Source of the DNA: Blastococcus saxobsidens DD2
Lineage (GTDB): Bacteria; Actinomycetota; Actinomycetes; Mycobacteriales; Geodermatophilaceae
Reading direction: 5' to 3'
DNA: 64,000 nt
Assembly: GCF_000284015.1 (NCBI RefSeq)
Contig: NC_016943.1
Location: 4,257,541 to 4,321,540 of the forward strand
Part shown: in pieces, positions 1 to 64,000 of the stretch
How positions within the stretch are numbered: the first letter of the stretch is position 1
Layout of the letters: each line of letters starts with the position of its first letter
The notes under the pieces: generated by a model
The model's database searches: none
What the model saw: the letters and a program-made list of their open reading frames with translations, nothing else
What the model was told of the DNA's origin: nothing
Position numbers and translations under genes: made by a program

Positions 1-224
1 CCGCGGAGAAGCGCTCGCAGCCAATGCCCTCGCTGTCACCCCTCGTCCGCCGGCCGAGCTATCCGTGGCGGCCACCGACGTCTCGTCGGCAACTACTCGT
101 CACAACGAGTTTGCATTATCGGTGGAGGCGCATATCGGAACCACCTCCTATTGCCCGTCTCCGGTCGGCTCCGCCGACGACGGCGGGGAGGGAGCCTGGT
201 CGTCGGTGGGAGAGCGTCGTGGTG

Positions 225-1679
225 TCAGGCCCGTCGCATGGCGGCGTACTGGCTCCAGTCCCGGGCGGCGAGGGCGGCCCAGCGGGTGGCGGTGTTCGTG
301 CTGAGGCCGAGCAGTTCGGCCAGGATCGGCACCGGCATCCGGGCGGCGAGGTCGAACATCGCGGCCTTGCGGGCGGCGGAGGGCCGGATGCCCAGAGCGA
401 CGAGCTGGGAGCGGATGTTCTCGGTGACCAGGTGCTTTCCGGGCAGACCGCCGGGAAACAGCCAGCGGTCGGGGCGGCTGGCGTAGGAGGCCTGGCCGCG
501 GCGGGCCAGCTGGTCGAGCACGAGCCGGTCGAGCGGATCGGGCAGCTGGATGGGGGCTGCGTCGAAGGTGACGGTCACGGCTCCGTCGGGCTCGGTGGTG
601 ATCTGGTCGGCGCGCATGCGGCAGATCCGGGCCAGCGGCTGGGCGAACAGCAGCATGAACAGCCCGCCGATGCGGACATAGAGGCGGATGTCGTCGTCGT
701 GCAGCAGCCGCTCGACCTGCTGCCAGCGGCGCTGGTCGGAGAGGGTGACCTGCGGCAGCGGCCGCTCGGCGCCGGGAACGTGCAGGTCGGAGCCGACGCC
801 GCTGCGTTGTGTCCAGTCCAGGAACACCTTCAGGCTTCGGCCGCGGCCGGGATGGCTGACCAGGTAGTCGTCGAGCTGGGCCTGGGTGGCGGTGGCGAGG
901 GTGGCGTTGTGCTCGTCGAGCCAGCGCAGGAACCGGGCGGCACCGAGCACGGCGGCGCGGGCGTGCTGCACCCCGCCGCGGGTGACCCGGTCACGCTCGC
1001 CGAGGAGCCGTAGCCGGCGCAGCAGCTGCCAGCGGGCGAATCGGTCAATCACCTCGGCGTGGGGTTTGGGCAGGTCGGTGAGGAGCTCGCGCAGCCACGG
1101 GACGATGCGTTCGACGGCCAGCTGGTAGGGCGGCAGGACGCCGAGCGCGGCGAGCAGATCGCGCACGTAGTCGACCGACCGGGTGGCCGGCAGAGCCGCG
1201 AAGGCGGCGTGGGAGATCTCCAGCTCGCCGCGGGCCATGTCCCGCAGGATGTCCGGGCGGGCCGAGGCACGGGTCAGCCAGTAGAGCGTGGTCTGCGGCC
1301 GCGGCCCGGCCATCAGGGCGTCGAAGACCGGCTGCAGCTTCGGGTGGATGTCTCCGGTCGGGTCGGTGAGCAGCTCGGTGAGCTGCTGGCGCAGGGTGCA
1401 GGGCCCGCAGTGGCGGCCGAATGGGCTGTCTTCGCGGCCGCAGGACGGGCAGGCGTAGACCGGCTCGTGGCCGGTGCAGCCGGCGCAGGCCGGGCGGCGC
1501 TGCGGGTCGTAGAAGGCCAGCACCTTCAGCTGGCCGCAGCCCGGGCACGGCTTGGCCGTGCGACGGAAGCGCAGCATGCAGCGCTGGCAGACCCGCTGCT
1601 CGAGGATCTTCCGATGGCAGGGCCGCAGCTCGCCGCACTGCCCGCAGGTGGTGGTCGACCAGCCGCGCGGAGCGCTCAC
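225..1679 (-). CDS. Zinc-ribbon protein with degenerate tyrosine-recombinase C-terminus
   Basis: A 484-residue protein, last gene of a three-gene cassette; its start overlaps the stop of the HTH gene by four bases. The first 100 or so residues carry six CxxC pairs (CGQC, CQRC, CPGC, CAGC, CPSC, CGPC), as in tandem zinc ribbons. The last 150 residues follow the layout of a tyrosine recombinase catalytic domain, but catalytic positions look lost: the HxxR box reads SAAR, the LGH box reads LGL, and no clear nucleophile sits in the expected place. By inference it is a DNA-binding accessory subunit of the active recombinase in the same operon rather than an enzyme. The family assignment of the C-terminus is by eye; the zinc ribbons are certain. 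Confidence 0.7.
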   Translation of the reverse strand: MSAPRGWSTTTCGQCGELRPCHRKILEQRVCQRCMLRFRRTAKPCPGCGQLKVLAFYDPQRRPACAGCTGHEPVYACPSCGREDSPFGRHCGPCTLRQQLTELLTDPTGDIHPKLQPVFDALMAGPRPQTTLYWLTRASARPDILRDMARGELEISHAAFAALPATRSVDYVRDLLAALGVLPPYQLAVERIVPWLRELLTDLPKPHAEVIDRFARWQLLRRLRLLGERDRVTRGGVQHARAAVLGAARFLRWLDEHNATLATATQAQLDDYLVSHPGRGRSLKVFLDWTQRSGVGSDLHVPGAERPLPQVTLSDQRRWQQVERLLHDDDIRLYVRIGGLFMLLFAQPLARICRMRADQITTEPDGAVTVTFDAAPIQLPDPLDRLVLDQLARRGQASYASRPDRWLFPGGLPGKHLVTENIRSQLVALGIRPSAARKAAMFDLAARMPVPILAELLGLSTNTATRWAALAARDWSQYAAMRRA

Positions 1680-2020
1680 CGGTCCTCGTGCGGGCGCCGG
1701 ACGGTGGCGCGGATCGGGCGGAGGTCACCGATGCCCAGCCCCTCCCGCGCCGCATCGACGGTGCCGGTCTTGGCCTGTTCGGCCTGTTCGACGACGGGTT
1801 CGAGCAGCTCGGCGGGGGTGCAGCCGAGAATGTCGCAGAGCGCGGCGAGCAGGTCGACGTTGACCCGCTGCGGCGGGGTGGTGACCAGCTTGTGCACGTA
1901 CTGGCGGGTCAGGTGCACCCCGCGCTCGGCCAGCAGCGGCACCAACTCGCTGGTCTGGAAGATGCCGCGGGAGGCCATCACCTGCCGCAGGTGCCAGCGC
2001 ATCACCAGCCGCCGAGTCAT
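1676..2020 (-). CDS. Small XRE-type helix-turn-helix protein of the recombinase cassette
   Basis: A 114-residue protein. Residues about 25-75 form a Cro/C1-like helix-turn-helix (segment LTRQYVHKLVTTPP, then a helix ending in CTPAELL); the remainder is a charged tail. Its start overlaps the recombinase stop by ATGA and its stop overlaps the start of the zinc-ribbon gene, so the three genes form one translationally coupled unit. The ATG at 2018-2020 is chosen because of that overlap. Likely role is transcriptional control of the cassette or an accessory DNA-bending function during recombination; nothing in the sequence separates these options. Confidence 0.75.
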   Translation of the reverse strand: MTRRLVMRWHLRQVMASRGIFQTSELVPLLAERGVHLTRQYVHKLVTTPPQRVNVDLLAALCDILGCTPAELLEPVVEQAEQAKTGTVDAAREGLGIGDLRPIRATVRRPHEDR

Positions 2021-3207
2021 CGGCGCACCTCCGTCCCGGTCGTCATCCCGGTCGTCGCCCCGGTGGCCTCCGTGGTTGTCGATGGCGGCTTGTAGACGCG
2101 GCCGAGCGCCGCCTGCAGCGTCTTGTTCTTGAAGTCGTTGCTGACCGAGGTGTAGATCGCCGTCGTCGAGGCGTAGGCGTGCCCGACCTGTTCCTGCACG
2201 AACCGCTCCGGATAGCCGAACTCGATCAGGTGCGTGACATAGGAGTGCCGCAGGCAGTGCAGCGTCAGCTCCGGGGCGAGCCCGGCGCCGGCGCGCAGCA
2301 CCGCGAACCGCTTGTCCAGGTGCTTGGTCGAGACCCGGGTGAGCCGCTCGGTGACCCACAGCGCCGGATGGTCCGCGGGCCGCAGGATGGGCCGGGCCTG
2401 CTCGGCCCACTGCCGCAGCCCGGCGATCGCCCAGTCGAACTCCGGGACCGCCAGCACCGTGCGCCGGCGTGGAACGCCGCCGCGGATGGCCTTGCCGTAG
2501 CGCACGTGCACCGACCCGTAGCCGCCCCAGTCCGGCACGTGCGGGTTGGGTCGCAGGTCGGCCACGTCGAGGCGGCACAGCTCGTTGCGGCGCAGCCCGA
2601 AGGCGTAGCAGGTCTTGATCATCTGCGCGTCCCGCAGCGCGGCGAGCGCACCCTTGCGTCCGGACTTGACGATCACATCCACCTGACGGTCCAGGTGGTC
2701 GAACAACTGCTCCAGCTCGTCGTAGGACAGCGGGCGCCGGGCCGGTTGTCCCTCGTACTCGGTCAGGTGCGCGACGGTGTTCCACTCGTGACACACCTGG
2801 CTGGGCACCTGCCCGAACCGGTCGCGGCACTGCCGGGGCCACTCGTAACGGGCGTCGGTGAGGTAGTCGCAGAACATCCGCAGCGTCAGGTGGTAGCCGC
2901 GGATCGTCGCCGGCGCCATCCGCCGCTCACCGGAGGTGAGCCCGACGGTGAAGTCCTCGACGTCGGCCGGCGTCCACGACCACGGGTAGGAGCCGGCGAA
3001 CTCGGTGAACCGGCGCAGCAGTGACAGCCGCGAGGAGACGGTGGCATCGGAGAGCATCCGCGACTTCTGCTGCCTGGCCCAGCCGGTCAGCATGCCCTCG
3101 AACACCGCAGCCGGCTCGTCCAGATGAGCGACGCCCTCGACCAGAACCAGTCCCGCCGAGCCCGGCACCTGCGCCAACCCCGCACCCCACCCTGTCAACG
3201 GAAACAC
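2017..3207 (-). CDS. Tyrosine-type site-specific recombinase (integrase/XerC-D family)
   Basis: A 396-residue recombinase with an N-terminal SAM-like core-binding domain (about residues 30-125) and a C-terminal catalytic domain (about 155-360). The catalytic set is visible: Arg206/207 in FGLRRNELCRL, Lys239 in RYGKAIRG, His317 and Arg320 in LHCLRHSY, His343 in QVGHAY and the nucleophile Tyr352 in TTAIYTSVS. It should cut and rejoin DNA without extra energy. It is the first gene of the three-gene cassette and the only one with an intact active site. The start is a GTG with no strong ribosome site, so a start some 20 residues further in is possible. Confidence 0.88.
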   Translation of the reverse strand: MFPLTGWGAGLAQVPGSAGLVLVEGVAHLDEPAAVFEGMLTGWARQQKSRMLSDATVSSRLSLLRRFTEFAGSYPWSWTPADVEDFTVGLTSGERRMAPATIRGYHLTLRMFCDYLTDARYEWPRQCRDRFGQVPSQVCHEWNTVAHLTEYEGQPARRPLSYDELEQLFDHLDRQVDVIVKSGRKGALAALRDAQMIKTCYAFGLRRNELCRLDVADLRPNPHVPDWGGYGSVHVRYGKAIRGGVPRRRTVLAVPEFDWAIAGLRQWAEQARPILRPADHPALWVTERLTRVSTKHLDKRFAVLRAGAGLAPELTLHCLRHSYVTHLIEFGYPERFVQEQVGHAYASTTAIYTSVSNDFKNKTLQAALGRVYKPPSTTTEATGATTGMTTGTEVRR

Positions 3208-3967
3208 GACAATGTCGCGTCAACGTAGCAAGAGCAGGATGGTCCCCAGGTCAGCGACGCGCGCACCGCCGACCCGCCGGCGAATAGACGTGCAGCGTGC
3301 GCCCGCAGTGTCAACTTTCCGTCAATAGGCGGCCCTTCGGCCCTCGATGCATGAGGTGTGTCGGCTCATGATCTTGTCTAGTCCCGGCCGTGGGGACTTC
3401 CGGCGACGACGTCGTCCGGTGACGTGGATCCGAGGTCACAGACATCGCGGTCGACGCACCGGTGGCGTATGCACTCAGGACCTTCCAGTGGAACAGGGAG
3501 CTGGTGCGTCCGAGGCCGCAGGAGCCCATCCCGACGTGGTGCCCGCCGTTCCGTCGGCAAGGCACCAGGCAGCAGGCCCGGGCCGCGACCTCCTGTCGCC
3601 CGTTTGACACCGGGCGCCGAGAGGTCGAGCAGGGGGTGGAGCCATCATGGACCGTGTCCGGCACCGTCCTGAACGCGGCTGCAACGTAACGCCGACGCGG
3701 GCAGGGCGGCGAGGGGTGACATCCATCAGCACAGGAGGGACATCCCCGCGAGACCCGACGCCTCCTTCGCGCAGCGACCACTACCGGAAGGTCCCGGCCA
3801 ACCCACGTCCGATGGCCCTCATGGACACCGACCACATGCCGGCCGGTCCTGGCCAGTGACAGCCCAGTCGCCACTGAGGGCGCTCAGCGCAGCAGACCCG
3901 CTGCGCGATGATGACCGTGCCACCCAGCGTCCTCAGTCTCCGCCTCGATCATCCGCACGAACGACGG
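3208..3967. other. Gene-free stretch between recombinase cassette and vapBC
   Basis: About 760 bases without a convincing gene. Open frames exist on both strands but have no ribosome sites, no domain-like composition and rare-residue content (many Cys, His, Arg) typical of out-of-frame translation. A minus-strand TTGACA at 3309-3314 could be the -35 box of the recombinase promoter, but no good -10 lies at the right spacing. The stretch may hold decayed mobile-element DNA. Confidence 0.5.
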
Positions 3968-4399
3968 CTACTCCTTCGGCACCGTCACAACGGCGTCCAC
4001 GCCGAGCTCTCGGGCGGCCTCCACCTGAGCATCGTCGAGCGAGTGCACGGTGGCACCGAGCCGGCCAGCGACCGCGATGTGCAGCGCGTCAGCGCCGCCC
4101 AGGTTGCGCTCGGGTGGCCGGACGTAGTCGGCCGCTCGTCGGAAGTCCAGAGTCTCGACCGGCAGGAGGTCGAGCCCTTGGTCGGTGATCACCGCGAAGG
4201 CGTACTCGGCCTCCGTCCGCCCGACAGCGTCGAGAACTCCCTGGCGCTGCTTGATCGACAGCGCGGACGCCACCTCGACCCTGGTCCACTCCGAAGTCAC
4301 GAGGTCGTCGTCGACTCCCGCGAGCCAGTCGTGCGCACGAGCCGTCCGCTCCTCCGTCGTGATGAGCGCAACGAGCAGGCTGGTGTCCAGGTAGAGCAT
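3968..4399 (-). CDS. vapC: PIN-domain ribonuclease toxin, VapC family
   Basis: A 143-residue single PIN domain, the usual VapC length. Acidic metal ligands are in place: Asp5 in YLDTSLL, Glu42 in TRVEVASAL, Asp104 in GGADALHIAV and Asp122/123 in HSLDDAQ. VapC proteins are Mg-dependent RNases that cleave tRNA or rRNA and are blocked by the partner antitoxin. The start ATG overlaps the antitoxin stop (TGATG), so the pair is translationally coupled with the antitoxin first. It lies next to mobile genes and an insertion sequence, consistent with acquisition. The RNA target cannot be read from sequence. Confidence 0.9.
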   Translation of the reverse strand: MLYLDTSLLVALITTEERTARAHDWLAGVDDDLVTSEWTRVEVASALSIKQRQGVLDAVGRTEAEYAFAVITDQGLDLLPVETLDFRRAADYVRPPERNLGGADALHIAVAGRLGATVHSLDDAQVEAARELGVDAVVTVPKE

Positions 4400-4659
4400 C
4401 AGTACCGATCGTCGTCGCGCATCTGGCGAACCAGGTCACCGGAGTCCACGGAGCTGTACGGGATCTTCGCGGTCTGCCTCCTGAGCCAGTCGACGTCGAT
4501 CCTGCGGCGCGGCTTGCAATGCATGGACATGTCGACCACCGGTTCTCCGTCACGGGTGATGACCACGGTCACGCCGGCCTCGGCGGCGGCGATCAACTCG
4601 CTGAAGCGGCCCCGCGCCTCGGTCACGCTGTAGACGCGCTCGTCTGCTGGCTGAGCCAT
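4399..4659 (-). CDS. vapB: Antitoxin, Phd/YefM-like (VapB role)
   Basis: An 86-residue protein. Residues 9-45 match the Phd/YefM N-terminal DNA-binding fold (VYSVTEARGRFSELIAAAEA, then a strand pair around ITRDGEPVVDM). The C-terminal 40 residues are charged and probably form the toxin-binding tail. A strong ribosome site, AGGAGG, precedes the ATG at 4657-4659. It should neutralise the PIN toxin encoded downstream and, with it, repress its own promoter, where a palindrome lies just past the -10 box. Confidence 0.88.
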   Translation of the reverse strand: MAQPADERVYSVTEARGRFSELIAAAEAGVTVVITRDGEPVVDMSMHCKPRRRIDVDWLRRQTAKIPYSSVDSGDLVRQMRDDDRY

Positions 4660-4683
4660 GCCGACCTCCTGACGGACATCTGG

Positions 4684-4721
4684 ATGATCATGACGCTAGG
4701 CCGACGCCCTAACAGGAACAA
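4684..4721 (-). promoter_or_regulatory. Putative vapBC promoter and operator
   Basis: Minus strand: TTGTTC (4716-4721), a 17-base spacer, then TAGCGT (4693-4698), a plausible sigma-70-type promoter 34 bases upstream of vapB. The perfect palindrome ATGATCAT at 4684-4691 sits at the expected transcription start and is a candidate autoregulation site. Confidence 0.45.
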
Positions 4722-4760
4722 GGGGACCCCGCGACCACCGCCCGGCGGAGTTCCGGCCAA

Positions 4761-4790
4761 CCATTGTGGGCTCTACGAACTTAGGCGGGC
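4761..4790. repeat. Left target duplication and left inverted repeat of the ISL3 element
   Basis: Bases 4761-4768 read CCATTGTG, identical to 6266-6273 at the other end, giving an 8-bp target site duplication. The left terminal repeat is 4769-4790 and begins GGCTCTACGAACTT. It pairs with the right end at 19 of 22 positions, the mismatches lying together at positions 15-17. The transposase stop codon lies inside this repeat. Confidence 0.92.
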
Positions 4791-6265
4791 AGGGTGATCA
4801 TCACTGCCGCTGCCCGCCGGTGTTGGCGGGTGCAGGACCACCGTATCCGGCGGCGCTGGTTGGTCGGATTCCGGAAGCCGAACGCGTCGCGGCCAACGTG
4901 CTTGGCGAGCCGGTTGTAGCCCTCGGATCTTGCGTTGGAGTAGCCGGTGTGCAGGCCGGCGAGGATCGCCGGCCACCAGGTCTCGATCGTGGCGGCGAGC
5001 CGGTGCACTTCGGGTGCGGTGGAGGCCGCGGCGTGGGCGTAGAACACCTCGAGACGACGGTGGATGTCCTCGCGGTCGGGTGCGGTGCCGGCCAGAGCGA
5101 GCAGGGCGCGGAGGTCTTCCTTGACCACCCAGGCGGACAAGATCTCTTCGCCGGGGGCCCCGGTATCGACCAGGGTGTTCCACATCCGGGTGAAGGAGTC
5201 ACTGGAGAGTCGTTCGTGAGCGGTGAGCAGCCGGCGGCGCAGCCGCCACGCCGGGTCCACCTTGCGTCCCCGGCGTCCCTCGGTCTCCCGGATCACTCGC
5301 TGGCGGACCGCGGTGACGGTGTCACCTGCCAGCCGCACCAGGTGGAACCGGTCGGCGACGATGACAGCGTGTGGGAGGCCGGCGCGGACCGCGGCGGCGT
5401 AGGAGGCCGACAGGTCGATCGCGACATGCGTGATCGACTGCCGCCACGCGGCTGGCTGCTCGGCCAGCCAGGTGGTGACGGCGGCCGCTGACCGGCCTTC
5501 GACCTGCGCCAACAGACCGCCGCTGCCGGCGGCGTCGACGAACCCGGTGTGCCACCGATCGGCCACCACCACCCACCGGCCGGTCTCCGGATCGCGGGCG
5601 AAGACCGGTTTGCCGCGGCGTGTCTCATCGACCCCCAACACCTTCACCGGCGGCAGCGGCGCGGCCAGCACCGGGGTGACGTGATCGATGAACGCCTGGT
5701 GCACCGTGGACCAGCCCACCCGATGGTGGCCGGCGACCTCGGCCACCGTCCGCCCGGAGTCGGCAACCGCGGACCCGAGCTCGGCGCGCAGCCGCATCGT
5801 CAGCCGAGCGCGGGCCGGGACGGCCGGCAGCGACTCGGTGAACGACCGTCGCTCACACGCGGTCTCCGCGCAGCGCCAGCGGCGCTTGTGCCACACCAGT
5901 AACAACCCCGACGGCCCGTGCGGCAGATCGCGGGGTCGGCTGCTCACACGGCCCTTCACCGATACCGAGATCACCCCGCAGGACGGGCACCCGGCCGCGG
6001 TCTCATCGGCGGTCACCACATGCACCACCCGACCGTCCACCCCCTCAGCGACGACCCGTGCGACGGCGAGGCCATCCAGCCCGAACAGCCGACTGGCATC
6101 GGAGTCGAGCTGGGACTGGACACACTGATCCTGCGTAGGCTGCGACAAGCCCGTGACCTCATTCTGGCGACCATGCTGCGTAGACAACAGTCATGATCAC
6201 CGAGGTCACGGGCGCCTACGTCAGCGCCCTACCGGACCGCGTTGCCCGTTCAAGTTCGTAGAGCC
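4769..6265 (-). mobile_element. Complete ISL3-family insertion sequence, 1497 bp
   Basis: The element runs from GGCTCTACGAAC at 4769 to its inverted copy ending at 6265, is flanked by the 8-bp direct repeat CCATTGTG, and encodes one full-length transposase. Eight-base duplications are typical of the ISL3 family. Perfect duplication and an uninterrupted gene point to a recent insertion and a possibly active copy. It landed between the vapBC promoter and the excisionase remnant, about 50 bases upstream of the vapBC -35 box, without breaking a recognisable gene. Confidence 0.93.
4781..6187 (-). CDS. ISL3-family DDE transposase
   Basis: A 468-residue transposase. The N-terminus has a zinc-binding pair (Cys67/Cys70 and Cys106/Cys111), followed by an HTH region around residues 140-165 (SGRTVAEVAGHHRVGWSTVH). 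The catalytic triad is visible as Asp187 in VLGVDETRRGK, Asp258 in VAIDLSASY and Glu422 in ARSEGYNRLAK, the arrangement of the ISL3 family. Length is slightly above the usual 400-440 because the assumed TTG start at 6185-6187 may be too early; a GTG at residue 11 is an alternative. The stop TAA sits in the left terminal repeat. Confidence 0.92.
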   Translation of the reverse strand: MSTQHGRQNEVTGLSQPTQDQCVQSQLDSDASRLFGLDGLAVARVVAEGVDGRVVHVVTADETAAGCPSCGVISVSVKGRVSSRPRDLPHGPSGLLLVWHKRRWRCAETACERRSFTESLPAVPARARLTMRLRAELGSAVADSGRTVAEVAGHHRVGWSTVHQAFIDHVTPVLAAPLPPVKVLGVDETRRGKPVFARDPETGRWVVVADRWHTGFVDAAGSGGLLAQVEGRSAAAVTTWLAEQPAAWRQSITHVAIDLSASYAAAVRAGLPHAVIVADRFHLVRLAGDTVTAVRQRVIRETEGRRGRKVDPAWRLRRRLLTAHERLSSDSFTRMWNTLVDTGAPGEEILSAWVVKEDLRALLALAGTAPDREDIHRRLEVFYAHAAASTAPEVHRLAATIETWWPAILAGLHTGYSNARSEGYNRLAKHVGRDAFGFRNPTNQRRRIRWSCTRQHRRAAAVMITLPA

Positions 6266-6273
6266 CCATTGTG
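6244..6273. repeat. Right inverted repeat and right target duplication of the ISL3 element
   Basis: The right terminal repeat occupies 6244-6265 and is the imperfect inverse of 4769-4790. The target duplication CCATTGTG follows directly at 6266-6273. Removing the element and one duplication restores a continuous flank reading CCAACCATTGTGCCAGCG. Confidence 0.92.
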
Positions 6274-6571
6274 CCAGCGCACCATCCGGTCAACGTCGGG
6301 ACGACGGCAGGACCTCCCAGGCGCTGCGGCATGACGTGAGGTGGCGCGCAGGTGCCGCTCCAGCGATGTCACCCCTCGTCACCCCGATGCCACCCCAGCG
6401 TCGGTGTCCGCCAGCCCCCGGTGACCGCTGACCCGCACTGCAGAAGAACCGGAGAAAAACAGGAGATTCCCGCTGCACTGTCAACAATCGGGCGAGAACG
6501 GCGCCTTCTCCAGAAGGAGGGCCACGTCCGACGACGGTGTGCGGAAGCGGACGCAACGCGAGGAGGACGAC

Positions 6572-6715
6572 ATGGCAGACGACCAGCGGGGGCGAGACGA
6601 GCCGACCGGCGACCGGTTGCTGCTGACGCCGGAGGAGGCCGCACAGGTGCTCCGGCTCGGCCGGACCACGGTCTATGCCCTGATGAAGGCCGGCGACCTA
6701 CGCCCGATCCACGTC
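6572..6715 (+). pseudogene. Truncated excisionase-type HTH gene (5' part)
   Basis: An ATG with a good ribosome site (GAGGAGG at 6560-6566) opens a frame whose first 48 residues match actinobacterial excisionase/DNA-binding proteins: LLLTPEEAAQVLRLGRTTVY followed by ALMKAGDLRPIHV. In intact relatives the next residues finish a MerR-like wing (GRSxRxxxxxLxxY). Here the similarity stops after RPIHV and the frame continues into sequence that makes sense only on the other strand. This is a broken gene whose 3' half was replaced, and a likely relic of an integrated element. Confidence 0.65.
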
Positions 6716-6862
6716 GCGGTTCTTGGTGCTGACGTGCCGGCGGTCGGGCTTGCCGTTGGCGGTGAACCCGACGGAGACGTAGCCGTTGGTCCGTCGAGCA
6801 TCGGCAAGCACGCGGAGCGCGAGCTCATCGAGGGCAAGCACGACGACGTCTTCTGGATGCAT
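6698..6862 (-). pseudogene. Fragment of an unidentified gene fused tail-on to the excisionase remnant
   Basis: A 54-residue minus-strand frame starting MHPEDVVVLALDELALRVLA has protein-like composition (amphipathic helices, then YVSVGFTANGKP) and codon use unlike random sequence. It ends at a TAG just inside the excisionase remnant, so it is probably the 5' part of a gene cut by the same junction at about 6715. I do not recognise the family. It has no clear ribosome site, so it is scored as a remnant. Confidence 0.3.
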
Positions 6863-7413
6863 GTCGAGTGCCACGGCCGCGAGGGTAGGCGGCGCCCCGA
6901 AGGGCGAGCAGTCCGCCCTGGGGGGCGCCGCCAAGCGGCAAGGCCTCTGAGTCGAGCTCGGCGAGCAGGTCGAGGAACCAGGCCGGCGGCAACTTCACCA
7001 GGTGCTCGCCCCTGGGGGAGGGTGGGCCGCGGGCCCATCCTGGCGGGACGCGCAGCGCCCCTCGGCGACCCGCTGCAGCCGGCACCCTCGGCCGGTTGTG
7101 CAACGGTCTCGTCACCCCTTGGGGGAGCCGCATGGGGTCCGCGGATCACGCCATCCCAGTCCGCAGAGTCCGCAGACAGTCCGCAGAGTCCGCAGAAAGT
7201 CCGCAAACGAGCCAACCCCGACCGTCATCGGTCAGCGGCGCGCCACCACAAAGTCGCAGCTCAGCCGCAAAATTCGATAACCACCGTCGAAAGCCGACGG
7301 CCACGTATCGGTTCGACAACTACCGCTGACCCCCAGCGGCCCGCACGGCGAGCCGCCCACCTCATCCCGCCGCGGCGTCGCGGCAGGGTGAGGCGGGCCG
7401 GCCGCCGAACGGG
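6863..7413. other. Gene-poor remnant region with short repeats and hairpins
   Basis: No convincing gene. The minus strand has short protein-like pieces (for example EHLVKLPPAWFLDLLAELD near 6970) in shifting frames, as expected from a decayed coding region. Two perfect small inverted repeats lie near the tartrate dehydratase-like gene's 3' end: GACCG-tcat-CGGTC at 7220-7233 and CCGTCG-aaagc-CGACGG at 7284-7300. Either could end transcription of that gene; neither has a T run. Confidence 0.4.
7158..7206. repeat. Iteron-like repeat, five copies of a 9-mer
   Basis: AGTCCGCAG occurs at 7158, 7167, 7178 and 7187, with a fifth copy ending in A at 7198. The first four form two 20-base units. Such arrays serve as replication iterons or integrase arm sites in mobile elements, and can also be relics of Ser-Ala-Asp repeat linkers in mobile-element helicases read on the minus strand. 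Confidence 0.8.
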
Positions 7414-8580
7414 TCACGCGTGCAGTGCCCGCAGCACCTCGTAGAAGGCGGCCTTGCTCTCGAAGCCGATGCCGGGGGTCTCGGTGAGCCGGACGTGGCT
7501 GTCCTCGACGACGGCGCCGTCGGCGAAGCCACCCGTGGGCTGGAACTCACCGGGGTAGGACTCGTTTCCGCCGAGCTTGAGCGCTGCGGCGATGTGCAGC
7601 GAGAACTGGTGCCCCCCGTGCGGGACGCAGCGCCGGGAGGACCAGCCGTGCTGGGCGAGCATCTCCTGGATCCGCAGGTACTCGGTGAGGCCGTAGCTCA
7701 GGGCCGGATCGACCTGGATGTAGTCCCGGTCCGGACGCATCCCGCCGTAGCGGATCAGGTTGCGCGCGTCCTGGAGCGAGAACAGGTTCTCGCCGGTCGC
7801 GATGGGGCCGCGGTACTGCTCCGAGACCACCGCGTTGAGCCGGTAGTCGAGCGGGTCACCGATCTCCTCGTACCAGAACAGGCCGTACGGTTCGATGGCC
7901 CTGCCGTACTCGAGCGCGGTGGCGAGGTCGAACCGGCCGTTGACGTCGACGGCCAGCCGGGACCCGTCGCCGTCGAGCACCTCCAGGACGGCCTCGATCC
8001 GCTCGAGGTCCTCGGCGAGGTCCGCGCCACCGATCTTCATCTTGACCACGCGGTAGCCCTGGTCGAGGAAGCCCTTCATCTCGTCCTGCAGGTCGCGCAA
8101 GGTCTTGCCGGGCGCGTAGTAGCCGCCGGCGGCGTAGACGAACACCTGCTCATCGGGCTCCCCGTCGCCGTAGCGGTCGGACAGCCACCGGTACAGCGGC
8201 TGCCCGGCGATCTTGGCGGCGAGGTCGAACAGCGCCATGTCGATGACGCCGACCGCCACCGAGCGCTCGCCGTGCCCACCCGGCTTCTCGTTGGTCATGA
8301 CCGCGCCCCACGCCCGGGCCGGATCGAGCTGACCGTCCTCGGCCAGCAGCGACTCCGGATCCGCGGCGAGGAGGCGCGGCACGACCCTCCGCCGGAGGAT
8401 CTCCCCTGCGCTGTAGCGGCCGTTGGAGTTGAACCCGTATCCGACCACCGGCTCGCCATCGCGCACGACGTCGGAGACGACCGCCACGATCGAGCAGTCC
8501 ATCGAACTGAAATCGATCCACGCGTTGCGGATGGACGAGCTGATGGGGACGACACCTTCATGCACCGAGACGATCTTCAC
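7414..8580 (-). CDS. Enolase-superfamily dehydratase, D(-)-tartrate dehydratase-like
   Basis: A 388-residue protein of the mandelate racemase/muconate cycloisomerase group. Key residues sit almost exactly where they lie in D-tartrate dehydratase: Lys180/Lys182 in VVKMKIGG, metal ligands Asp212 (VDVNGRFD), Glu238 (WYEEIGDP) and Glu264 (ATGENLF), and His321 in CVPHGGHQF. Length also matches that family (about 389). It should abstract a proton next to a carboxylate and eliminate water from a small sugar acid or tartrate. It is divergent from a GntR regulator with a shared operator, the usual layout for an acid-sugar catabolic gene. Substrate is inferred from active-site pattern only. Start is GTG. 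Confidence 0.8.
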   Translation of the reverse strand: MKIVSVHEGVVPISSSIRNAWIDFSSMDCSIVAVVSDVVRDGEPVVGYGFNSNGRYSAGEILRRRVVPRLLAADPESLLAEDGQLDPARAWGAVMTNEKPGGHGERSVAVGVIDMALFDLAAKIAGQPLYRWLSDRYGDGEPDEQVFVYAAGGYYAPGKTLRDLQDEMKGFLDQGYRVVKMKIGGADLAEDLERIEAVLEVLDGDGSRLAVDVNGRFDLATALEYGRAIEPYGLFWYEEIGDPLDYRLNAVVSEQYRGPIATGENLFSLQDARNLIRYGGMRPDRDYIQVDPALSYGLTEYLRIQEMLAQHGWSSRRCVPHGGHQFSLHIAAALKLGGNESYPGEFQPTGGFADGAVVEDSHVRLTETPGIGFESKAAFYEVLRALHA

Positions 8581-8600
8581 GGACGCTCCCGAGTCGGTTT

Positions 8601-8627
8601 TATAAATTACAACGACACGGTAGTGTC
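8601..8627. promoter_or_regulatory. Divergent promoter region with GntR operator candidate
   Basis: The 93-base gap between the dehydratase and gntR contains an unusually AT-rich patch (8598-8611, TTTATAAATTAC core) and a perfect inverted repeat GACAC-ggta-GTGTC at 8614-8627. TAGTGT at 8621-8626 could be the -10 box of gntR, so a protein on the palindrome would block gntR and probably both promoters. Confidence 0.5.
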
Positions 8628-8673
8628 AGTGCCGGCCGACGCACAAGGCAGGTCTCCGCGAGGGAGCGACCGC

Positions 8674-9378
8674 ATGACGACCGCGAACGTGTTCTCGAGC
8701 AAGGGCGACGCGGCGTACGCGGAGCTACGGGCCCGCATCCTGCGCGGCGACCTGCCGCCCGGGTCCCGCCTGGCCCAGCACGAGCTCGCCTCCACCCTCG
8801 GCATGAGCCTGACACCACTGCGCGAGGCGATCCGCCGGCTCAGCAGCGAGGGCCTGATCGACCTGGACACGCACCGGGACGCACGCGTCGCGGCAATGAA
8901 CGCCACCGAGGCGCGCCAGCTCTTCGAGGTGCGGCTGTCACTCGACCCGACCGCTGCCGGACTCGCGGCGGAACACCGTACGGAGGCCGACCTCGCCGCC
9001 CTCCGCGGCGCCGCGGACCGGTTGTTGCCGGTGACCAGGGCCTGGGGTGAGGACGCGCTCGACGCCCACCGCGCCTTCCACCGCGCCCTCTACGTCGCCT
9101 CGCACAACGACGTGCTCGTCAGGATGCTCGACGACCTGTGGGACAAGGGAGACCGCTACCGGAGGCTCGGGCTGGACCTTCCGCCCGGGGACCAGCCGCG
9201 CACCCGCGACCACCGCGAGCACCACGAGCTGGTGGAACTCATCACGGCCCGGGACTCCACCGGAGCCGCTGAGCTCATGCGGACCCACATCGAACGCAGC
9301 CTCACCGCCGCCGCGATCACGGCCCTCGAGCACCGCCGGCACGAGCAGGCGGACCCGGGCACCGGCAGCACCCGCTGA
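8674..9378 (+). CDS. GntR-family transcriptional regulator with FCD ligand domain
   Basis: A 234-residue regulator. Residues 13-75 form the winged HTH typical of the FadR subgroup (ELRARILRGDLPPGSRL, then MSLTPLREAIRRLSSEGLI). Residues about 85-215 form an all-helical FCD domain with likely metal ligands in DAHRAFHRALY, DHREHHELV and MRTHIERS. FCD regulators bind small carboxylates. Divergence from the tartrate dehydratase-like gene implies it senses that enzyme's substrate or product. ATG 8674 is chosen over the longer upstream frame because it directly follows a purine-rich site (AGGGAG) and aligns with the family N-terminus. Confidence 0.87.
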   Translation: MTTANVFSSKGDAAYAELRARILRGDLPPGSRLAQHELASTLGMSLTPLREAIRRLSSEGLIDLDTHRDARVAAMNATEARQLFEVRLSLDPTAAGLAAEHRTEADLAALRGAADRLLPVTRAWGEDALDAHRAFHRALYVASHNDVLVRMLDDLWDKGDRYRRLGLDLPPGDQPRTRDHREHHELVELITARDSTGAAELMRTHIERSLTAAAITALEHRRHEQADPGTGSTR

Positions 9379-9398
9379 ATCCGGCGGGCCGTGACCGG

Positions 9399-10277
9399 TC
9401 AGCGCTGACCGAGCTCCCGGGCCATCTGCTCCAGCCGGGCGATCCGCTCCGGCATGGGCGGGTGGCTGGCGAACATCGACGCCAGCCCCTGCCCGCGGAA
9501 GGGGTTGGCGATCATCAGGTGGCTCTGGGTGACCAGCCGTTCCTCCTGCGGCAGCGGGCGGGCGGCGGTACCCCGCTCGATGACGCGCAGCGCCTCGGCC
9601 AGGGCCAGTGGGTCCTGGGACAGCGCGGCCCCCGACGCGTCGGCCTGGAACTCACGGCTGCGGCTGACCGCCATCTGGACCAGCCCCGCGGCGATCGGCC
9701 CCAGCAGCATGAGCAGCAGCCCGCCGATCATGTTGCCGCCGCCGCGGTCCTCGTCGGACCGGCCGCCGAACAGCGACGCGAACATCGCCATGTGCGCCAG
9801 GTAGGTGATCACCGTGGCCATCGCCCCGGCGACGGAGCTGATCAGGATGTCGCGGTTGTAGACGTGCGAGAGCTCGTGGGCGAGCACGCCGCGCAGCTGG
9901 CGCCGGTCGAGCAGCTCGAGGATGCCCTGGGTGACGCAGACGGCGGCGTTGCGCGGGTTGCGGCCGGTGGCGAACGCGTTGGGCTGATTGGTCGGGCTGA
10001 CGTAGAGACGGGGCATCGGCTGCCGCGCCTCGGTGGCCAGCTCCCGGACGATCGCGTAGAGCTGCGGGGCCTGGGTCTCGGTGACCGGGAATGCCCGCAT
10101 CGACCGCAGGGCCAGCTTGTCGGAGTTGAAGTACGCGTACCCGTTGACGCCGAGGGCGATCAGCAGCGCGATGAACAGGCCACCGCGGCCACCGATGAGC
10201 GCGCCCGCCATCAGGATGAGCCCGCCCATGAGCCCGAGGAGGACGGCGGTCTTCAGTCCGTTGTTCCAGCGCTGCAC
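9399..10277 (-). CDS. htpX: HtpX-family membrane zinc metalloprotease
   Basis: A 292-residue integral membrane protease. Two N-terminal membrane helices (about residues 8-28 and 32-50) precede the zinc motif His134-Glu135-Leu-Ser-His138, with a further ligand region at SREFQAD (about 207-213). Two more hydrophobic segments lie near 145-170 and 184-203. HtpX degrades misfolded membrane proteins and is stress induced in other bacteria. The GTG at 10275-10277 is preferred because the sequence from [12 protein letters not shown] onward aligns with mycobacterial HtpX; longer upstream extensions are unlikely. It stands alone, convergent with gntR and divergent from korA. Confidence 0.9.
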
Positions 10278-10471
10278 GTCCGGTCCAACGCCGTCGCCCG
10301 GTCGCCCGTTCCCGCGCGGCAGGCCGCCGGGACGGCGCGGAATGACCGGACCGCCCGCGCGGTTGGCAGGAACGAGCGCGGTGGAATCCCTCGCCGCCCC
10401 AGCGTGTCCGGTTGCACATTCCCGGCGCCGACGCACGCACGTAACCTCGCCCGGTGGAGGTAGAACCGCTG

Positions 10472-12453
<1,982 letters not shown>

Positions 12454-12457
<4 letters not shown>

Positions 12458-13557
12458 CCACCATCGATCTCGGCATGCCCGCTGGGGCGTCGATCCCGCC
12501 CGGACCCATCGCGGACGCCATCACCGCCTCGGTCGAGAGCCACGGCGAGAAGCAGACCGCGCTCAAGGCCAAGGACCTCAAGACCGATCAGGAGGTCCGC
12601 TGGTGCCCGGGGTGCGGTGACTACGTCATCCTCAACGCGGTCCAGAGCTTCCTGCCCAGCCTCGGCATCGCCCGCGAGGACATGGTGATCGTGTCGGGGA
12701 TCGGCTGCTCGTCGCGCTTCCCGTACTACCTGAACACCTACGGGATGCACTCGATCCACGGCCGTGCCCCGGCGATCGCCACCGGCCTGGCCGCCTCCCG
12801 TCCCGACCTGTCGGTCTGGGTCGTCACCGGTGACGGCGACGCGCTGTCCATCGGCGGCAACCACCTGATCCACGCCCTGCGGCGCAACGTCAACATGACG
12901 ATCCTGCTGTTCAACAACCGGATCTACGGGCTCACCAAGGGCCAGTACTCCCCCACCTCCGAGGTCGGGAAGGTCACCAAGTCCACGCCGATGGGCTCGC
13001 TGGACCACCCGTTCAACCCGGTGTCGCTGGCCATCGGCGCCGACGCCACCTTCGTCGGCCGGGCGATGGACTCCGACCGCAAGGGGCTGACCGAGGTGCT
13101 GCGGCAGGCCGCCGAGCACCAGGGCACGTCGCTGGTCGAGATCTACCAGAACTGCAACATCTTCAACGACGGGGCGTTCGAGTTGCTGAAGGACCCGGCC
13201 ACGGGTCCGATGTGGACGATCCCGCTCGAGCACGGCAAGCCGCTGGTCTTCGGCCCGGACGGCGCCTCGTGCGTGGTCCGCGACGACTTCGGTGGACTGC
13301 GGATCGCCGAGACGAATCAGGTCGACGCGAGCGAGATCGTGGTGCACGACGCCACCCGCGAGGACCCGTCCTACGCGTTCGCGCTGTCCCGGCTGTCCTC
13401 GCAGGACCTCCGGTACACGCCGATGGGCGTCTTCCGGTCGGTCCAGAAGCCGTCGTACGACGCGATGATGGCCGAGCAGCTGCACGAGGCTCGCCTCGAG
13501 GGCTCCGGCGACCTCGCCGACCTGCTCGCCGGTGGCGACACCTGGGAAGTGCAATAA
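12454..13557 (+). CDS. korB: 2-oxoacid:ferredoxin oxidoreductase, beta subunit (KorB)
   Basis: A 367-residue thiamine diphosphate-binding subunit. Cluster cysteines are seen at Cys51 and Cys54 (RWCPGCGDY), Cys85 (GIGCSSRFP) and in YQNCNIFND. The ThDP/Mg site is GDGDALSIGGNH (about 126-137) with NNRIYGLTKGQY at 154-165. It transfers electrons from the 2-oxoacid to a [4Fe-4S] cluster and then to ferredoxin. It is translationally coupled to korA by a GTGA overlap. A hairpin lies just past the stop, so korAB is probably a two-gene operon. Confidence 0.93.
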
Positions 13558-13561
13558 CTCT

Positions 13562-13710
13562 GTCGTCCTCCGGACGACGCCGCGACCAGGTCCCGTCCTC
13601 TGGCTGAGTTGGGCCGCTTCGTCGGCCCTGCGCGGACCCCTGCGGGGCCTACTCGGGCCGACAGCTCAACATGCGCCTTCGGGCCCGTCCTCCTCCGGGA
13701 GGGCGGGCCC
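13562..13710. terminator. Hairpins downstream of korAB
   Basis: GTCGTCC-tcc-GGACGAC at 13562-13578 is a perfect 7-bp stem with a 3-base loop, five bases after the korB stop. A second long stem pairs GGGCCCGTCC (13681-13690) with GGGCGGGCCC (13701-13710), nine Watson-Crick pairs plus one wobble. No T run follows either, which is common in high-GC actinobacteria. The bases between hold no gene. Confidence 0.5.
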
Positions 13711-13757
13711 GCGGTCGCTGCCGGGCGGTCAGCCGTGCGCGATGGGCCCACCGCCGA

Positions 13758-13963
13758 TCAGCCGGTCCCATCTCGCGCATCCGGGCGTCCGAGGGCGCCG
13801 CGGTCACCCTCTTCGGCGGGTGCGCGGAGCACCGCGGTCAACACGGTCAGCGCATCGCGGAGCTCCCGACGCGTCGGGGCGGCGAACCCCAGCACGAGAC
13901 CCGCGCTGGCACCCGGCGCGCCGTCGAGGTGGTGCCGCGCCAGACCGTCGAGCGCGATCCCCG
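13758..13963 (-). pseudogene. 3' remnant of a MocR-type (GntR-aminotransferase) regulator gene
   Basis: The minus strand encodes only the C-terminal end of a MocR/PdxR-like regulator: IALDGLARHHLDG, then SAGLVLGFAAPTRRELRDAL and TVLTAVLRAP before a normal stop. Full proteins are about 450 residues, so more than 80 percent is missing. The reading frame upstream loses similarity at about 13960, where a second remnant on the opposite strand begins. Confidence 0.6.
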
Positions 13964-13965
13964 CC

Positions 13966-14181
13966 GCGGTGCTGGCCCTCGACCTCACCGAGGCGAGCGT
14001 GAAGATCCGCACCGGCCCGCCGGGCGACGACGAGAGCGACGTCGACGGGCCCGACCGGGTCTGGGCGGGCGTGCTGCCCCTGCGCACGGTGACCGGCGAG
14101 CCGGAACCCTGCCCGCTGCTGCCCGCGGACGTGCCGGTGCCCGCGCGGGTGCGGGACCGTCGGGTCAGCCTCGGGGCGTGA
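13966..14181 (+). pseudogene. 3' remnant of a pyridoxamine 5'-phosphate oxidase-like gene
   Basis: Starting at about 13966 the plus strand encodes the C-terminus of an FMN-binding split-barrel protein: VLALDLTEASVKIRTGPP, then VWAGVLPLRTVTGEPEP and PADVPVPARV. The N-terminal half with the start codon is absent. Genes of this family are often divergent from MocR regulators, and here the two 3' ends abut in exactly that orientation. The stop lies inside the 3' end of the convergent dehydrogenase gene. Confidence 0.62.
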
Positions 14182-15289
14182 TCCGCAGCAGCCGGTCGTC
14201 GCCGCCGTTGTCGGTGACGGCGTAGAGGGCGCCGTCCCCGCCCTGCTGCACGGTCCGCAGCCGGCCGTACGCGTCGTCGAGCTCGGGCACCTGGAACTGC
14301 CCGACGACGGCGCCGGCGTCGTCCAGCCGCAGTGCCAGCACGCCCTGGTCCTTGAGCAGCGCCACCAGCAGCTGCCCGTCGTAGTCGCCCCATTCCTCGC
14401 CCGCGACGAAGGTGGCGCCGCTGGTGGCGAGGGTCGAGTCGCCGGAGGACCAGACGGACGGGACCGCCCCGGGGATCGACGGGTCGGTCATCGGCACGCT
14501 TTCGTCGTAGGAGCCGCCGCCGTCGGGGTCCCAGCCGTAGTTGCCGCCCGCACGCAGCAGGTTGACCTCGTCGTCCCGGTCGGGGCCGTGCTCCACCGAG
14601 AACACCTGACCGGTGCCCGGCCGCACCGCGAGACCCTGCACGTTGCGGTGTCCGCTGGTCCAGACGGCGACCTCGCCGGTCGCCGGGTCGGCCCGCAGCA
14701 CCTTGCCGCCCAGGGAGTCGGGGTCCTGCGGCACCGTGCCGGTGGCGGTGTCGCCGGTGCCGATCAGCAGCGCACCGTCGGGCGCGAACTCCAGCCGGCA
14801 GCCGCCGTGCCGTCCGCTGCGCTCGTTGAGCGGCAGCCCGCCGACCAGCGGGTCGGCGACCCGGGTGGCCGACGACCAGTCGGGCGCCACGGTCCACGCG
14901 ACGACGTCGATGTCGCCGTCCTGGTCGCCCTGGCAGCTGTAGAGCCGCCGGTTCTCCGCGAAGTCGGGGTCCAGCGCCAGCCCCATCAGGCCGGTCTCCC
15001 CGTCTGCGAACAGGTCGCCGAAGTCGGCCCGGACCTCCTGCACCGTGCCGTCGAGCAGCACGGCGGTGAAGCCGCCCGCGCGCTCGTCCACCAGCAGCGT
15101 CCCGTCGGGGGCCTGCACGACGTCCCAGGGGTGGTCCAGGCCCTCGGCGAGCACCTCGACGTCGAGCGCCGGAGCGCCCGTGGGCGTACCGGTGGAAGTC
15201 GGCGGTGCCGGGCGGAGCCCCGGGTCGCCCTCAGCGGCGGAGCACCCGGTGAGCAGCGCGAGGACGGCCAGGCCGGCGAGGATCCGCAT
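14165..15289 (-). CDS. PQQ-dependent aldose sugar dehydrogenase-like lipoprotein
   Basis: A 374-residue secreted lipoprotein: signal peptide 1-15 with lipobox LLTGC (Cys16), a Pro/Thr-rich linker to about residue 40, then a six-bladed beta-propeller of the soluble glucose/sorbosone dehydrogenase family. Recognisable blade motifs are LDHPWDVVQAPDGTLLVDER, GLMGLALDPDF, SGRHGGCRLEFAPDG, GHRNVQGLAVRPGTG and HGPDRDDEVNLLRAGGNYGW. Such proteins oxidise aldoses outside the membrane using PQQ and Ca; many actinobacterial members have no proven activity. It ends 16 bases after the polyprenyl synthase gene and may be its last co-transcribed partner. Confidence 0.85.
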   Translation of the reverse strand: MRILAGLAVLALLTGCSAAEGDPGLRPAPPTSTGTPTGAPALDVEVLAEGLDHPWDVVQAPDGTLLVDERAGGFTAVLLDGTVQEVRADFGDLFADGETGLMGLALDPDFAENRRLYSCQGDQDGDIDVVAWTVAPDWSSATRVADPLVGGLPLNERSGRHGGCRLEFAPDGALLIGTGDTATGTVPQDPDSLGGKVLRADPATGEVAVWTSGHRNVQGLAVRPGTGQVFSVEHGPDRDDEVNLLRAGGNYGWDPDGGGSYDESVPMTDPSIPGAVPSVWSSGDSTLATSGATFVAGEEWGDYDGQLLVALLKDQGVLALRLDDAGAVVGQFQVPELDDAYGRLRTVQQGGDGALYAVTDNGGDDRLLRITPRG

Positions 15290-15305
15290 CCACCCAGCAT
15301 GCGCC

Positions 15306-16361
15306 TCAGCTGGTGCGGGTCACCACGTAGTCGCACAACGCCGACAGGGCGTCGCGGACGTCGCCGGCCGGAACGGCGTCCAGGCGGCCCCGCGCCCGGT
15401 CGGCGTACTGGCGCAGCACGTCGGTGGCGCGTGCCAGCGACCGCGAGGACCGCAGCAGCGCCAGCGCCTCGGCGTGCTCGGCGTCGTCGGTCACCGGGGC
15501 TGCGACGAGCTCGCGCAGCCGCGCCTCGGCGGGATCGTCGCCGGCCAGCGCGAACAGCACCGGCAACGTGGCGATCCCCTCGCGGAGGTCGGTCCCGGGC
15601 GACTTCCCGGACCCGCCCCCGGTGCTTACGATGTCGATCAGGTCGTCGGAGATCTGGAAGGCGACGCCGACCTCCTCGGCGAACTCCGTCAGGGCCGCCA
15701 CCAGCCCGGCCTCGACGCCGGCGAAGGAGGCACCGAACCGGGCCGACGTCGCCACCAGTGAACCGGTCTTGTCGGCCAGCACGTCCAGGTAGTGGGCGAC
15801 CGGGTCGTCGCCCGGCTGGGCACCGACGGTCTCGCGGATCTGGCCGGTGACCAGCCGCTCGAAGGTGCGCGCCTGGATGCGGACGGCCTCGGGACCCAGA
15901 TCGGCCAGGATGTCCGACGCGCGGGCGAAGAGCAGGTCGCCGGTGAGGATCGCCACGCTGTTGGTCCACCGGCTGTTGGCGCTCGGCGCTCCGCGCCGCA
16001 CCGCGGCCTCGTCCATGACGTCGTCGTGGTAGAGCGTCGCCAGGTGGGTCAGCTCGCAGACCACGGCCCCCTGCGTCACCTGCGGGGCGGTCGGGTTCCC
16101 GAGCTGGGCGGCGAGCAGGGCCAGCATCGGCCGGAAGCGCTTGCCCCCCGCGGCCATCAGGTGACCGGCCGCCTCCCGCACGAACGGGTGCTCGCTCCCG
16201 ACGGCGACGGCGAGCGCGGCCTCCACCCGGGCCAGCCCGTCCGCCAGCGCCTCCCCGAGAGCGCCCTCGGGGAGCCAGGGGCCGATGGTCGACGCCGGGG
16301 TGGAGATCCGGTGCCAGGCCTCGGGGGGAGTGCCGTCGACTGCGGCACGGGCTCCGGTCAT
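15306..16361 (-). CDS. Polyprenyl diphosphate synthase (menaquinone side chain)
   Basis: A 351-residue trans-prenyltransferase. Both aspartate-rich motifs are present: DDVMD at 113-117 in LYHDDVMDEAAVRRG and DDLID in FQISDDLIDIV; GGKRFRPML (72-80) binds isopentenyl diphosphate. It should extend allylic diphosphates to the C35-C45 chain that MenA attaches to the naphthoquinone. The start overlaps the nuoN stop (TGATG), so it is the tail of the nuo operon, tying side-chain supply to complex I. Exact product length cannot be read from sequence. Confidence 0.88.
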   Translation of the reverse strand: MTGARAAVDGTPPEAWHRISTPASTIGPWLPEGALGEALADGLARVEAALAVAVGSEHPFVREAAGHLMAAGGKRFRPMLALLAAQLGNPTAPQVTQGAVVCELTHLATLYHDDVMDEAAVRRGAPSANSRWTNSVAILTGDLLFARASDILADLGPEAVRIQARTFERLVTGQIRETVGAQPGDDPVAHYLDVLADKTGSLVATSARFGASFAGVEAGLVAALTEFAEEVGVAFQISDDLIDIVSTGGGSGKSPGTDLREGIATLPVLFALAGDDPAEARLRELVAAPVTDDAEHAEALALLRSSRSLARATDVLRQYADRARGRLDAVPAGDVRDALSALCDYVVTRTS

Positions 16362-17899
16362 CAACCGACGAAGATAGCCGCCTGCTCGGCGAGGTCGAGC
16401 ACCGCCCCGGGAAGGATGCCCAGCGCCAGGGTCGCCGTCGCGGTCACCGCCAGCACCAGGGTCGTCGGCAGCCCGGGAACGCCCACCGTCGGGCCGCCGG
16501 CGACCGGCTCGGAAAAGTACATGAGCACGATGACCCGCAGGTAGAAGAACGCGGCCACCGCACTGGCCAGCAGGGCGACGAGGACCAGCGGCCAGGCGCC
16601 CTCCTCGATCGCCGCCCGGAAGACGGCGAACTTGCCGGTGAAGCCCGCCGTGAGCGGGATGCCCGCCAGCGCCAGCAGGAACAGGCTCATCACCGCCGCG
16701 GTGAGCGGCGACCGCGCGGCCAGGCCCGCCCACTGCGACAGGTGGCTCGCCTCGCCGTCCCCGTCGCGCACCAGGGTGAGCACGGCGAAGGCGCCCAGCG
16801 TGGTCAGCCCGTACGTCAGCAGGTAGAACATCGTGGCCGCCAGGCCAGAGCCCTCGCCGCCGGCCCCGAGGCCGATCACGCCGGTGAGCAGGAATCCGGC
16901 GTGCGCCACCGAGGAGTAGGCGAGCATGCGCTTGAGGTCGGTCTGGGTCAGCCCCAGCACGGCGCCCACGATCATGGAGGCGATGGCCGCGGCGTAGATC
17001 AGCGGCCGCCAGGTCCACTCGGCGGCGCCGAAGGCGACGTAGAGCAGCCGGAGGATCGCGCCGAAGGCGGCGACCTTGGTGCAGGCGGCCATGAAGGCGG
17101 TGACCGGCGTGGGCGCCCCCTGGTAGACGTCCGGGGTCCAGGAGTGGAACGGCGCCACGCTGGCCTTGAACAGGAGCCCGACGATCAGCAGGGCCAGCCC
17201 GAGGGTCAGCAGCACGCCGCCGGCGTCGGCCGTCACGGCCTCGCGGACCACGCTCAGCCGGACGCTGCCGGTCGCGCCGTAGACCAGCGCCAGCCCGTAG
17301 AGGAAGAAGGCGGAGGCGAAGGCGCCCAGGAGGAAGTACTTGACCGCCGCCTCCTGCGAGAGCAGCCGGCGCCGCCGGGCCATCCCGCTGAGCAGGTACA
17401 GCGGCAGGCTCAGCACCTCCAGCGCCACGAACATGACCAGCAGGTCGTTGGCGGCGACGAACAGCATCATGCCGCCGATGGCGAACAGCGCCAGCGGGTA
17501 GACCTCGGTCTGCACCCGGGGAACCGTCGTCTGCTCACGGTCGCGCGGGCTGCCCGCCGGCACGGCGGCGCTCACCACGAACGCCGACCGCGCCGGGTCC
17601 AGCGCCCGCTCGGCGAACAGCAGCATCGACAGCGCCCCCAGGCCGGCGATCGTCGCCTGGAGGAACAGCGCCGCCCCGTCCACCGCCAGCGCACCCGCTG
17701 CGGTCACCTGCTCGGTGCCGGCGAGGAACAACGTGGCGACGAACGCGCCGATGGTGCCGGCCAGGGCCAGCCCCACCTGCGCCGGATGCCGCGCGTCGCG
17801 CGGCGCGAACGCCTCCACCAGGACCCCGATGCAGGCCGCGCCGAGCACGAACAGCAAGGGGGCCAGCGCCGCCAGGGAGAGGTCGGGCGCGTCGATCAT
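16361..17899 (-). CDS. nuoN: NADH-quinone oxidoreductase subunit N
   Basis: A 512-residue antiporter-like membrane subunit of complex I with about 14 hydrophobic segments. Typical features are the lysine- and histidine-bearing helices around VGLLFKASVAPFHSWTPDVY and the segment SMIVGAVLGLTQTDLKRML. It forms one of three proton channels in the membrane arm. It overlaps nuoM upstream by ATGA and the polyprenyl synthase downstream by one base. A short insertion (about residues 113-130, PAGSPRDREQTTVP) lies in a loop. Confidence 0.95.
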   Translation of the reverse strand: MIDAPDLSLAALAPLLFVLGAACIGVLVEAFAPRDARHPAQVGLALAGTIGAFVATLFLAGTEQVTAAGALAVDGAALFLQATIAGLGALSMLLFAERALDPARSAFVVSAAVPAGSPRDREQTTVPRVQTEVYPLALFAIGGMMLFVAANDLLVMFVALEVLSLPLYLLSGMARRRRLLSQEAAVKYFLLGAFASAFFLYGLALVYGATGSVRLSVVREAVTADAGGVLLTLGLALLIVGLLFKASVAPFHSWTPDVYQGAPTPVTAFMAACTKVAAFGAILRLLYVAFGAAEWTWRPLIYAAAIASMIVGAVLGLTQTDLKRMLAYSSVAHAGFLLTGVIGLGAGGEGSGLAATMFYLLTYGLTTLGAFAVLTLVRDGDGEASHLSQWAGLAARSPLTAAVMSLFLLALAGIPLTAGFTGKFAVFRAAIEEGAWPLVLVALLASAVAAFFYLRVIVLMYFSEPVAGGPTVGVPGLPTTLVLAVTATATLALGILPGAVLDLAEQAAIFVG

Positions 17900-19512
17900 C
17901 GGTCGGTCCCTCCGGCGAGGTCCATGTCGCCGAGGGTGGCGACGACGGCGGGCTCGATCAGCTCCAGCAACGGCTGCGGGTAGACGCCCAGCCCGATGAT
18001 CAGCGCGATCAGCGGGGCCACGACGGCGAGCTCCCGACGGCTGAGGTCGGGGAACCGCGAGCCGCCGCGGGCCGGGGCGGGAGCGCTGACCGTCGCGGTG
18101 GCGGCGGAGGCGCCACCGCGGGCCGGCTCGGGCGCGGGTGCGGGATCACCGCCGTGCACGTCGGCGAGCGGCATCCCGCGCGGCGGGCCGTGCATCGTGC
18201 GCTGGTACATCAGCAGCACGTAGAGGGCGGCCAGGATGATGCCGAGGGTCGCCAGGATCGTGAAGACCGGCCGCTCCGGGAACGAGCCGATCAGCACGAG
18301 GAACTCGCTGACGAAGCTGTTGGTGCCCGGCAGCGCCAGGGAGGCCAGGCCGGCGATCAGAAAGGCCCCGGCCAGCTTGGGCGCGGTGGCCGCGACACCG
18401 CCGTAGTCGCCGATCTGGCGGGAGCCACCGCGGCTGATCAGCATGCCGACGACGAGGAACAGCAGGCCGGTCGCGATGCCGTGGTTGAACATGTACAGCA
18501 CCGCGCCGGTGGCGGCCTCGGTGGTGAAGGCGAAGATCCCCAGCGCGATGAAGCCGAAGTGCGAGATCGACGTGTAGGACACCAGCCGCTTCATGTCGCT
18601 CTGGCCCATGGCCAGCAGGGCGGCGTACAGGATGCCCGCCACCGCCAGCACCAGCACGAACGGCGCGAAGAAGCGGGACGCGTCGGGGAACAGCGGCAGG
18701 CAGTAGCGCAGGAAGCCGAAGGTGCCCACCTTGTCCAGCACGCCGACCAGCAGCACCGCGCCGCCGATCGGCGCCTCGGCACCGGAGTCCGGCAGCCAGG
18801 TGTGGAACGGCACCAGGGGCGCCTTGATGGCGAAGGCGATGAAGAAGCCGAGGAACAGCAGCTTCTGCACGTCGGGGTCGATCTCGAGCTGCCGCAGCGC
18901 GTCGAAGGCGAAGGTGCCCTCGCCGAGCTGGCTGGTGCTCACCACGTAGAGCCCGATGACCGCGGCGAGCATGACCAGCCCGCCGACCAGGCTGTAGACG
19001 AAGAACTTCACCGCCGCGTACTGCCGGCGCGGGCCGCCGAAGCTGCCGATGAGGAAGTACATCGGGACGAGCATCGCCTCGAAGAACACGTAGAACAGCA
19101 GGATGTCGGTGGCGGCGAAGACGCCGACCATCATCGCCTCGAGCAGCAGCAGCCAGGCGAAGAAGACCCGCGCCGGCCGGGGCCCGGCGTCGGCCTCGTG
19201 CCAGGAGGCGGCCACCACCAGCGGCACCAGGACGCCGATCAGGAGCAGCATCACCAGGGCGATGCCGTCGGCGCCCAGCGCGAACTCGGCGCCGAAGTCG
19301 GGGATCCAGGACACCGACGTCGTCAGCTGGAACCGGTCGCCGTCGGGGTCGAAGGTGACCGTCGCGAGGACCGCCAGCAGCAGCACCAGCAGGCTGACCC
19401 CCAGGGTCACCTGCTTGGCGAGCAGGTCCCGCCCGCGGGGCAGCGCGGCGACGACGGCCGCGCCCACCGCCGGCACGGCGATCATGAGCACGAGCCAGGG
19501 GATATCGGTCAC
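17896..19512 (-). CDS. nuoM: NADH-quinone oxidoreductase subunit M
   Basis: A 538-residue proton-channel subunit with about 14 membrane helices. The conserved glutamate helix (FYVFFEAMLVPMYFLIG), AIKAPLVPFHTWLPDSGAEA and the GQSDMKRLVSYTSISHFGF block mark it as NuoM. A hydrophilic Pro/Ala-rich insertion (about residues 450-490) lies before the last helix. The GTG start overlaps the stop of a 15-codon mini-ORF that links it to nuoL. Confidence 0.95.
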   Translation of the reverse strand: MTDIPWLVLMIAVPAVGAAVVAALPRGRDLLAKQVTLGVSLLVLLLAVLATVTFDPDGDRFQLTTSVSWIPDFGAEFALGADGIALVMLLLIGVLVPLVVAASWHEADAGPRPARVFFAWLLLLEAMMVGVFAATDILLFYVFFEAMLVPMYFLIGSFGGPRRQYAAVKFFVYSLVGGLVMLAAVIGLYVVSTSQLGEGTFAFDALRQLEIDPDVQKLLFLGFFIAFAIKAPLVPFHTWLPDSGAEAPIGGAVLLVGVLDKVGTFGFLRYCLPLFPDASRFFAPFVLVLAVAGILYAALLAMGQSDMKRLVSYTSISHFGFIALGIFAFTTEAATGAVLYMFNHGIATGLLFLVVGMLISRGGSRQIGDYGGVAATAPKLAGAFLIAGLASLALPGTNSFVSEFLVLIGSFPERPVFTILATLGIILAALYVLLMYQRTMHGPPRGMPLADVHGGDPAPAPEPARGGASAATATVSAPAPARGGSRFPDLSRRELAVVAPLIALIIGLGVYPQPLLELIEPAVVATLGDMDLAGGTDR

Positions 19513-19556
19513 CGTCGGGACGCCTTTCGATCCGAGGAGGCGGTGCTCGTGCTCAT
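19509..19556 (-). other. Linking mini-ORF between nuoL and nuoM (15 codons)
   Basis: ATG at 19554-19556 overlaps the nuoL stop (ATGA); the frame reads [15 protein letters not shown] and its TGA overlaps the nuoM GTG (GTGA). The 40-base gap is thus fully translated in a stop-start chain. A functional peptide is unlikely; a coupling role is inferred. Confidence 0.5.
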
Positions 19557-21448
19557 CCGCCCGTCACCGCCAGCAGTGCACCCGCGACCACGACCGCGCC
19601 GCCGAGCATCCCGAGCGCATACGTGCGCACGAAGCCGTTCTGCACCCGGCCGAGCCGGGCCGAGGAGCCGCCGAGCCCGGCGGCCAGGCCGTTCACCGCG
19701 CCGTCGACACCCCGGTTGTCCACCCAGACCAGGGCCCGGGTGAGCCACTGCCCGGGGCGCATGAACAGCGACTCGTTGACCGCGTCGGCGTAGAGGGCGT
19801 GCCGGGCGGCCCGCGTGACCGGCGAGACCCGGACCGGCGCGGTGACCGGCACCTCGCGGCGGCCGACGAACAACCAGGCCGCCAGCACGCCGAGCGCCAT
19901 CACGACGGTCACGACCAGGCCGATGATCGCCGGGGCGACCACGTGCGCGGCCTCCGCCGGCTCGCCGAACACCGGCGCCAGCCAGTCCGCCAGCGGGAAG
20001 ACCGCCACCAGCAGGCCGCCGGCGAACACGGAGCCGATCGCCAGCACGATCATCGGCGCGGTCATGACCGGCGGCGCCTCGTGCGGGTGGACGCCGTCCT
20101 CCCACCGGGCGCGGCCGAAGAACGTCATGAGCATCAGCCGCGTCATGTAGAAGGCGGTCAGCCCGGCGCCCAGGACGGCGATGCCGCCGAGCACCCAGCC
20201 CCAGACGTCGCCGCGGTCCAGCGCCACCTCGATGATGGCGTCCTTGGTGAAGTAGCCCGAGAGGAACGGGAAGCCGATCAGCGCCAGGTAGCCCAGCCCG
20301 AAGGTGGCGAAGGTGACCGGCAGCTTCGTCCAGAGCGCGCCGAACCGGCGCATGTCCACCGAGTCGTTCATCGCGTGCATGACGGAGCCGGCGCCGAGGA
20401 AGAGCCCGGCCTTGAAGAACCCGTGCGCGAGCAGGTGCGCGAGGCCGGCGACGTAGCCGGCCGGACCGAGGCCCACGGCCAGGAACATGTAGCCGATCTG
20501 GCTGACCGTGGAGTAGGCCAGGACCTTCTTGATGTCGTCGTAGGCGCAGCCGGCGATCGCCCCGATGAGGAGGGTGAGGGCGCCGATCGCGAGGACGACG
20601 GTGCGGGCGGTCTCGGTCAGGTCGTAGATGGGCGCCGACCGGGCGATCAGGTAGACCCCGGCGGTGACCATGGTCGCGGCGTGGATCAGGGCCGAGACCG
20701 GGGTCGGGCCCTCCATGGCGTCGGGCAGCCACGCCTGCAGGGGGAACTGGCCCGACTTGCCGCAGGCGCCCAGCAGGAGCAGCAACCCGATCGCGGTGAT
20801 CGTGCCGCCCGCCAAGGCCCCGATCGACCCGAAGACGCCGGCGTAGGACGTGGTCCCGAGCTGGGCGAACATCAGGAAGATCGCCAGGGCCAGGCCGACG
20901 TCGCCGACGCGGTTCATGATGAACGCCTTCTTCGCCGCCGTGGCCGCGGCCGGGCGGGTGTACCAGAAGGCGATCAGCAGGTAGGACGCGAGACCCACGC
21001 CCTCCCAGCCCACGTAGAGCGCCACGAAGCTGTTGCCGAGGACCAGCAGCAGCATGGCCGCCACGAAGAGGTTCAGGTAGGCGAAGAACCGGCGGCGCGC
21101 GGGGTCGTGCGCCATGTAGCCGATCGAGTAGACGTGGATGAGTGAGCCCACGCCGGTGATCAGCAGGACGAAGACCGCCGACAGCGGGTCGTAGAGCAGC
21201 CCGGCGGTGACGTCGAGCTCTCCGGCGGCGATGAACGTGAACAGCTCGACGTCGACCGCGCGTTCGTCGAGGCCGGCCAGCTGCACGGTGCAGGCCACGG
21301 CGAGGACGAAGGCGGCGACGACGGTCGCCGTCCCCAGCAGGTGACCCCAGCGGTCGGTGCGCCGGCCGCCCAGCAGCAGCACCGCGGCGCCGGCGAGCGG
21401 CAGCGCGATGAGCAGCCAGGAGGCAGCGAGGAGCCCTTCAGCAGGCAC
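19553..21448 (-). CDS. nuoL: NADH-quinone oxidoreductase subunit L
   Basis: A 631-residue membrane subunit, normal NuoL length, with about 16 helices and the long lateral helix near the C-terminus. Landmarks are [40 protein letters not shown], the lysine helix [18 protein letters not shown] and [20 protein letters not shown]. It is the most distal proton pump of complex I. The GTG start lies 16 bases after nuoK. Confidence 0.95.
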
Positions 21449-21464
21449 TGCAACCCCGTCCCGG

Positions 21465-21764
21465 TCAGTACTTCAGCAGGTTGGCGTCGTCGACCGAGGC
21501 GGACCGACGGGTCCGGTAGATCGACATGATGATGGCGAGCCCGACGACCACCTCGGCCGCGGCCACGACCATGACGAACAGCGCGATGATCTGACCGTCG
21601 ACGGTCCCGGTGGACCGGGCGAAGGTGATCAGCGTCAGGTTCACCGCGTTGAGCATCAGCTCGATGCACATGAACACGACGATCGCGTTGCGTCGCACCA
21701 GGACGCCGACCGCGCCGATCGTGAACAGTATCGCGGCGAGCACCAGGTAGTAGCTCAGCGTCAC
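21465..21764 (-). CDS. nuoK: NADH-quinone oxidoreductase subunit K
   Basis: A 99-residue, three-helix subunit of the membrane arm. The two buried glutamates needed for proton transfer are in [11 protein letters not shown] and [11 protein letters not shown]. The GTG start at 21762-21764 is chosen because it gives the normal length, follows a GAGGAGGAG ribosome site and overlaps the stop of the linking mini-ORF from nuoJ. Confidence 0.95.
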
Positions 21765-21865
21765 GACTCCTCCTCGCTGTCCCCCGCGAGCGGGAGGTGC
21801 GCCCAGCTCGTCGGAACCGTGCCGCGGGGTGCTCTGCTCACGGGTTCGCCCGCCAGTTCCCTCAC
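21761..21865 (-). other. Linking mini-ORF between nuoJ and nuoK (34 codons)
   Basis: GTG at 21863-21865 overlaps the nuoJ stop, and the frame ([15 protein letters not shown] to LAGDSEEES) ends in a TGA that overlaps the nuoK GTG. The whole 97-base gap is read. Its last codons supply the GA-rich nuoK ribosome site. No domain is seen. Confidence 0.5.
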
Positions 21866-22722
21866 CTGTGCTCCCCGCCGGTCCGGCCGCCCGGGGTGTC
21901 GCTGAGCGTGGGGTCGTGGGAGCCCAGCGCGGCGTCCGGGGACCCGAGCTGCTCCCGGCCGGTCGGGCGGGGCATCTGCTCGACCTGCTCCGGCTCGATC
22001 CCGGTGGCGAAGCTGTCCTCGGCGAGGCTGCCGTCGGGCAGCAGCGCCGGCGCGGCCACCGAGGTGGCGCGGGCGTGGACGCCCGGGCCGGGGAAGGTCT
22101 GCGGGCGGTCGGTGAGGAAGCGGGCCCGCGACAGCTCCTTCTGGGTCTGCCGGCTGCCGGGTTCCCGCTCGACCTGGGTGAGCAGCAGCGCACCGACCGC
22201 GGCGACGATGAGCAGTGCGCCGGTGACCTCGAAGGCCAGCAGGTAGCGGGTGTAGAGCAGCCCGGCGATCGCCTCCACGTTGCCCGATGCCGGGCCACGG
22301 ACCCCGCCCTGGACGGCCTCGAGGCCGGCGACGGGCAGGTCCTGGGTGGCGCGGGCGATGCCGGCGCCGACGAGTGCGGCGAACCCGGCCCCCAGCAGCA
22401 GCGCCGCGATCCGCTGCCCGCGCAAGGTCTCCACCACGGAGTCGGACGAGTCCCGCCCGACGAGCATGAGCACGAACAGGAACAGGATCATGATCGCCCC
22501 GGTGTAGACGATCACCTGCACCGCGCCGAGGAAGGGCGCCTCCTGGACGACGTAGAAGATGCCCAGCGACAGCATGGTCAGCACCAGCCACAGCGCGGAG
22601 TGCACCGCGTTGCGGCTGAGCACCATGCCCAGCGCCCCGGCCAGGGCGAGTGGGCCGAGGATCCAGAAGACGACGGCCTCGCCGGTGCCGATGACGACGC
22701 CGGCGGTCTCCAACCCGTTCAC
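21862..22722 (-). CDS. nuoJ: NADH-quinone oxidoreductase subunit J with long C-terminal tail
   Basis: A 286-residue subunit. Five membrane helices occupy about residues 15-190, including the conserved [20 protein letters not shown] helix at the base of the quinone chamber. The remaining 90 or so residues are hydrophilic and rich in Pro, Ala, Gly and Glu, ending [14 protein letters not shown]. coli NuoJ lacks this. The GTG start at 22720-22722 overlaps the nuoI stop. Confidence 0.93.
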
Positions 22723-23363
22723 ACCGTCTCCTCGGCGACCGGCTCCGCGGTCGAGCCCTTCTCGGGCACGCGCAGGTAGTAGTCCTTCTCGTCGTCCCCG
22801 AGCCGCATCGGGTGCGGGGTGGCCTCCATGCCGGGCAGCAGCGGGGCCATCAGCTGTTCCTTGGTGAAGATCAGGTCGCGCCGGTTGTCGTCGGCCAGTT
22901 CGAAGTCGTTGCTCATCGTCAGCGAGCGGGTCGGGCAGGCCTCGATGCACAACCCGCAGAAGATGCAGCGCAGGTAGTTGATCTGGTACACCGCGCCGTA
23001 CCGCTCACCGGGGCTGTAGCGCTCGTCCTCGGTGTTGTCGCCGCCCTCGACGTAGATGGCGTCAGCCGGGCAGGCCCATGCGCACAGCTCGCAGCCGACG
23101 CACTTCTCCAGCCCGTCGGGGTGCCGGTTGAGCACGTGCCGCCCGTGGTAGCGCGCCTTGGTCACCTTCGGCTCGAACGGGTACTGCTCGGTGGTCACCG
23201 TCCGGAACATCTGCGCGAAGGTGACGCCGAAGCCCTGGACCGCGGCCGGCATCAGGCTGTCGCGTACCGCCGGGCGCTTCCGGCCGCCCCCGGTCGAGCG
23301 TTCGACCTCCCCTCGCGCGTGCCGCACCATGTCCTGCTCGCCGGGCTTGCTCTGCTCAGGCAT
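22719..23363 (-). CDS. nuoI: NADH-quinone oxidoreductase subunit I
   Basis: A 214-residue ferredoxin-like subunit with two [4Fe-4S] motifs: [12 protein letters not shown] and [12 protein letters not shown], which ligate clusters N6a and N6b and pass electrons to NuoB. A 35-residue basic N-terminal extension precedes the core. Its start overlaps nuoH by eight bases. Confidence 0.95.
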
Positions 23364-24837
23364 CGCCGTCCTCCTCGGATCTGGTGGCGCCGCGCCGTCC
23401 GGTGCCGACGACCGCTCCGGGGACCGGCTCCCCGCCGGTGCTCACCGGCTGCCGCCGCAGCCGCGGCGACGGTGGAACCGCCAGGTCCATCGGCGGGACC
23501 GGGAAGCCGCCCTCGGCCCGGCTGGGACCCCCGGCCGGACGCCGGCGCGCGCCCACCGGTGGCAGGACCTCGGGCTGGGTGTTCGTCGGGTGGTTGGAGC
23601 CGGCGGCCGCCTCGACGGCGTCCAGCCGGGTCTCGCGGTGGCTGGCCCGGCCGGCGAGCCAGAGGCCCACCAGCAGGACGATCGCCACCGGCACACCCAC
23701 GTAGAGCGCGACCTCACCGGCGGTCAGGTCGGCCTCCCGGGACACGGTGCGCATCGTGGCGACGATGAGGATCCACACCAGCGAGACCGGGACCAGCACC
23801 TTCCAGCCGAAGCGCATGAACTGGTCGTACCGGAGCCGGGGCAGGGTGCCGCGCAGCCAGATGAAGACGAACAGCGCGACGACGACCTTGAGGAAGAACC
23901 AGAGCAGCGGCCACCAGCCGGTGTTCGCGCCGTCCCAGATCGAGATCGGCCACGGCGCCCGCCAGCCGCCGAGGAACAGCGTGGCGGCCAGGGCGGAGAC
24001 GGTGACCATGTTGATGTACTCGGCCAGGAAGAACAGCGCGAACTTCAGCGACGAGTACTCGGTGTGGAAGCCCCCGACCAGCTCGCTCTCGGCCTCGGGG
24101 AGGTCGAACGGTGCGCGGTTGGTCTCCCCCACGACGGCGATCGCGTAGATGACGAAGGAGACCGGCAGCAGGACCACGTACCAGCTGGGCCCGGTGAACT
24201 CCCAGCCGAAGAAGGAGATCTGGTTGCCGTCGGCCTGGGCGGCGACGATCTCCGACGTCGACATCGTGCCGGCGTAGAGGAAGACCGCGACCAGCGACAG
24301 CCCCATCGCGATCTCGTAGCTGATCATCTGGGCCGCACTGCGCATGCTGCCCAGCAGCGGGTACGTCGAACCGGACGCCCAGCCACCCAGCACGATCCCG
24401 TAGATGCCCATCGCCGACATCGCCAGGATGATCAGCACGCCGATCGGGGCATCGGTGAGCTGCAGCGGCGTCCGCTCGCCGAAGATGCTCACGACCGGCC
24501 CCATGGGGATGACGGAGAACGCGACGAACGCCGGGATGGTCGCGATGATCGGCGCCAGGAAGTACACCGGCTTGTCGGCCAGCGCAGGCATGATGTCTTC
24601 CTTGAACGCCAGCTTCAGACCGTCGGCGAGGCTCTGCAGGTAACCGCGCGGGCCGACCCGGTTGGGGCCGATCCGCTGCTGCATGCGGGCGACGACCTTG
24701 CGTTCGAACACGATGGCGAACAGCGTCATCAGCACCAGCACGGCGAAGACACCGACGACCTTGATGAGGACGATCCACCAGACGTCGTGCCCGAAGTCCT
24801 CCAGCGTCGGCATGTCGGTCGCGGCCCACACGTTCAT
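23356..24837 (-). CDS. nuoH: NADH-quinone oxidoreductase subunit H with disordered tail
   Basis: A 493-residue membrane subunit. Conserved loop motifs include [19 protein letters not shown] and [20 protein letters not shown], the carboxylate-rich loop that lines the quinone cavity, followed by [15 protein letters not shown]. The core ends at about residue 405; a further 88 residues are Pro/Arg/Gly-rich and lack secondary-structure signals. Most NuoH proteins outside actinobacteria are about 325-345 residues. The ATG at 24835-24837 overlaps the nuoG stop. Confidence 0.95.
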
Positions 24838-27319
24838 CGCACGCCCTCTCCGACGACGGCCGCCGCGCGGACCAGCCGTACGACCGCCCCCGGTCCGACC
24901 CCCAGATCGGTCCGGATCTCGCTGCCGGGCGAGCGCATCGGCAGCCACACCACCTGCTCCGGCATCGCGGTGACCGCCACCGGCAGGCTCACCGAGCCGA
25001 TGGACCCGCTGACGGTCAGCCGGTCGCCGTCGGCCAGGCCCAGGCGAGCGGCCGTCCCGGGACCGATGCGGACGACGGGGCGCCGGGCGGTGCCGGCCAG
25101 CTCCGGTTCGCCACGCTGCAGCGTGCCCACGTCGAGCAGCTGGCGCCAGGAGGCGAGGACGGCCTCGTCGTCGCGGAGCGCCGGGGCGACCGGCGCGGCG
25201 ACGTCGGGGCCGGGCCGCTCCGACCGGCGGGCGCCGAGCCCGGACAGCGCTGCCCGGGCGCCCCCGGGGGTGGGCAGCCGCAGGTCGACGTCCATCTCGT
25301 CGGCCAGCCCGTGCAGCACCCGCCCGTCGGTCAGCATCCCGGTGCCGTGCAGGGTCGCGTCGAAGGAACGCAGCCGGCCCTCCCAGTCGAGGTAGCTGCC
25401 CGCCTTGTCCGGCGCGGCCGCGACCGGCAGGACGACGTCGGCGCGCTCGGTCACCGCGCTGGGGAACATCTCCAGGCTGACGACGAACGCCGCCGCGTCG
25501 AGCGCCGCGAGCGCCAGCGCCGGGTCCGGCAGGTCGGCGGGGTCGACGCCGCCGACGAGCAACCCGGGCAACCGGCCGCTGCGGACCGCGGTGAGGATGC
25601 CGGTGGCGTCGCGGCCGGGGACGGCGGGGACGGCCGCGGGGTCGATGCCCCAGACCGCGGCCACTTCCGCGCGGGCGACGTCGTCCTCGACGCTGCGGCC
25701 GCCGGGGAGCAGGTTCGGCAGCGCACCGGCCTCGACCGCACCGCGCTCACCGGCGCGGCGGGGCACCCAGGCCAGCCGCGCGCCGGTCGCCCGGGACAGC
25801 GCGAGGAGCGCGGAGAACGCGCCGGGGACCTCGGCCAGCCGCTCGCCGGCGAGGACGACGGCGCCGGGCTGCCGGAGCGCATCGACCGCGGGGCCGCCCC
25901 AGCTGCCCTCGGCGAGCGCCCGCAGCGACCGCGCCTCCGCTCCGGGCAAGGTGGTGAGCACGGTCGCCTGCAGCTTCTCCGCCGCGCGGGTGGCGAAGGG
26001 CGCCAGGTCGAACACCGGCAGCTTGCCGGCGCGCACGGCCCGCCGCAGCCGCAGGAAGAGGATCGGCGACTCCTCCTCCGGCTCCAGGCCGGCGAGCAGC
26101 ACGGCGGGTGCGCTGTCCAGGTCGTCGTAGGTCACCCCGCCGGTCGCGGGTCCGGTGCCGGCGACGGCGGCCGCCAGGAACTCCAGTTCCTCGGCGGAGT
26201 GGGCCCGGGCGCGGGCGTCGACGTCGTTGGTGCCCAGGGCCACCCGGGCGAAGGTCGCCCACGCGTAGGCGTCCTCGAGGGTCAGCCGGCCACCGGGCAG
26301 GACCCCGACCCCGCCCTCGGCGCGGGCCCGGAGCAGGCCGGCGGCGGCCGCGGCCCAGGCCTCCGGCCAGGAGGCCGGCTCCAGCTGTCCGTCCGCCCCC
26401 CGCACCAGCGGGGTGGTCAGCCGCTCGTTGGCGGTGGCGTACCGGAAGGCGAAGCGGCCCTTGTCGCAGGTCCACTCCTGGTTGACCTCGGGATCGTCAC
26501 CGGCCAGCCGGCGGGTGACCCTCCCGCGCCGGTAGTCGGTGCGCATCGCGCAGCCCGAGGCGCAGTGCTCGCAGACGCTGGCCTCGCTGCGCAGGTCGAA
26601 CGGCCGGGCGCGGAAGCGGTACTGCGCGCTGGTGAGCGCGCCGACCGGGCAGATCTGCACGGTGTTGCCGGAGAAGTACGAGTCGAACGGCTCGTCGTCG
26701 GCCACCGCGATCTGCTGCTGCGCCGCCCGCTCGAACAGCTGGAGCATCGGGTCGCCGGCGATCTGCTCGGCGAACCGGGTGCAGCGGGTGCACGAGACGC
26801 ACCGCTCGCGGTCCAGCAGGATCTCGCTGGAGAGCGGCAGCGGCTTGCGGAACGTCCGCTTCTCGTCCACGAAGCGGCTCTCGCCGCGGCCGTTGCTCAT
26901 CGCCTGGTTCTGCAGCGGGCACTCGCCGCCCTTGTCGCACGTCGGGCAGTCGAGCGGGTGGTTGATGAGCAGGAACTCCATGTTGCCCTGCTGCGCCTTG
27001 TCGGCGACCGGGCTGGTGAGCTGTGTCTTCACCGCCATGCCGTCGGTGACCGGCATGGTGCAGGAGGCCACCGGCTTGCGCTGCCCCTCCACCTCGACCA
27101 GGCACTGGCGGCAGGCGCCGATCGGCTCCAGGAGCGGGTGCTCGCAGAACCGCGGGACCATCACCCCGATCATCTCGGCGGCCCGGATGATCAGCGTGCC
27201 CTTCGGCACGGCGACGTCGAAGCCGTCGATCGTGCAGTGGACCGCGTCCGGTGGCGTGTGCGGCCCCGGCGCGCCCGGGGGCAGCGCCGGCGCGGGCTGG
27301 GGGCTGGCGGGCGTGAGGG

Positions 27320-27323
<4 letters not shown>
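24834..27323 (-). CDS. nuoG: NADH-quinone oxidoreductase subunit G
   Basis: An 829-residue iron-sulfur subunit. N-terminal [2Fe-2S] ligands are Cys60, Cys71, Cys74 and Cys88. The His-Cys3 cluster is His122, Cys126, Cys129 and Cys135 ([14 protein letters not shown]). A further cluster uses Cys175, Cys178, Cys181 and Cys225. The off-path N7 cluster ligands are also present (Cys251, Cys254, Cys258, Cys286), which many lineages have lost. The rest is a molybdopterin-oxidoreductase-like domain without cofactor. Start ATG 27321-27323 overlaps the nuoF stop; the very long open frame upstream is not coding. Confidence 0.95.
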
Positions 27324-28648
<1,325 letters not shown>

Positions 28649-28651
28649 GGC

Positions 28652-29737
28652 TCATCGCCTCCGCTGAGGGCCGCGGCCCTCGATCGTCCGGGACGGGCCA
28701 TCGGGCCCCTGGGGAGCTGGGGGTCGGCCGCCGGGCCCTTGGCCGGTGGTGCCCGGCTCCTGCCCCGCGGGCGTGTCGGTGCCCTCCCTGCCGTCCGGCA
28801 GCCGCCGCCCGGCCGGTTCCGCGGCGTCCGGGTGGGAACCCGCGGCGCCGGCCTTCTCCGCCGGGGTGTCGGCGGCGGCAACGCGGGCGTCGGCCGCCTC
28901 CTTGCCCGGTGTCTCCCCCGTCGTCCCGCTCGGCCGAACGGTCTCCCGCGGCTCGCCGGTGTCGGCGGGCTCGGGCTCCGGACCGCGCATCGGTGGTGCC
29001 GACTCGCCGCGCTCGGCGGCCAGCCGAACCCCGCGCAGGCTCGGCTCGTAGCTGCCCGGCGCATCGACGGCGGCGGCGGCGGCGACGGCGTCGGCGTGCT
29101 GGGAGAACCCGGCCAGCTGGCGGGAGACGCCCTTGAAGTCGGTCAGCGGGGCACCGCGCGTGGGCAGCGGCTTCTCGCCGCGGCGCAGGGCCGCGACCAG
29201 CTCGCGGGCGCTGTCGACGTTCTGCTGGTCGTAGAACTCGTAGTCCACCGTGACGACCGGCGCGTAGTCGCAGGCGGCCAGGCACTCGGCGTGCTCGAGG
29301 GTGACCGAGCCGTCGGCGGCCGTCTCGTCGTGGCCGACGCCGAGGTCGGCCTTCAGCGCGTCGAAGATCCGCTGGCCACCGAGGACGGCGCAGAGGGTGT
29401 TGGTGCACACGCTGACCAGGTGCCGGCCGGTCTGCCGCCGCTTGTACATCGTGTAGAAGGTGGCGACCGCCGCGACCTCGGCCGTGGTCAGGCCCAGTTC
29501 CTCCGCGCAGAACGCCAGCCCCTGCGGTGAGACGAAGCCCTGGTAGCTCTGCACCAGGTGCAGCATGGGGAGCAGGGCCGAGCGCGGCTGCGGGTAGCGG
29601 GCCATGACCTCCCGCGCCTCGGCACGGGTCTGCTCGGTCAGCGGCGGCAGTGCGTCGAGCACCTCCGGCCGGCCCTCGAACGGGCTCGAGTCCAGGCCGG
29701 TGGTCGCCGCTCCTTCGGGCGAGCCGGGGAAGCTCAT
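28652..29737 (-). CDS. nuoE: NADH-quinone oxidoreductase subunit E with extended C-terminus
   Basis: A 361-residue protein. Residues 35-200 are the thioredoxin-like [2Fe-2S] subunit with ligands Cys111, Cys116, Cys152 and Cys156 (VCTNTLC and [10 protein letters not shown]). From about residue 212 onward 150 residues are low-complexity (Ala, Pro, Gly, Glu, Thr), ending [18 protein letters not shown]. The usual family length is 160-260. The extra tail is probably disordered and its role unknown. ATG start overlaps the stop of the mini-ORF that links it to nuoD. Confidence 0.93.
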
Positions 29738-29814
29738 CGGTCGGCGCTCCTTCCCTGGGTCGTCTCCGCGGCCGCTCCGCTCCTCGCTCGTTCCGCGCTG
29801 CGATGCTCGCTCAC
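29734..29814 (-). other. Linking mini-ORF between nuoD and nuoE (26 codons), built on a dispersed repeat
   Basis: GTG at 29812-29814 overlaps the nuoD stop (GTGA); the frame runs [13 protein letters not shown] to QGRSADR and its TGA overlaps the nuoE ATG (ATGA). About 45 of its bases match, inverted, the repeat at 43456-43505 (core ACGAGCGAGGAGCGGAGCG). A mobile-looking intergenic repeat has therefore been placed so that translation stays continuous. Confidence 0.5.
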
Positions 29815-31142
29815 CTGTCGACTCCTCCCATCACGGGGTCGATCGAGGCGATGGCCGCGATGACGTCGGCGATCATGCCGCCCTCGCTCATCACCGCCGT
29901 GGCCTGCAGGTTGACGAAGCTGGGGTCGCGCACATGCACGCGCCACGGCCGGGTGCTGCCGTCGCTCACGACGTGGTAGCCCAGTTCTCCGCGGGGCGAC
30001 TCGATCGGCACGTACACCTGCCCGGCGGGCACCCGGAAGCCCTCGGTCACCAGCTTGAAGTGGTGGATCAGGGCCTCCATCGACTGGCCCATGATGTGCC
30101 GCACGTGGTCCAGCGAGTTGCCCATGCCGTCGGGCCCCAGCGAGAGCTGCGCCGGCCAGGCGATCTTCTTGTCCTCGACCATGACCGGGCCGGGCTCGAG
30201 CCGGTCGAGCGCCTGGGCGATGAGCTTGAGCGACTCGTTCACCTCCGCCATGCGCACCAGGTAGCGGCCCCAGGCGTCACAGGTGTCGGCGGTCGGCACC
30301 TCGAAGTCGTAGGTGTCGTAGCCGAGGTAGGGCTCCACCTTGCGCAGGTCCCACGCCAGGCCGGTGGCGCGCAGGATCGGCCCGGTGACGCCGAGCGCGA
30401 CGCAGCCGGTCAGGTCGAGGTAGCCGGCGTCCTTGAGGCGGTTCTGCCAGATCGGCTGGCCGGTGAGCAGCCGGTGGAAGTCGGCCACCCGCTTCGGCAT
30501 GACCTCGAGGAACTCGCGGATGTGCCCGACCGCCCCCTCGGGCAGGTCCTGCGCCAGGCCGCCGGGCCGGATGTAGGCGTGGTTCATCCGGAGGCCGGTG
30601 ATCTCCTCGAGCAGGTCGAGGACCATCTCCCGCTCGCGGAAGCCGTTGGTCATGCCCGTGAGGGCACCCATCTCCATGCCGAACGTGGCCAGGGCGACCA
30701 GGTGCGAGGCGATTCGGTTGAGCTCCATCACCAGCACGCGGATGGTGGCCGCGCGCTGGGGGATCTCCACGCCCAGCAGCTTCTCGACGGCCATGCAGTA
30801 GCCGGCCTCGTTGAACAGCGGGGCCAGGTAGTCCATCCGCGTCACGAAGGTCGTGCCCTGGACCCAGTTGCGGTACTCGGTGTTCTTCTCGATGCCGGTG
30901 TGCAGGTAGCCGATGACCACCCGTGCCTTGGTCACCGTCTCGCCCTCGAGGTCGAGGACCAGCCGCAGCACGCCGTGGGTGGAGGGGTGCTGCGGGCCCA
31001 TGTTGACGACGAGGCGTTCCGCGCCGTGCGGATCGGCGCCCAGCGTCAGGTCCCAATCCCCACCGGTCACGGTGTAGACGCGGCCCTCGGTGGTCTCGCG
31101 GGAGCCGGCGTAGGGGTCGTTCGGGTTGTACGTGGTGCTCAT
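29811..31142 (-). CDS. nuoD: NADH-quinone oxidoreductase subunit D
   Basis: A 443-residue hydrogenase-like subunit that forms the quinone-binding site with NuoB and NuoH. Conserved blocks are [20 protein letters not shown] (the HPSTHG loop contacting quinone), [16 protein letters not shown] and the C-terminal [15 protein letters not shown] with [11 protein letters not shown] 31140-31142 is preferred (GGAGG seven bases upstream, ATGA overlap with the preceding mini-ORF) over a GTG six bases earlier. Confidence 0.95.
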
Positions 31143-31287
31143 CGACACACCTCCAGTGGGGAACCGGAAGCCTGCGGCCCGCTCCCTCGCTGCTCCGCAT
31201 CGCTGCTGCGCAGGGCAACCCGACGCCTGCGGCGCTCTTCCGCAGGGGAACTCGTGCCTTCGGTGCTCATCAGTACTCCCCGCTCAC
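31139..31287 (-). other. Two linking mini-ORFs between nuoC and nuoD (5 and 43 codons)
   Basis: First: GTG at 31285-31287 overlaps the nuoC stop and reads VSGEY, ending with TGA at 31270-31272. Second: ATG at 31268-31270 shares a base with that TGA (TGATG), reads [15 protein letters not shown] through to SGSPLEVCR and stops at 31139-31141, overlapping the nuoD ATG. Five reading frames (nuoB, nuoC, the two mini-ORFs, nuoD) are thus joined without an untranslated base. Confidence 0.5.
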
Positions 31288-32033
31288 CGGTAGGCCCGGC
31301 GCGTGTCCGGAGGCGGGATGGTGGCGTCGTGGTACTCGACGGGGATCCCGCCGAGCGGGTAGTCCTTGCGCTGCGGAAAGCCGTCCCAGTCGTCGGGCAT
31401 GAGGATTCGCGTGAGCGCCGGGTGGCCGTCGAAGACGATGCCGAACATGTCCCAGGCCTCACGCTCGTGCCAGTCCGCGGTCGGGTAGATCCCGGTCACC
31501 GACGGGACGTGCGGGTCCTCGGCGGTCACCGCCACCTCCAGCCGGATGCGGCGCCGGTAGGTCATCGAGGTCAGGTGGTAGACGACGTGCAGCCGCGGGC
31601 GGCCGGGGTCGACGGCGGGGCCGCCGCTGTCGAGGTAGTCCACGCCGGAGACGCTGCTGCACAGCTCGAAGCGCAGCGCCTCGTCGTCGCGCAGGGGCCG
31701 CACCAGCGTCAGCAGGTGTTCGCGCGCCACGAAGTAGGTGATCTCCCCGCGGTCGACGAGCACCCGGGAGACGGCCGCCGCGTAGGTGGCCTCGCCGACC
31801 GCCTCGATCAGGGCGTCGGTGACCTCGTCGAAGTAGCTCCCGTAGGGGCGCTCGGTGGAGTGCAGCGCCACCGCACCGCCGGGCTCGACCCGGACCAGCC
31901 CACCGAAGCCGGAGGTGTCGCCGCTGCCGCTGACTCCGAAGGCACCCTTCCGGAAACCACCGGACGGCGCGGTGCTCGCGTCGTAGCCGGCCTCCTCGCG
32001 GCCCGGGACGACCGCACCACCGTCATTGCTCAT
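31284..32033 (-). CDS. nuoC: NADH-quinone oxidoreductase subunit C
   Basis: A 249-residue 30-kDa-type subunit of the peripheral arm. The signature [20 protein letters not shown] and the C-terminal [20 protein letters not shown] identify it. The first 60 residues (Gly/Ser-rich) are an extension compared with the E. coli domain. ATG start overlaps nuoB by four bases. Confidence 0.94.
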
Positions 32034-32707
32034 CGCCGCCCACCCCGCTCCCCCGGCAGCAGGACGGCGTTGCCGCCGCGCTGCTCCATCAGGAACTGGC
32101 CGGCGCGCCCCTCGGCGGCGGCGGCCTCGTAGGCCCGGCGGGCGTCCTTGTCGACGCGCACGGTCGACGGCATCTCGACGTGCAGGTCCCTGGCCGTCCC
32201 GTCTGCGCGCGCCTCCTCCAGCTGCCGGGCGCGCTTCTCGCCCAGCGGCTCGTGCTGGATCTTGTGGTGCAGCTTGAGGATCGCGTCCATGAGCATCTCC
32301 GGCCGCGGCGGGCAGCCGGGCAGGTACATGTCCACCGGGACGACGTGGTCGACGCCCTGGACGATCGCGTAGTTGTTGAACATGCCGCCGGAGCTGGCGC
32401 AGACGCCCATCGCGAGCACCCAGCGCGGCTCGGGCATCTGGTCGTAGATCTGCCGCAGGACCGGCGCCATCTTCTGACTCACCCGCCCGGCGACGATCAT
32501 CAGGTCGGCCTGGCGGGGCGAGGCCCGGAAGACCTCCATGCCGAACCGGGCGAGGTCGTAACGGCCCGTGCCCGAGGCCATCATCTCGATCGCGCAGCAG
32601 GCCAGGCCGAAGGTGGCCGGCCACAGCGAGGACTTCCGCGTCCAGTTGACCAGCTTCTCGACGCTGGTCAGCAGGACCCCGCTGGGGATCTTCTCCTCGA
32701 GACCCAT
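32030..32707 (-). CDS. nuoB: NADH-quinone oxidoreductase subunit B
   Basis: A 225-residue subunit carrying the terminal N2 cluster. The tandem cysteines in [11 protein letters not shown], the cysteine in [13 protein letters not shown] and that in LPGCPPRPE are the four ligands. It hands electrons to the quinone. The last 40 residues form a charged tail. It starts 13 bases after nuoA. Confidence 0.95.
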
Positions 32708-32720
32708 GGTCAGTCTCCCC

Positions 32721-33083
32721 TCAGTCCCACTCGAGCCCGCCGCGCCGCCACTCGTAGGCGAAGGCGAGGAAGACGGTGCCGATGAACACGACCATCGCGA
32801 CCAGACCCCACACGCCCAGCGCGTCGTTGGCGACGGCCCAGGGGTAGAGGAAGACGATCTCGATGTCGAAGACGATGAACAGCATCGCCGTCAGGTAGTA
32901 CTTGACCGGGAAGCGGCCGCCGGTGAGCGGCTGGTCGACCGGCTCGATGCCGCACTCGTAGGCCGCCAGCTTGGCCCGGTTGTACCGGCGCGGCCCCACG
33001 TAGGGGGCGACGGCGACCGAGAACACCGCGAACCCCGCGGCGAGCACGAACAGCCCGACGATCGGGACGTAGGTCGAGAGCAT
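32721..33083 (-). CDS. nuoA: NADH-quinone oxidoreductase subunit A
   Basis: A 120-residue subunit with three membrane helices. The loop [19 protein letters not shown] with its essential Cys and the helix [19 protein letters not shown] are diagnostic. ATG 33081-33083 gives the normal length; a start 17 residues earlier would add a His/Pro-rich leader that belongs to no family member. The ATG shares its A with the stop of a preceding mini-ORF (TGATG). Confidence 0.95.
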
Positions 33084-33183
33084 CAGCAGCAGCCTAGGGT
33101 GATGGGGGTCACGGACTGGTGATGGGGCGTGCACTGAGCGTGCGTGTCGTGTCGTCGACTCGTGGTCATGTCGGCCACCTCAC
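33083..33183 (-). other. Two linking mini-ORFs between menJ and nuoA (5 and 28 codons)
   Basis: GTG at 33181-33183 overlaps the menJ stop, reads VRWPT and stops at 33166-33168. Its TGA overlaps an ATG at 33167-33169 that reads MTTSRRHDTHAQC to PITLGCC and stops at 33083-33085, sharing one base with the nuoA ATG. The gap has no obvious promoter, supporting co-transcription of menJ with nuo. Confidence 0.5.
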
Positions 33184-34451
33184 GTCGCCGGGGTCAGACG
33201 CAGGAGGACGGCAAGGGCGCGGTCGACCGCGTCGCCGTCCCGGCCGTCGGTGAGGTTGCCCATCAGCCGCAGGGCGGCGTCGGTGAGCGCAGGGCGGCGC
33301 AGGCCGCGCGCGGTCGCCAGCCGGACGACAGCCGGCCGGGCCAGCAGGGCCAGGAAGCCGAGCCCGAGCCGGTGGTGCCGGCCGAGCTCGCTGCGCAGCC
33401 GCTGCGGGTAGCGCTGCAGGACCGCCTCCCGGCCGTCGCCCGCGGGGACCGCGAGCGCGGCGGCGACGGCCTCGGCCGCCATGCGGCCGCTCTCGATGGC
33501 GTAGCTGATCCCCTCGCCGTTGCAGGGGTTCACCGTTCCCGCCGCGTCACCGGCCAGCAGCAGGCCTCGGGTGTAGGCCGGGCCGCGGCTCAGCGCCATG
33601 GGCAGGCCGGCGCCACGGAGCGGGCCGACCGCGTCGCCCTCCCCGAGGCCGTCCTCGGCCGGGAAGGTGTCCAGCCAGTGCCGGAGGATCGCCTTGCGAT
33701 CCGCGCCGGTGCCGCGGCGGGTGTCGAGCAGCCCGTACCCGACGTTCGCCGTCCCGTCGCCCATGCCGAAGATCCAGCCGTACCCGGGCATGCAGTCGCG
33801 GGTGGGACCACCCGCGGTCAGGTCGAAGGCGATGTCGAGGTAGTCGTCGCCGCTGCGCCGGCTGCGGACGTACCCGCGGACGGCGACGCCGAGGGGCCGG
33901 TCGGTCCGGCGCAGCAGACCCAGGGTCTTGGCCAGCCGGCCGGACAGACCTTCCGCCGAGACGACCAGCGGAGCACGCCAGGTGACCGGCTCGCGATCGT
34001 CGCCGACCTCGGCGCGGACCCCGACCACGCGCCCGGCGTCGTCCAGGAGCGGCTCGGTGACGGTGGTCCCGGTGGTGAGCCGCGCGCCTGCCTCGACGGC
34101 GTGGCCGGCCAGCAGCGCGTCGAGCTCGCGGCGGGTGCGGACCAGCCCGTGGTCCGGCCACGAGGCCAGCCGCGGCCAGTCCACCTCGGCCACCCGGCCG
34201 CCGCCGTGCACCCGCAGGCCCCGGCGGCGCACCCAGCCGGGCGACGAGGTGTCGACGTCCATGTCCTGCAGGGCCTTGACGCCTCGGGGGGTCAGACCGT
34301 CGCCGCAGACCTTCTCCCGCGGGAACTCCGCCTTCTCGAGCACCGCGACGTCCAGGCCGCTCTGCGCCAGGTGCCAGGCGGCGCTGGACCCGGCGGGACC
34401 GGCCCCGACCACGACGACGTCGGCCCGGTGCTCCGCCGTCGCCTGCGCCAT
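33180..34451 (-). CDS. menJ: Geranylgeranyl reductase-family flavoprotein, menaquinone saturase (MenJ-like)
   Basis: A 423-residue FAD enzyme. GAGPAGSSAAWHLAQ (about residues 16-30) is the dinucleotide fold; KVCGDGLTPRGVKAL and the C-terminal GDAAGTVNPCNGEGISYA are typical of geranylgeranyl reductase/digeranylglycerophospholipid reductase proteins. In mycobacteria the homologue reduces an isoprene unit of menaquinone. Position directly before nuoA agrees with a quinone role. ATG 34449-34451 is preferred (GAGG eight bases upstream) over a GTG nine bases earlier. A Rex-type operator lies 31 bases upstream. Confidence 0.87.
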   Translation of the reverse strand: MAQATAEHRADVVVVGAGPAGSSAAWHLAQSGLDVAVLEKAEFPREKVCGDGLTPRGVKALQDMDVDTSSPGWVRRRGLRVHGGGRVAEVDWPRLASWPDHGLVRTRRELDALLAGHAVEAGARLTTGTTVTEPLLDDAGRVVGVRAEVGDDREPVTWRAPLVVSAEGLSGRLAKTLGLLRRTDRPLGVAVRGYVRSRRSGDDYLDIAFDLTAGGPTRDCMPGYGWIFGMGDGTANVGYGLLDTRRGTGADRKAILRHWLDTFPAEDGLGEGDAVGPLRGAGLPMALSRGPAYTRGLLLAGDAAGTVNPCNGEGISYAIESGRMAAEAVAAALAVPAGDGREAVLQRYPQRLRSELGRHHRLGLGFLALLARPAVVRLATARGLRRPALTDAALRLMGNLTDGRDGDAVDRALAVLLRLTPAT

Positions 34452-34482
34452 GTCCGCCACCTCGCCTCGTCGTCGAGCACCG

Positions 34483-34510
34483 CGACCTTGTGAATTCGTT
34501 CACAAGGTCG
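34483..34510. promoter_or_regulatory. Rex operator (ROP) upstream of menJ-nuo
   Basis: A perfect inverted repeat with 12-bp arms and a four-base centre: CGACCTTGTGAA-ttcg-TTCACAAGGTCG. Read on the minus strand its core is TGTGAAC-gaa-TTCACA, an exact match to the Streptomyces Rex consensus TGTGAACnnnTTCACA. A rex gene is encoded in this window. The site lies at or just after the predicted transcription start, where a bound repressor would block the menJ-nuo operon. Confidence 0.85.
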
Positions 34511-34519
34511 TCGGTCCCG

Positions 34520-34549
34520 AGTCTAGGCCCCCCTGTGACCTAGCTGACA
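34520..34549 (-). promoter_or_regulatory. Putative menJ-nuo promoter
   Basis: Minus strand TGTCAG (34544-34549), 18-base spacer, TAGACT (34520-34525). The -10 box fits actinobacterial sigma-A promoters; the -35 is weak. Transcription would begin at about 34512, directly before the Rex operator. The -35 lies over the end of the upstream phosphoribosyltransferase gene. Confidence 0.45.
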
Positions 34550-35199
34550 GTCCCCCCTCGGACCAGGGCGTCGGCCACCTGTGCGTCGGAGGTCTCGGCG
34601 AAGTCCGCGTATGCCTGGCCCACGGACCGGAAGTGCGCAGGCGCCACGGGGCAGACCAGCGCGTCCACCACGGCGGCCAGCTCGGCGACGACCTCCGGAG
34701 GGCCGACCGGGACGGCGACCGTCAGGCGGGCAGGCCGGCTGGCCCGCACCGCATCGACCGCGACCCGCATGGTGGCGCCGGTCGCCAGACCGTCGTCCAC
34801 GAGCAGGACGTGCCGCCCGGTGAGGGCCGGCGCCGGCCGGTCGCCGCGATAGGCCGCCGCGCGGCGGCGCAGCTCGGCCGTCTCGCGGTGGCGTACGGCG
34901 TCGATGTCTGCCTCGTCGGGCGTCAGGCGGTCCAGGACCCGGCGCACCCACACCGTCTCGACGGCGTCCCCGACCGCCGCGATCGCACCCATCGCCAGCT
35001 CCGGGTGCCCCGGCGCGCCGAGCTTGCGGACGACGAGCACGTCCAGCTCCGCGCCGAGGGCGGCCGCCACCTCCGCGGCGACGACGACCCCGCCGCGCGG
35101 CAGTCCCAGCACCAGAGCGCCCGCGTCGGCGTCGCCGGCCAGGGCGGCGGCGAGCATTTGGCCGGCGTCGCGCCGGTCGGCGTAGGGGGGACGGGGCAC
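34540..35199 (-). CDS. Phosphoribosyltransferase-family protein
   Basis: A 219-residue protein of the type I PRTase fold. The PRPP loop is HVLLVDDGLATGATM (about residues 125-139); LVLGLPRGGVVVAAEVA and LDVLVVRKLGAPGHPELAMG precede it, as in the stand-alone actinobacterial PRTase family often found near stress genes. Substrate is unknown. The start is a GTG at 35197-35199; upstream codons belong to a separate proline-rich ORF. No functional link to the men or nuo genes is evident. Confidence 0.85.
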   Translation of the reverse strand: MPRPPYADRRDAGQMLAAALAGDADAGALVLGLPRGGVVVAAEVAAALGAELDVLVVRKLGAPGHPELAMGAIAAVGDAVETVWVRRVLDRLTPDEADIDAVRHRETAELRRRAAAYRGDRPAPALTGRHVLLVDDGLATGATMRVAVDAVRASRPARLTVAVPVGPPEVVAELAAVVDALVCPVAPAHFRSVGQAYADFAETSDAQVADALVRGGTVS

Positions 35200-35207
35200 G
35201 GCCGTCG

Positions 35208-35354
35208 TTACAGCGGCTCGGGCATCGGGCCCGGTGGGGGCACGACCGGATCGGTCGGGTCGGGCACCGGGTACGGAGCCGGCTCCGGCGGCGGGATCGG
35301 ATCGGTGGGGGTGGGCCCCGGACCGGGAGGCTGCGGGGTGGGCGGGGTCGACAT
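35208..35354 (-). CDS. Short proline-rich protein, 48 residues
   Basis: A small frame, MSTPPTPQPPGPGPTPTDPI onward, almost half proline with repeated P-x-P and DPTDPV segments, ending PGPMPEPL and a TAA stop. Its ATG lies 9 bases past the stop of a 25-codon frame and its stop lies 8 bases before the phosphoribosyltransferase GTG, so it would be co-transcribed. No membrane segment or signal peptide. The regular composition in one frame only supports a real gene; function unknown. Confidence 0.5.
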   Translation of the reverse strand: MSTPPTPQPPGPGPTPTDPIPPPEPAPYPVPDPTDPVVPPPGPMPEPL

Positions 35355-35363
35355 GCACCGACG

Positions 35364-35441
35364 CTAGTCCTCCGGACGGCGTTGCAGAGCCGCCTCCACC
35401 GCACTGTCGACCGCGCTGCGCTGGAGCTCGGCGGTGGTCAT
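35364..35441 (-). CDS. Very short hypothetical ORF, 25 residues
   Basis: Reads MTTAELQRSAVDSAVEAALQ and ends RRPED TAG, an amphipathic helix. It has no good ribosome site, though a leaderless transcript is possible (CATACGGT lies about nine bases upstream). It could be the first ORF of the transcript carrying the proline-rich protein and the phosphoribosyltransferase, or chance. Confidence 0.25.
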   Translation of the reverse strand: MTTAELQRSAVDSAVEAALQRRPED

Positions 35442-35495
35442 GACCCGACCGTATGCGCGGGGTACGACAGTTCTGCGCAGGTCAGACGGGTACGG

Positions 35496-36215
35496 TCACC
35501 CCTTGCGGCCCCGGTGCAGCGCGACGATCCCGCCGGTGAGGTTCTGCCAGGCGACGCCGGACCACCCGGCGTCCTGGATCCGCCCGGCGAGCGCGGCCTG
35601 GTCGGGCCAGGCGCGGATGGACTCCGCCAGGTACACGTAGGCCTCGGGGTTGCTGCTCACCGCGCGGGCGATCCGCGGCAGCGCCTTCATCAGGTACTCG
35701 GTGTAGACGGTGCGGAACGGCGACCAGGTGGGGCTGGAGAACTCGCAGACGACGAGCGTGCCACCGGGCTTCGTGACCCGGGAGAACTCGCGCAGCGCGG
35801 CGTCGGGATCGGCCACGTTGCGCAGGCCGAAGGAGATGACGACGCCGTCGACGCTCTCGTCGGCCAGCGGCAGGGCCATGGCGTCGCCGGCCACCTTGGG
35901 CACCGGGCGGGCGGCGCCGGCGCGCAGCATGCCCTGGGAGAAGTCGCAGGCGATCGCCCGGACGCCACCGGCGGCCAGCTCGACGGTGGACACCGCCGTC
36001 CCGGCGGCGACGTCGAGCACGGTCTGCCCCGGCCGGGCGCCCAGCGCCTCCCGGGTGGCCCGCCGCCAGGAGGCGTCGAGCCCGCCCGACAGCACGGTGT
36101 TGGTGACGTCGTAGCGCTTCGCGACCCGGTCGAACATGGCCGCGACCTCGGCCGGTCGCTTGTCCAGGCCGGCCCGCAGGCCGGCGGTGTGCGCGGTCTC
36201 TCGCCGGTCTGCCAC
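35496..36215 (-). CDS. menG: Demethylmenaquinone methyltransferase (MenG/UbiE)
   Basis: A 239-residue SAM-dependent methyltransferase. The N-terminal [21 protein letters not shown] and the SAM motif [16 protein letters not shown], with [16 protein letters not shown], are UbiE signatures. It methylates the demethyl ring in the last ring step of menaquinone synthesis, after MenA. It is divergent from menF over a 35-base gap that must hold both promoters. Confidence 0.93.
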
Positions 36216-36250
36216 GGCAGCGACGCTACAAGGCCTCCTAGTCTTGAGCC

Positions 36251-37510
36251 GTGACTGCGGCCGCCCTGACCTCCCCGGCAGCGGCCGCGCGCGTCGTCAC
36301 CACGGTCCGGCACGACCCCGTCGGCGACCTGCTGGACCTGCTGCCCGCTACCGGCGGGCTGTCCTGGGTGCGCCGCGGTGAGGGCCTGGTCGGCTGGGGC
36401 GAGGCGGCCCGCCTGGAGGTGTCCGGACCCTCCGCGCTCGCCGATGCAGCGCGGTGGTGGGACGAGTACGCGGCCGGCCTGGACGTCGCCGACGAACTCG
36501 GGGTGCCCGGCTCCGGCCCGGTGCTGTTCGCCAGCATCGCCTTCGACCCCCTCGCCGGGACGTCGGTCTTCGTCGTCCCCGAGATGGTCGTCGGGCGGCG
36601 GGGCGGCGCCGGCTGGGTGACCGCCCTGGGGCCGGCGCCGGAGCTCCCGGTGCCGGTCGCGCACGACGACGGCCCCGCGCCCCGGCTGCGCTACGCCGAC
36701 GGCGCGCTGGACCCGGCGAGCTGGTGCGCCGCCGTCGCCGCCGCGGTGACCCGGATCGACGCGGGGGAACTGGCCAAGGTGGTGCTCGCCCGCGACCTGC
36801 TGGTCTCCTCCGACGTGCCGCTGGACCCGCGCCGCATGCTGCGCCGGCTGGCCGCGCGGTTCCCCGGCTGCTGGACCTTCGCCGTCGACGGGCTGCTCGG
36901 GGCCACCCCGGAGCTGCTGCTCCGCCGCACCGGCCGGCAGCTGTCGGCCCGGGTGCTGGCCGGCACCGCGCCGCGTGGGGCCGGGGCCGAGGACGACCGG
37001 CTGGCCCGGGCGCTGCTCACCTCCGCCAAGGACCGCGCCGAGCACGCCCTCGCCGTCGACTCGCTGGTGCAGGCGCTGGAGCCCTACTGCGACGGCCTCG
37101 ACGCGCCCGCCGAACCCCAGCTGCTGACGCTGGCGAACGTGCGGCACCTGGCCACCGACGTCGTGGGCACCCAGGCCGCACGGGGCCGCGCGGCGGGCGC
37201 CGGGCTGCTCGATCTGGTCGGCGCGGTGCACCCGACGGCCGCCGTGTGCGGCACCCCGACGCCGGACGCCGCCGGGTTGATCGGCGAGCTCGAGGGCATG
37301 GACCGCGGCCGGTACGCCGGCCCGGTGGGCTGGCTCGACGCCGCCGGCGACGGCGAGTTCGGCCTCGCGCTGCGCTGCGCCGAGCTGGTCGGCGACGACG
37401 GCGCACGGCTGTTCGCCGGGTGCGGCATCGTCGCCGGCTCGGACCCGGCCGCGGAGCTGGCCGAGACCCAGTCGAAGTTCGCCGCCTTCCAGGCCGCCCT
37501 CGAGGGCTGA
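36251..37510 (+). CDS. menF: Isochorismate synthase (MenF)
   Basis: A 419-residue chorismate-binding enzyme. Motifs of the C-terminal domain are visible: [59 protein letters not shown] and [17 protein letters not shown], then [19 protein letters not shown]. It isomerises chorismate to isochorismate, the first committed step of menaquinone (or a siderophore); the men genes next door favour menaquinone. GTG start at 36251. Confidence 0.9.
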
Positions 37511-37528
37511 CCGGAGGACCGACCCGGG

Positions 37529-37621
37529 TCAGTCCCGCGGCGGGACGGGCGGCGCTGACCAGCCGATGGCCGCGCCGAGCGCCGTGCCGGCGAGCAGCGG
37601 GAGCAGCCCGAGGAAGCTCAC
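37529..37621 (-). CDS. Possible 30-residue single-span membrane peptide
   Basis: A GTG frame 20 bases after the menD stop reads VSFLGLLPLLAGTALGAAIG then WSAPPVPPRD: one hydrophobic helix and a short polar tail. No strong ribosome site is seen and it could be the end of a decayed gene. It would be the last gene of the menC-menD transcript. Confidence 0.3.
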   Translation of the reverse strand: MSFLGLLPLLAGTALGAAIGWSAPPVPPRD

Positions 37622-37641
37622 GCCGGGCAGCGTCCCACGCG

Positions 37642-39336
37642 TCAGGACGAGGCCAGGGCCTGCGCCGCGGCGGCGCGCAGGTCAGCGGCCAGTGCGGCCT
37701 CGGCCCGCTGGTCGGTGCCGACGACGACGACGACGACCCGCGGGCCGCCTAGCGCGAGTGCGCCGGGGAGCTCGTCCGCCGACGTCACCTGTGTCGCGGC
37801 CCAGCCCAGAGCCTGCGCCACCACGACCAGGTCCCGCCCGTGCGGGGTGCCGAAGACCCGGCGGTAGTCCGCGGCGTAGCGGTCCTGCCCGGGCTCGAGC
37901 TGGGCGAAGATGCCGCCGCCGTCGTTGTCGGGGACCACGACGGTGAGGTCCGGCCGCACCTCCCCCTCGCCGAGCAGCAGCCCGGTGAGGTCGTGCAGGA
38001 ACGTGAGGTCACCCATGAGCGCGAAGGTCGGCCCGCCGTGCACCAGGGCCGCACCGACCGCCGTCGAGATCGTGCCGTCGATGCCCGCCACCCCCCGGTT
38101 GGCCAGCACCGCCAGGTCGCCGCGCGGCACGGCCAGCCGGTCGACGTCGCGCACCGGCGTGGACGACCCGAGCACGAACAGCGCCCCGGCGGGCAGCGCG
38201 GCCACCACGTCGCGGGCCAGCCGGGCGGCGGTCAGGGCCGGAGCGCCGTCGAGGAGGTCGTCGACGGCGGCACCGACCCGCTCCGCGGCGGAGCGCCAGG
38301 AGGCCACCCACGGCTCGTCCGCCGACGGGTCCGGCTCCGCTGCGACGAGCATCCGGGCGACCCGGCTGCTCGACCGGCCGGCATCGGCCCACCGCGGGGA
38401 GGCGCTCACCGTCTCGACGGTCACCGCCGGGTCGGCCAGCAGCGCGCCGACCGGCCGGGACAGCGTCGGGCGGCCGACCACGATCACCCGCTCCGGCCGG
38501 TGCTCGGCCAGCCAGTCGCCGGCGCCGAGCAGCAGAGCGCCGCCGCGCAGCGCCGACTCGTGCCCCCAGAAGCCGCTGCTGGGCTCGGCGAGGACCGGCC
38601 AGGCGGACCCGTCGGGAAGCCCCGGCGCGACGTGCTGCGGGCCGTCCCCGGCGATCACCAGCGTCCGCGTCGGGGACCGGTGACCACCGCCCGCCGCGTA
38701 CCCGGCCGGCGGCACGGCCGCCGTCCACGGACCGCCGTCCGCCCGCCCGGCCCAGGGACCGGCGAGCGGGACCCCGTCGTCGGGCAGCAGCGGTTCGCGC
38801 AGCGCGAGGTTCAGCTGCACCGGGCCCGGGTCCCCGGACAGCGCCCCGGTGGCGACGGTGAGCGCCTTGGCGGCCAGTGACCGCCAGTACCGGTTCTGCG
38901 CCTCCTCGCGGCCGGACTCGGGGACGCCGACGTCGGCCGCCCAGCGCACCGCGCCGCCGTAGAGGCCGGCCTGCTCGATCGTCTGGTTGGCGCCGGTGGC
39001 GCGCAGCTCGGGGGGCCGGTCGGCGGTGAGCGCCAGCAGCGGCACCCCGCTCGCGTCGGCCTCCAGGACGGCGGCGTGCAGGTGGGCGGCCGCCGTGCCC
39101 GAGGTGGTGAGCACCGGCACCGGCCGGCCCGACGCCTTGGCCAGGCCGAGCGCGAGGAAGGCCGCGGTGCGCTCGTCGATCCGCACGTGCAGCCGCAGCC
39201 GGCCGTCCCGCTCCGCGGCGGCCAGGGCCAGCGCGACCGGCGCGGACCGCGACCCGGGCGAGAGGACCGCATCGGCGACCCCGCCGCGCACCAGCTCGTC
39301 CACCAGCACCCGCGCGAAGGCGGTGGCGGGGTTCAC
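37642..39336 (-). CDS. menD: 2-succinyl-5-enolpyruvyl-6-hydroxy-3-cyclohexene-1-carboxylate synthase (MenD)
   Basis: A 564-residue ThDP enzyme. N-terminal SPGSRSAPVALAL and TSGTAAAHLHAAVLEAD, a central domain, and the ThDP site ALMGDLTFLHDLTGLL followed by DNDGGGIFAQLEPGQ are MenD hallmarks. It adds the 2-oxoglutarate-derived succinic semialdehyde unit to isochorismate. GTG start at 39334-39336 overlaps the menC stop (GTGA), so menC is read first and menD follows. Longer upstream frame is not coding. Confidence 0.94.
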   Translation of the reverse strand: MNPATAFARVLVDELVRGGVADAVLSPGSRSAPVALALAAAERDGRLRLHVRIDERTAAFLALGLAKASGRPVPVLTTSGTAAAHLHAAVLEADASGVPLLALTADRPPELRATGANQTIEQAGLYGGAVRWAADVGVPESGREEAQNRYWRSLAAKALTVATGALSGDPGPVQLNLALREPLLPDDGVPLAGPWAGRADGGPWTAAVPPAGYAAGGGHRSPTRTLVIAGDGPQHVAPGLPDGSAWPVLAEPSSGFWGHESALRGGALLLGAGDWLAEHRPERVIVVGRPTLSRPVGALLADPAVTVETVSASPRWADAGRSSSRVARMLVAAEPDPSADEPWVASWRSAAERVGAAVDDLLDGAPALTAARLARDVVAALPAGALFVLGSSTPVRDVDRLAVPRGDLAVLANRGVAGIDGTISTAVGAALVHGGPTFALMGDLTFLHDLTGLLLGEGEVRPDLTVVVPDNDGGGIFAQLEPGQDRYAADYRRVFGTPHGRDLVVVAQALGWAATQVTSADELPGALALGGPRVVVVVVGTDQRAEAALAADLRAAAAQALASS

Positions 39337-40298
39337 CGGGCCAGCACCTCGTCGATCCGGGTCCGCCACCGGGCAGCGGTCTGCTCCCCGGCGGCGACCG
39401 CGGCGATCCGGTCGGGGTCGCGGCGGCCGACCGGGAGCGCGCCGTCGACCGGCAGCAGCGGGGCGCCGCTCACGTCGTCGGTGAACAGCGCCACGGTCGC
39501 CAGCCCGCAGGCGAACGGCAGCTCGGGGAGCGCGGCGGCCAGCGCGACGCCGGCGGCGATGCCGACCGAGGACTCCAGCGCCGAGGAGACGACGCACGGC
39601 AGCCCGTGCGCCTCGGCCACCCGCAGCGCCGCACGCACCCCGCCGAGCGGCTGCACCTTGAGGACGACGACGTCGCAGGCCTCGCGCAGGTCCACCCGCA
39701 GGGGGTCGTCCGAGCGGCGCACCACCTCGTCGGCCGCGATCCGCACGTCGATCCGCCGCCGCAGCGCGACGAGTTTCTCGAGGGTCGCGCACGGCTGCTC
39801 GACGTACTCCAGGCCGAACCGGTCCAGCTCACCGATGCGGGCGGCGGCGGTGTCGACGTCCCAGGCGGCGTTGGCGTCCACCCGGATCGCGCCCGACGGG
39901 CCCAGCGCGTCGCGCACCGCGGCCACGCGGGCCAGGTCGTCGGCCGGGGACTGGCCCGGCTCGGCCACCTTGACCTTGGCCGTCCGGCAGCCCGAGGCGG
40001 CGACGATCGCGTGCGCCCGCTCGGGGTCCACGGCCGGGACGGTGACGTTCACCGGCACGCTGCCGCGCACCGGTGCGGGCCACCCCTCGACGGCGGACTC
40101 CACCGCCGCCGCCCACCAGCGTCGGCTCTCCGCAGCGTCGTAGTCCCAGAACGGGGAGAACTCGCCCCAGCCCGCCGGGCCGCGGAGCAGCACCCCGTCG
40201 CGGACGTCGATGCCCCGGAAGCGGGCCCGCAACGGCACCTCGTAGACCGCCAGCTCGGTGATCCCCGCCGGCAGGGCGGCGGCGGGGGCGGCGGTCAC
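39333..40298 (-). CDS. menC: o-Succinylbenzoate synthase (MenC)
   Basis: A 321-residue enolase-superfamily enzyme. Catalytic lysines lie in CRTAKVKVAE (KxK), metal ligands in IRVDANAAWD, EYVEQPCATLE and IAADEVVRRSDD, and the second catalytic lysine in VVLKVQPLGG. It dehydrates the MenH product to o-succinylbenzoate. It is the first gene of the menC-menD pair and divergent from menE over a 44-base gap. Confidence 0.92.
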   Translation of the reverse strand: MTAAPAAALPAGITELAVYEVPLRARFRGIDVRDGVLLRGPAGWGEFSPFWDYDAAESRRWWAAAVESAVEGWPAPVRGSVPVNVTVPAVDPERAHAIVAASGCRTAKVKVAEPGQSPADDLARVAAVRDALGPSGAIRVDANAAWDVDTAAARIGELDRFGLEYVEQPCATLEKLVALRRRIDVRIAADEVVRRSDDPLRVDLREACDVVVLKVQPLGGVRAALRVAEAHGLPCVVSSALESSVGIAAGVALAAALPELPFACGLATVALFTDDVSGAPLLPVDGALPVGRRDPDRIAAVAAGEQTAARWRTRIDEVLAR

Positions 40299-40342
40299 GC
40301 GGGTCAGCCTAGAAGAACGCCCCGGCCGTACCCTCGTTCCTC

Positions 40343-41467
40343 GTGTCCCGGCAGCTGACCCTCGTGGGCGCGGGCGAGCTCTCCGACGACGACGTCCGCG
40401 CCGCCCTCGACGGCGTCCGGCCCCTCGCCGTCCTCCCCGCCGGCCCCGCGGCCGTGGTCGACGCGGCCCGCGCCGCGCTCCGGCCCGGCGAGCCGCTGGA
40501 GCCGGGCGCCGACCTGGTCGTCGTCACCTCCGGTTCCACCGGGGGTGGCCGCGGCGTCCTGCTGTCGGCCGGCGCCCTGCGCGCCTCGGCGACCGCGACG
40601 CACCAGCGCCTCGGCGGGCCGGGCAGCTGGCTGCTCACCCTGCCGGTGTCCGCGATCGCCGGTCTCCAGGTCCTGTGCCGCAGCGCCGTCGCCGGCCGGC
40701 CGATCACCCGGCTGGCGAAGGACGGGACGCTGGCCGAGGCGCTCGCCCGCATGCCGGCCGGCGACCGCCGTTACACCGCGATGGTCCCGACCCAGCTGCG
40801 CCGCTACCTCGACGCCGAGCCCGCCGCGCTGCAGGCCTTCGACGCGATCCTCGTCGGGGGCGCGGCGACCGACCCGGCGCTGCTGGCCCGTGCGCACGCC
40901 GACGGGGTCGCCGTCGTGACCACCTACGGGATGACCGAAACCGCCGGTGGCTGCGTCTACGACGGCCGGCCGCTCGAGGGCGTGCGCGTCCGGGTCACGG
41001 ACGGCATCGAGCTGGCCGGCCCGACGCTGGCGCTGGGTTACCGCGGCGATCCGGCCGCCACCGCGGCGGCGTTCGCCGACGGCTGGTTCCGGACCCGGGA
41101 CGCCGGCACGCTCGGCGACGACGGCCGGCTCACCGTGCACGGCCGGCTGGACGACGTCGTGATCAGCGGCGGGGTGAACGTGGTTCCCGCCGCCGTCGAG
41201 GCGGCGCTGCGCGAGCACCCCGACGTGGCCGACGCCGTGGTCTTCGGCCGGCCCGACGCCGAGTGGGGGCAGCGCCTCGTCGCCGCCGTCGTCCCGGCGC
41301 CCGGCGCGACGCCGCAGCTCGCCGCCCTCCGCCCGTGGGTGACCGAACGCCTCGGTGCGCCGGCTGCGCCCCGGGAGCTGCACACGGTCCCCGCCGTCCC
41401 GACCCTGCACACCGGCAAGCCCGACCGCCGCGCGGTCGCCGCATCGATCCCCCCGGGAGCCTCCTGA
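40343..41467 (+). CDS. menE: o-Succinylbenzoate-CoA ligase (MenE)
   Basis: A 374-residue adenylate-forming enzyme, shorter than the usual 450-500 as in other actinobacterial MenE. ATP-binding motif VVVTSGSTGGGRGVLLS, TTYGMTETAGGCVYDG, GWFRTRDAGTLGDDG and the hinge GRLDDVVISGGVNVVP are present, with a C-terminal catalytic Lys in HTGKPDRRA. It activates o-succinylbenzoate with CoA for ring closure by MenB, which is not in the window. GTG start; menA follows two bases after the stop. Confidence 0.9.
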   Translation: MSRQLTLVGAGELSDDDVRAALDGVRPLAVLPAGPAAVVDAARAALRPGEPLEPGADLVVVTSGSTGGGRGVLLSAGALRASATATHQRLGGPGSWLLTLPVSAIAGLQVLCRSAVAGRPITRLAKDGTLAEALARMPAGDRRYTAMVPTQLRRYLDAEPAALQAFDAILVGGAATDPALLARAHADGVAVVTTYGMTETAGGCVYDGRPLEGVRVRVTDGIELAGPTLALGYRGDPAATAAAFADGWFRTRDAGTLGDDGRLTVHGRLDDVVISGGVNVVPAAVEAALREHPDVADAVVFGRPDAEWGQRLVAAVVPAPGATPQLAALRPWVTERLGAPAAPRELHTVPAVPTLHTGKPDRRAVAASIPPGAS

Positions 41468-41469
41468 CC

Positions 41470-42339
41470 ATGGCCACCCCCGCCCAGTGGCTGGCCGGCG
41501 CCCGTCCGCGCACCCTGCCCGCCGCCCTGGCGCCGGTGCTCGTGGGCACCGGCGCGGCCGTCGCGCTCGACGGGTTCCGGCTCGTTCCCGCGCTGCTGGC
41601 CCTGCTGGTCGCGCTGGCCCTGCAGGTGGCGGTGAACTACGCCAACGACTACTCCGACGGCACGCGCGGCACCGACGCCGACCGCGTCGGCCCGATGCGG
41701 CTGGTCGGATCGGGCGCGGCCACCCCGCGCCAGGTGCTCGTCGCCGCGCTCGCGTCCTTCGCCGCCGCCGGGGTGGCCGGGCTGGCGCTGGCCGCGCTGT
41801 CCAGCTGGTGGCTGGTCGCCGTCGGGGCCGTCTGCATGGCCGCCGCGTGGACCTACACCGGCGGGCCGCTGCCCTACGGCTACCGCGCGCTCGGCGAGGT
41901 CTTCGTCTTCGTCTTCTTCGGCCCGGTGGCCGTGGTGGGGACGACGTTCGTGCAGACCGGCACCCTGCCCGGCCTGGCGTTCGCGGTCTCGGTGCCGATC
42001 GGGTTGCTCATCGTGGCGATCCTGGTCGTCAACAACCTGCGCGACATCGAGGGCGACGGCCGGGTGGGCAAGCGCACGCTGGCCGTGCTGCTGGGTGACC
42101 GCGCCACCCGGGTGGCCTTCGCGGCCCTGCTGCTGGTCCCGTTCCTGGTGATCGCGGCGGTCGGGATCACCCGGCCGTCGGCGCTGCTGGGCCTGGCCGC
42201 CGCGCCGCTGGCACTGGCGCCGGTCCGGACGGTGCTCTCCGGCGGCTGCGGCCCGGCGCTGATCGGGGTGCTGGCGTCCACCGGGGTGCTGACCCTGGCC
42301 ACCGGCGTGCTGCTCGGCCTGGGGCTGGCGCTGGGCTGA
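41470..42339 (+). CDS. menA: 1,4-Dihydroxy-2-naphthoate polyprenyltransferase (MenA)
   Basis: A 289-residue UbiA-type membrane protein with about nine helices. The two Asp motifs are NYANDYSDGTRGTD and NNLRDIEGDGRVGKRTLA, which bind Mg-diphosphate. It joins the polyprenyl tail, made by the synthase at the end of the nuo operon, to the naphthoate ring. ATG 41470-41472 follows menE by two bases; the longer frame through menE is out of phase. Confidence 0.93.
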   Translation: MATPAQWLAGARPRTLPAALAPVLVGTGAAVALDGFRLVPALLALLVALALQVAVNYANDYSDGTRGTDADRVGPMRLVGSGAATPRQVLVAALASFAAAGVAGLALAALSSWWLVAVGAVCMAAAWTYTGGPLPYGYRALGEVFVFVFFGPVAVVGTTFVQTGTLPGLAFAVSVPIGLLIVAILVVNNLRDIEGDGRVGKRTLAVLLGDRATRVAFAALLLVPFLVIAAVGITRPSALLGLAAAPLALAPVRTVLSGGCGPALIGVLASTGVLTLATGVLLGLGLALG

Positions 42340-42345
42340 GCGCGG

Positions 42346-42672
42346 CTACGGCGCCGTGTCGCCGCTGAGCCGGTTGCGCAGGTCCTCCTTGGCGGCGCGC
42401 CGCGCCACGCTGCGGGCGGCGAGCGCCTCGGTCAGCCGCTCACGCGACGGACGCAGCAGCAGGTAGGACACCGGCATCGACAGCAGGAGGCCGAAGAGCA
42501 GCCCCGGGAACCCGGGCAGGCCGACCCACCACAGGATGAGGACCAGCGCGGCCGCGATCGCGAACCGGCCGACCGTGTAGATCACCACCCACGGGGCGAT
42601 CCGGGGAGGCGTCGGTGCGCCGCCCTCCGGTCCCACGGGTGCGCCGGTTGCGGTCTGGTCCTGCTCAGCCAT
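42346..42672 (-). CDS. DUF4229 membrane protein
   Basis: A 108-residue protein with two close membrane helices (about residues 27-48 and 54-72) followed by the basic segment RPSRERLTEALAARSVARR. Size and layout match the actinobacterial DUF4229 family, commonly found beside menA. Function unknown; location suggests the cell membrane. It overlaps the Lrp regulator gene by eight bases and is convergent with menA. Confidence 0.75.
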   Translation of the reverse strand: MAEQDQTATGAPVGPEGGAPTPPRIAPWVVIYTVGRFAIAAALVLILWWVGLPGFPGLLFGLLLSMPVSYLLLRPSRERLTEALAARSVARRAAKEDLRNRLSGDTAP

Positions 42673-43150
42673 GACGGCCCTCCCACTTGGTCGAGAGAAC
42701 GACCGTCGTCCTCGTGCGTGCGACCCCTCTGATCCGGTTCAACGCGTCGATGGTGCGTTCGAGTGCCGGGATGTCGGTCACGCGCACCTTGAGCACGTAC
42801 CCCTCGCTCCCGGCCACCCGCCAGCAGTCCTCGACGGCGGGCAGCTCCCGCAGCTCCTCCTGGACACCGGGATCGTCGACCGCGTCGCTCTCGATGACGC
42901 TCACCAGCGCGGTGACCATCAGCCCCACCGCCGCCGGGTCGACGACGGCGCGGTAGCCGGTGATCACCCCCGCCGTCTCGAGCTTCCCGACCCGCTCGTG
43001 GACGGCGGGTGAGGAGAGCCCCACCTGCCGGGCGAGCTCGGCGTAGCTGGCTCGCCCGTTGGCGCGCAGCAGGTCGATCAGCTGCCGGTCCACGGCGTCG
43101 ATGGGAGTTCTCCGTCCTGCCCGGGAAAGGGATCGTCGGATCCCCGGCAC
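42665..43150 (-). CDS. Lrp/AsnC-family transcriptional regulator
   Basis: A 161-residue regulator if the GTG at 43148-43150 is used. The HTH is at DRQLIDLLRANGRASYAELA then QVGLSSPAVHERVGKLETAG; the RAM ligand-sensing domain follows (VEDCWRVAGSEGYVLKVRV). A GTG at 43091-43093 (142 residues) would start right at the HTH and is a fair alternative, since neither has a good ribosome site. Ligand is probably an amino acid. It is divergent from a small membrane protein gene. Confidence 0.82.
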   Translation of the reverse strand: MPGIRRSLSRAGRRTPIDAVDRQLIDLLRANGRASYAELARQVGLSSPAVHERVGKLETAGVITGYRAVVDPAAVGLMVTALVSVIESDAVDDPGVQEELRELPAVEDCWRVAGSEGYVLKVRVTDIPALERTIDALNRIRGVARTRTTVVLSTKWEGRHG

Positions 43151-43198
43151 CGAGTATCGCCGCGGACGTACGCTGGTGGCCGACGAGGGGGTGGGACC

Positions 43199-43411
43199 GT
43201 GGTGTTCCTGGTGGTGCTCGTGATGGCGGTCGTGGTGGTGGCCCTGGTGGTCCGCGCCGCGGCGAACTCCGGGCCGGAGGGGCGTACGCGCCCCGACCGG
43301 CGTCCGCAGCGGCCGCGTGAGCCGGTGCGCTTCGTGGCGCCCGACGACGACCCGGAGTTCCTCCGGGAGCTCGAGCGCCGGGCCCGGCGGGACGGCGGGT
43401 CGCCCGCCTGA
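43199..43411 (+). CDS. Small single-span membrane protein, 70 residues
   Basis: GTG start preceded by GAGGGGGTGGGACC. Residues 2-22 form a strongly hydrophobic Val-rich helix; the remainder is basic then acidic (RTRPDRRPQRPREPV, DDDPEFLRELERRARRD), so the C-terminus probably faces the cytosol. No family recognised. It is divergent from the Lrp gene. Confidence 0.6.
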   Translation: MVFLVVLVMAVVVVALVVRAAANSGPEGRTRPDRRPQRPREPVRFVAPDDDPEFLRELERRARRDGGSPA

Positions 43412-43423
43412 CGACAGCCGAGG

Positions 43424-43515
43424 GAGCATCGCAGCGAGGCCGCCGCCGACAGAAGGTGAGCATCGCAGCGAGGTACGAGCGAGGAGCGGAGCGACCGCGA
43501 AGGCGGCGTACGGCT
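43424..43515. repeat. Dispersed intergenic repeat, two tandem partial copies
   Basis: GAGCATCGCAGCGAGG occurs twice (about 43425 and 43458). The second continues into TACGAGCGAGGAGCGGAGCG, which closely matches the inverse of 29764-29812 between nuoD and nuoE, with about five differences over 47 bases. A third, weaker relative (GAGCGAGGAGCGGA) follows at about 43519. Likely a small dispersed repeat family of this genome. Confidence 0.6.
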
Positions 43516-43592
43516 CAGAGCGAGGAGCGGACCGAGGCGCGGAGTCGGGCCCGTGGACACCGCCTGACGCCCGGCGGACAGGTGCGCTGAGC

Positions 43593-43874
43593 TCAGGCGG
43601 CGGGTGCGGCGCCGAACAACCGCCGCCAGCCGCGGCGCGGTGGCGCGGCGGCAGCCCGGTCCTGGTCGTGCTCCTGTGCCTGGTCACCGCCGGGCCAGCC
43701 CAGGCCCCCACCGCCCTCGCGGGCGGGCGGGCCGGGCCAGCCGACCTCGCCCTCCTCGCCCGGTTCCCGCGCGTCGCCGCGGTGCGCGCCGTCGCCCTCC
43801 CCCGCGCGGCCGGCGAGCGCCGCCGCGACGAGCGGGTGCGACGACTCCCCGTCGGCGGCCGAGTGCCTACCCAC
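43593..43874 (-). CDS. Hypothetical protein, 93 residues, Gly/Pro-rich
   Basis: The GTG at 43872-43874 has a good ribosome site (GGGAGG eight bases upstream). The protein starts VGRHSAADGESSHPLVAAAL, continues with acidic Gly-rich repeats (GEEGEVGWPGPPAREGGG, GLGWPGGD) and ends APPRRGWRRLFGAAP. No membrane segment. Follows ccsB in the same direction through two linking mini-ORFs. Unknown function. Confidence 0.55.
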   Translation of the reverse strand: MGRHSAADGESSHPLVAAALAGRAGEGDGAHRGDAREPGEEGEVGWPGPPAREGGGGLGWPGGDQAQEHDQDRAAAAPPRRGWRRLFGAAPAA

Positions 43875-44000
43875 GTCGTGCCTCCCGGCGGGTGCGTGCC
43901 CTGGTCGTCTGCTCCATGGGGGCATGGAAGCACGCGGATCCGACATCGGTCACCGTCCCGGCGCCCGATCCCGCCCGCACGGGGTACGGCCGCGGATCAC
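43867..44000 (-). other. Two linking mini-ORFs between ccsB and the 93-residue protein
   Basis: GTG at 43998-44000 overlaps the ccsB stop; VIRGRTPCGRDRAPGR ends at 43950. Its TGA overlaps a second GTG at 43951-43953 reading VTDVGSACFHAP to REARRG, which stops at TAG 43867-43869, eight bases inside the next gene. The 122-base gap is fully covered. Confidence 0.4.
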
Positions 44001-44932
44001 TCCACGCCGGCGTAGCTGTGCAGCCCGCTGGAGACCAGGTTGACGAACGTCAGGTTGAAGATCATCACCGCCATGCCGACGACGTTCACCCACGCCGCGG
44101 GGCGACCCCGCCAGCCCGCCGTCGTCCGCGCGTGCAGGTAGGCCGCATAGACGACCCACGCCACGAAGGACCAGGTCTCCTTGGGGTCCCAGCCCCAGAA
44201 GCGGCCCCAGGCCGCCTCGGCCCAGATGGCGCCGGCGATGACCGCGAAGGTCCAGATCGGGAAGCCGAGCACCGCGGTGCGGTGCGCGACCCGGTCCAGC
44301 GCCGCGGTCGAGGGGAGGCGCGCCACGATGCCCGAGCCCTCGTCGGCGCCGGGGCGCGCCCGCACGAGGTACAGGACGCTCGCGATGCCACTGACCATGA
44401 AGATGCCGAAACCGAGGATGGCCGTGGAGACGTGGATGGCCAGCCACGACGAGCGGAGCGCAGCGACGACGGGACCCGCTTCGGTGTAGAGGCCCAGGCC
44501 GATCGCGACCAGTGCCAGGACCGCCGGGCCGAGGACGAAGACGCCGATGTGCCGCAGGTTCGGCGAGCGGACCGCGAGCACCACGTAGGCGACCACCGCG
44601 ACGAGGACGACCGCGGTGGCGAACTCGTACATGTTGCCCCAGGGCAGCCGGTCGGTGGCCATCCCACGGGCCACCAGGACACCGGTGTGCGTCAGCGCGC
44701 CCAGCACCGTCAGCGCGAGGGCGGCGATCCCCCAGCGGTTGCCCCGGGCGGAGTCCGGCGCCGGGGTCTTCTCGACGACGGTGGCACCGCCGGCACCGAC
44801 CAGCTCGCGGGCCCGGGTGGTCCGCCGGCCGAACGCCAGCTGCGCGCAGAAGGCGAGCAGCGCGACGGAGTAGAGCGCGACGCTCACGGAGAAGAGGCTG
44901 TCCGACAGCTCGGCCAGCGAGGAGTCAGTCAC
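43997..44932 (-). CDS. ccsB: Cytochrome c biogenesis protein CcsB (CcsA-type heme handling)
   Basis: A 311-residue membrane protein with about eight helices and the heme-binding tryptophan motif WGRFWGWDPKETWSF. Flanking histidines for heme (LTHTGVL, LAIHVSTAI, LHART) are visible. With ResB it moves heme across the membrane and attaches it to apocytochrome c (system II). It overlaps resB by eight bases. Confidence 0.93.
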   Translation of the reverse strand: MTDSSLAELSDSLFSVSVALYSVALLAFCAQLAFGRRTTRARELVGAGGATVVEKTPAPDSARGNRWGIAALALTVLGALTHTGVLVARGMATDRLPWGNMYEFATAVVLVAVVAYVVLAVRSPNLRHIGVFVLGPAVLALVAIGLGLYTEAGPVVAALRSSWLAIHVSTAILGFGIFMVSGIASVLYLVRARPGADEGSGIVARLPSTAALDRVAHRTAVLGFPIWTFAVIAGAIWAEAAWGRFWGWDPKETWSFVAWVVYAAYLHARTTAGWRGRPAAWVNVVGMAVMIFNLTFVNLVSSGLHSYAGVE

Positions 44933-46547
44933 GCGGGGGGACCTCCGGTTCGGATGCGGTGCGGGCGGGCGCGGCGGTGGTCAGCGCACCCTGCAGGTCG
45001 TCGAGCAGTGCGGTGGACCGCCCGCCGCTCTCGCCGCCGCCCCGCGTCAGCGAGGCCAGCGTCAGCACGGTACCGCCGCGCTCACCGCCGGGCTCCGCCC
45101 GGGCGAAGACCCGCTCCCGGCGGAGCAGCAGCATGCCGAGCAGCCCGGCGAGCAGCGCGATCGCCGCGGCCAGCACCCACAGCTGGCCGGGGTCGTGCGA
45201 GTACTGCAGCGCGGCGAACTCCTTGACCCCGCTGAAGGTGATCCGGGTGCCGTCGGGCAGCTCCAGCGACTCCCCCACCGACAGGTTGGCCGAGCCGACC
45301 TCGCTGAGCCGGCCGCGCTCGATCTGGCTCCCGTCGAGGGAGTACACCGACTGCGGCAGCCCGGAGTCCAGGCCGAGGTAGCCCTGGTACGCCACGACCG
45401 CGACCTGCGGGGCGAGCGGCCGGGGGTCGACCGAGGTGAGCACCCCGCCCTGCAGCAGCCCGGTGGGTGCGAGAAACCCCTCGATGGCCAACTGCTCGTC
45501 CTGGCCGGGGATGTCGGGCAGCTTGAGCGCGCCCTGGCTGGCCAGCGTCTGTGGGTCGCTGGGCAGGAACGGGACGGTGAGGTCGGAGAACGTCGTCCCG
45601 TCGGGAACGGTGACGGTGAACGTCGGGCTGAAGCCGTGTCCGGTGACGTAGACGCGGTCACCGTCGAGCCGCAGCGGGTCGTTGACCCCGATCGTGGTCG
45701 GGCGCCCCTCGGCCGACGGGGCCCCGTAGCGGATGTCGGCGGTGAACGAGGCGGCGGTGAGATTCTCCTCGTACTCGGCCGTGAACTGCTCGAGGTCCAC
45801 GCACAGGGGGCTGAGGTCGCCGCTGTCCACCAGCGGCCCGGCGGAGTAGGTGTCGTACTGCTGGAACGAGTTGCAGAACCCCTGCCCCTCGGTCACCAGG
45901 ATGCTGCCCTCGTAGCCCCACAGCTTGCCGCCGGCCAGGCCGAGCAGCAGCGCGAGCAGGGAGAGGTGGAAGACCAGGTTCCCGGTCTCCTTGAGGTATC
46001 CCTTCTCGGCGGACAGCTCCGGGCCCCGCCCGCCGTCCCGGCGGACGACCCGGAACCGGCGCACGCGCAGCTCCTCCTCGACGACGTCGAGGGCGGCCGC
46101 CGGAGGCACCGGCACCGTCAGCTCGGCGGAGTCGGGCAACCGGAGCATGTTGCGCGGCGCCGGGGGCGGCGGCGTCCGCAGGGCACGGGCGTGCTCGGCG
46201 GCCCGCGGCACGACGCAGCCGATCAGGGAGACGAACAGCAGCAGGTAGACCGCGGCGAACCACGGTGAGCTGAAGACGTCGAACAGGTACAGCCGGTCGA
46301 GCACCGGAGCCAGGTCGGGATGGTCGGTGAAGTACTGGTTGACGTTGTTCTGCGACAGCGAGCGCTGCGGGAGCAGCGATCCGGGCACCGCCGCCAGCGC
46401 CAGGAGGAACAGCAGCACGATCGCGGTGCGCATCGCGGTGAGCCGCCGCCACCAGCGCAGCAGCAGCCCGCCCAGTCGCCGGCCCGCCGACGGGGGCCGG
46501 GGCGGGGGCGGTGCGGCGGCCGCCCGCGGCGGAGCCGTGGTGGTCAC
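44925..46547 (-). CDS. resB: Cytochrome c biogenesis protein ResB (Ccs1)
   Basis: A 540-residue membrane protein: cytosolic Pro/Ala-rich N-terminus, three N-terminal helices (first at AMRTAIVLLFLLALAAVPGS, preceding LLPQRSLSQNNVNQYF), a large extracytoplasmic domain, and a final helix near LWVLAAAIALLAGLLGMLLL. It is the partner of CcsB in system II heme attachment. The GTG at 46545-46547 is the start because it follows GGAGG and overlaps the last unit of the upstream repeat array; longer frames only translate that array. Confidence 0.93.
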   Translation of the reverse strand: MTTTAPPRAAAAPPPPRPPSAGRRLGGLLLRWWRRLTAMRTAIVLLFLLALAAVPGSLLPQRSLSQNNVNQYFTDHPDLAPVLDRLYLFDVFSSPWFAAVYLLLFVSLIGCVVPRAAEHARALRTPPPPAPRNMLRLPDSAELTVPVPPAAALDVVEEELRVRRFRVVRRDGGRGPELSAEKGYLKETGNLVFHLSLLALLLGLAGGKLWGYEGSILVTEGQGFCNSFQQYDTYSAGPLVDSGDLSPLCVDLEQFTAEYEENLTAASFTADIRYGAPSAEGRPTTIGVNDPLRLDGDRVYVTGHGFSPTFTVTVPDGTTFSDLTVPFLPSDPQTLASQGALKLPDIPGQDEQLAIEGFLAPTGLLQGGVLTSVDPRPLAPQVAVVAYQGYLGLDSGLPQSVYSLDGSQIERGRLSEVGSANLSVGESLELPDGTRITFSGVKEFAALQYSHDPGQLWVLAAAIALLAGLLGMLLLRRERVFARAEPGGERGGTVLTLASLTRGGGESGGRSTALLDDLQGALTTAAPARTASEPEVPPRD

Positions 46548-46849
46548 AGCGCCTCCTCGCTGGCGCTCGTCGGTGCCGTTCCGGTCGCTCTGCCCATGTG
46601 TGACCTCGCACGCTCGGTCACAGCGCCTCCTCGCCGGCGCTCGTCGGTGCCGTTCCGGTCGCTCTGCCCATGTGTGACCTCGCACGCTCGGTCACAGCGC
46701 CTCCTCGCCGGCGCTCGTCGGTGCCGTTCCGGTCGCTCTGCCCATGTGTGACCTCGCACGCTCGGTCACAGCGCCTCCTCGCCGGCGCTCGTCGGTGCCG
46801 TTCCGGTCGCTCTGCCCATGTGTGACCTCGCACGCTCGGTCACAGCGCC
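46545..46849 (-). repeat. 74-bp tandem repeat (four copies) encoding a chain of coupled mini-ORFs
   Basis: Four direct copies at 46545-46618, 46619-46692, 46693-46766 and 46767-46840, plus nine further bases. Copies two to four look identical; the first has one change. In the minus direction each copy is a 25-codon ORF (VTERARSHMGRATGTAPTSA then GEEAL) starting with a GTG that overlaps the previous TGA; the period is 78 minus 4. The first GTG overlaps the ccdA stop and the last TGA overlaps the resB GTG. Each copy carries GGAGG before the next start and a GTGACC/GGTCAC inverted repeat. Confidence 0.92.
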
Positions 46850-47670
46850 GACTCCGCGAAGCCGGTGGCGGCCAGCCAGGAGCGCAGCCAGCCCATCATC
46901 TCGGTCCACGCGCCGGTGACCAGCAGCAGGCCGACGAGCACGAGCACCGCACCGCCGAACCGGGTGACGGCGCGCGCGTGCCGGCGCAGGAACGTCGTGG
47001 CGCCCACGGCCCAGCGGGCGCCCAGCGCCACCAGCACGAACGGGACCCCCAGCCCCAGGCAGTAGGCCAGCCCCAGCAGGGCGCCGCGGCCCGCGGTGGC
47101 CTCGGCGAAGGCCAGGTTCTGCACGGCCGCCAGGGTCGGCCCCAGGCAGGGCGTCCAGCCCAGGCCGAAGACCACGCCGAGCAGCGGCGCCCCGGCCAGG
47201 CCCATCGAGGGCCGCAGGGACAGGCGCTTGGTGCGCTGCAGCGCGGGCAGCCAGCCGAGGAACGCCAGGCCCACGAGGACGGTGACCACACCCATGACCC
47301 GGGTGATGACCTCGTTGTGCACCAGTAGCAGCCGGCCCAGCCCGCCGAACGCGGTGCTGATGGCCACGAAGACGACGGTGAACCCCAGCACGAACAGCAG
47401 CGCCCCGAGGACCATGCGCCGCCGGGGGGCCCGTTCGTCGGTCGCCGGCAGCACCGCCGTGGCGGTGCCGCCGCCGTCACCCGCCGGCACGGGCGCAGGT
47501 GCCGCCGTCCGGGTGCCGCTGCCGACCAGCCCGGTGACGTAGGACAGGTAGCCGGGCACCAGCGGCAGCACGCAGGGCGAGGCGAAGCTGATCAGCCCCA
47601 CCAGTGCCGCCACCGCGGCCGCGACCAGCAGCGGTCCGTCGGTGACCAGGCCGGCGAAGGTGTCCCCCAC
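46840..47670 (-). CDS. ccdA: Cytochrome c biogenesis thiol transporter CcdA (DsbD-like)
   Basis: A 276-residue membrane protein with six main helices. The reactive cysteine pair is in SFASPCVLPLVPGYLSYV and GLGWTPCLGPTLAAV, as in CcdA/DsbD. It passes reducing power from cytosolic thioredoxin to TlpA outside. GTG start two bases after the tlpA stop. Its stop lies in the 74-bp repeat array. Confidence 0.94.
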   Translation of the reverse strand: MGDTFAGLVTDGPLLVAAAVAALVGLISFASPCVLPLVPGYLSYVTGLVGSGTRTAAPAPVPAGDGGGTATAVLPATDERAPRRRMVLGALLFVLGFTVVFVAISTAFGGLGRLLLVHNEVITRVMGVVTVLVGLAFLGWLPALQRTKRLSLRPSMGLAGAPLLGVVFGLGWTPCLGPTLAAVQNLAFAEATAGRGALLGLAYCLGLGVPFVLVALGARWAVGATTFLRRHARAVTRFGGAVLVLVGLLLVTGAWTEMMGWLRSWLAATGFAESAL

Positions 47671-47672
47671 CG

Positions 47673-48251
47673 TCAGACCCCTTCCACCAGCAGCCGGTCC
47701 AGCACCGCGCGCAGGTCCTCCTGCGTCACCGCCCCGGTGTACACCGCGGCCACCCGGCCCTGCCGGTCCAGCACGATGGTCGAGGGTATGGCGTTCGCCG
47801 GGTAGTCGCGGAAGGCCAGCGCCACCTCACCGCGCGGGTCGTAGACGGAGGGGAACTCGATGCCGAAGCGGTCGACGAAGGCCAGCGCGAACTGGTCATC
47901 GGTCTCCTTCACGTTCAGCCCCAGGAACTGCACGCCCTCGTCCCGCACCCCGGCGTAGACCTCCTGGAACTCCGGCGTCTCGACCCGGCACGGGGCGCAC
48001 CAGGACCCCCAGAAGTTCAGGACGGCGACGTCACCGGCCAGCTCCTCGGACGAGAACTGCCCGCCGCCCAGCAGCGTGCCGGAGAACTCGGGGGCCACCG
48101 CGCGCTCGCTCTCGGGGATCACCTCGCCCACGGGCGTGGCCGCGACGAACCGGAACTCGCCGCCGTTGTTCACCTGCACCTGGTCGGAGCCGGTGCTGCA
48201 GCCGGAGACCAGCGCGCCGGCCGCGAGCAGGGCCAGGACGGTCCGCCTCAT
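47673..48251 (-). CDS. Thioredoxin-like lipoprotein for cytochrome c maturation (TlpA/ResA)
   Basis: A 192-residue lipoprotein. Signal peptide with lipobox VSGC (Cys18), then a TlpA/ResA-type thioredoxin domain with active site WGSWCAPCRVETP and the cis-Pro in NAIPSTIVLDRQGR. It should reduce the CxxCH thiols of apocytochrome c, fed by CcdA next door. ATG at 48249-48251 overlaps the phosphatase gene stop. Confidence 0.93.
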   Translation of the reverse strand: MRRTVLALLAAGALVSGCSTGSDQVQVNNGGEFRFVAATPVGEVIPESERAVAPEFSGTLLGGGQFSSEELAGDVAVLNFWGSWCAPCRVETPEFQEVYAGVRDEGVQFLGLNVKETDDQFALAFVDRFGIEFPSVYDPRGEVALAFRDYPANAIPSTIVLDRQGRVAAVYTGAVTQEDLRAVLDRLLVEGV

Positions 48252-48883
48252 GCGCCCGGCACCGCGTCCGGATCGGTGGGGCCGGCCGGCTCGGCGTAGG
48301 AGACGCCCACGAAGCGGTCGCCGTCGTAGGTCAGCGAGGTGACGCTGGCCAGCGAGCACTCCCGCCGGCGCGGGTCGTGCACGAACCGGCGACCCTCCAC
48401 GTGCAGCCGCGTCGTCCAGATGGGCAGCTGGTGGCTGACCAGCACGGCCTCGTGCCCCCGTGCGGCGTCCCGGGCGGCCTCCACCGCGGCGATCATGCGC
48501 GCGGCGATCTCGACGTAGGGCTCGCCCCAGGACGGCTGGAACGGGTTGCGCAACCGCCACCAGTTCCGCGGTGCCCGGAACACCCCGCCCCCGCCGCCGA
48601 CGACCAGGCCCTCGAAGGCGTTGCCCGCCTCGATGATCCGCTCGTCGGTGGCGACCTCCAACCCGAACGCCTTCGCCAGCGGACGGGCGGTCTGCTGCGC
48701 CCGCTCCAGCGGGCTGGAGACCAGGTGCACGACGTCCCGGCCGGCGAACCAGTCGGCGGCGCGCACCGCCATCTGCTCGCCGGCGTCGGACAGCCGGTAC
48801 CCGGGCAGCCGCCCGTAGAGCACGCCCCCGGGGTTGTGCACCTCGCCGTGGCGCAGCAGGTGGACGACGGTCGTCCCGGTCAT
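48248..48883 (-). CDS. Histidine phosphatase (phosphoglycerate mutase-like)
   Basis: A 211-residue protein with the catalytic [10 protein letters not shown] near the N-terminus, [15 protein letters not shown] and a second catalytic His in [10 protein letters not shown]. Family members dephosphorylate diverse small molecules; the substrate here is unknown. Its conserved place between hemL and tlpA in actinobacteria suggests a tie to heme or cell-envelope metabolism. Overlaps hemL by ATGA. Confidence 0.88.
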
Positions 48884-50247
48884 GAGGACCGCTCGCTCTC
48901 CAGCGCACCGGTGCGGTGTCTCTCGACCTCGGCCGCGGCACGGGCAGCCGCCGGCAGCGCCTCGAGCACCTGCTCGAGCGCCTCCCCGGTCAGCTGGGCG
49001 TTGACGAACCACGCCTCGAACGCCGACGGCGGCAGGTAGACGCCGCGGGCCAGGAGGGCGTGGAAGAACGCCGTGTAGCGGGCGACGTCCTGGGTGCGGG
49101 CGTCGTCGTAGTCGCGCACCTGGCGCTCGTCGGGCACGAAGAAGACCGAGAACATGTTGCCGGCCTGCTGCACCCGGTGCGGCACCCCCTCGGCGAACAG
49201 CGCCGCGCTGGCGGCACCGCGCAGGACCGCGGACACCTCGTCGCAGTGCGCGTAGACCTCGTCGGTGCAGTGCCGCAGCGTCGTCAGGCCGGCGGCCACC
49301 GCCACCGGGTTCCCCGACAGCGTGCCGGCCTGGTAGACCGGCCCGCTCGGGGCCAGGTGGGCCATCAGGTCGGCACGGCCACCGAACGCCGCGGCCGGCA
49401 GCCCACCGCCCATGACCTTGCCGAAGGTGAACAGGTCGGCGTCGACCGGGTCCAGGCCGTACCAGCCGGCGGGGGAGACCCGGAAGCCAGTCATGACCTC
49501 GTCGAGGATCAGCAGCGCACCGGAGGCGGCGGTGATCCGGCGCAGCTCGGCGTTGAAGCCGTCCAGCGGGGGGACGACGCCCATGTTCCCGGGCGCCGCC
49601 TCGCTGATGACGGCGGCGATCTGGTTCCCGCGCTCGGCGAAGACGGCCTCGACGGCGGCGACGTCGTTGTAGGGCAGGACGATCGTGTCGGCGGCGGCGC
49701 CGGTGGTGACGCCCGGGGTGTCGGGGAGCCCCAGGGTCGCGACGCCGGAGCCGGCCGAGGCGAGCAACGCGTCGACGTGGCCGTGGTAGTTGCCGGCGAA
49801 CTTCACCAGCAGCGGGCGGCCGGTGGCGCCGCGGGCCAGCCGGACCGCCGACAGCACCGCCTCGGTCCCGGAGTTGACCAGCCGGATGCGCTCCACCGGC
49901 GCGACCCGGCGCCGGATCTCCTCGGCCAGGTCGAGCTCGCCCTCCGTGGGCGCCCCGAAGGACAGCCCGCGGCGCGCGGCGGCGGCGACCGCCTCGACGA
50001 CGGCGGGGTGCGCGTGGCCCAGGATCATCGGACCCCACGAGCTCACCAGGTCGACGTAGCGCCGCCCGTCGGCGTCGGTGATCCAGGGGCCGGAACCCTC
50101 GACCATGAACCGCGGGGTGCCACCCACGGCGCGGAACGCGCGCACCGGCGAGTTCACCCCGCCGGGGGTGATCTGCTGGCCGCGGGCGAAGAGGCCGGCC
50201 GAGACCGGCGCCTCGTAGGGGTGGAGAGAGCTGTCCAGCGAGGTCAC
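48880..50247 (-). CDS. hemL: Glutamate-1-semialdehyde 2,1-aminomutase
   Basis: A 455-residue PLP enzyme. Visible are the cofactor-binding region [34 protein letters not shown] and the catalytic lysine in [18 protein letters not shown]. It converts glutamate-1-semialdehyde (from HemA) to 5-aminolevulinate. It sits three genes downstream of the hemA-hemB genes in the same transcript direction, with a four-base overlap to the membrane protein before it. Confidence 0.95.
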
Positions 50248-50726
50248 GGACCCAGTGTCCCCTCTGTCCCCGGGGAGCGGTCGGAGGCGTCGCCCACACC
50301 CGCCAGGAGGGCGGCCCGCAGCGCCGCGGGGTCGCGCGTGGGCACCAGGACCGTCCGGCCGTCGACGAGCCGCAGCGGCAGGCCCGTGCGGCCGCGGGGC
50401 AGCGACCAGCCCCCGCCGAGCACCGGCGCCCCGGCGTCCACGCCGGCACCCACCTCGCCCAGGGCGGCGGCGTCGACGTCGCGGAGCGGGACCTGCTCCC
50501 GCCCCACCGCGAGGCCGTCGGCGTCCACGCGCACGGTCCAGACCCGCCGGGCGGAGAGGCAGCCGATCCCGACGATGCCGAGGACGGCGACGACCGCGGC
50601 CGCCCAGAGCAGCGGCGGCACGTCGGGGCCGGGCAGCACCAGGTCCCAGGCGAGGAGGAGCCCGAAGGCTCCGGCGACCATCCAGAACGGCCGCCAGGAA
50701 CCCCCGGGCTCGGCGTACGGGTCCAC
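50244..50726 (-). CDS. DUF3093-like membrane protein
   Basis: A 160-residue protein with two membrane helices (about residues 13-32 and 38-57) followed by a beta-rich, PH-like domain ([20 protein letters not shown] and [18 protein letters not shown]). It resembles the actinobacterial DUF3093 group. It lies between hemB and hemL, 17 bases after hemB and overlapping hemL, so it shares the heme transcript; a direct role in heme synthesis is not shown. Confidence 0.6.
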
Positions 50727-50743
50727 CGTGTCCCTGACCGGGC

Positions 50744-51778
50744 CTAGCGGGTGACCAGGCGCGCGGCCTCGACCGCCCAGTAGGTGAGCACCTGACCGGC
50801 TCCGGCCCGCCGGATGGCGGTCAGCGTCTCGAGGATCGCCCGCTCGCGGTCCACCCAGCCGTTGGCGGCGGCTGCCTCCACCATCGCGTACTCACCGCTC
50901 ACCTGGTAGGCGCTCACCGGCACCTGCACCGCCTCGGCGACGCGGGCGACGATGTCCAGGTAGGGCAGCGCCGGCTTGACCATCACCGCGTCGGCGCCCT
51001 CGGCGAGGTCCTGCGCCACCTCGCGCAGCGCCTCGTCGGCGTTGGGCGGGTCCATCTGGTAGGTGGAGCGGTCGCCGAACTGCGGCGCACCCTCGGCGGC
51101 CTCCCGGAACGGGCCGTAGAAACCCGAGGCGTACTTGGCGGCGTAGGCCAGGATCGGCGTCTCGGTGAACGCGGCGCCGTCCAGCCCGGCGCGGATCGCG
51201 GCCACCTGGCCGTCCATCATCCCGCTGGGCGCCACCAGGTGGGCCCCCGCCTGGGCCTGCGCGATCGCCACGGCGGCGTACCGGTCCAGCGTGGGGTCGT
51301 TGTCCACCACGAGTTCCCCGCCCTGCCCCCGGACCCCACCCCTGGACGAGGTGACCACGCCGCAGTGCCCGTGGTCGGTGTACTCGCAGAGGCAGAGGTC
51401 GGCCATGAGCACCAGTTCGTCGCCGAGGTCGGCGCGCAGCTGCTGCAGCGCCACGTTGACGATCCCGTCGGCGGCGTCGGCCTGGGAGCCCACCGGGTCC
51501 TTGTCGGCCGGGATGCCGAACAGCATCATCCCGCCGACCCCGGCCTCGGCCGCCTCGTGCGCGGTCTTCCGCAGCGAGTCCAGGGTGTGCTGCACGACCC
51601 CGGGCATCGAGCTGATCGGCACCGGCTCGTCGATGCCCTGCTTGACGAAGACCGGCAGCACCAGGTCGGCCGGGGCCACCCGGGTCTGCGCGGTCAGCCG
51701 GCGCAGCGCGGGCGTCGACCGCAGCCGTCGCCCGCGCGCGAACCCCGGGCGGGCGGGGGCCGGTGACTCGGCCCTCAC
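50744..51778 (-). CDS. hemB: Porphobilinogen synthase (5-aminolevulinate dehydratase)
   Basis: A 344-residue enzyme. The metal-binding cysteines are in [15 protein letters not shown], suggesting a zinc-type active site, and the Schiff-base lysines in [15 protein letters not shown] and [11 protein letters not shown]. It condenses two 5-aminolevulinates to porphobilinogen. It overlaps the cobA/hemD gene by four bases; the stop is TAG, unlike its neighbours. Confidence 0.95.
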
Positions 51779-53319
51779 TTGCCCTCGCCTTCCTCCTCGG
51801 CCCGGCGCGCCGCGGCGAACTCCGCCAGCGCGTCGACCAGCGGGCCGACGGCGGCCGTCTCCGGCTGCACGTCCACGCGCAGGCCGAACTCCTGGGCGCT
51901 GGCCGCCGTCGCCGGGCCGATCACCGCGACGACGGTCTTGGCGTGCGGCTTGCCGGCGATGCCGACCAGGTTGCGCACCGTGCTGGACGAGGTGAAGCAG
52001 ACGGCGTCGAAGCCACCGCCCTTGATCGCCTCGCGCACCGTCGCGGGCGGCGGCGCCGCCCGCACGGTCCGGTAGGCGGTGACGTCGTCGATCTCCCAGC
52101 CGCGCTCGACCAGACCGGCGGCCAGGGTCTCGGTGGCGATGTCGGCCCGCGGCAGGAGCACGCGGTCGATCGGGTCGAAGACGTCGTCGTAGGGCGGGAA
52201 GTCGGCCAGCAGGCCCTGGCTGGACTGCTCACCGGTCGGCACCAGCTCGGGCTGGATGCCGAAGTCGCGCACCGCCTCGGCGGTCTGCTCGCCGACGCAG
52301 GCGACCTTCACCCCGGCGAACGCCCGGGCGTCCAGGCCGAGCTCGACGAACTTCTCCCGGACTGCCTTCACCGCGTTGACCGAGGTGAACACGATCCAGC
52401 CGTAGCGGCCGGTGACCAGGCCCTTGATCGCGCGGTCCATCTGCGCCGGGCTGCGCGGGGGCTCCACGGCGATCGTCGGCACCTCGACCGGCACGGCGCC
52501 GTAGGCCCGCAGCCGGTCGCTCATCTCGCCGGCCTGGTCCTTGGTCCGCGGCACCAGCACCCGCCAGCCGAACAGCGGGCGGCTCTCCCACCACGAGGTG
52601 CGGGCGCGCTTGTCGACGGCGGCACCGATGGTGGCCACCACCGCGCCGCTGAGCGGGTCGAGACCGGCGGTCTTCTCGGCGACGGCCGCGAGCTTGGTGA
52701 CGATGCTCTTCTGGCCGGTGCCGGAGCCGCCGGTGGTGACCACGACGGGGGTGCTGCCGGAGAGGCCACCCTCGACCAGCCGCACCGCGGCGTCGGGCAG
52801 CTCGTCGGCCGTGCCGTGCAGGACCAGCGTGCCGCCCGCGCCGGCGGCGGCACCGGCCAGCGCGGTGACGTCGACGCCGCTGCGGAGGTCCGCGGTCACC
52901 GCGGTGCTGCCCATGGCGACGCCCGCGAAGGCGGGGACGGCGGTGGCGGTGGCGACGCCGGGTACGACGTCGAAGGGCACCGAGGTGCGGCCCACGGCCA
53001 GCACCTCCTTGACCACGGCGTCGGAGGTGTAGGGGTCACCGGTCACGAGGCGCACCACGACCGAGCCGTTCTTGGCGGCGGCGACGGCCCCCTTGGCGAT
53101 GTCGGCGGGTTCACCGGTGACCGGCGTGAGCTCGGTCTCCGGGTTGGCCTCGCGGACGGCGTCCTGGAGAGCAGCGGCCACGTCGGGGTCGACGAGGATC
53201 ACCGCCGCCTCGGCGAGCGCCGCGGTCGCCCGGGCGGTGAGCATGCCCGGGTCACCTGGCCCGGCGCCCACGAACACGACCCGGCCCGACTGGCCTGCGG
53301 TCTTGCGGAAGCGCGTCAT
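51775..53319 (-). CDS. hemD: Fused uroporphyrinogen methyltransferase-like / uroporphyrinogen-III synthase
   Basis: A 514-residue two-domain protein. The N-terminal half (about 1-245) resembles tetrapyrrole methyltransferases (FVGAGPGDPGMLTARA), but the usual LKGGDP box reads LVTGDP and other substrate residues differ, so methylation is uncertain. The C-terminal half (about 255-495) is uroporphyrinogen-III synthase (WRVLVPRTKDQAGEMSDRL, WIVFTSVNAVKAVREKF, VCFTSSSTVRNLVGI), closing the tetrapyrrole ring after HemC. This fusion is standard in actinobacteria. ATG at 53317-53319 overlaps the mini-ORF that links it to hemC. Confidence 0.9.
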   Translation of the reverse strand: MTRFRKTAGQSGRVVFVGAGPGDPGMLTARATAALAEAAVILVDPDVAAALQDAVREANPETELTPVTGEPADIAKGAVAAAKNGSVVVRLVTGDPYTSDAVVKEVLAVGRTSVPFDVVPGVATATAVPAFAGVAMGSTAVTADLRSGVDVTALAGAAAGAGGTLVLHGTADELPDAAVRLVEGGLSGSTPVVVTTGGSGTGQKSIVTKLAAVAEKTAGLDPLSGAVVATIGAAVDKRARTSWWESRPLFGWRVLVPRTKDQAGEMSDRLRAYGAVPVEVPTIAVEPPRSPAQMDRAIKGLVTGRYGWIVFTSVNAVKAVREKFVELGLDARAFAGVKVACVGEQTAEAVRDFGIQPELVPTGEQSSQGLLADFPPYDDVFDPIDRVLLPRADIATETLAAGLVERGWEIDDVTAYRTVRAAPPPATVREAIKGGGFDAVCFTSSSTVRNLVGIAGKPHAKTVVAVIGPATAASAQEFGLRVDVQPETAAVGPLVDALAEFAAARRAEEEGEGK

Positions 53320-53414
53320 CGCGTGCTCCTGATCCTGGCCCGACTGCGTCGGGCGTCTGGTATGGCCCGGATCGTCCGGGCGTCTGCGGGGGTCTGGGAA
53401 GGGGCGGCGCTCAT
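53316..53414 (-). other. Linking mini-ORF between hemC and hemD (32 codons)
   Basis: ATG at 53412-53414 overlaps the hemC stop; the frame reads [20 protein letters not shown] then ARRSRARIRSTR and its TGA overlaps the hemD ATG, ATGA at both ends. The 91-base gap is fully read. It is basic and disordered; a coupling role is more likely than a functional peptide. Confidence 0.5.
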
Positions 53415-54397
53415 CGACCCACGGCCATGAGGGACGCCGCACCACGGTCGAGCAGGTCGGCGGCCAGGGCGCGGCCGAGCGCCGCGGCGTCGGCCAGCGG
53501 GCGGGTGAGCGAGCCGCGGACGGCGTCGCTGCCGTCGAGGGCGGTCACCGAGGCCCGGAGGAACAGCTCCGGGCCGGTCTCGCCCTCGGCGATCTCGGCG
53601 TAGGCGGCGACCGGTGCGCTGCAGCCGGCCTCGAGCGTGGCCAGCGTGGCCCGCTCGGCCACCACGCAGGCGCGGACCGCGGTGTCCTCGAGCCGGCCCA
53701 GCAGCTCGCGGGTGCGGGCATCGCTGCTCCGGCACTCCACGGCCAGCGCGCCCTGCGCGGGTGCGGGCAGCACCTGGATCGGATCGAGCGTCTCGGTGAT
53801 CAGGTGCGCCCGGTCGATGCGGCTGAGGCCGGCGCGCGCCAGGACCACGGCGTCCAGGTCACCCGGCCCGCCGGCCGACCCGGCCACCCGGCCGAGCCGG
53901 GTGTCGACGTTGCCCCGGATCGGCACGATCTCCAGCCCGAGCCCGAGGGCGCGCAGCTGGGCGACGCGGCGGGGGGCGCCGGTGCCGATCCGCGATCCCG
54001 GCGGCAGCTCGCCGAGCGTGAGCCCGTCGCGGGCCACGAGTGCGTCGCGGGGGTCCTCACGCGCCGGCACCGCCGCCAGGCTGATGCCCGGCTCCGGGGC
54101 GGTCGGCAGGTCCTTGTAGCTGTGCACCGCGAGGTCGACCTCGCCGTCGAGGAGGGCCCGGCGGATGGCCGCCACGAAGACGCCGGTGGCGCCCAGCTGG
54201 GCGATCGAGGCGGACGACCGGTCGCCCTCGGTGCTGATGAGCACCAGCTCGACCGGCACCCCGGTGGCCGCCGTGAGCGCGTCGGCGACCGCCTGGGACT
54301 GGGTCCGGGCCAGCACGCTGGCGCGGGTTCCCAGCCGCAGCGGGGCGGAGCTGCCCGCGGCGGCGGCGGTGGTGGTCTGCAGGTCGGTGGCGGTCAT
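53411..54397 (-). CDS. hemC: Hydroxymethylbilane synthase (porphobilinogen deaminase)
   Basis: A 328-residue enzyme. [34 protein letters not shown], and the dipyrromethane cofactor cysteine in [14 protein letters not shown] are diagnostic. It polymerises four porphobilinogens to hydroxymethylbilane. It overlaps the hemA stop by four bases. Confidence 0.95.
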
Positions 54398-55773
54398 GCC
54401 GGGCCTCCCGGTCGGTCGGGGTCGACGGTGACGGCGTCGGCCAGCCGGCCGGCCCCCGGGGTGACGTCGGCGTCGATGCCCAGGCCGAACAGCGCCCGCA
54501 GCGCTCCGGCGTAGTCGGTGCCGCCAGGAGTCGCGGCCAGCTCCTTCACCCGGACCGTCGGCTCGTGCAGCAGCTTGTCGACGACGCGGCGCACCGTGCG
54601 GGCGATCTCCGCGCGGGCCCGGGCGTCGAGGTCGGGGAGCCGGCCGGCCAGGCGCAGCAGCTCGGCGTCGACGACATCGGCGGCCTGGCTGCGCAGCGCG
54701 GAGACGGTCGGCGCCACCTCGGCCGCCCGCCGCTCGGCGCGCAGCAGCGCCGTCTCGGCCTCGATCATGGCGCGTGCGGCGGCGATGTCGTCGGCGGCGA
54801 CCGGGGTCGCCGCGGCGCCGTCCTCCCGCCGCTCGCCCTGCAGGAGGGCGGTGTTCCGCTCGCCCTGCAGAAGGGCCAGGTCCACCACGTGCACGCCCGG
54901 CAGCGCGGCGACGCCCGGGTCGACGTCCCGGGGCAGCGCCAGGTCGATGACCACGAGCGGCCGGTCGGCCCGGTCGCCCATGGCGGCGGTGACCGTGTCG
55001 GTGCCGATCACCAGGCCGGAGGCGCCGGTGCAGGTGAGGAGGACGTCGGCGGCGGCCAGCTCCGCGCCCACGTGCGCCATGGGTGCGGGGCGACCGCCCA
55101 CCGCATCGGCGAGCCGCTCCGCCGACGCCTCGGTGCGACTGCTCACGACCACGTCGGCGCCGCGACGGGCCAGCGTGGTGGCGGCCAGCGCGCCCATGGA
55201 ACCCGCCCCGACCACCAGCACCGGGCGGCCGGCCAGGGCGCCGATCCGCGACTCGGCGCGGTCGAGGGCGACCGAAACCAGCGAGGCGCCGGCCCGGTCG
55301 ATCCCCGTCTCGGAGTGGACCCGCTTGCCCACCCGCAGCGCCCGCTGGGCGACCGGGTGGAGGGCGCGGCCGACGGCGCCCTCCTCGCGGGCGACCGCGT
55401 AGGCCGCGCGCAGCTGGCCCAGCACCTGCGTCTCGCCGACGACCATCGAGTCCAGCCCGGCGGCCACCGTGAACAGGTGCGCGACGGCCTGGTCCTCGTA
55501 GTGCACGGTGACGTACGGGGACAGCTCCTCGACCGTGGCGCCGGCCTGCCGGGCCAGCACCCGGCTGACGTCGGTCACCCCGCCGTGGAAGCGCTCGACC
55601 TCGGCGAAGACCTCGACCCGGTTGCAGGTCGCGAGCACGAGCGCCTCGGTGACATGGTCGCTCTCGAGCAGCTCGTGCAGGGCCTTGACCCGGTCGTCGG
55701 CGTCCATGGCGAACTGCTCGAGCAGCGCGACCGGGGCGGTCTGGTGGCTCACGCCCACCGCGAGGAGGGTCAT
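54394..55773 (-). CDS. hemA: Glutamyl-tRNA reductase
   Basis: A 459-residue enzyme. [14 protein letters not shown] starts the catalytic domain, Cys50 in [12 protein letters not shown] is the nucleophile, and [20 protein letters not shown] is the NADPH fold. It makes glutamate-1-semialdehyde from glutamyl-tRNA, the control point of heme synthesis. A short repeated stretch ([17 protein letters not shown]) lies in a loop at about 310-325. It follows rex with an ATGA overlap, as in the Streptomyces rex-hemACD operon. Confidence 0.94.
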
Positions 55774-56432
55774 GCCGACACCTCCCCCGCGGGCACGGCC
55801 CGCTGCTGACCGAGGAAGGCCAGCACCTGCAGCTCGACGGAGAGGTCGACCTGCCGGACGTCGACCCCCGCCGGCGCGGTCAGCGTCACCGGCGCGAAGT
55901 TGAGGATGCTGCGCACCCCGGCCGCGGTCAGCCGCTCGCAGATCTGCTGCGCGACCTCCGCGGGCGTCGCGATGACCCCGATGGAGACCCCCGTGCCGGT
56001 CACGGTCGCCTCCAGCTCGGTCATGGGCTGCACGGTGAGACCACCGATGCGCTCACCGACGCGGTCGGGGGCGGCATCGAACAGGCCGGTGAACCGGAAG
56101 CCCCGGCTGCCGAAGCCCGCGTAGTCGGCGAGCGCGGTGCCGAGGTTGCCGAGGCCGACGAGCACGCAGGCGCGGGACTGCTCGGCACCGAGCACCCGGG
56201 CGATCCGCTCGCGCAGTGCCCGCACGTCGTAGCCCACCCCGCGCACGCCGCAGGAGCCGAGGTGGGACAGGTCCTTGCGCAGACCGGCGGGGTTCACGCC
56301 GGCGGCCGAGGCGAGCTCGCCGGAGGAGACGGTGGTCCGGCCGCCGTCGGCGAAGCCGGCGAGCACCCGCAGGTACACGGCCAGACGAGCGACGGTGGCT
56401 TCCGGGATGGTCCGGAGCCGCGGCTGGATCAC
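55770..56432 (-). CDS. rex: Redox-sensing transcriptional repressor Rex
   Basis: A 220-residue repressor. Winged HTH at [16 protein letters not shown] and [15 protein letters not shown], then the Rossmann domain with [19 protein letters not shown], and the C-terminal swap helix. Rex binds DNA when NAD+ is high and leaves it when NADH rises, controlling respiratory genes. GTG 56430-56432 is chosen (GGAG six bases upstream); a GTG four codons earlier is possible. Candidate operators are before this gene and before menJ-nuo. Confidence 0.93.
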
Positions 56433-56524
56433 GGGGCTCTCCACAGCAGTCGCGCCCGCGGACCCGGCGGGCGCCGGGGCGGAGCTGCGACATCGGAACG
56501 CGAGCGGGGACGCTCGCGCCCGCC

Positions 56525-56553
56525 ACGGTAGCCGCTTGTGAACGCAGGAACAA
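56525..56553 (-). promoter_or_regulatory. Putative rex-hem promoter with imperfect Rex operator
   Basis: On the plus strand 56536-56553 reads TTGTGAACGCAGGAACAA: the left half is a perfect Rex half site and the right half matches TTCACAA at five of seven positions. On the minus strand it overlaps a -35 TTGTTC (56548-56553) and, after a 17-base spacer, a -10 TACCGT (56525-56530), about 93 bases before rex. Autorepression is inferred. Confidence 0.55.
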
Positions 56554-56697
56554 AGTCGCCGGGAGGGCACGGGGCCGCTGACCAGGTCGGATCCGGCCGG
56601 TTGTGGCAGAGACCACCGTAACCGCCCGTCCCCGGCCGCCCGGATGGGGGGGTCTCCGGTGCGGCGCACGCCCAGGTCAGGCCCGAGCCGGGCCCGT

Positions 56698-56943
56698 TCA
56701 GGCCAGGCCGAGGTCCCGGCGCAGGCGGGGCACGTCCAGGGTGAAGTAGGAGTGCTCGCGGCCGTCGAGGAGCAGCACCGGCACCCGGTCGCCGTAGTCG
56801 GCTTGCAGCTCCGGATCGCTGTCGACGTCGACCTGGTGCACCTCGAGCCCGGCCTGGGCGGCGATCGGCACGAGCTGCTCGGTGGCGGTCAGGCAGAGAT
56901 GGCAGCCGTCGCGGCCGAGCAGCTGCAGCCGTGGCTCAGCCAT
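56698..56943 (-). CDS. Glutaredoxin-like thiol-disulfide protein
   Basis: An 81-residue thioredoxin-fold protein with the active site GRDGCHLC (Cys15, Cys18) and the cis-Pro region DRVPVLLLDGRE, the DUF836/glutaredoxin-like type found before rex in actinobacteria. Probably reduces a protein disulfide. ATG 56941-56943 overlaps the acyl-CoA ligase stop by eight bases. A 265-base gap follows before rex, so the rex-hem transcript likely starts anew. Confidence 0.85.
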   Translation of the reverse strand: MAEPRLQLLGRDGCHLCLTATEQLVPIAAQAGLEVHQVDVDSDPELQADYGDRVPVLLLDGREHSYFTLDVPRLRRDLGLA

Positions 56944-58552
56944 CCGCCGGCCCTCCCGTCGCCACGGGGACCGCCGCACCGTCGGCGCCGGTCAGCCCCA
57001 GCTCGCGCAGCCGGGCCCGGCTGACCTTGCCGGTGAGCGAGTGCGGCAACGAGGGCAGGAAGTACACCGACGACGGCACCTTGTACCGGGCCAGCGACTG
57101 CGCGGCGTGCTCCTGCAGCTCGTCGATCGTCAGCTGCCTGCCCGGCGTCAGGACGACGACGGCGCGCACCGCTGCGCCCGTGCGCGGATCGGGGACGCCG
57201 ATGACCGCGCTCTCCACGACGGCCGGGTGCTGGTCGAGCACCCGCTCCACCTCGGCCGGGTAGACGTTGAACCCGCTCACGAGGATCAGGTCGCTGCGCC
57301 GGTCGACCAGGTGCAGATCGCCGTCGGCGTCCCGGTAGGCCAGGTCGCCGGTCCGCAGCCAGCCGTCGGCGCCGGGCCCGTCGGCGCCGTCGGGCCAGTA
57401 GCCGGAGAAAAGGTTGGGGCCGCGCACCCAGATCTCGCCGGGACCCTCCTCGGCGTCACCGGGGTCCTCGTCGTGGTCCGCGACGGCGGAGCCGTCCGCG
57501 TCGGCGGGGAGATCCACGGGCACGGTCCCGATCGTGGCGGTGTCCCGCAGGGTGAGCTCGAGCCCCGGCACCGGCCCGCCGATGCAGGCCGGCTTGGGCC
57601 GCCCGGTGGCCAGCGTGCTGGCCACCACCGGCGCGGCCTCGGTCAGGCCGTAGCCCTCCCATACTGTGACGGCGGCGCGCTCGCGCATCGCCGTCCAGAC
57701 CTCCTCGGGCAGCGGGGCGGCACCGGCCGACGCGATCCGGACGGCGGCGAACCCCCGGCGGAGCGCGGCATCGGGGTGGGCGGGGTCTTCGAGGGTGGTC
57801 GCGTCGGCGGCGGCGAGCCATGCCTGGTACATCGGCGGGGCCCCGGGCACCGCGGTCACCTGCTCCTCTGCCATGACCTCCAGCGAGAGCCGGGGATCGA
57901 AGCTCTCCTGCAGGACGGCGCAGGCGCCGGTGGCGGCGACCAGCCCGAACCCGGCGTTGAGGCCGTAGACGTGGAAGAGCGGCAGCACCAGCAGCACCCG
58001 GTCGTCGGGCCGGACCGGCGGTGGGGTCATGGCCAGGCACTGCTCCTGGTTGGCCCGCAGGGCGGCTGAGGTGAGCATCGCCCCGCGCGGCAGGCCGGTG
58101 GTGCCGCTGGTGTAGCAGAGGAAGGCCAGCGCCTCCGGGTCGTCGGCCACCGCGACCGGCGGTCCCTCGGCCTCGGGCGGTCCCGGGCAGACCGGCACCC
58201 CGGCGAGCTCGTCGCGGTCCGAGGCGGCCACCAGCAGCGCCGCGCCGGAGTCGACGAGGACGTGCTCGAGCTCCGGGTCGGTGTAGGCGGTGTTCACCGG
58301 CACGACCACCAGCCCGGCCCGCAGCGCACCCAGCACGGCACGCAGCCAGTCCAGCCCGTTCGGCAACTGGACGGCGACCCGCTCCCCGTGCGTCAGCCCG
58401 CGGCCGGCGTAACCGGCGGCGACCCGGTCGGCCGCCGCGTCCAGCTCGCCCCAGGTGAGCCGCCGGTCGCCGACCACCACCGCCGGTGCGCCGGGGTCCC
58501 GCCCGGCGGCGGCCCGGACCAGCGCGGCCAGCGAGGTGCCTGCCTCGGACAC
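56936..58552 (-). CDS. Acyl-CoA synthetase (AMP-forming ligase)
   Basis: A 538-residue adenylate-forming enzyme. ATP motif FLCYTSGTTGLPRGAML, VWEGYGLTEAAPVVAS, GWLRTGDLAYRDADG and RRSDLILVSGFNVYPAEVE, with a catalytic Lys in LTGKVSRARLREL. It activates a carboxylic acid, probably a fatty acid, with ATP and CoA. An acidic insertion (about 340-375, rich in Asp and Glu) precedes GEIWVRGPNLFSGYW. Substrate unknown. Divergent from the sigma factor gene. Confidence 0.87.
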   Translation of the reverse strand: MSEAGTSLAALVRAAAGRDPGAPAVVVGDRRLTWGELDAAADRVAAGYAGRGLTHGERVAVQLPNGLDWLRAVLGALRAGLVVVPVNTAYTDPELEHVLVDSGAALLVAASDRDELAGVPVCPGPPEAEGPPVAVADDPEALAFLCYTSGTTGLPRGAMLTSAALRANQEQCLAMTPPPVRPDDRVLLVLPLFHVYGLNAGFGLVAATGACAVLQESFDPRLSLEVMAEEQVTAVPGAPPMYQAWLAAADATTLEDPAHPDAALRRGFAAVRIASAGAAPLPEEVWTAMRERAAVTVWEGYGLTEAAPVVASTLATGRPKPACIGGPVPGLELTLRDTATIGTVPVDLPADADGSAVADHDEDPGDAEEGPGEIWVRGPNLFSGYWPDGADGPGADGWLRTGDLAYRDADGDLHLVDRRSDLILVSGFNVYPAEVERVLDQHPAVVESAVIGVPDPRTGAAVRAVVVLTPGRQLTIDELQEHAAQSLARYKVPSSVYFLPSLPHSLTGKVSRARLRELGLTGADGAAVPVATGGPADG

Positions 58553-58750
58553 GTCATCTCCTGTCGTCGGGGCGGTCAGGACCGGCCTCCGGCGCGCGCT
58601 GTGGGACGCGCCCGGGCATGCTGCCGTGGACGAGCTGTGGCGATGTTGTCACCATGGGGGCCGCGCCGCAGCCCGCGCGCCGTATCGGTGCGCGATCGGA
58701 ACAGGACGGTCCTGGCACACAGCGGGCCGACGAGGAGGTCGAACGCCCGC

Positions 58751-59530
58751 ATGCCGCACCCGCTGGACGCCGAGCGCTCCACCGGCGCGGCCGCCCGGCC
58801 CCGACCGGGTCCGCGGCCGACGCCGTACCCCCGGCCCAGCTCCGAGGCGCTGCCCGTCCGCGCGCCGGACGACGCTCCCGGGCCGGTTCCGGCGGAGCCG
58901 GCTGACGTGCGTGACGAGTCCGCCGACCTGCCGACCGAGGTCGTCGCCGAACTCGCCGATGCCGACCGGGCGGTGACGGCCGGCGACGTCGACGTGTGGG
59001 AGCTGGTCCGGCGGGCGCAGGACGGCAACGCGGAATCGTTCGGCCGCCTCTACGACCACTACGTGACGCTGGTGCACCGCTACGTCTACCACCGGGTGGG
59101 CGACCGGGCGACGGCCGAGGACGTGACCAGCGAGACGTTCGTGCGGGCGCTGCGGCGGATCGACTCGCTGTCCTTCCAGGGCCGTGACGTCGGCGCCTGG
59201 CTGGTGACGATCGCCCGCAACATCATCCGCGACCAGGTGAAGAGCAGCCGCTTCCGGCTCGAGGTGAGCACCGCCGACATGCGGGACGCCGACCGCGCCA
59301 CCGACGGGCCCGAGGACGCGGTGCTCCAGCACCTCACCAACGAGCAGCTGCTGGCCTGCGTGCGGCAGCTGGGGAGCGAGCAGCAGGAGTGCATCGTGTT
59401 GCGCTTCCTGCACGGTCTGTCGGTGTCCGAGACTGCCGAGATCATGGGCAAGAAGGAAGGCGCCATCAAGGCGCTCCAGCACCGGGCGGTCCGGCGGCTG
59501 GCGGGGCTGCTGCCCGAGGGGCTGCGGTGA
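58751..59530 (+). CDS. ECF sigma factor, BldN-like
   Basis: A 259-residue sigma factor. Region 2 spans about 92-165 (NAESFGRLYDHYVTLVHRYV, TAEDVTSETFVRALRR, WLVTIARNIIRDQVKS) and region 4 about 195-255 (EQQECIVLRFLHGLSVSETA, GAIKALQHRAVRRLAG). This matches the BldN group. The first 85 or so residues are a Pro/Ala-rich then acidic leader, comparable to the pro-sequence removed from Streptomyces pro-BldN. GAGGAGG precedes the ATG at 58751. The next gene encodes a membrane protein with DUF5667, the layout of bldN-rsbN. Confidence 0.87.
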   Translation: MPHPLDAERSTGAAARPRPGPRPTPYPRPSSEALPVRAPDDAPGPVPAEPADVRDESADLPTEVVAELADADRAVTAGDVDVWELVRRAQDGNAESFGRLYDHYVTLVHRYVYHRVGDRATAEDVTSETFVRALRRIDSLSFQGRDVGAWLVTIARNIIRDQVKSSRFRLEVSTADMRDADRATDGPEDAVLQHLTNEQLLACVRQLGSEQQECIVLRFLHGLSVSETAEIMGKKEGAIKALQHRAVRRLAGLLPEGLR

Positions 59531-59646
59531 ACACGCCCCGGTGCTGGTGCGTAACCGACCGGACACCCACGTCGTTGCACAGGTCGCAGCGGGTGCCGGC
59601 TGGCGGCGCTCCGCGCACCGACGCGAGGACGGGGGGTGGCAGGTGA
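59527..59646 (+). other. Linking mini-ORF between the sigma factor and DUF5667 genes (39 codons)
   Basis: GTG at 59527-59529 overlaps the sigma stop (GTGA); the frame reads VNTPRCWCVTDRTPTSLHRS and runs to RTGGGR, and its TGA at 59644-59646 overlaps the GTG at 59643 of the next gene. The junction supports 59643 as the true start of the DUF5667 gene. Confidence 0.5.
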
Positions 59647-60800
59647 TCCGGCACGACGACGACGCCGCACCCGCCGGCCCCACCGCCGTCCGGGATCCCG
59701 AGACCGCGGTCGTCGCCCGCCTGCAGGCCCTCTCCACCCAGCTGGACGGCGAGCCGGACCCCGCCTACCGCGCCCGCGCCCGCGCCCGCCTGGTGGCCAT
59801 GGCCGCCGTCCGCACCCCCGAACCCGCCCGGCACCCCCTACGTGACCGCCTGCTCGCCGCCCGGGCCGTCGACCGGGCGCCGTCACGCCGGCGCGGCCGG
59901 ATCACCGCCGGGCTGGCCGGCGCGGCCGTCGGGGTGACCGGCCTCGCCGCCCTGGTCGCCGTGGCCGCCGGGGCGGGGCCGGGCGATCCCCTCTACGACC
60001 TCAAGCGCGGCACCGAGCAGACGCAGCTGGCGCTGGCCGGGGACAACCGCGGCCAGACCCTGCTGGAACTGGCCCGCACGCGGCTCGAGGAGCTCCGGGC
60101 GCTCGCCGACGACCGGAACGCGGCGCTCGTCCGGCAGACCCTGCAGACGATGGACGCCCAGACCGCCGAGGGAGCCGCGTTGCTGACCGGCGATGCGGTG
60201 CGCACGGGCGATCCGGAGTCCCTCGACGCGCTCGCCGCGTGGACCGCCGAGCAGTCCACCGGGCTCGGTGCGCTCCGCGGCGAGGTCCCGGCGGACGCCG
60301 GGCAGGACTACGCCGACTCCGCCGCGCTCCTCGACGCGCTCACCGCGCGGGCCGCGGGGCTGCGGACCGCCCTGGCGTGCAGCACCGGACCGGCGACCGT
60401 GGGCGACGACGACCTCGGCCCCGTCCCCGGTCTCTGCCTGACCGACGCCCCGCCGCCGGTGGCCGGGGAGTCGCCGGCTGCGCCGGAGCCGGCACCCGCC
60501 GTCCCCGGTACGACCACCGATCCCGGCTCCCCGCCGGCCGCGGACCCGGGCTCGCCGGCGCGGCCGTCGACCCCGGCCAGGGGCACGGTGGGCGCCCCGA
60601 CGGTCCCCGGGCAGACCGGCCGTCCGAGCGAGGCCGTGCCGCCGCCCGCCGGCGGCATCCTCACCCCGCTGCCCGACCTGCCGCTGGGCGAGTCGACCGC
60701 CGACACGAACTCACCGAGCAGGCCGCCGGTCGTCGCCGTTCCCGCGCCCGCTCCGCTGAGCATCTGCGTGCCGCCGCTGGTGACCTTCGGCGACTGCTGA
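59643..60800 (+). CDS. DUF5667 membrane protein, putative anti-sigma factor (RsbN-like)
   Basis: A 385-residue protein. The cytosolic part (about 1-85) is basic and helical (VARLQALSTQLDGEPDPAYR, LRDRLLAARAVD), one membrane helix spans about 88-110, and the exported part contains a DUF5667 helical domain (GDPLYDLKRGTEQTQLALAG, then heptad-like helices) and a Pro-rich tail. RsbN, the anti-sigma factor of BldN, has this plan. It would hold the sigma factor at the membrane until a signal arrives. Start GTG 59643 rests on the coupling with the mini-ORF; GTG 59541 is an alternative. Confidence 0.75.
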   Translation: MIRHDDDAAPAGPTAVRDPETAVVARLQALSTQLDGEPDPAYRARARARLVAMAAVRTPEPARHPLRDRLLAARAVDRAPSRRRGRITAGLAGAAVGVTGLAALVAVAAGAGPGDPLYDLKRGTEQTQLALAGDNRGQTLLELARTRLEELRALADDRNAALVRQTLQTMDAQTAEGAALLTGDAVRTGDPESLDALAAWTAEQSTGLGALRGEVPADAGQDYADSAALLDALTARAAGLRTALACSTGPATVGDDDLGPVPGLCLTDAPPPVAGESPAAPEPAPAVPGTTTDPGSPPAADPGSPARPSTPARGTVGAPTVPGQTGRPSEAVPPPAGGILTPLPDLPLGESTADTNSPSRPPVVAVPAPAPLSICVPPLVTFGDC

Positions 60801-60923
60801 CCCGACCTGAGCGCGGCTCCGCGTCCGGCTAGGGTCGGGGACGTCGCGGGTGGCTCCCGATCGCGGCCGCCGGAGTCACCGGCGTCGCCGACGGATCGAG
60901 ACGATCGACTGCAGGAGGTCGCT

Positions 60924-61835
60924 GTGCCACGACTGTCGGTGCGCGGCCGCCGGGCCGCGCGTGGGGGCGTCCCCGACGAGAGCACCCGCGCGCACGTCGC
61001 CGGAGCCGCATCGGCCGCGGCCGCCGAGGTCGCGGCGCCGCCGGTGGTCCGGCCGGACCTCACCGCGGCGGCCTTCTTCGACGTCGACAACACGATGATG
61101 ATGGGCGCGTCGCTGTTCTGGTTCGCGCGTGGGCTGGCGGCCCGGAAGTACTTCTCCAGCCGCCACCTCGCCCGGTTCGTGTGGCAGCAGGCGAAGTTCC
61201 GCATCGCCGGCAACGAGAGCGCCGACGACATGCACACCATCCGCGAAAACGCGCTGGCCTTCGTCGCCGGGCGGGAGGTCGCGGAGATCGCGCAGGCCGG
61301 CGAGGAGATCTACGACGAGCTGATGGCCGACCGGATCTGGTCGGGCACCCGCGTCCTCGCCCAGAAGCATCTGGACGCCGGCCAGCGAGTGTGGCTGGTC
61401 ACCGCGACCCCGATCGAGCTGGCGTCCATCATCGCCCAGCGGCTCGGCCTGACCGGCGCCCTCGGCACCGTCTCGGAGATCGTCGACGGCCGGTACACCG
61501 GGCGGCTGGTCGGCGAGCTCATGCACGGCCCGGCCAAGGCCGAGGCGGTGCTCGCCCTCGCCGAACGCGAAGGTCTCGACCTCTCCCGCTGCACCGCGTA
61601 CAGCGACTCGGCCAACGACCTGCCGATGCTCTCGCTCACCGGGACGGCGGTGGCGGTCAACCCCGACAGCGAGCTCCGCGCCGTCGCGCGGGCCCGCGGC
61701 TGGACGATCCGCGACTTCCGCACCGGCCGGAAGGCGGCGAAGGTCGGCGTCCCGACGGTCGCCGCCGCGGCGCTGTCCGGCGGACTGGTCGGTGGCGCCG
61801 TCGCGCTGCGCCGCCGCAACAAGCTGCCGGTCTGA
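60924..61835 (+). CDS. HAD-superfamily (subclass IB) phosphatase
   Basis: A 303-residue protein. Nucleophile motif [11 protein letters not shown] (Asp53, Asp55), motif II Thr in [11 protein letters not shown], the Lys in [12 protein letters not shown], and [13 protein letters not shown] as motif IV. This is the SerB-like HAD-IB family common in actinobacteria beside acyltransferases. A C-terminal hydrophobic segment (about 272-295) may anchor it to the membrane. GTG start after AGGAGG. A phosphomonoester of a lipid or amino acid is the likely substrate. Confidence 0.85.
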
Positions 61836-61836
61836 C

Positions 61837-62292
61837 CTACTGGCCGGAGAGCCGGGAACGGAACACCGCGTCGTGCGGGCCCACCGGCTCGTCGCGGGCG
61901 TCGGCGATGAAAAAGGCCAGGAAGGCGCTCGAGGGCGAGGCCTGCTCGAGCAGGTCCCGCCACGACCAGAGGTTCGGGTGGTCCCGGTGCACCGCCGCGG
62001 CGGCGGGCGTCAGCAGCGTGACGGCTCGCTCGAACTCGGGTGCGGTCAGCCGGTAGGTCGACGTCCGCCCCCGGTAGCCGCAGACCTGGCCGAGCACCAC
62101 GGCGGGCAGCCGCCGGGTGTGGCCGAGATCGTTGACCTCCCCGAAGGTCAGCGCTCCGTCGTCCAGCCGGGCCACGCCGTACGCGGCGGGCACGACGTAG
62201 CCGGGGGTCCGGCGGGTGAACTCCGCGACGGCGGCCGCGAGCTCCTCGTCGGTGCGCCACTGCTCGGCCGGACCGGTCACGGGCTGCGTCAC
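61837..62292 (-). CDS. Hypothetical protein, 151 residues
   Basis: Starts VTQPVTGPAEQWRTDEELAA and contains YVVPAAYGVARLDDGALTFG and VCGYRGRTSTYRLTAPEFER, a mixed alpha/beta protein with no membrane segment. No family recognised. Its GTG overlaps the acyltransferase stop (GTGA), so it is co-expressed with that gene. It is convergent with the HAD gene one base away. Confidence 0.7.
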   Translation of the reverse strand: MTQPVTGPAEQWRTDEELAAAVAEFTRRTPGYVVPAAYGVARLDDGALTFGEVNDLGHTRRLPAVVLGQVCGYRGRTSTYRLTAPEFERAVTLLTPAAAAVHRDHPNLWSWRDLLEQASPSSAFLAFFIADARDEPVGPHDAVFRSRLSGQ

Positions 62293-63200
62293 CGCCCGAA
62301 GACGCGGGTCCGACGCAGCAGCAGCTGGTAGAGCGAGTGCTGGATGGTCTCCCGGACCTGGTCGGTGAGGTTGAAGACCAGCATCGGGTCCTCCGCGGCC
62401 GCCGGTCCATAGGAGGCCGTCTCGATCGGCGTCCCGAAGGCGATCAACCACTTCGACGGCAGCGGGACCAGCCCCAGCGGGCCCAGCAGCGGGAACGTCG
62501 GGGTGATCGGGAAGTACGGCAACCCGAGCAGCCGGGCCGCCGCCCTGGCGTTGCCGATCATCGGGTAGATCTCCTCGGCACCGACGATGGCGCACGGGAT
62601 GATCGGCGCCCCGGTGCGCAGCGCGGCCGACACGAAGCCACCCCGGCCGAAGCGCTGCAGGGTGTAGCGCTCGCGGAAGGGTTTGCCGATGCCCTTGAAC
62701 CCTTCCGGGAAGACCCCGACCAGCTCGCCCTCGGTGAGCAGCCGCTCGGCGTCCTCGTTGCAGGCCAGGGTGGCGCCCAGCTTGCGGGCCATGGCCCCGG
62801 CCACGGGGATGTCGAACACCAGGTCGGCACCGAGCAACCGGAGACGGCGGGACGCGGGGTGCTCGTCGTGCAGCGCCACCGTAGCCATCAAGGCGTCGAT
62901 CGGCACGGTGCCGGAGTGGTTGGCCACCACCAGGGCGCCGCTGTCGGCCGGCACGTTGTCCAGCCCGAAGGTCTCGACGCGGAACCACTTCTGGAAGAAG
63001 GGACGCAGGACCGGGAGCAGGAGGTGGTCGGTGAGGTCGGGGTCGAAGCCGAACTCGTCGGTCTCGTACGCACCGGTGAACCGGCGCTCCAGGAAGTCCA
63101 GCCCGCCGGCGAGCTGCTCCTCCCAGTCCGGTGCGGGCGCCGGGGAGACGAACGGCTCGTCGTCGTCCCGGCGCAGCGGGATCACCCGCGCCTCAGGCAT
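62289..63200 (-). CDS. 1-Acylglycerol-3-phosphate acyltransferase-like protein (PlsC domain)
   Basis: A 303-residue acyltransferase. The catalytic HxxxxD-type box is VVANHSGTVPIDALM, and the glycerol-phosphate site is LVGVFPEGFKGIGKPF. It should acylate a lysophospholipid or a related lipid. ATG 63198-63200 is preferred; a start 24 codons earlier would lie inside the epimerase gene. Co-directional with the epimerase (8-base overlap) and the 151-residue protein. Confidence 0.87.
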   Translation of the reverse strand: MPEARVIPLRRDDDEPFVSPAPAPDWEEQLAGGLDFLERRFTGAYETDEFGFDPDLTDHLLLPVLRPFFQKWFRVETFGLDNVPADSGALVVANHSGTVPIDALMATVALHDEHPASRRLRLLGADLVFDIPVAGAMARKLGATLACNEDAERLLTEGELVGVFPEGFKGIGKPFRERYTLQRFGRGGFVSAALRTGAPIIPCAIVGAEEIYPMIGNARAAARLLGLPYFPITPTFPLLGPLGLVPLPSKWLIAFGTPIETASYGPAAAEDPMLVFNLTDQVRETIQHSLYQLLLRRTRVFGR

Positions 63201-64000
63201 CACGCACCGCCCGGAGCCCGGGGACAGCAGGCGCCGGGCGGAAGCGCTGCTCCACCGCCGCGGCCGTGTCACCGACCCGGCCGAGCAGGGACCGCAGCCC
63301 CCCGGCCACCGAGTGCACCACCTCGGGCGCGATGACCGGGGCCACCGTGCGGGCGTAGTCGGCCAACGCCGCCTCCGTGCTGTAGCGAGGGGTGTAGCCG
63401 AATTCGGAGCGCAGCACCGTGGTGTCCACGACCCGCCCGAAGTTCAGGAAGCGCATCTGCTCCGGCGAGTAGTCGACGAACCGGAACCGGCGGGAGAGCC
63501 GCCCGACCGAACCCAACGTCGGTGACGGAAGTGGCACCTCGACGCGGCCCAGCCGGCGGATGGCCTGGGACAGCAGGAGGGTGCCGTCGCCACCCACGTT
63601 CACGGTCCCGGCGAACCCACCGGTGGTGGCCCGGGTGAGCACGGCGAGGGCGTCGTCCTCGTGCAGCAACTGCATCCGGGCGTCGTACCCCAGCGCGGTG
63701 GGCACCAGCGGCATCCGCAGGAACCCGGTGAGCAGCGAGTCGATCCGGGGACCGATGAAGTTGGTGAAGCGCAGCACGGCGACGTCCACGTCAGGACGCC
63801 GACGGGCGAACGAGCGCACGTAGCCCTCGATGTCGACGCTGTCCTTGGCGAAACCGCCGGAGGGGACCTGCCGCGCCTGCATCGCCTCGGTGAAGACGGC
63901 GGGGTCGCGGGAGGAGGCGCCGTAGACGGCACTGGTCGACTTGAGCACGAACCGCCGCACGGACGGCGCCCGCTGGCAGGCGGCGAGCAACTGCATGGTG
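63193..64000 (-). CDS. NAD-dependent epimerase/dehydratase (3' part, runs off the window)
   Basis: The visible 269 or so residues are the middle and end of a short-chain sugar epimerase-like protein: RRFVLKSTSAVYGASSRDP holds the catalytic Ser-Thr region, VLRFTNFIGPRIDSLLT and MQLLHEDDALAVLTRAT follow. The N-terminal NAD-binding GxxGxxG is beyond base 64000. The YxxxK position appears replaced (KDSVDIEGYVRSF), so catalysis is uncertain. It heads the acyltransferase transcript. Confidence 0.82.
   Translation of the reverse strand, partial: TMQLLAACQRAPSVRRFVLKSTSAVYGASSRDPAVFTEAMQARQVPSGGFAKDSVDIEGYVRSFARRRPDVDVAVLRFTNFIGPRIDSLLTGFLRMPLVPTALGYDARMQLLHEDDALAVLTRATTGGFAGTVNVGGDGTLLLSQAIRRLGRVEVPLPSPTLGSVGRLSRRFRFVDYSPEQMRFLNFGRVVDTTVLRSEFGYTPRYSTEAALADYARTVAPVIAPEVVHSVAGGLRSLLGRVGDTAAAVEQRFRPAPAVPGLRAVRDA

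Follow-up and report, generated by a model that had tools for sequence, protein, structure and literature searches.

Gap-spanning mini-ORFs in Blastococcus saxobsidens as probable ribosome relays of two origins, mobile repeats and selected repeat-free gaps

Results

Nine chains of short frames between co-directional genes

The window analysed here is a 64,000-nucleotide stretch (G000:C1:4257541-4321540) of the one-contig, 4.88 Mb genome of Blastococcus saxobsidens DD2, with a GC content of 70-79% in 4-kb steps. It carries nuo, ccsB, ccdA-resB and hemC-hemD genes and a sigma-DUF5667 gene pair. The preliminary description had claimed that nine gaps between these genes are spanned by short open reading frames, and all nine chains were found in the window sequence, including the two-link gaps (5 then 28, 5 then 43, and 16 then 28 codons) and a single 8-base overlap. 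They are listed below, with dispersed repeats assigned to types A, B and D.

19509..19556, minus strand: nuoL-nuoM relay of 15 codons, without recognisable repeat
21761..21865, minus strand: nuoJ-nuoK relay of 34 codons, modified type A repeat
29734..29814, minus strand: nuoD-nuoE relay of 26 codons, type B repeat
31139..31287, minus strand: nuoC-nuoD relay of 5 + 43 codons, type D repeat start at 31245-31269
33083..33183, minus strand: menJ-nuoA chain of 5 + 28 codons, ambiguous
43869..44000, minus strand: chain of 16 + 28 codons between ccsB and the next gene, not conserved
46548..46843, minus strand: ccdA-resB relay made of four type A units of 74 bp in tandem
53316..53414, minus strand: hemC-hemD relay of 32 codons, without recognisable repeat in this genome
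59527..59646, plus strand: sigma-DUF5667 relay of 39 codons, strict chain

In the nuoJ-nuoK repeat, a REP-like palindrome takes the place of the core GCC and makes the repeat 24 bases longer. Each ccdA-resB unit is a 25-codon frame running from GTGA to GTGA with its own GAGGAG, and the last one ends at the resB GTG at 46547. The chain after ccsB ends in the 8-base overlap with the GTG at 43874, where a conserved GTGGGTAGGCAC places the start of the next gene.

Other features share some of these gaps. Within the sigma-DUF5667 relay (window 59551-59576, plus strand), a GTAACC...CGTCGTT pair recurs in same-genus loci and in some order-level relatives; it resembles an ECF sigma promoter and perhaps reflects autoregulation. 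The hemC-hemD gap (window 53320-53410, minus strand) contains inverted repeats of the GCCCGA...TCGGGC type, whose pairs, as judged by eye, co-vary in some relatives. A search of the window for known RNA families at gathering scores returned none.

Linking is unusual in the window and near chance in the genome

We called a gap strictly linked when its frames are joined by overlaps of 1 or 4 bases. By our own gene calls, the window has 15 same-strand gaps of 20-300 bases, seven of which are strictly linked; the ccdA-resB gap counts as linked only if more than three links are permitted. When gap interiors were dinucleotide-shuffled with flanks retained, 4.8 linked gaps were expected, and 5 of 200 shuffles reached seven. 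In 40 other stretches of the genome, each of 17.5-20 kb, 12 of 246 gaps were linked against 9.3 expected, a count reached in 13 of 200 shuffles, and with repeat-bearing gaps removed the sample fell to 7/235. The window is unusual in linking, whereas the genome at large is not, and a genome-wide relay rule was not borne out. Non-repeat gaps with NTGA at both ends likewise had no frame preference (lengths of 0/1/2 mod 3 in 1/8/9 cases, n=18). The genome sample speaks for chance as a rival origin of the links: at 70-79% GC, common NTGA ends and long stop-free stretches would produce meaningless ones.

Interior shuffling was set aside as the sole null. With flanks and length fixed, shuffled interiors still link almost as often as the real ones (18.2 of 21 for hemC-hemD, 18.7 of 20 for nuoC-nuoD), so that the signal at a junction rests on its length and ends.

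The linking frame is kept across relatives

Scoring covered eight junctions plus a number of controls at up to 34 loci, own genome counted in, using in each relative the homologue of the window start rather than the start that would link, and took in gaps of 5-400 bases. At hemC-hemD, all 21 same-genus gaps were linked despite nine distinct lengths (61, 64, 82, 88, 91, 94, 109, 121 and 130). At nuoL-nuoM, 28 of 29 scored gaps were linked (30 family loci; locus L063, with a gap of 57, is linked too), and the linked lengths take 16 values from 28 to 111, those of 0 mod 3 finishing in an 8-base overlap. Linking was also found in 20/20 gaps at nuoC-nuoD (34 loci), at 16 of 17 scorable same-genus loci for sigma-DUF5667 (20 loci in all), and in every gap at nuoB-nuoC (4/4), nuoJ-nuoK (4/4) and ccdA-resB (5/5), with 4 of 5 at nuoD-nuoE. 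Direct overlaps replace the gap at 29 of 34 nuoD-nuoE loci and 27 of 31 nuoJ-nuoK loci; across the eight junctions, loci without such a gap were scored as direct overlaps of 1, 4, 8 or 11 bases, with two of 10 at nuoB-nuoC. In order-level relatives, hemC and hemD overlap by 4 bases at 5 of 9 loci. Of the three unlinked exceptions, two carry a C ahead of the TGA and the third has a GTGC start. A further apparent counterexample in genome G017 (gap 47, 48248-47673 junction) was discounted, as by our own reading the start was seemingly called inside the gene.

Taking one row per distinct gap length and a random insertion of 0-2 bases as the random-frame expectation, 51 of 54 lengths at the eight junctions were linked against 20.8 expected. 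The larger contributions came from nuoL-nuoM (16/17, 7.7 expected), hemC-hemD (9/9, 3.4), nuoC-nuoD (9/9, 3.0) and sigma-DUF5667 (6/7, 2.2). The nominal P of 1.2e-21 is overstated because related genomes share history, and the distinct lengths drawn from them are not fully independent. At two control junctions, nuoA-nuoB (0/30) and nuoK-nuoL (0/31), a C ahead of the stop makes linking impossible, and control junctions with C before TGA had no 3-base periodicity of gap length (distinct lengths of 0/1/2 mod 3: 3/4/2 for nuoA-nuoB, 3/7/5 for nuoK-nuoL; menJ-nuoA had 6/3/6). The excess of linked lengths and the lack of periodicity at unlinkable junctions both argue against chance, which we regard as an improbable explanation. 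The comparison with shuffled gaps proposed in the preliminary description put the genome near chance; the random-frame comparison put the lengths found at specific junctions far from it. That description had also considered relatives that keep a gap and lack the overlaps; the opposite was seen, as seven of the nine junctions change length and keep the chain.

The two other junctions fared differently. The chain after ccsB, linked at only 3 of 19 loci, did not hold up as a relay and fits chance. The menJ-nuoA chain is present in the window as described, with ambiguous comparative support: it is linked at 9 of 32 loci, namely all nine with A or G before the upstream TGA, where shuffling expects 0.7, and has five distinct linked lengths against 2.9 expected under random frame (P 0.062). 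Given nine links against 0.7 by shuffling, chance is uncertain even there.

The menJ-nuoA gap also contains a conserved promoter-like TAGGGT. A conserved CACCCTAGGGTGC-like stretch (gap at window ~33083-33180, minus strand) lies a few bases upstream of the nuoA start in most relatives and is possibly the promoter of a leaderless nuo mRNA. A second NuoA-family gene is located at G000:C1:1862200-1862481.

The path is kept, not the peptide

The linking frame persists at hemC-hemD, nuoL-nuoM and sigma-DUF5667, although species differ there in both the sequence and the length of the gap. The mini-ORFs could encode conserved small proteins, having open frames, ATG or GTG starts and, in places, a Shine-Dalgarno sequence. 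However, variability across the three codon positions is flat, both for sigma-DUF5667 (0.432/0.431/0.442, 10 sequences) and for hemC-hemD (0.126/0.100/0.109, 6 sequences), GC by codon position is 0.65/0.73/0.80, unlike that of genes here (e.g. 0.70/0.48/0.98), and lengths range from 5 to 45 codons. Conserved small proteins are thus highly improbable. The last codon of HemC comes in nine kinds, always leaving A or G before the TGA; in the genome sample, 380 of 601 TGA stops follow C. What is maintained at these three junctions is the path, with no peptide signature.

Dispersed repeats supply the frame at other junctions

The inserts at nuoB-nuoC, nuoC-nuoD, nuoD-nuoE, nuoJ-nuoK and ccdA-resB have sequence in common across junctions and species, and at these five junctions empty sites with a direct overlap were also seen. 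The type A unit is 77 bp long and bounded on either side by NTGA; it holds an open frame of 26 codons and a GAGGAG that lies five bases upstream of the following start. Its consensus reads GTGAgCGAGCtTGCGAGcTCAC, then some 30 bases of lower conservation, then GACGAGCGCCAGCGAGGAG, with five bases separating this from (A/G)TGA. Among the matches listed, 92 unique units have a mean identity of 0.74, and stops number 2, 34 and 1 in the three frames, per 2208 codons each, which leaves a second frame almost without stops too. An RNA consensus fold of the 92 units was weak (-7.3 kcal/mol).

In the own genome, 41 type A cores were found at up to 2 mismatches, against one in the reversed control. For 40 of them a locus was available, giving 33 sites: 18 co-directional and linked, seven co-directional and unlinked (one by a single base), five at starts whose upstream neighbour is divergent, two before an opposite gene and one inside an ORF. 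Tandem arrays in this genome have 2 to 4 units. A scan of named genomes covered at least 118 stretches and yielded at least 129 matches, at least 88 between co-directional genes and at least 29 at a locus edge, with at least six next to a divergent upstream gene, at least one before an opposite gene and at least five inside called genes. Among the matches listed, invaded starts are NTGA in 80 of 81 cases (other starts, 270/722), core-to-start spacing is 5 in 75 of 81, and linking holds for 64 of the 70 repeat gaps that NTGA bounds on either side. At up to one mismatch, the core occurs in 1-48 copies in 40 of 48 family genomes, is absent in eight, and occurs 0-1 times in 32 genomes outside the family; the genera among the matches listed are Blastococcus, Geodermatophilus, Modestobacter, Pseudonocardia, Sciscionella, Actinophytocola and Solihabitans. 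As for the other types in the own genome, type D was linked at 5/5 co-directional sites and type B, more loosely, at 6/16. The relay reading is weakened by this looseness of type B, by the seven unlinked type A sites, by the second type A frame with few stops and by the near-chance linking in the genome at large.

Several arrangements stand beside these counts. Three tandem 41-bp type D units (G000:C1:2312697-2312803, L032) make up a three-link chain whose frames have 14 codons each. Type A or B repeats enclose a REP-like palindrome, ctgggggcacctcccgcttgcgggggac, at several places (window 21765-21861, minus strand; L046, L050, L378), and an antisense type B repeat in L004 near 11720 also yields a linked gap, of 79 bases. 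A plasmid home of the repeats was rejected, as the ccdA-resB array had no match in 72,556 plasmid records.

Because ccdA-resB, nuoJ-nuoK, nuoD-nuoE and nuoC-nuoD carry dispersed repeats, part of the relay pattern is a property of mobile elements. The relay reading of the preliminary description stands in that the frame is kept at seven junctions; it had overlooked the MIRU-like repeats at four of them, a label given by the description of their design, not by MIRU sequence. The links might then be an insertion footprint only, with NTGA duplicated, a length of 2 mod 3 by accident and nothing selected, as the 77-bp type A unit with NTGA at both ends and its linked tandem arrays would suggest. Against this, hemC-hemD, nuoL-nuoM and sigma-DUF5667 hold the frame without recognisable repeats, type A units of 74, 77 and 80 bp are all linked, and an array of 78-bp units still has a total length in frame. 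We consider a mere footprint unlikely, though less so than chance.

A complement of the target inside type A

The left NTGAN of type A is complementary to an inner N'TCAN'. Among the matches listed, base 5 pairs in 111 of 115 units (52.5 expected) and the left first base is complementary to its inner partner in 68 of 74 (51.3 expected). Base 5 of the invaded gene, a position beyond the element, is identical to the left base in 55 of 73 cases among the matches listed (30.3 expected; 0 of 20,000 permutations), and the agreement is 43 of 61 (23.6 expected) when only distinct gene starts are taken. In the own genome the match is 16/22 against 9.1 expected (P 0.0013), on the 22 of 40 places that remained once inner units of arrays and places without either motif had been dropped. 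Base 1 of the invaded start had no match signal among the matches listed, either with the left end (55/73, 51.5 expected) or with the inner complement (33/48, 32.4 expected). Two explanations would fit the base 5 pattern equally: insertion guided by pairing, and duplication of 5 bp followed by maintenance of the stem.

Discussion

We propose that the gap-spanning mini-ORFs are probably ribosome relays of two origins, mobile repeats on the one hand and selected repeat-free gaps on the other. The anatomy, dispersal and frame conservation of the chains, like the absence of a peptide signature, can be read from the sequences; the events behind them are inferred. Types A (77 bp), B and D would insert at (A/G)TGA starts, mostly at start/stop overlaps, leaving NTGA at both ends of the insert so that both host genes stay intact. 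The frame of the insert would open on the upstream stop and close on the downstream start, and type A would supply the Shine-Dalgarno GAGGAG five bases before that start. At hemC-hemD, nuoL-nuoM and sigma-DUF5667, selection would preserve the chain while indels and sequence turnover reshape the gap. Most likely, a ribosome that has completed the upstream gene starts again on the mini-ORF, which takes it to the downstream start in the manner of an ordinary 4-base overlap; the benefit of such reinitiation may be coupling or cover against Rho, and the preliminary description had suggested prevention of polarity and balanced subunits.

Around MIRUs, the mycobacterial interspersed repetitive units reportedly described by Supply et al. 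in 1997, "DTGA site" is a name in use. MIRUs are described as short, apparently mobile dispersed repeats at start codons; they hold an ORF coupled to the host gene with -4 spacing and also occur as tandem arrays (PMC12548453). Their sizes range over 40-100 bp (PMC2734929). According to PMC4213456, a 77-bp unit exists and the hosts are restricted to M. leprae and the M. tuberculosis complex. Type A shares the dispersed, partly tandem units of 40-100 bp (77 bp, 41 cores), the start-codon site and the internal ORF coupled at -4 spacing, but not the host range, since its hosts are Geodermatophilaceae, genera of Pseudonocardiaceae type and some others; the inner complement of the target is noted here for type A. 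Among the papers listed, titles and abstract openings of the Geodermatophilus, Blastococcus and Modestobacter literature do not mention such repeats. Coupling by start-stop overlap, or termination-reinitiation, is the subject of a review (PMC12548453). The 1-, 4- and 8-base overlaps at each link here are of that kind, but one intermediate frame or several, without a kept peptide, span a gap of 28-292 bases. What is known, then, is the MIRU-type design; what is new, on the sequence comparisons, is coupling that appears to be maintained at gaps without recognisable repeats.

A short target beside a hairpin-like complement is a feature of REP/BIME and IS200/IS605-type elements, and type A is similar in its target and complement. 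However, the Y1 transposase (PF01797) was found in 0 of 48 family genomes; the search spanned 80 genomes, and the three that carry it belong to other families. An IS200/IS605 element or RAYT was therefore rejected as mobiliser. Tentatively, the inner N'TCAN' of type A might guide the choice of start codon by pairing with NTGAN targets, the bridge and the Shine-Dalgarno sequence might make insertion nearly neutral even at a sensitive site within an operon, and the host might then keep the bridges as product-free relays; we hold this combined scheme to be possible rather than probable.

For annotation, relay frames can mimic N-terminal extensions and small genes, as illustrated by a 586-aa resB ORF that begins within the ccdA-resB repeat array. 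The 5-base complement offers a testable rule by which such elements may select their start codons, and the MIRU way of life would extend beyond mycobacteria. Above all, the comparisons suggest that a reading frame may be conserved solely because ribosomes travel along it, free of any product.
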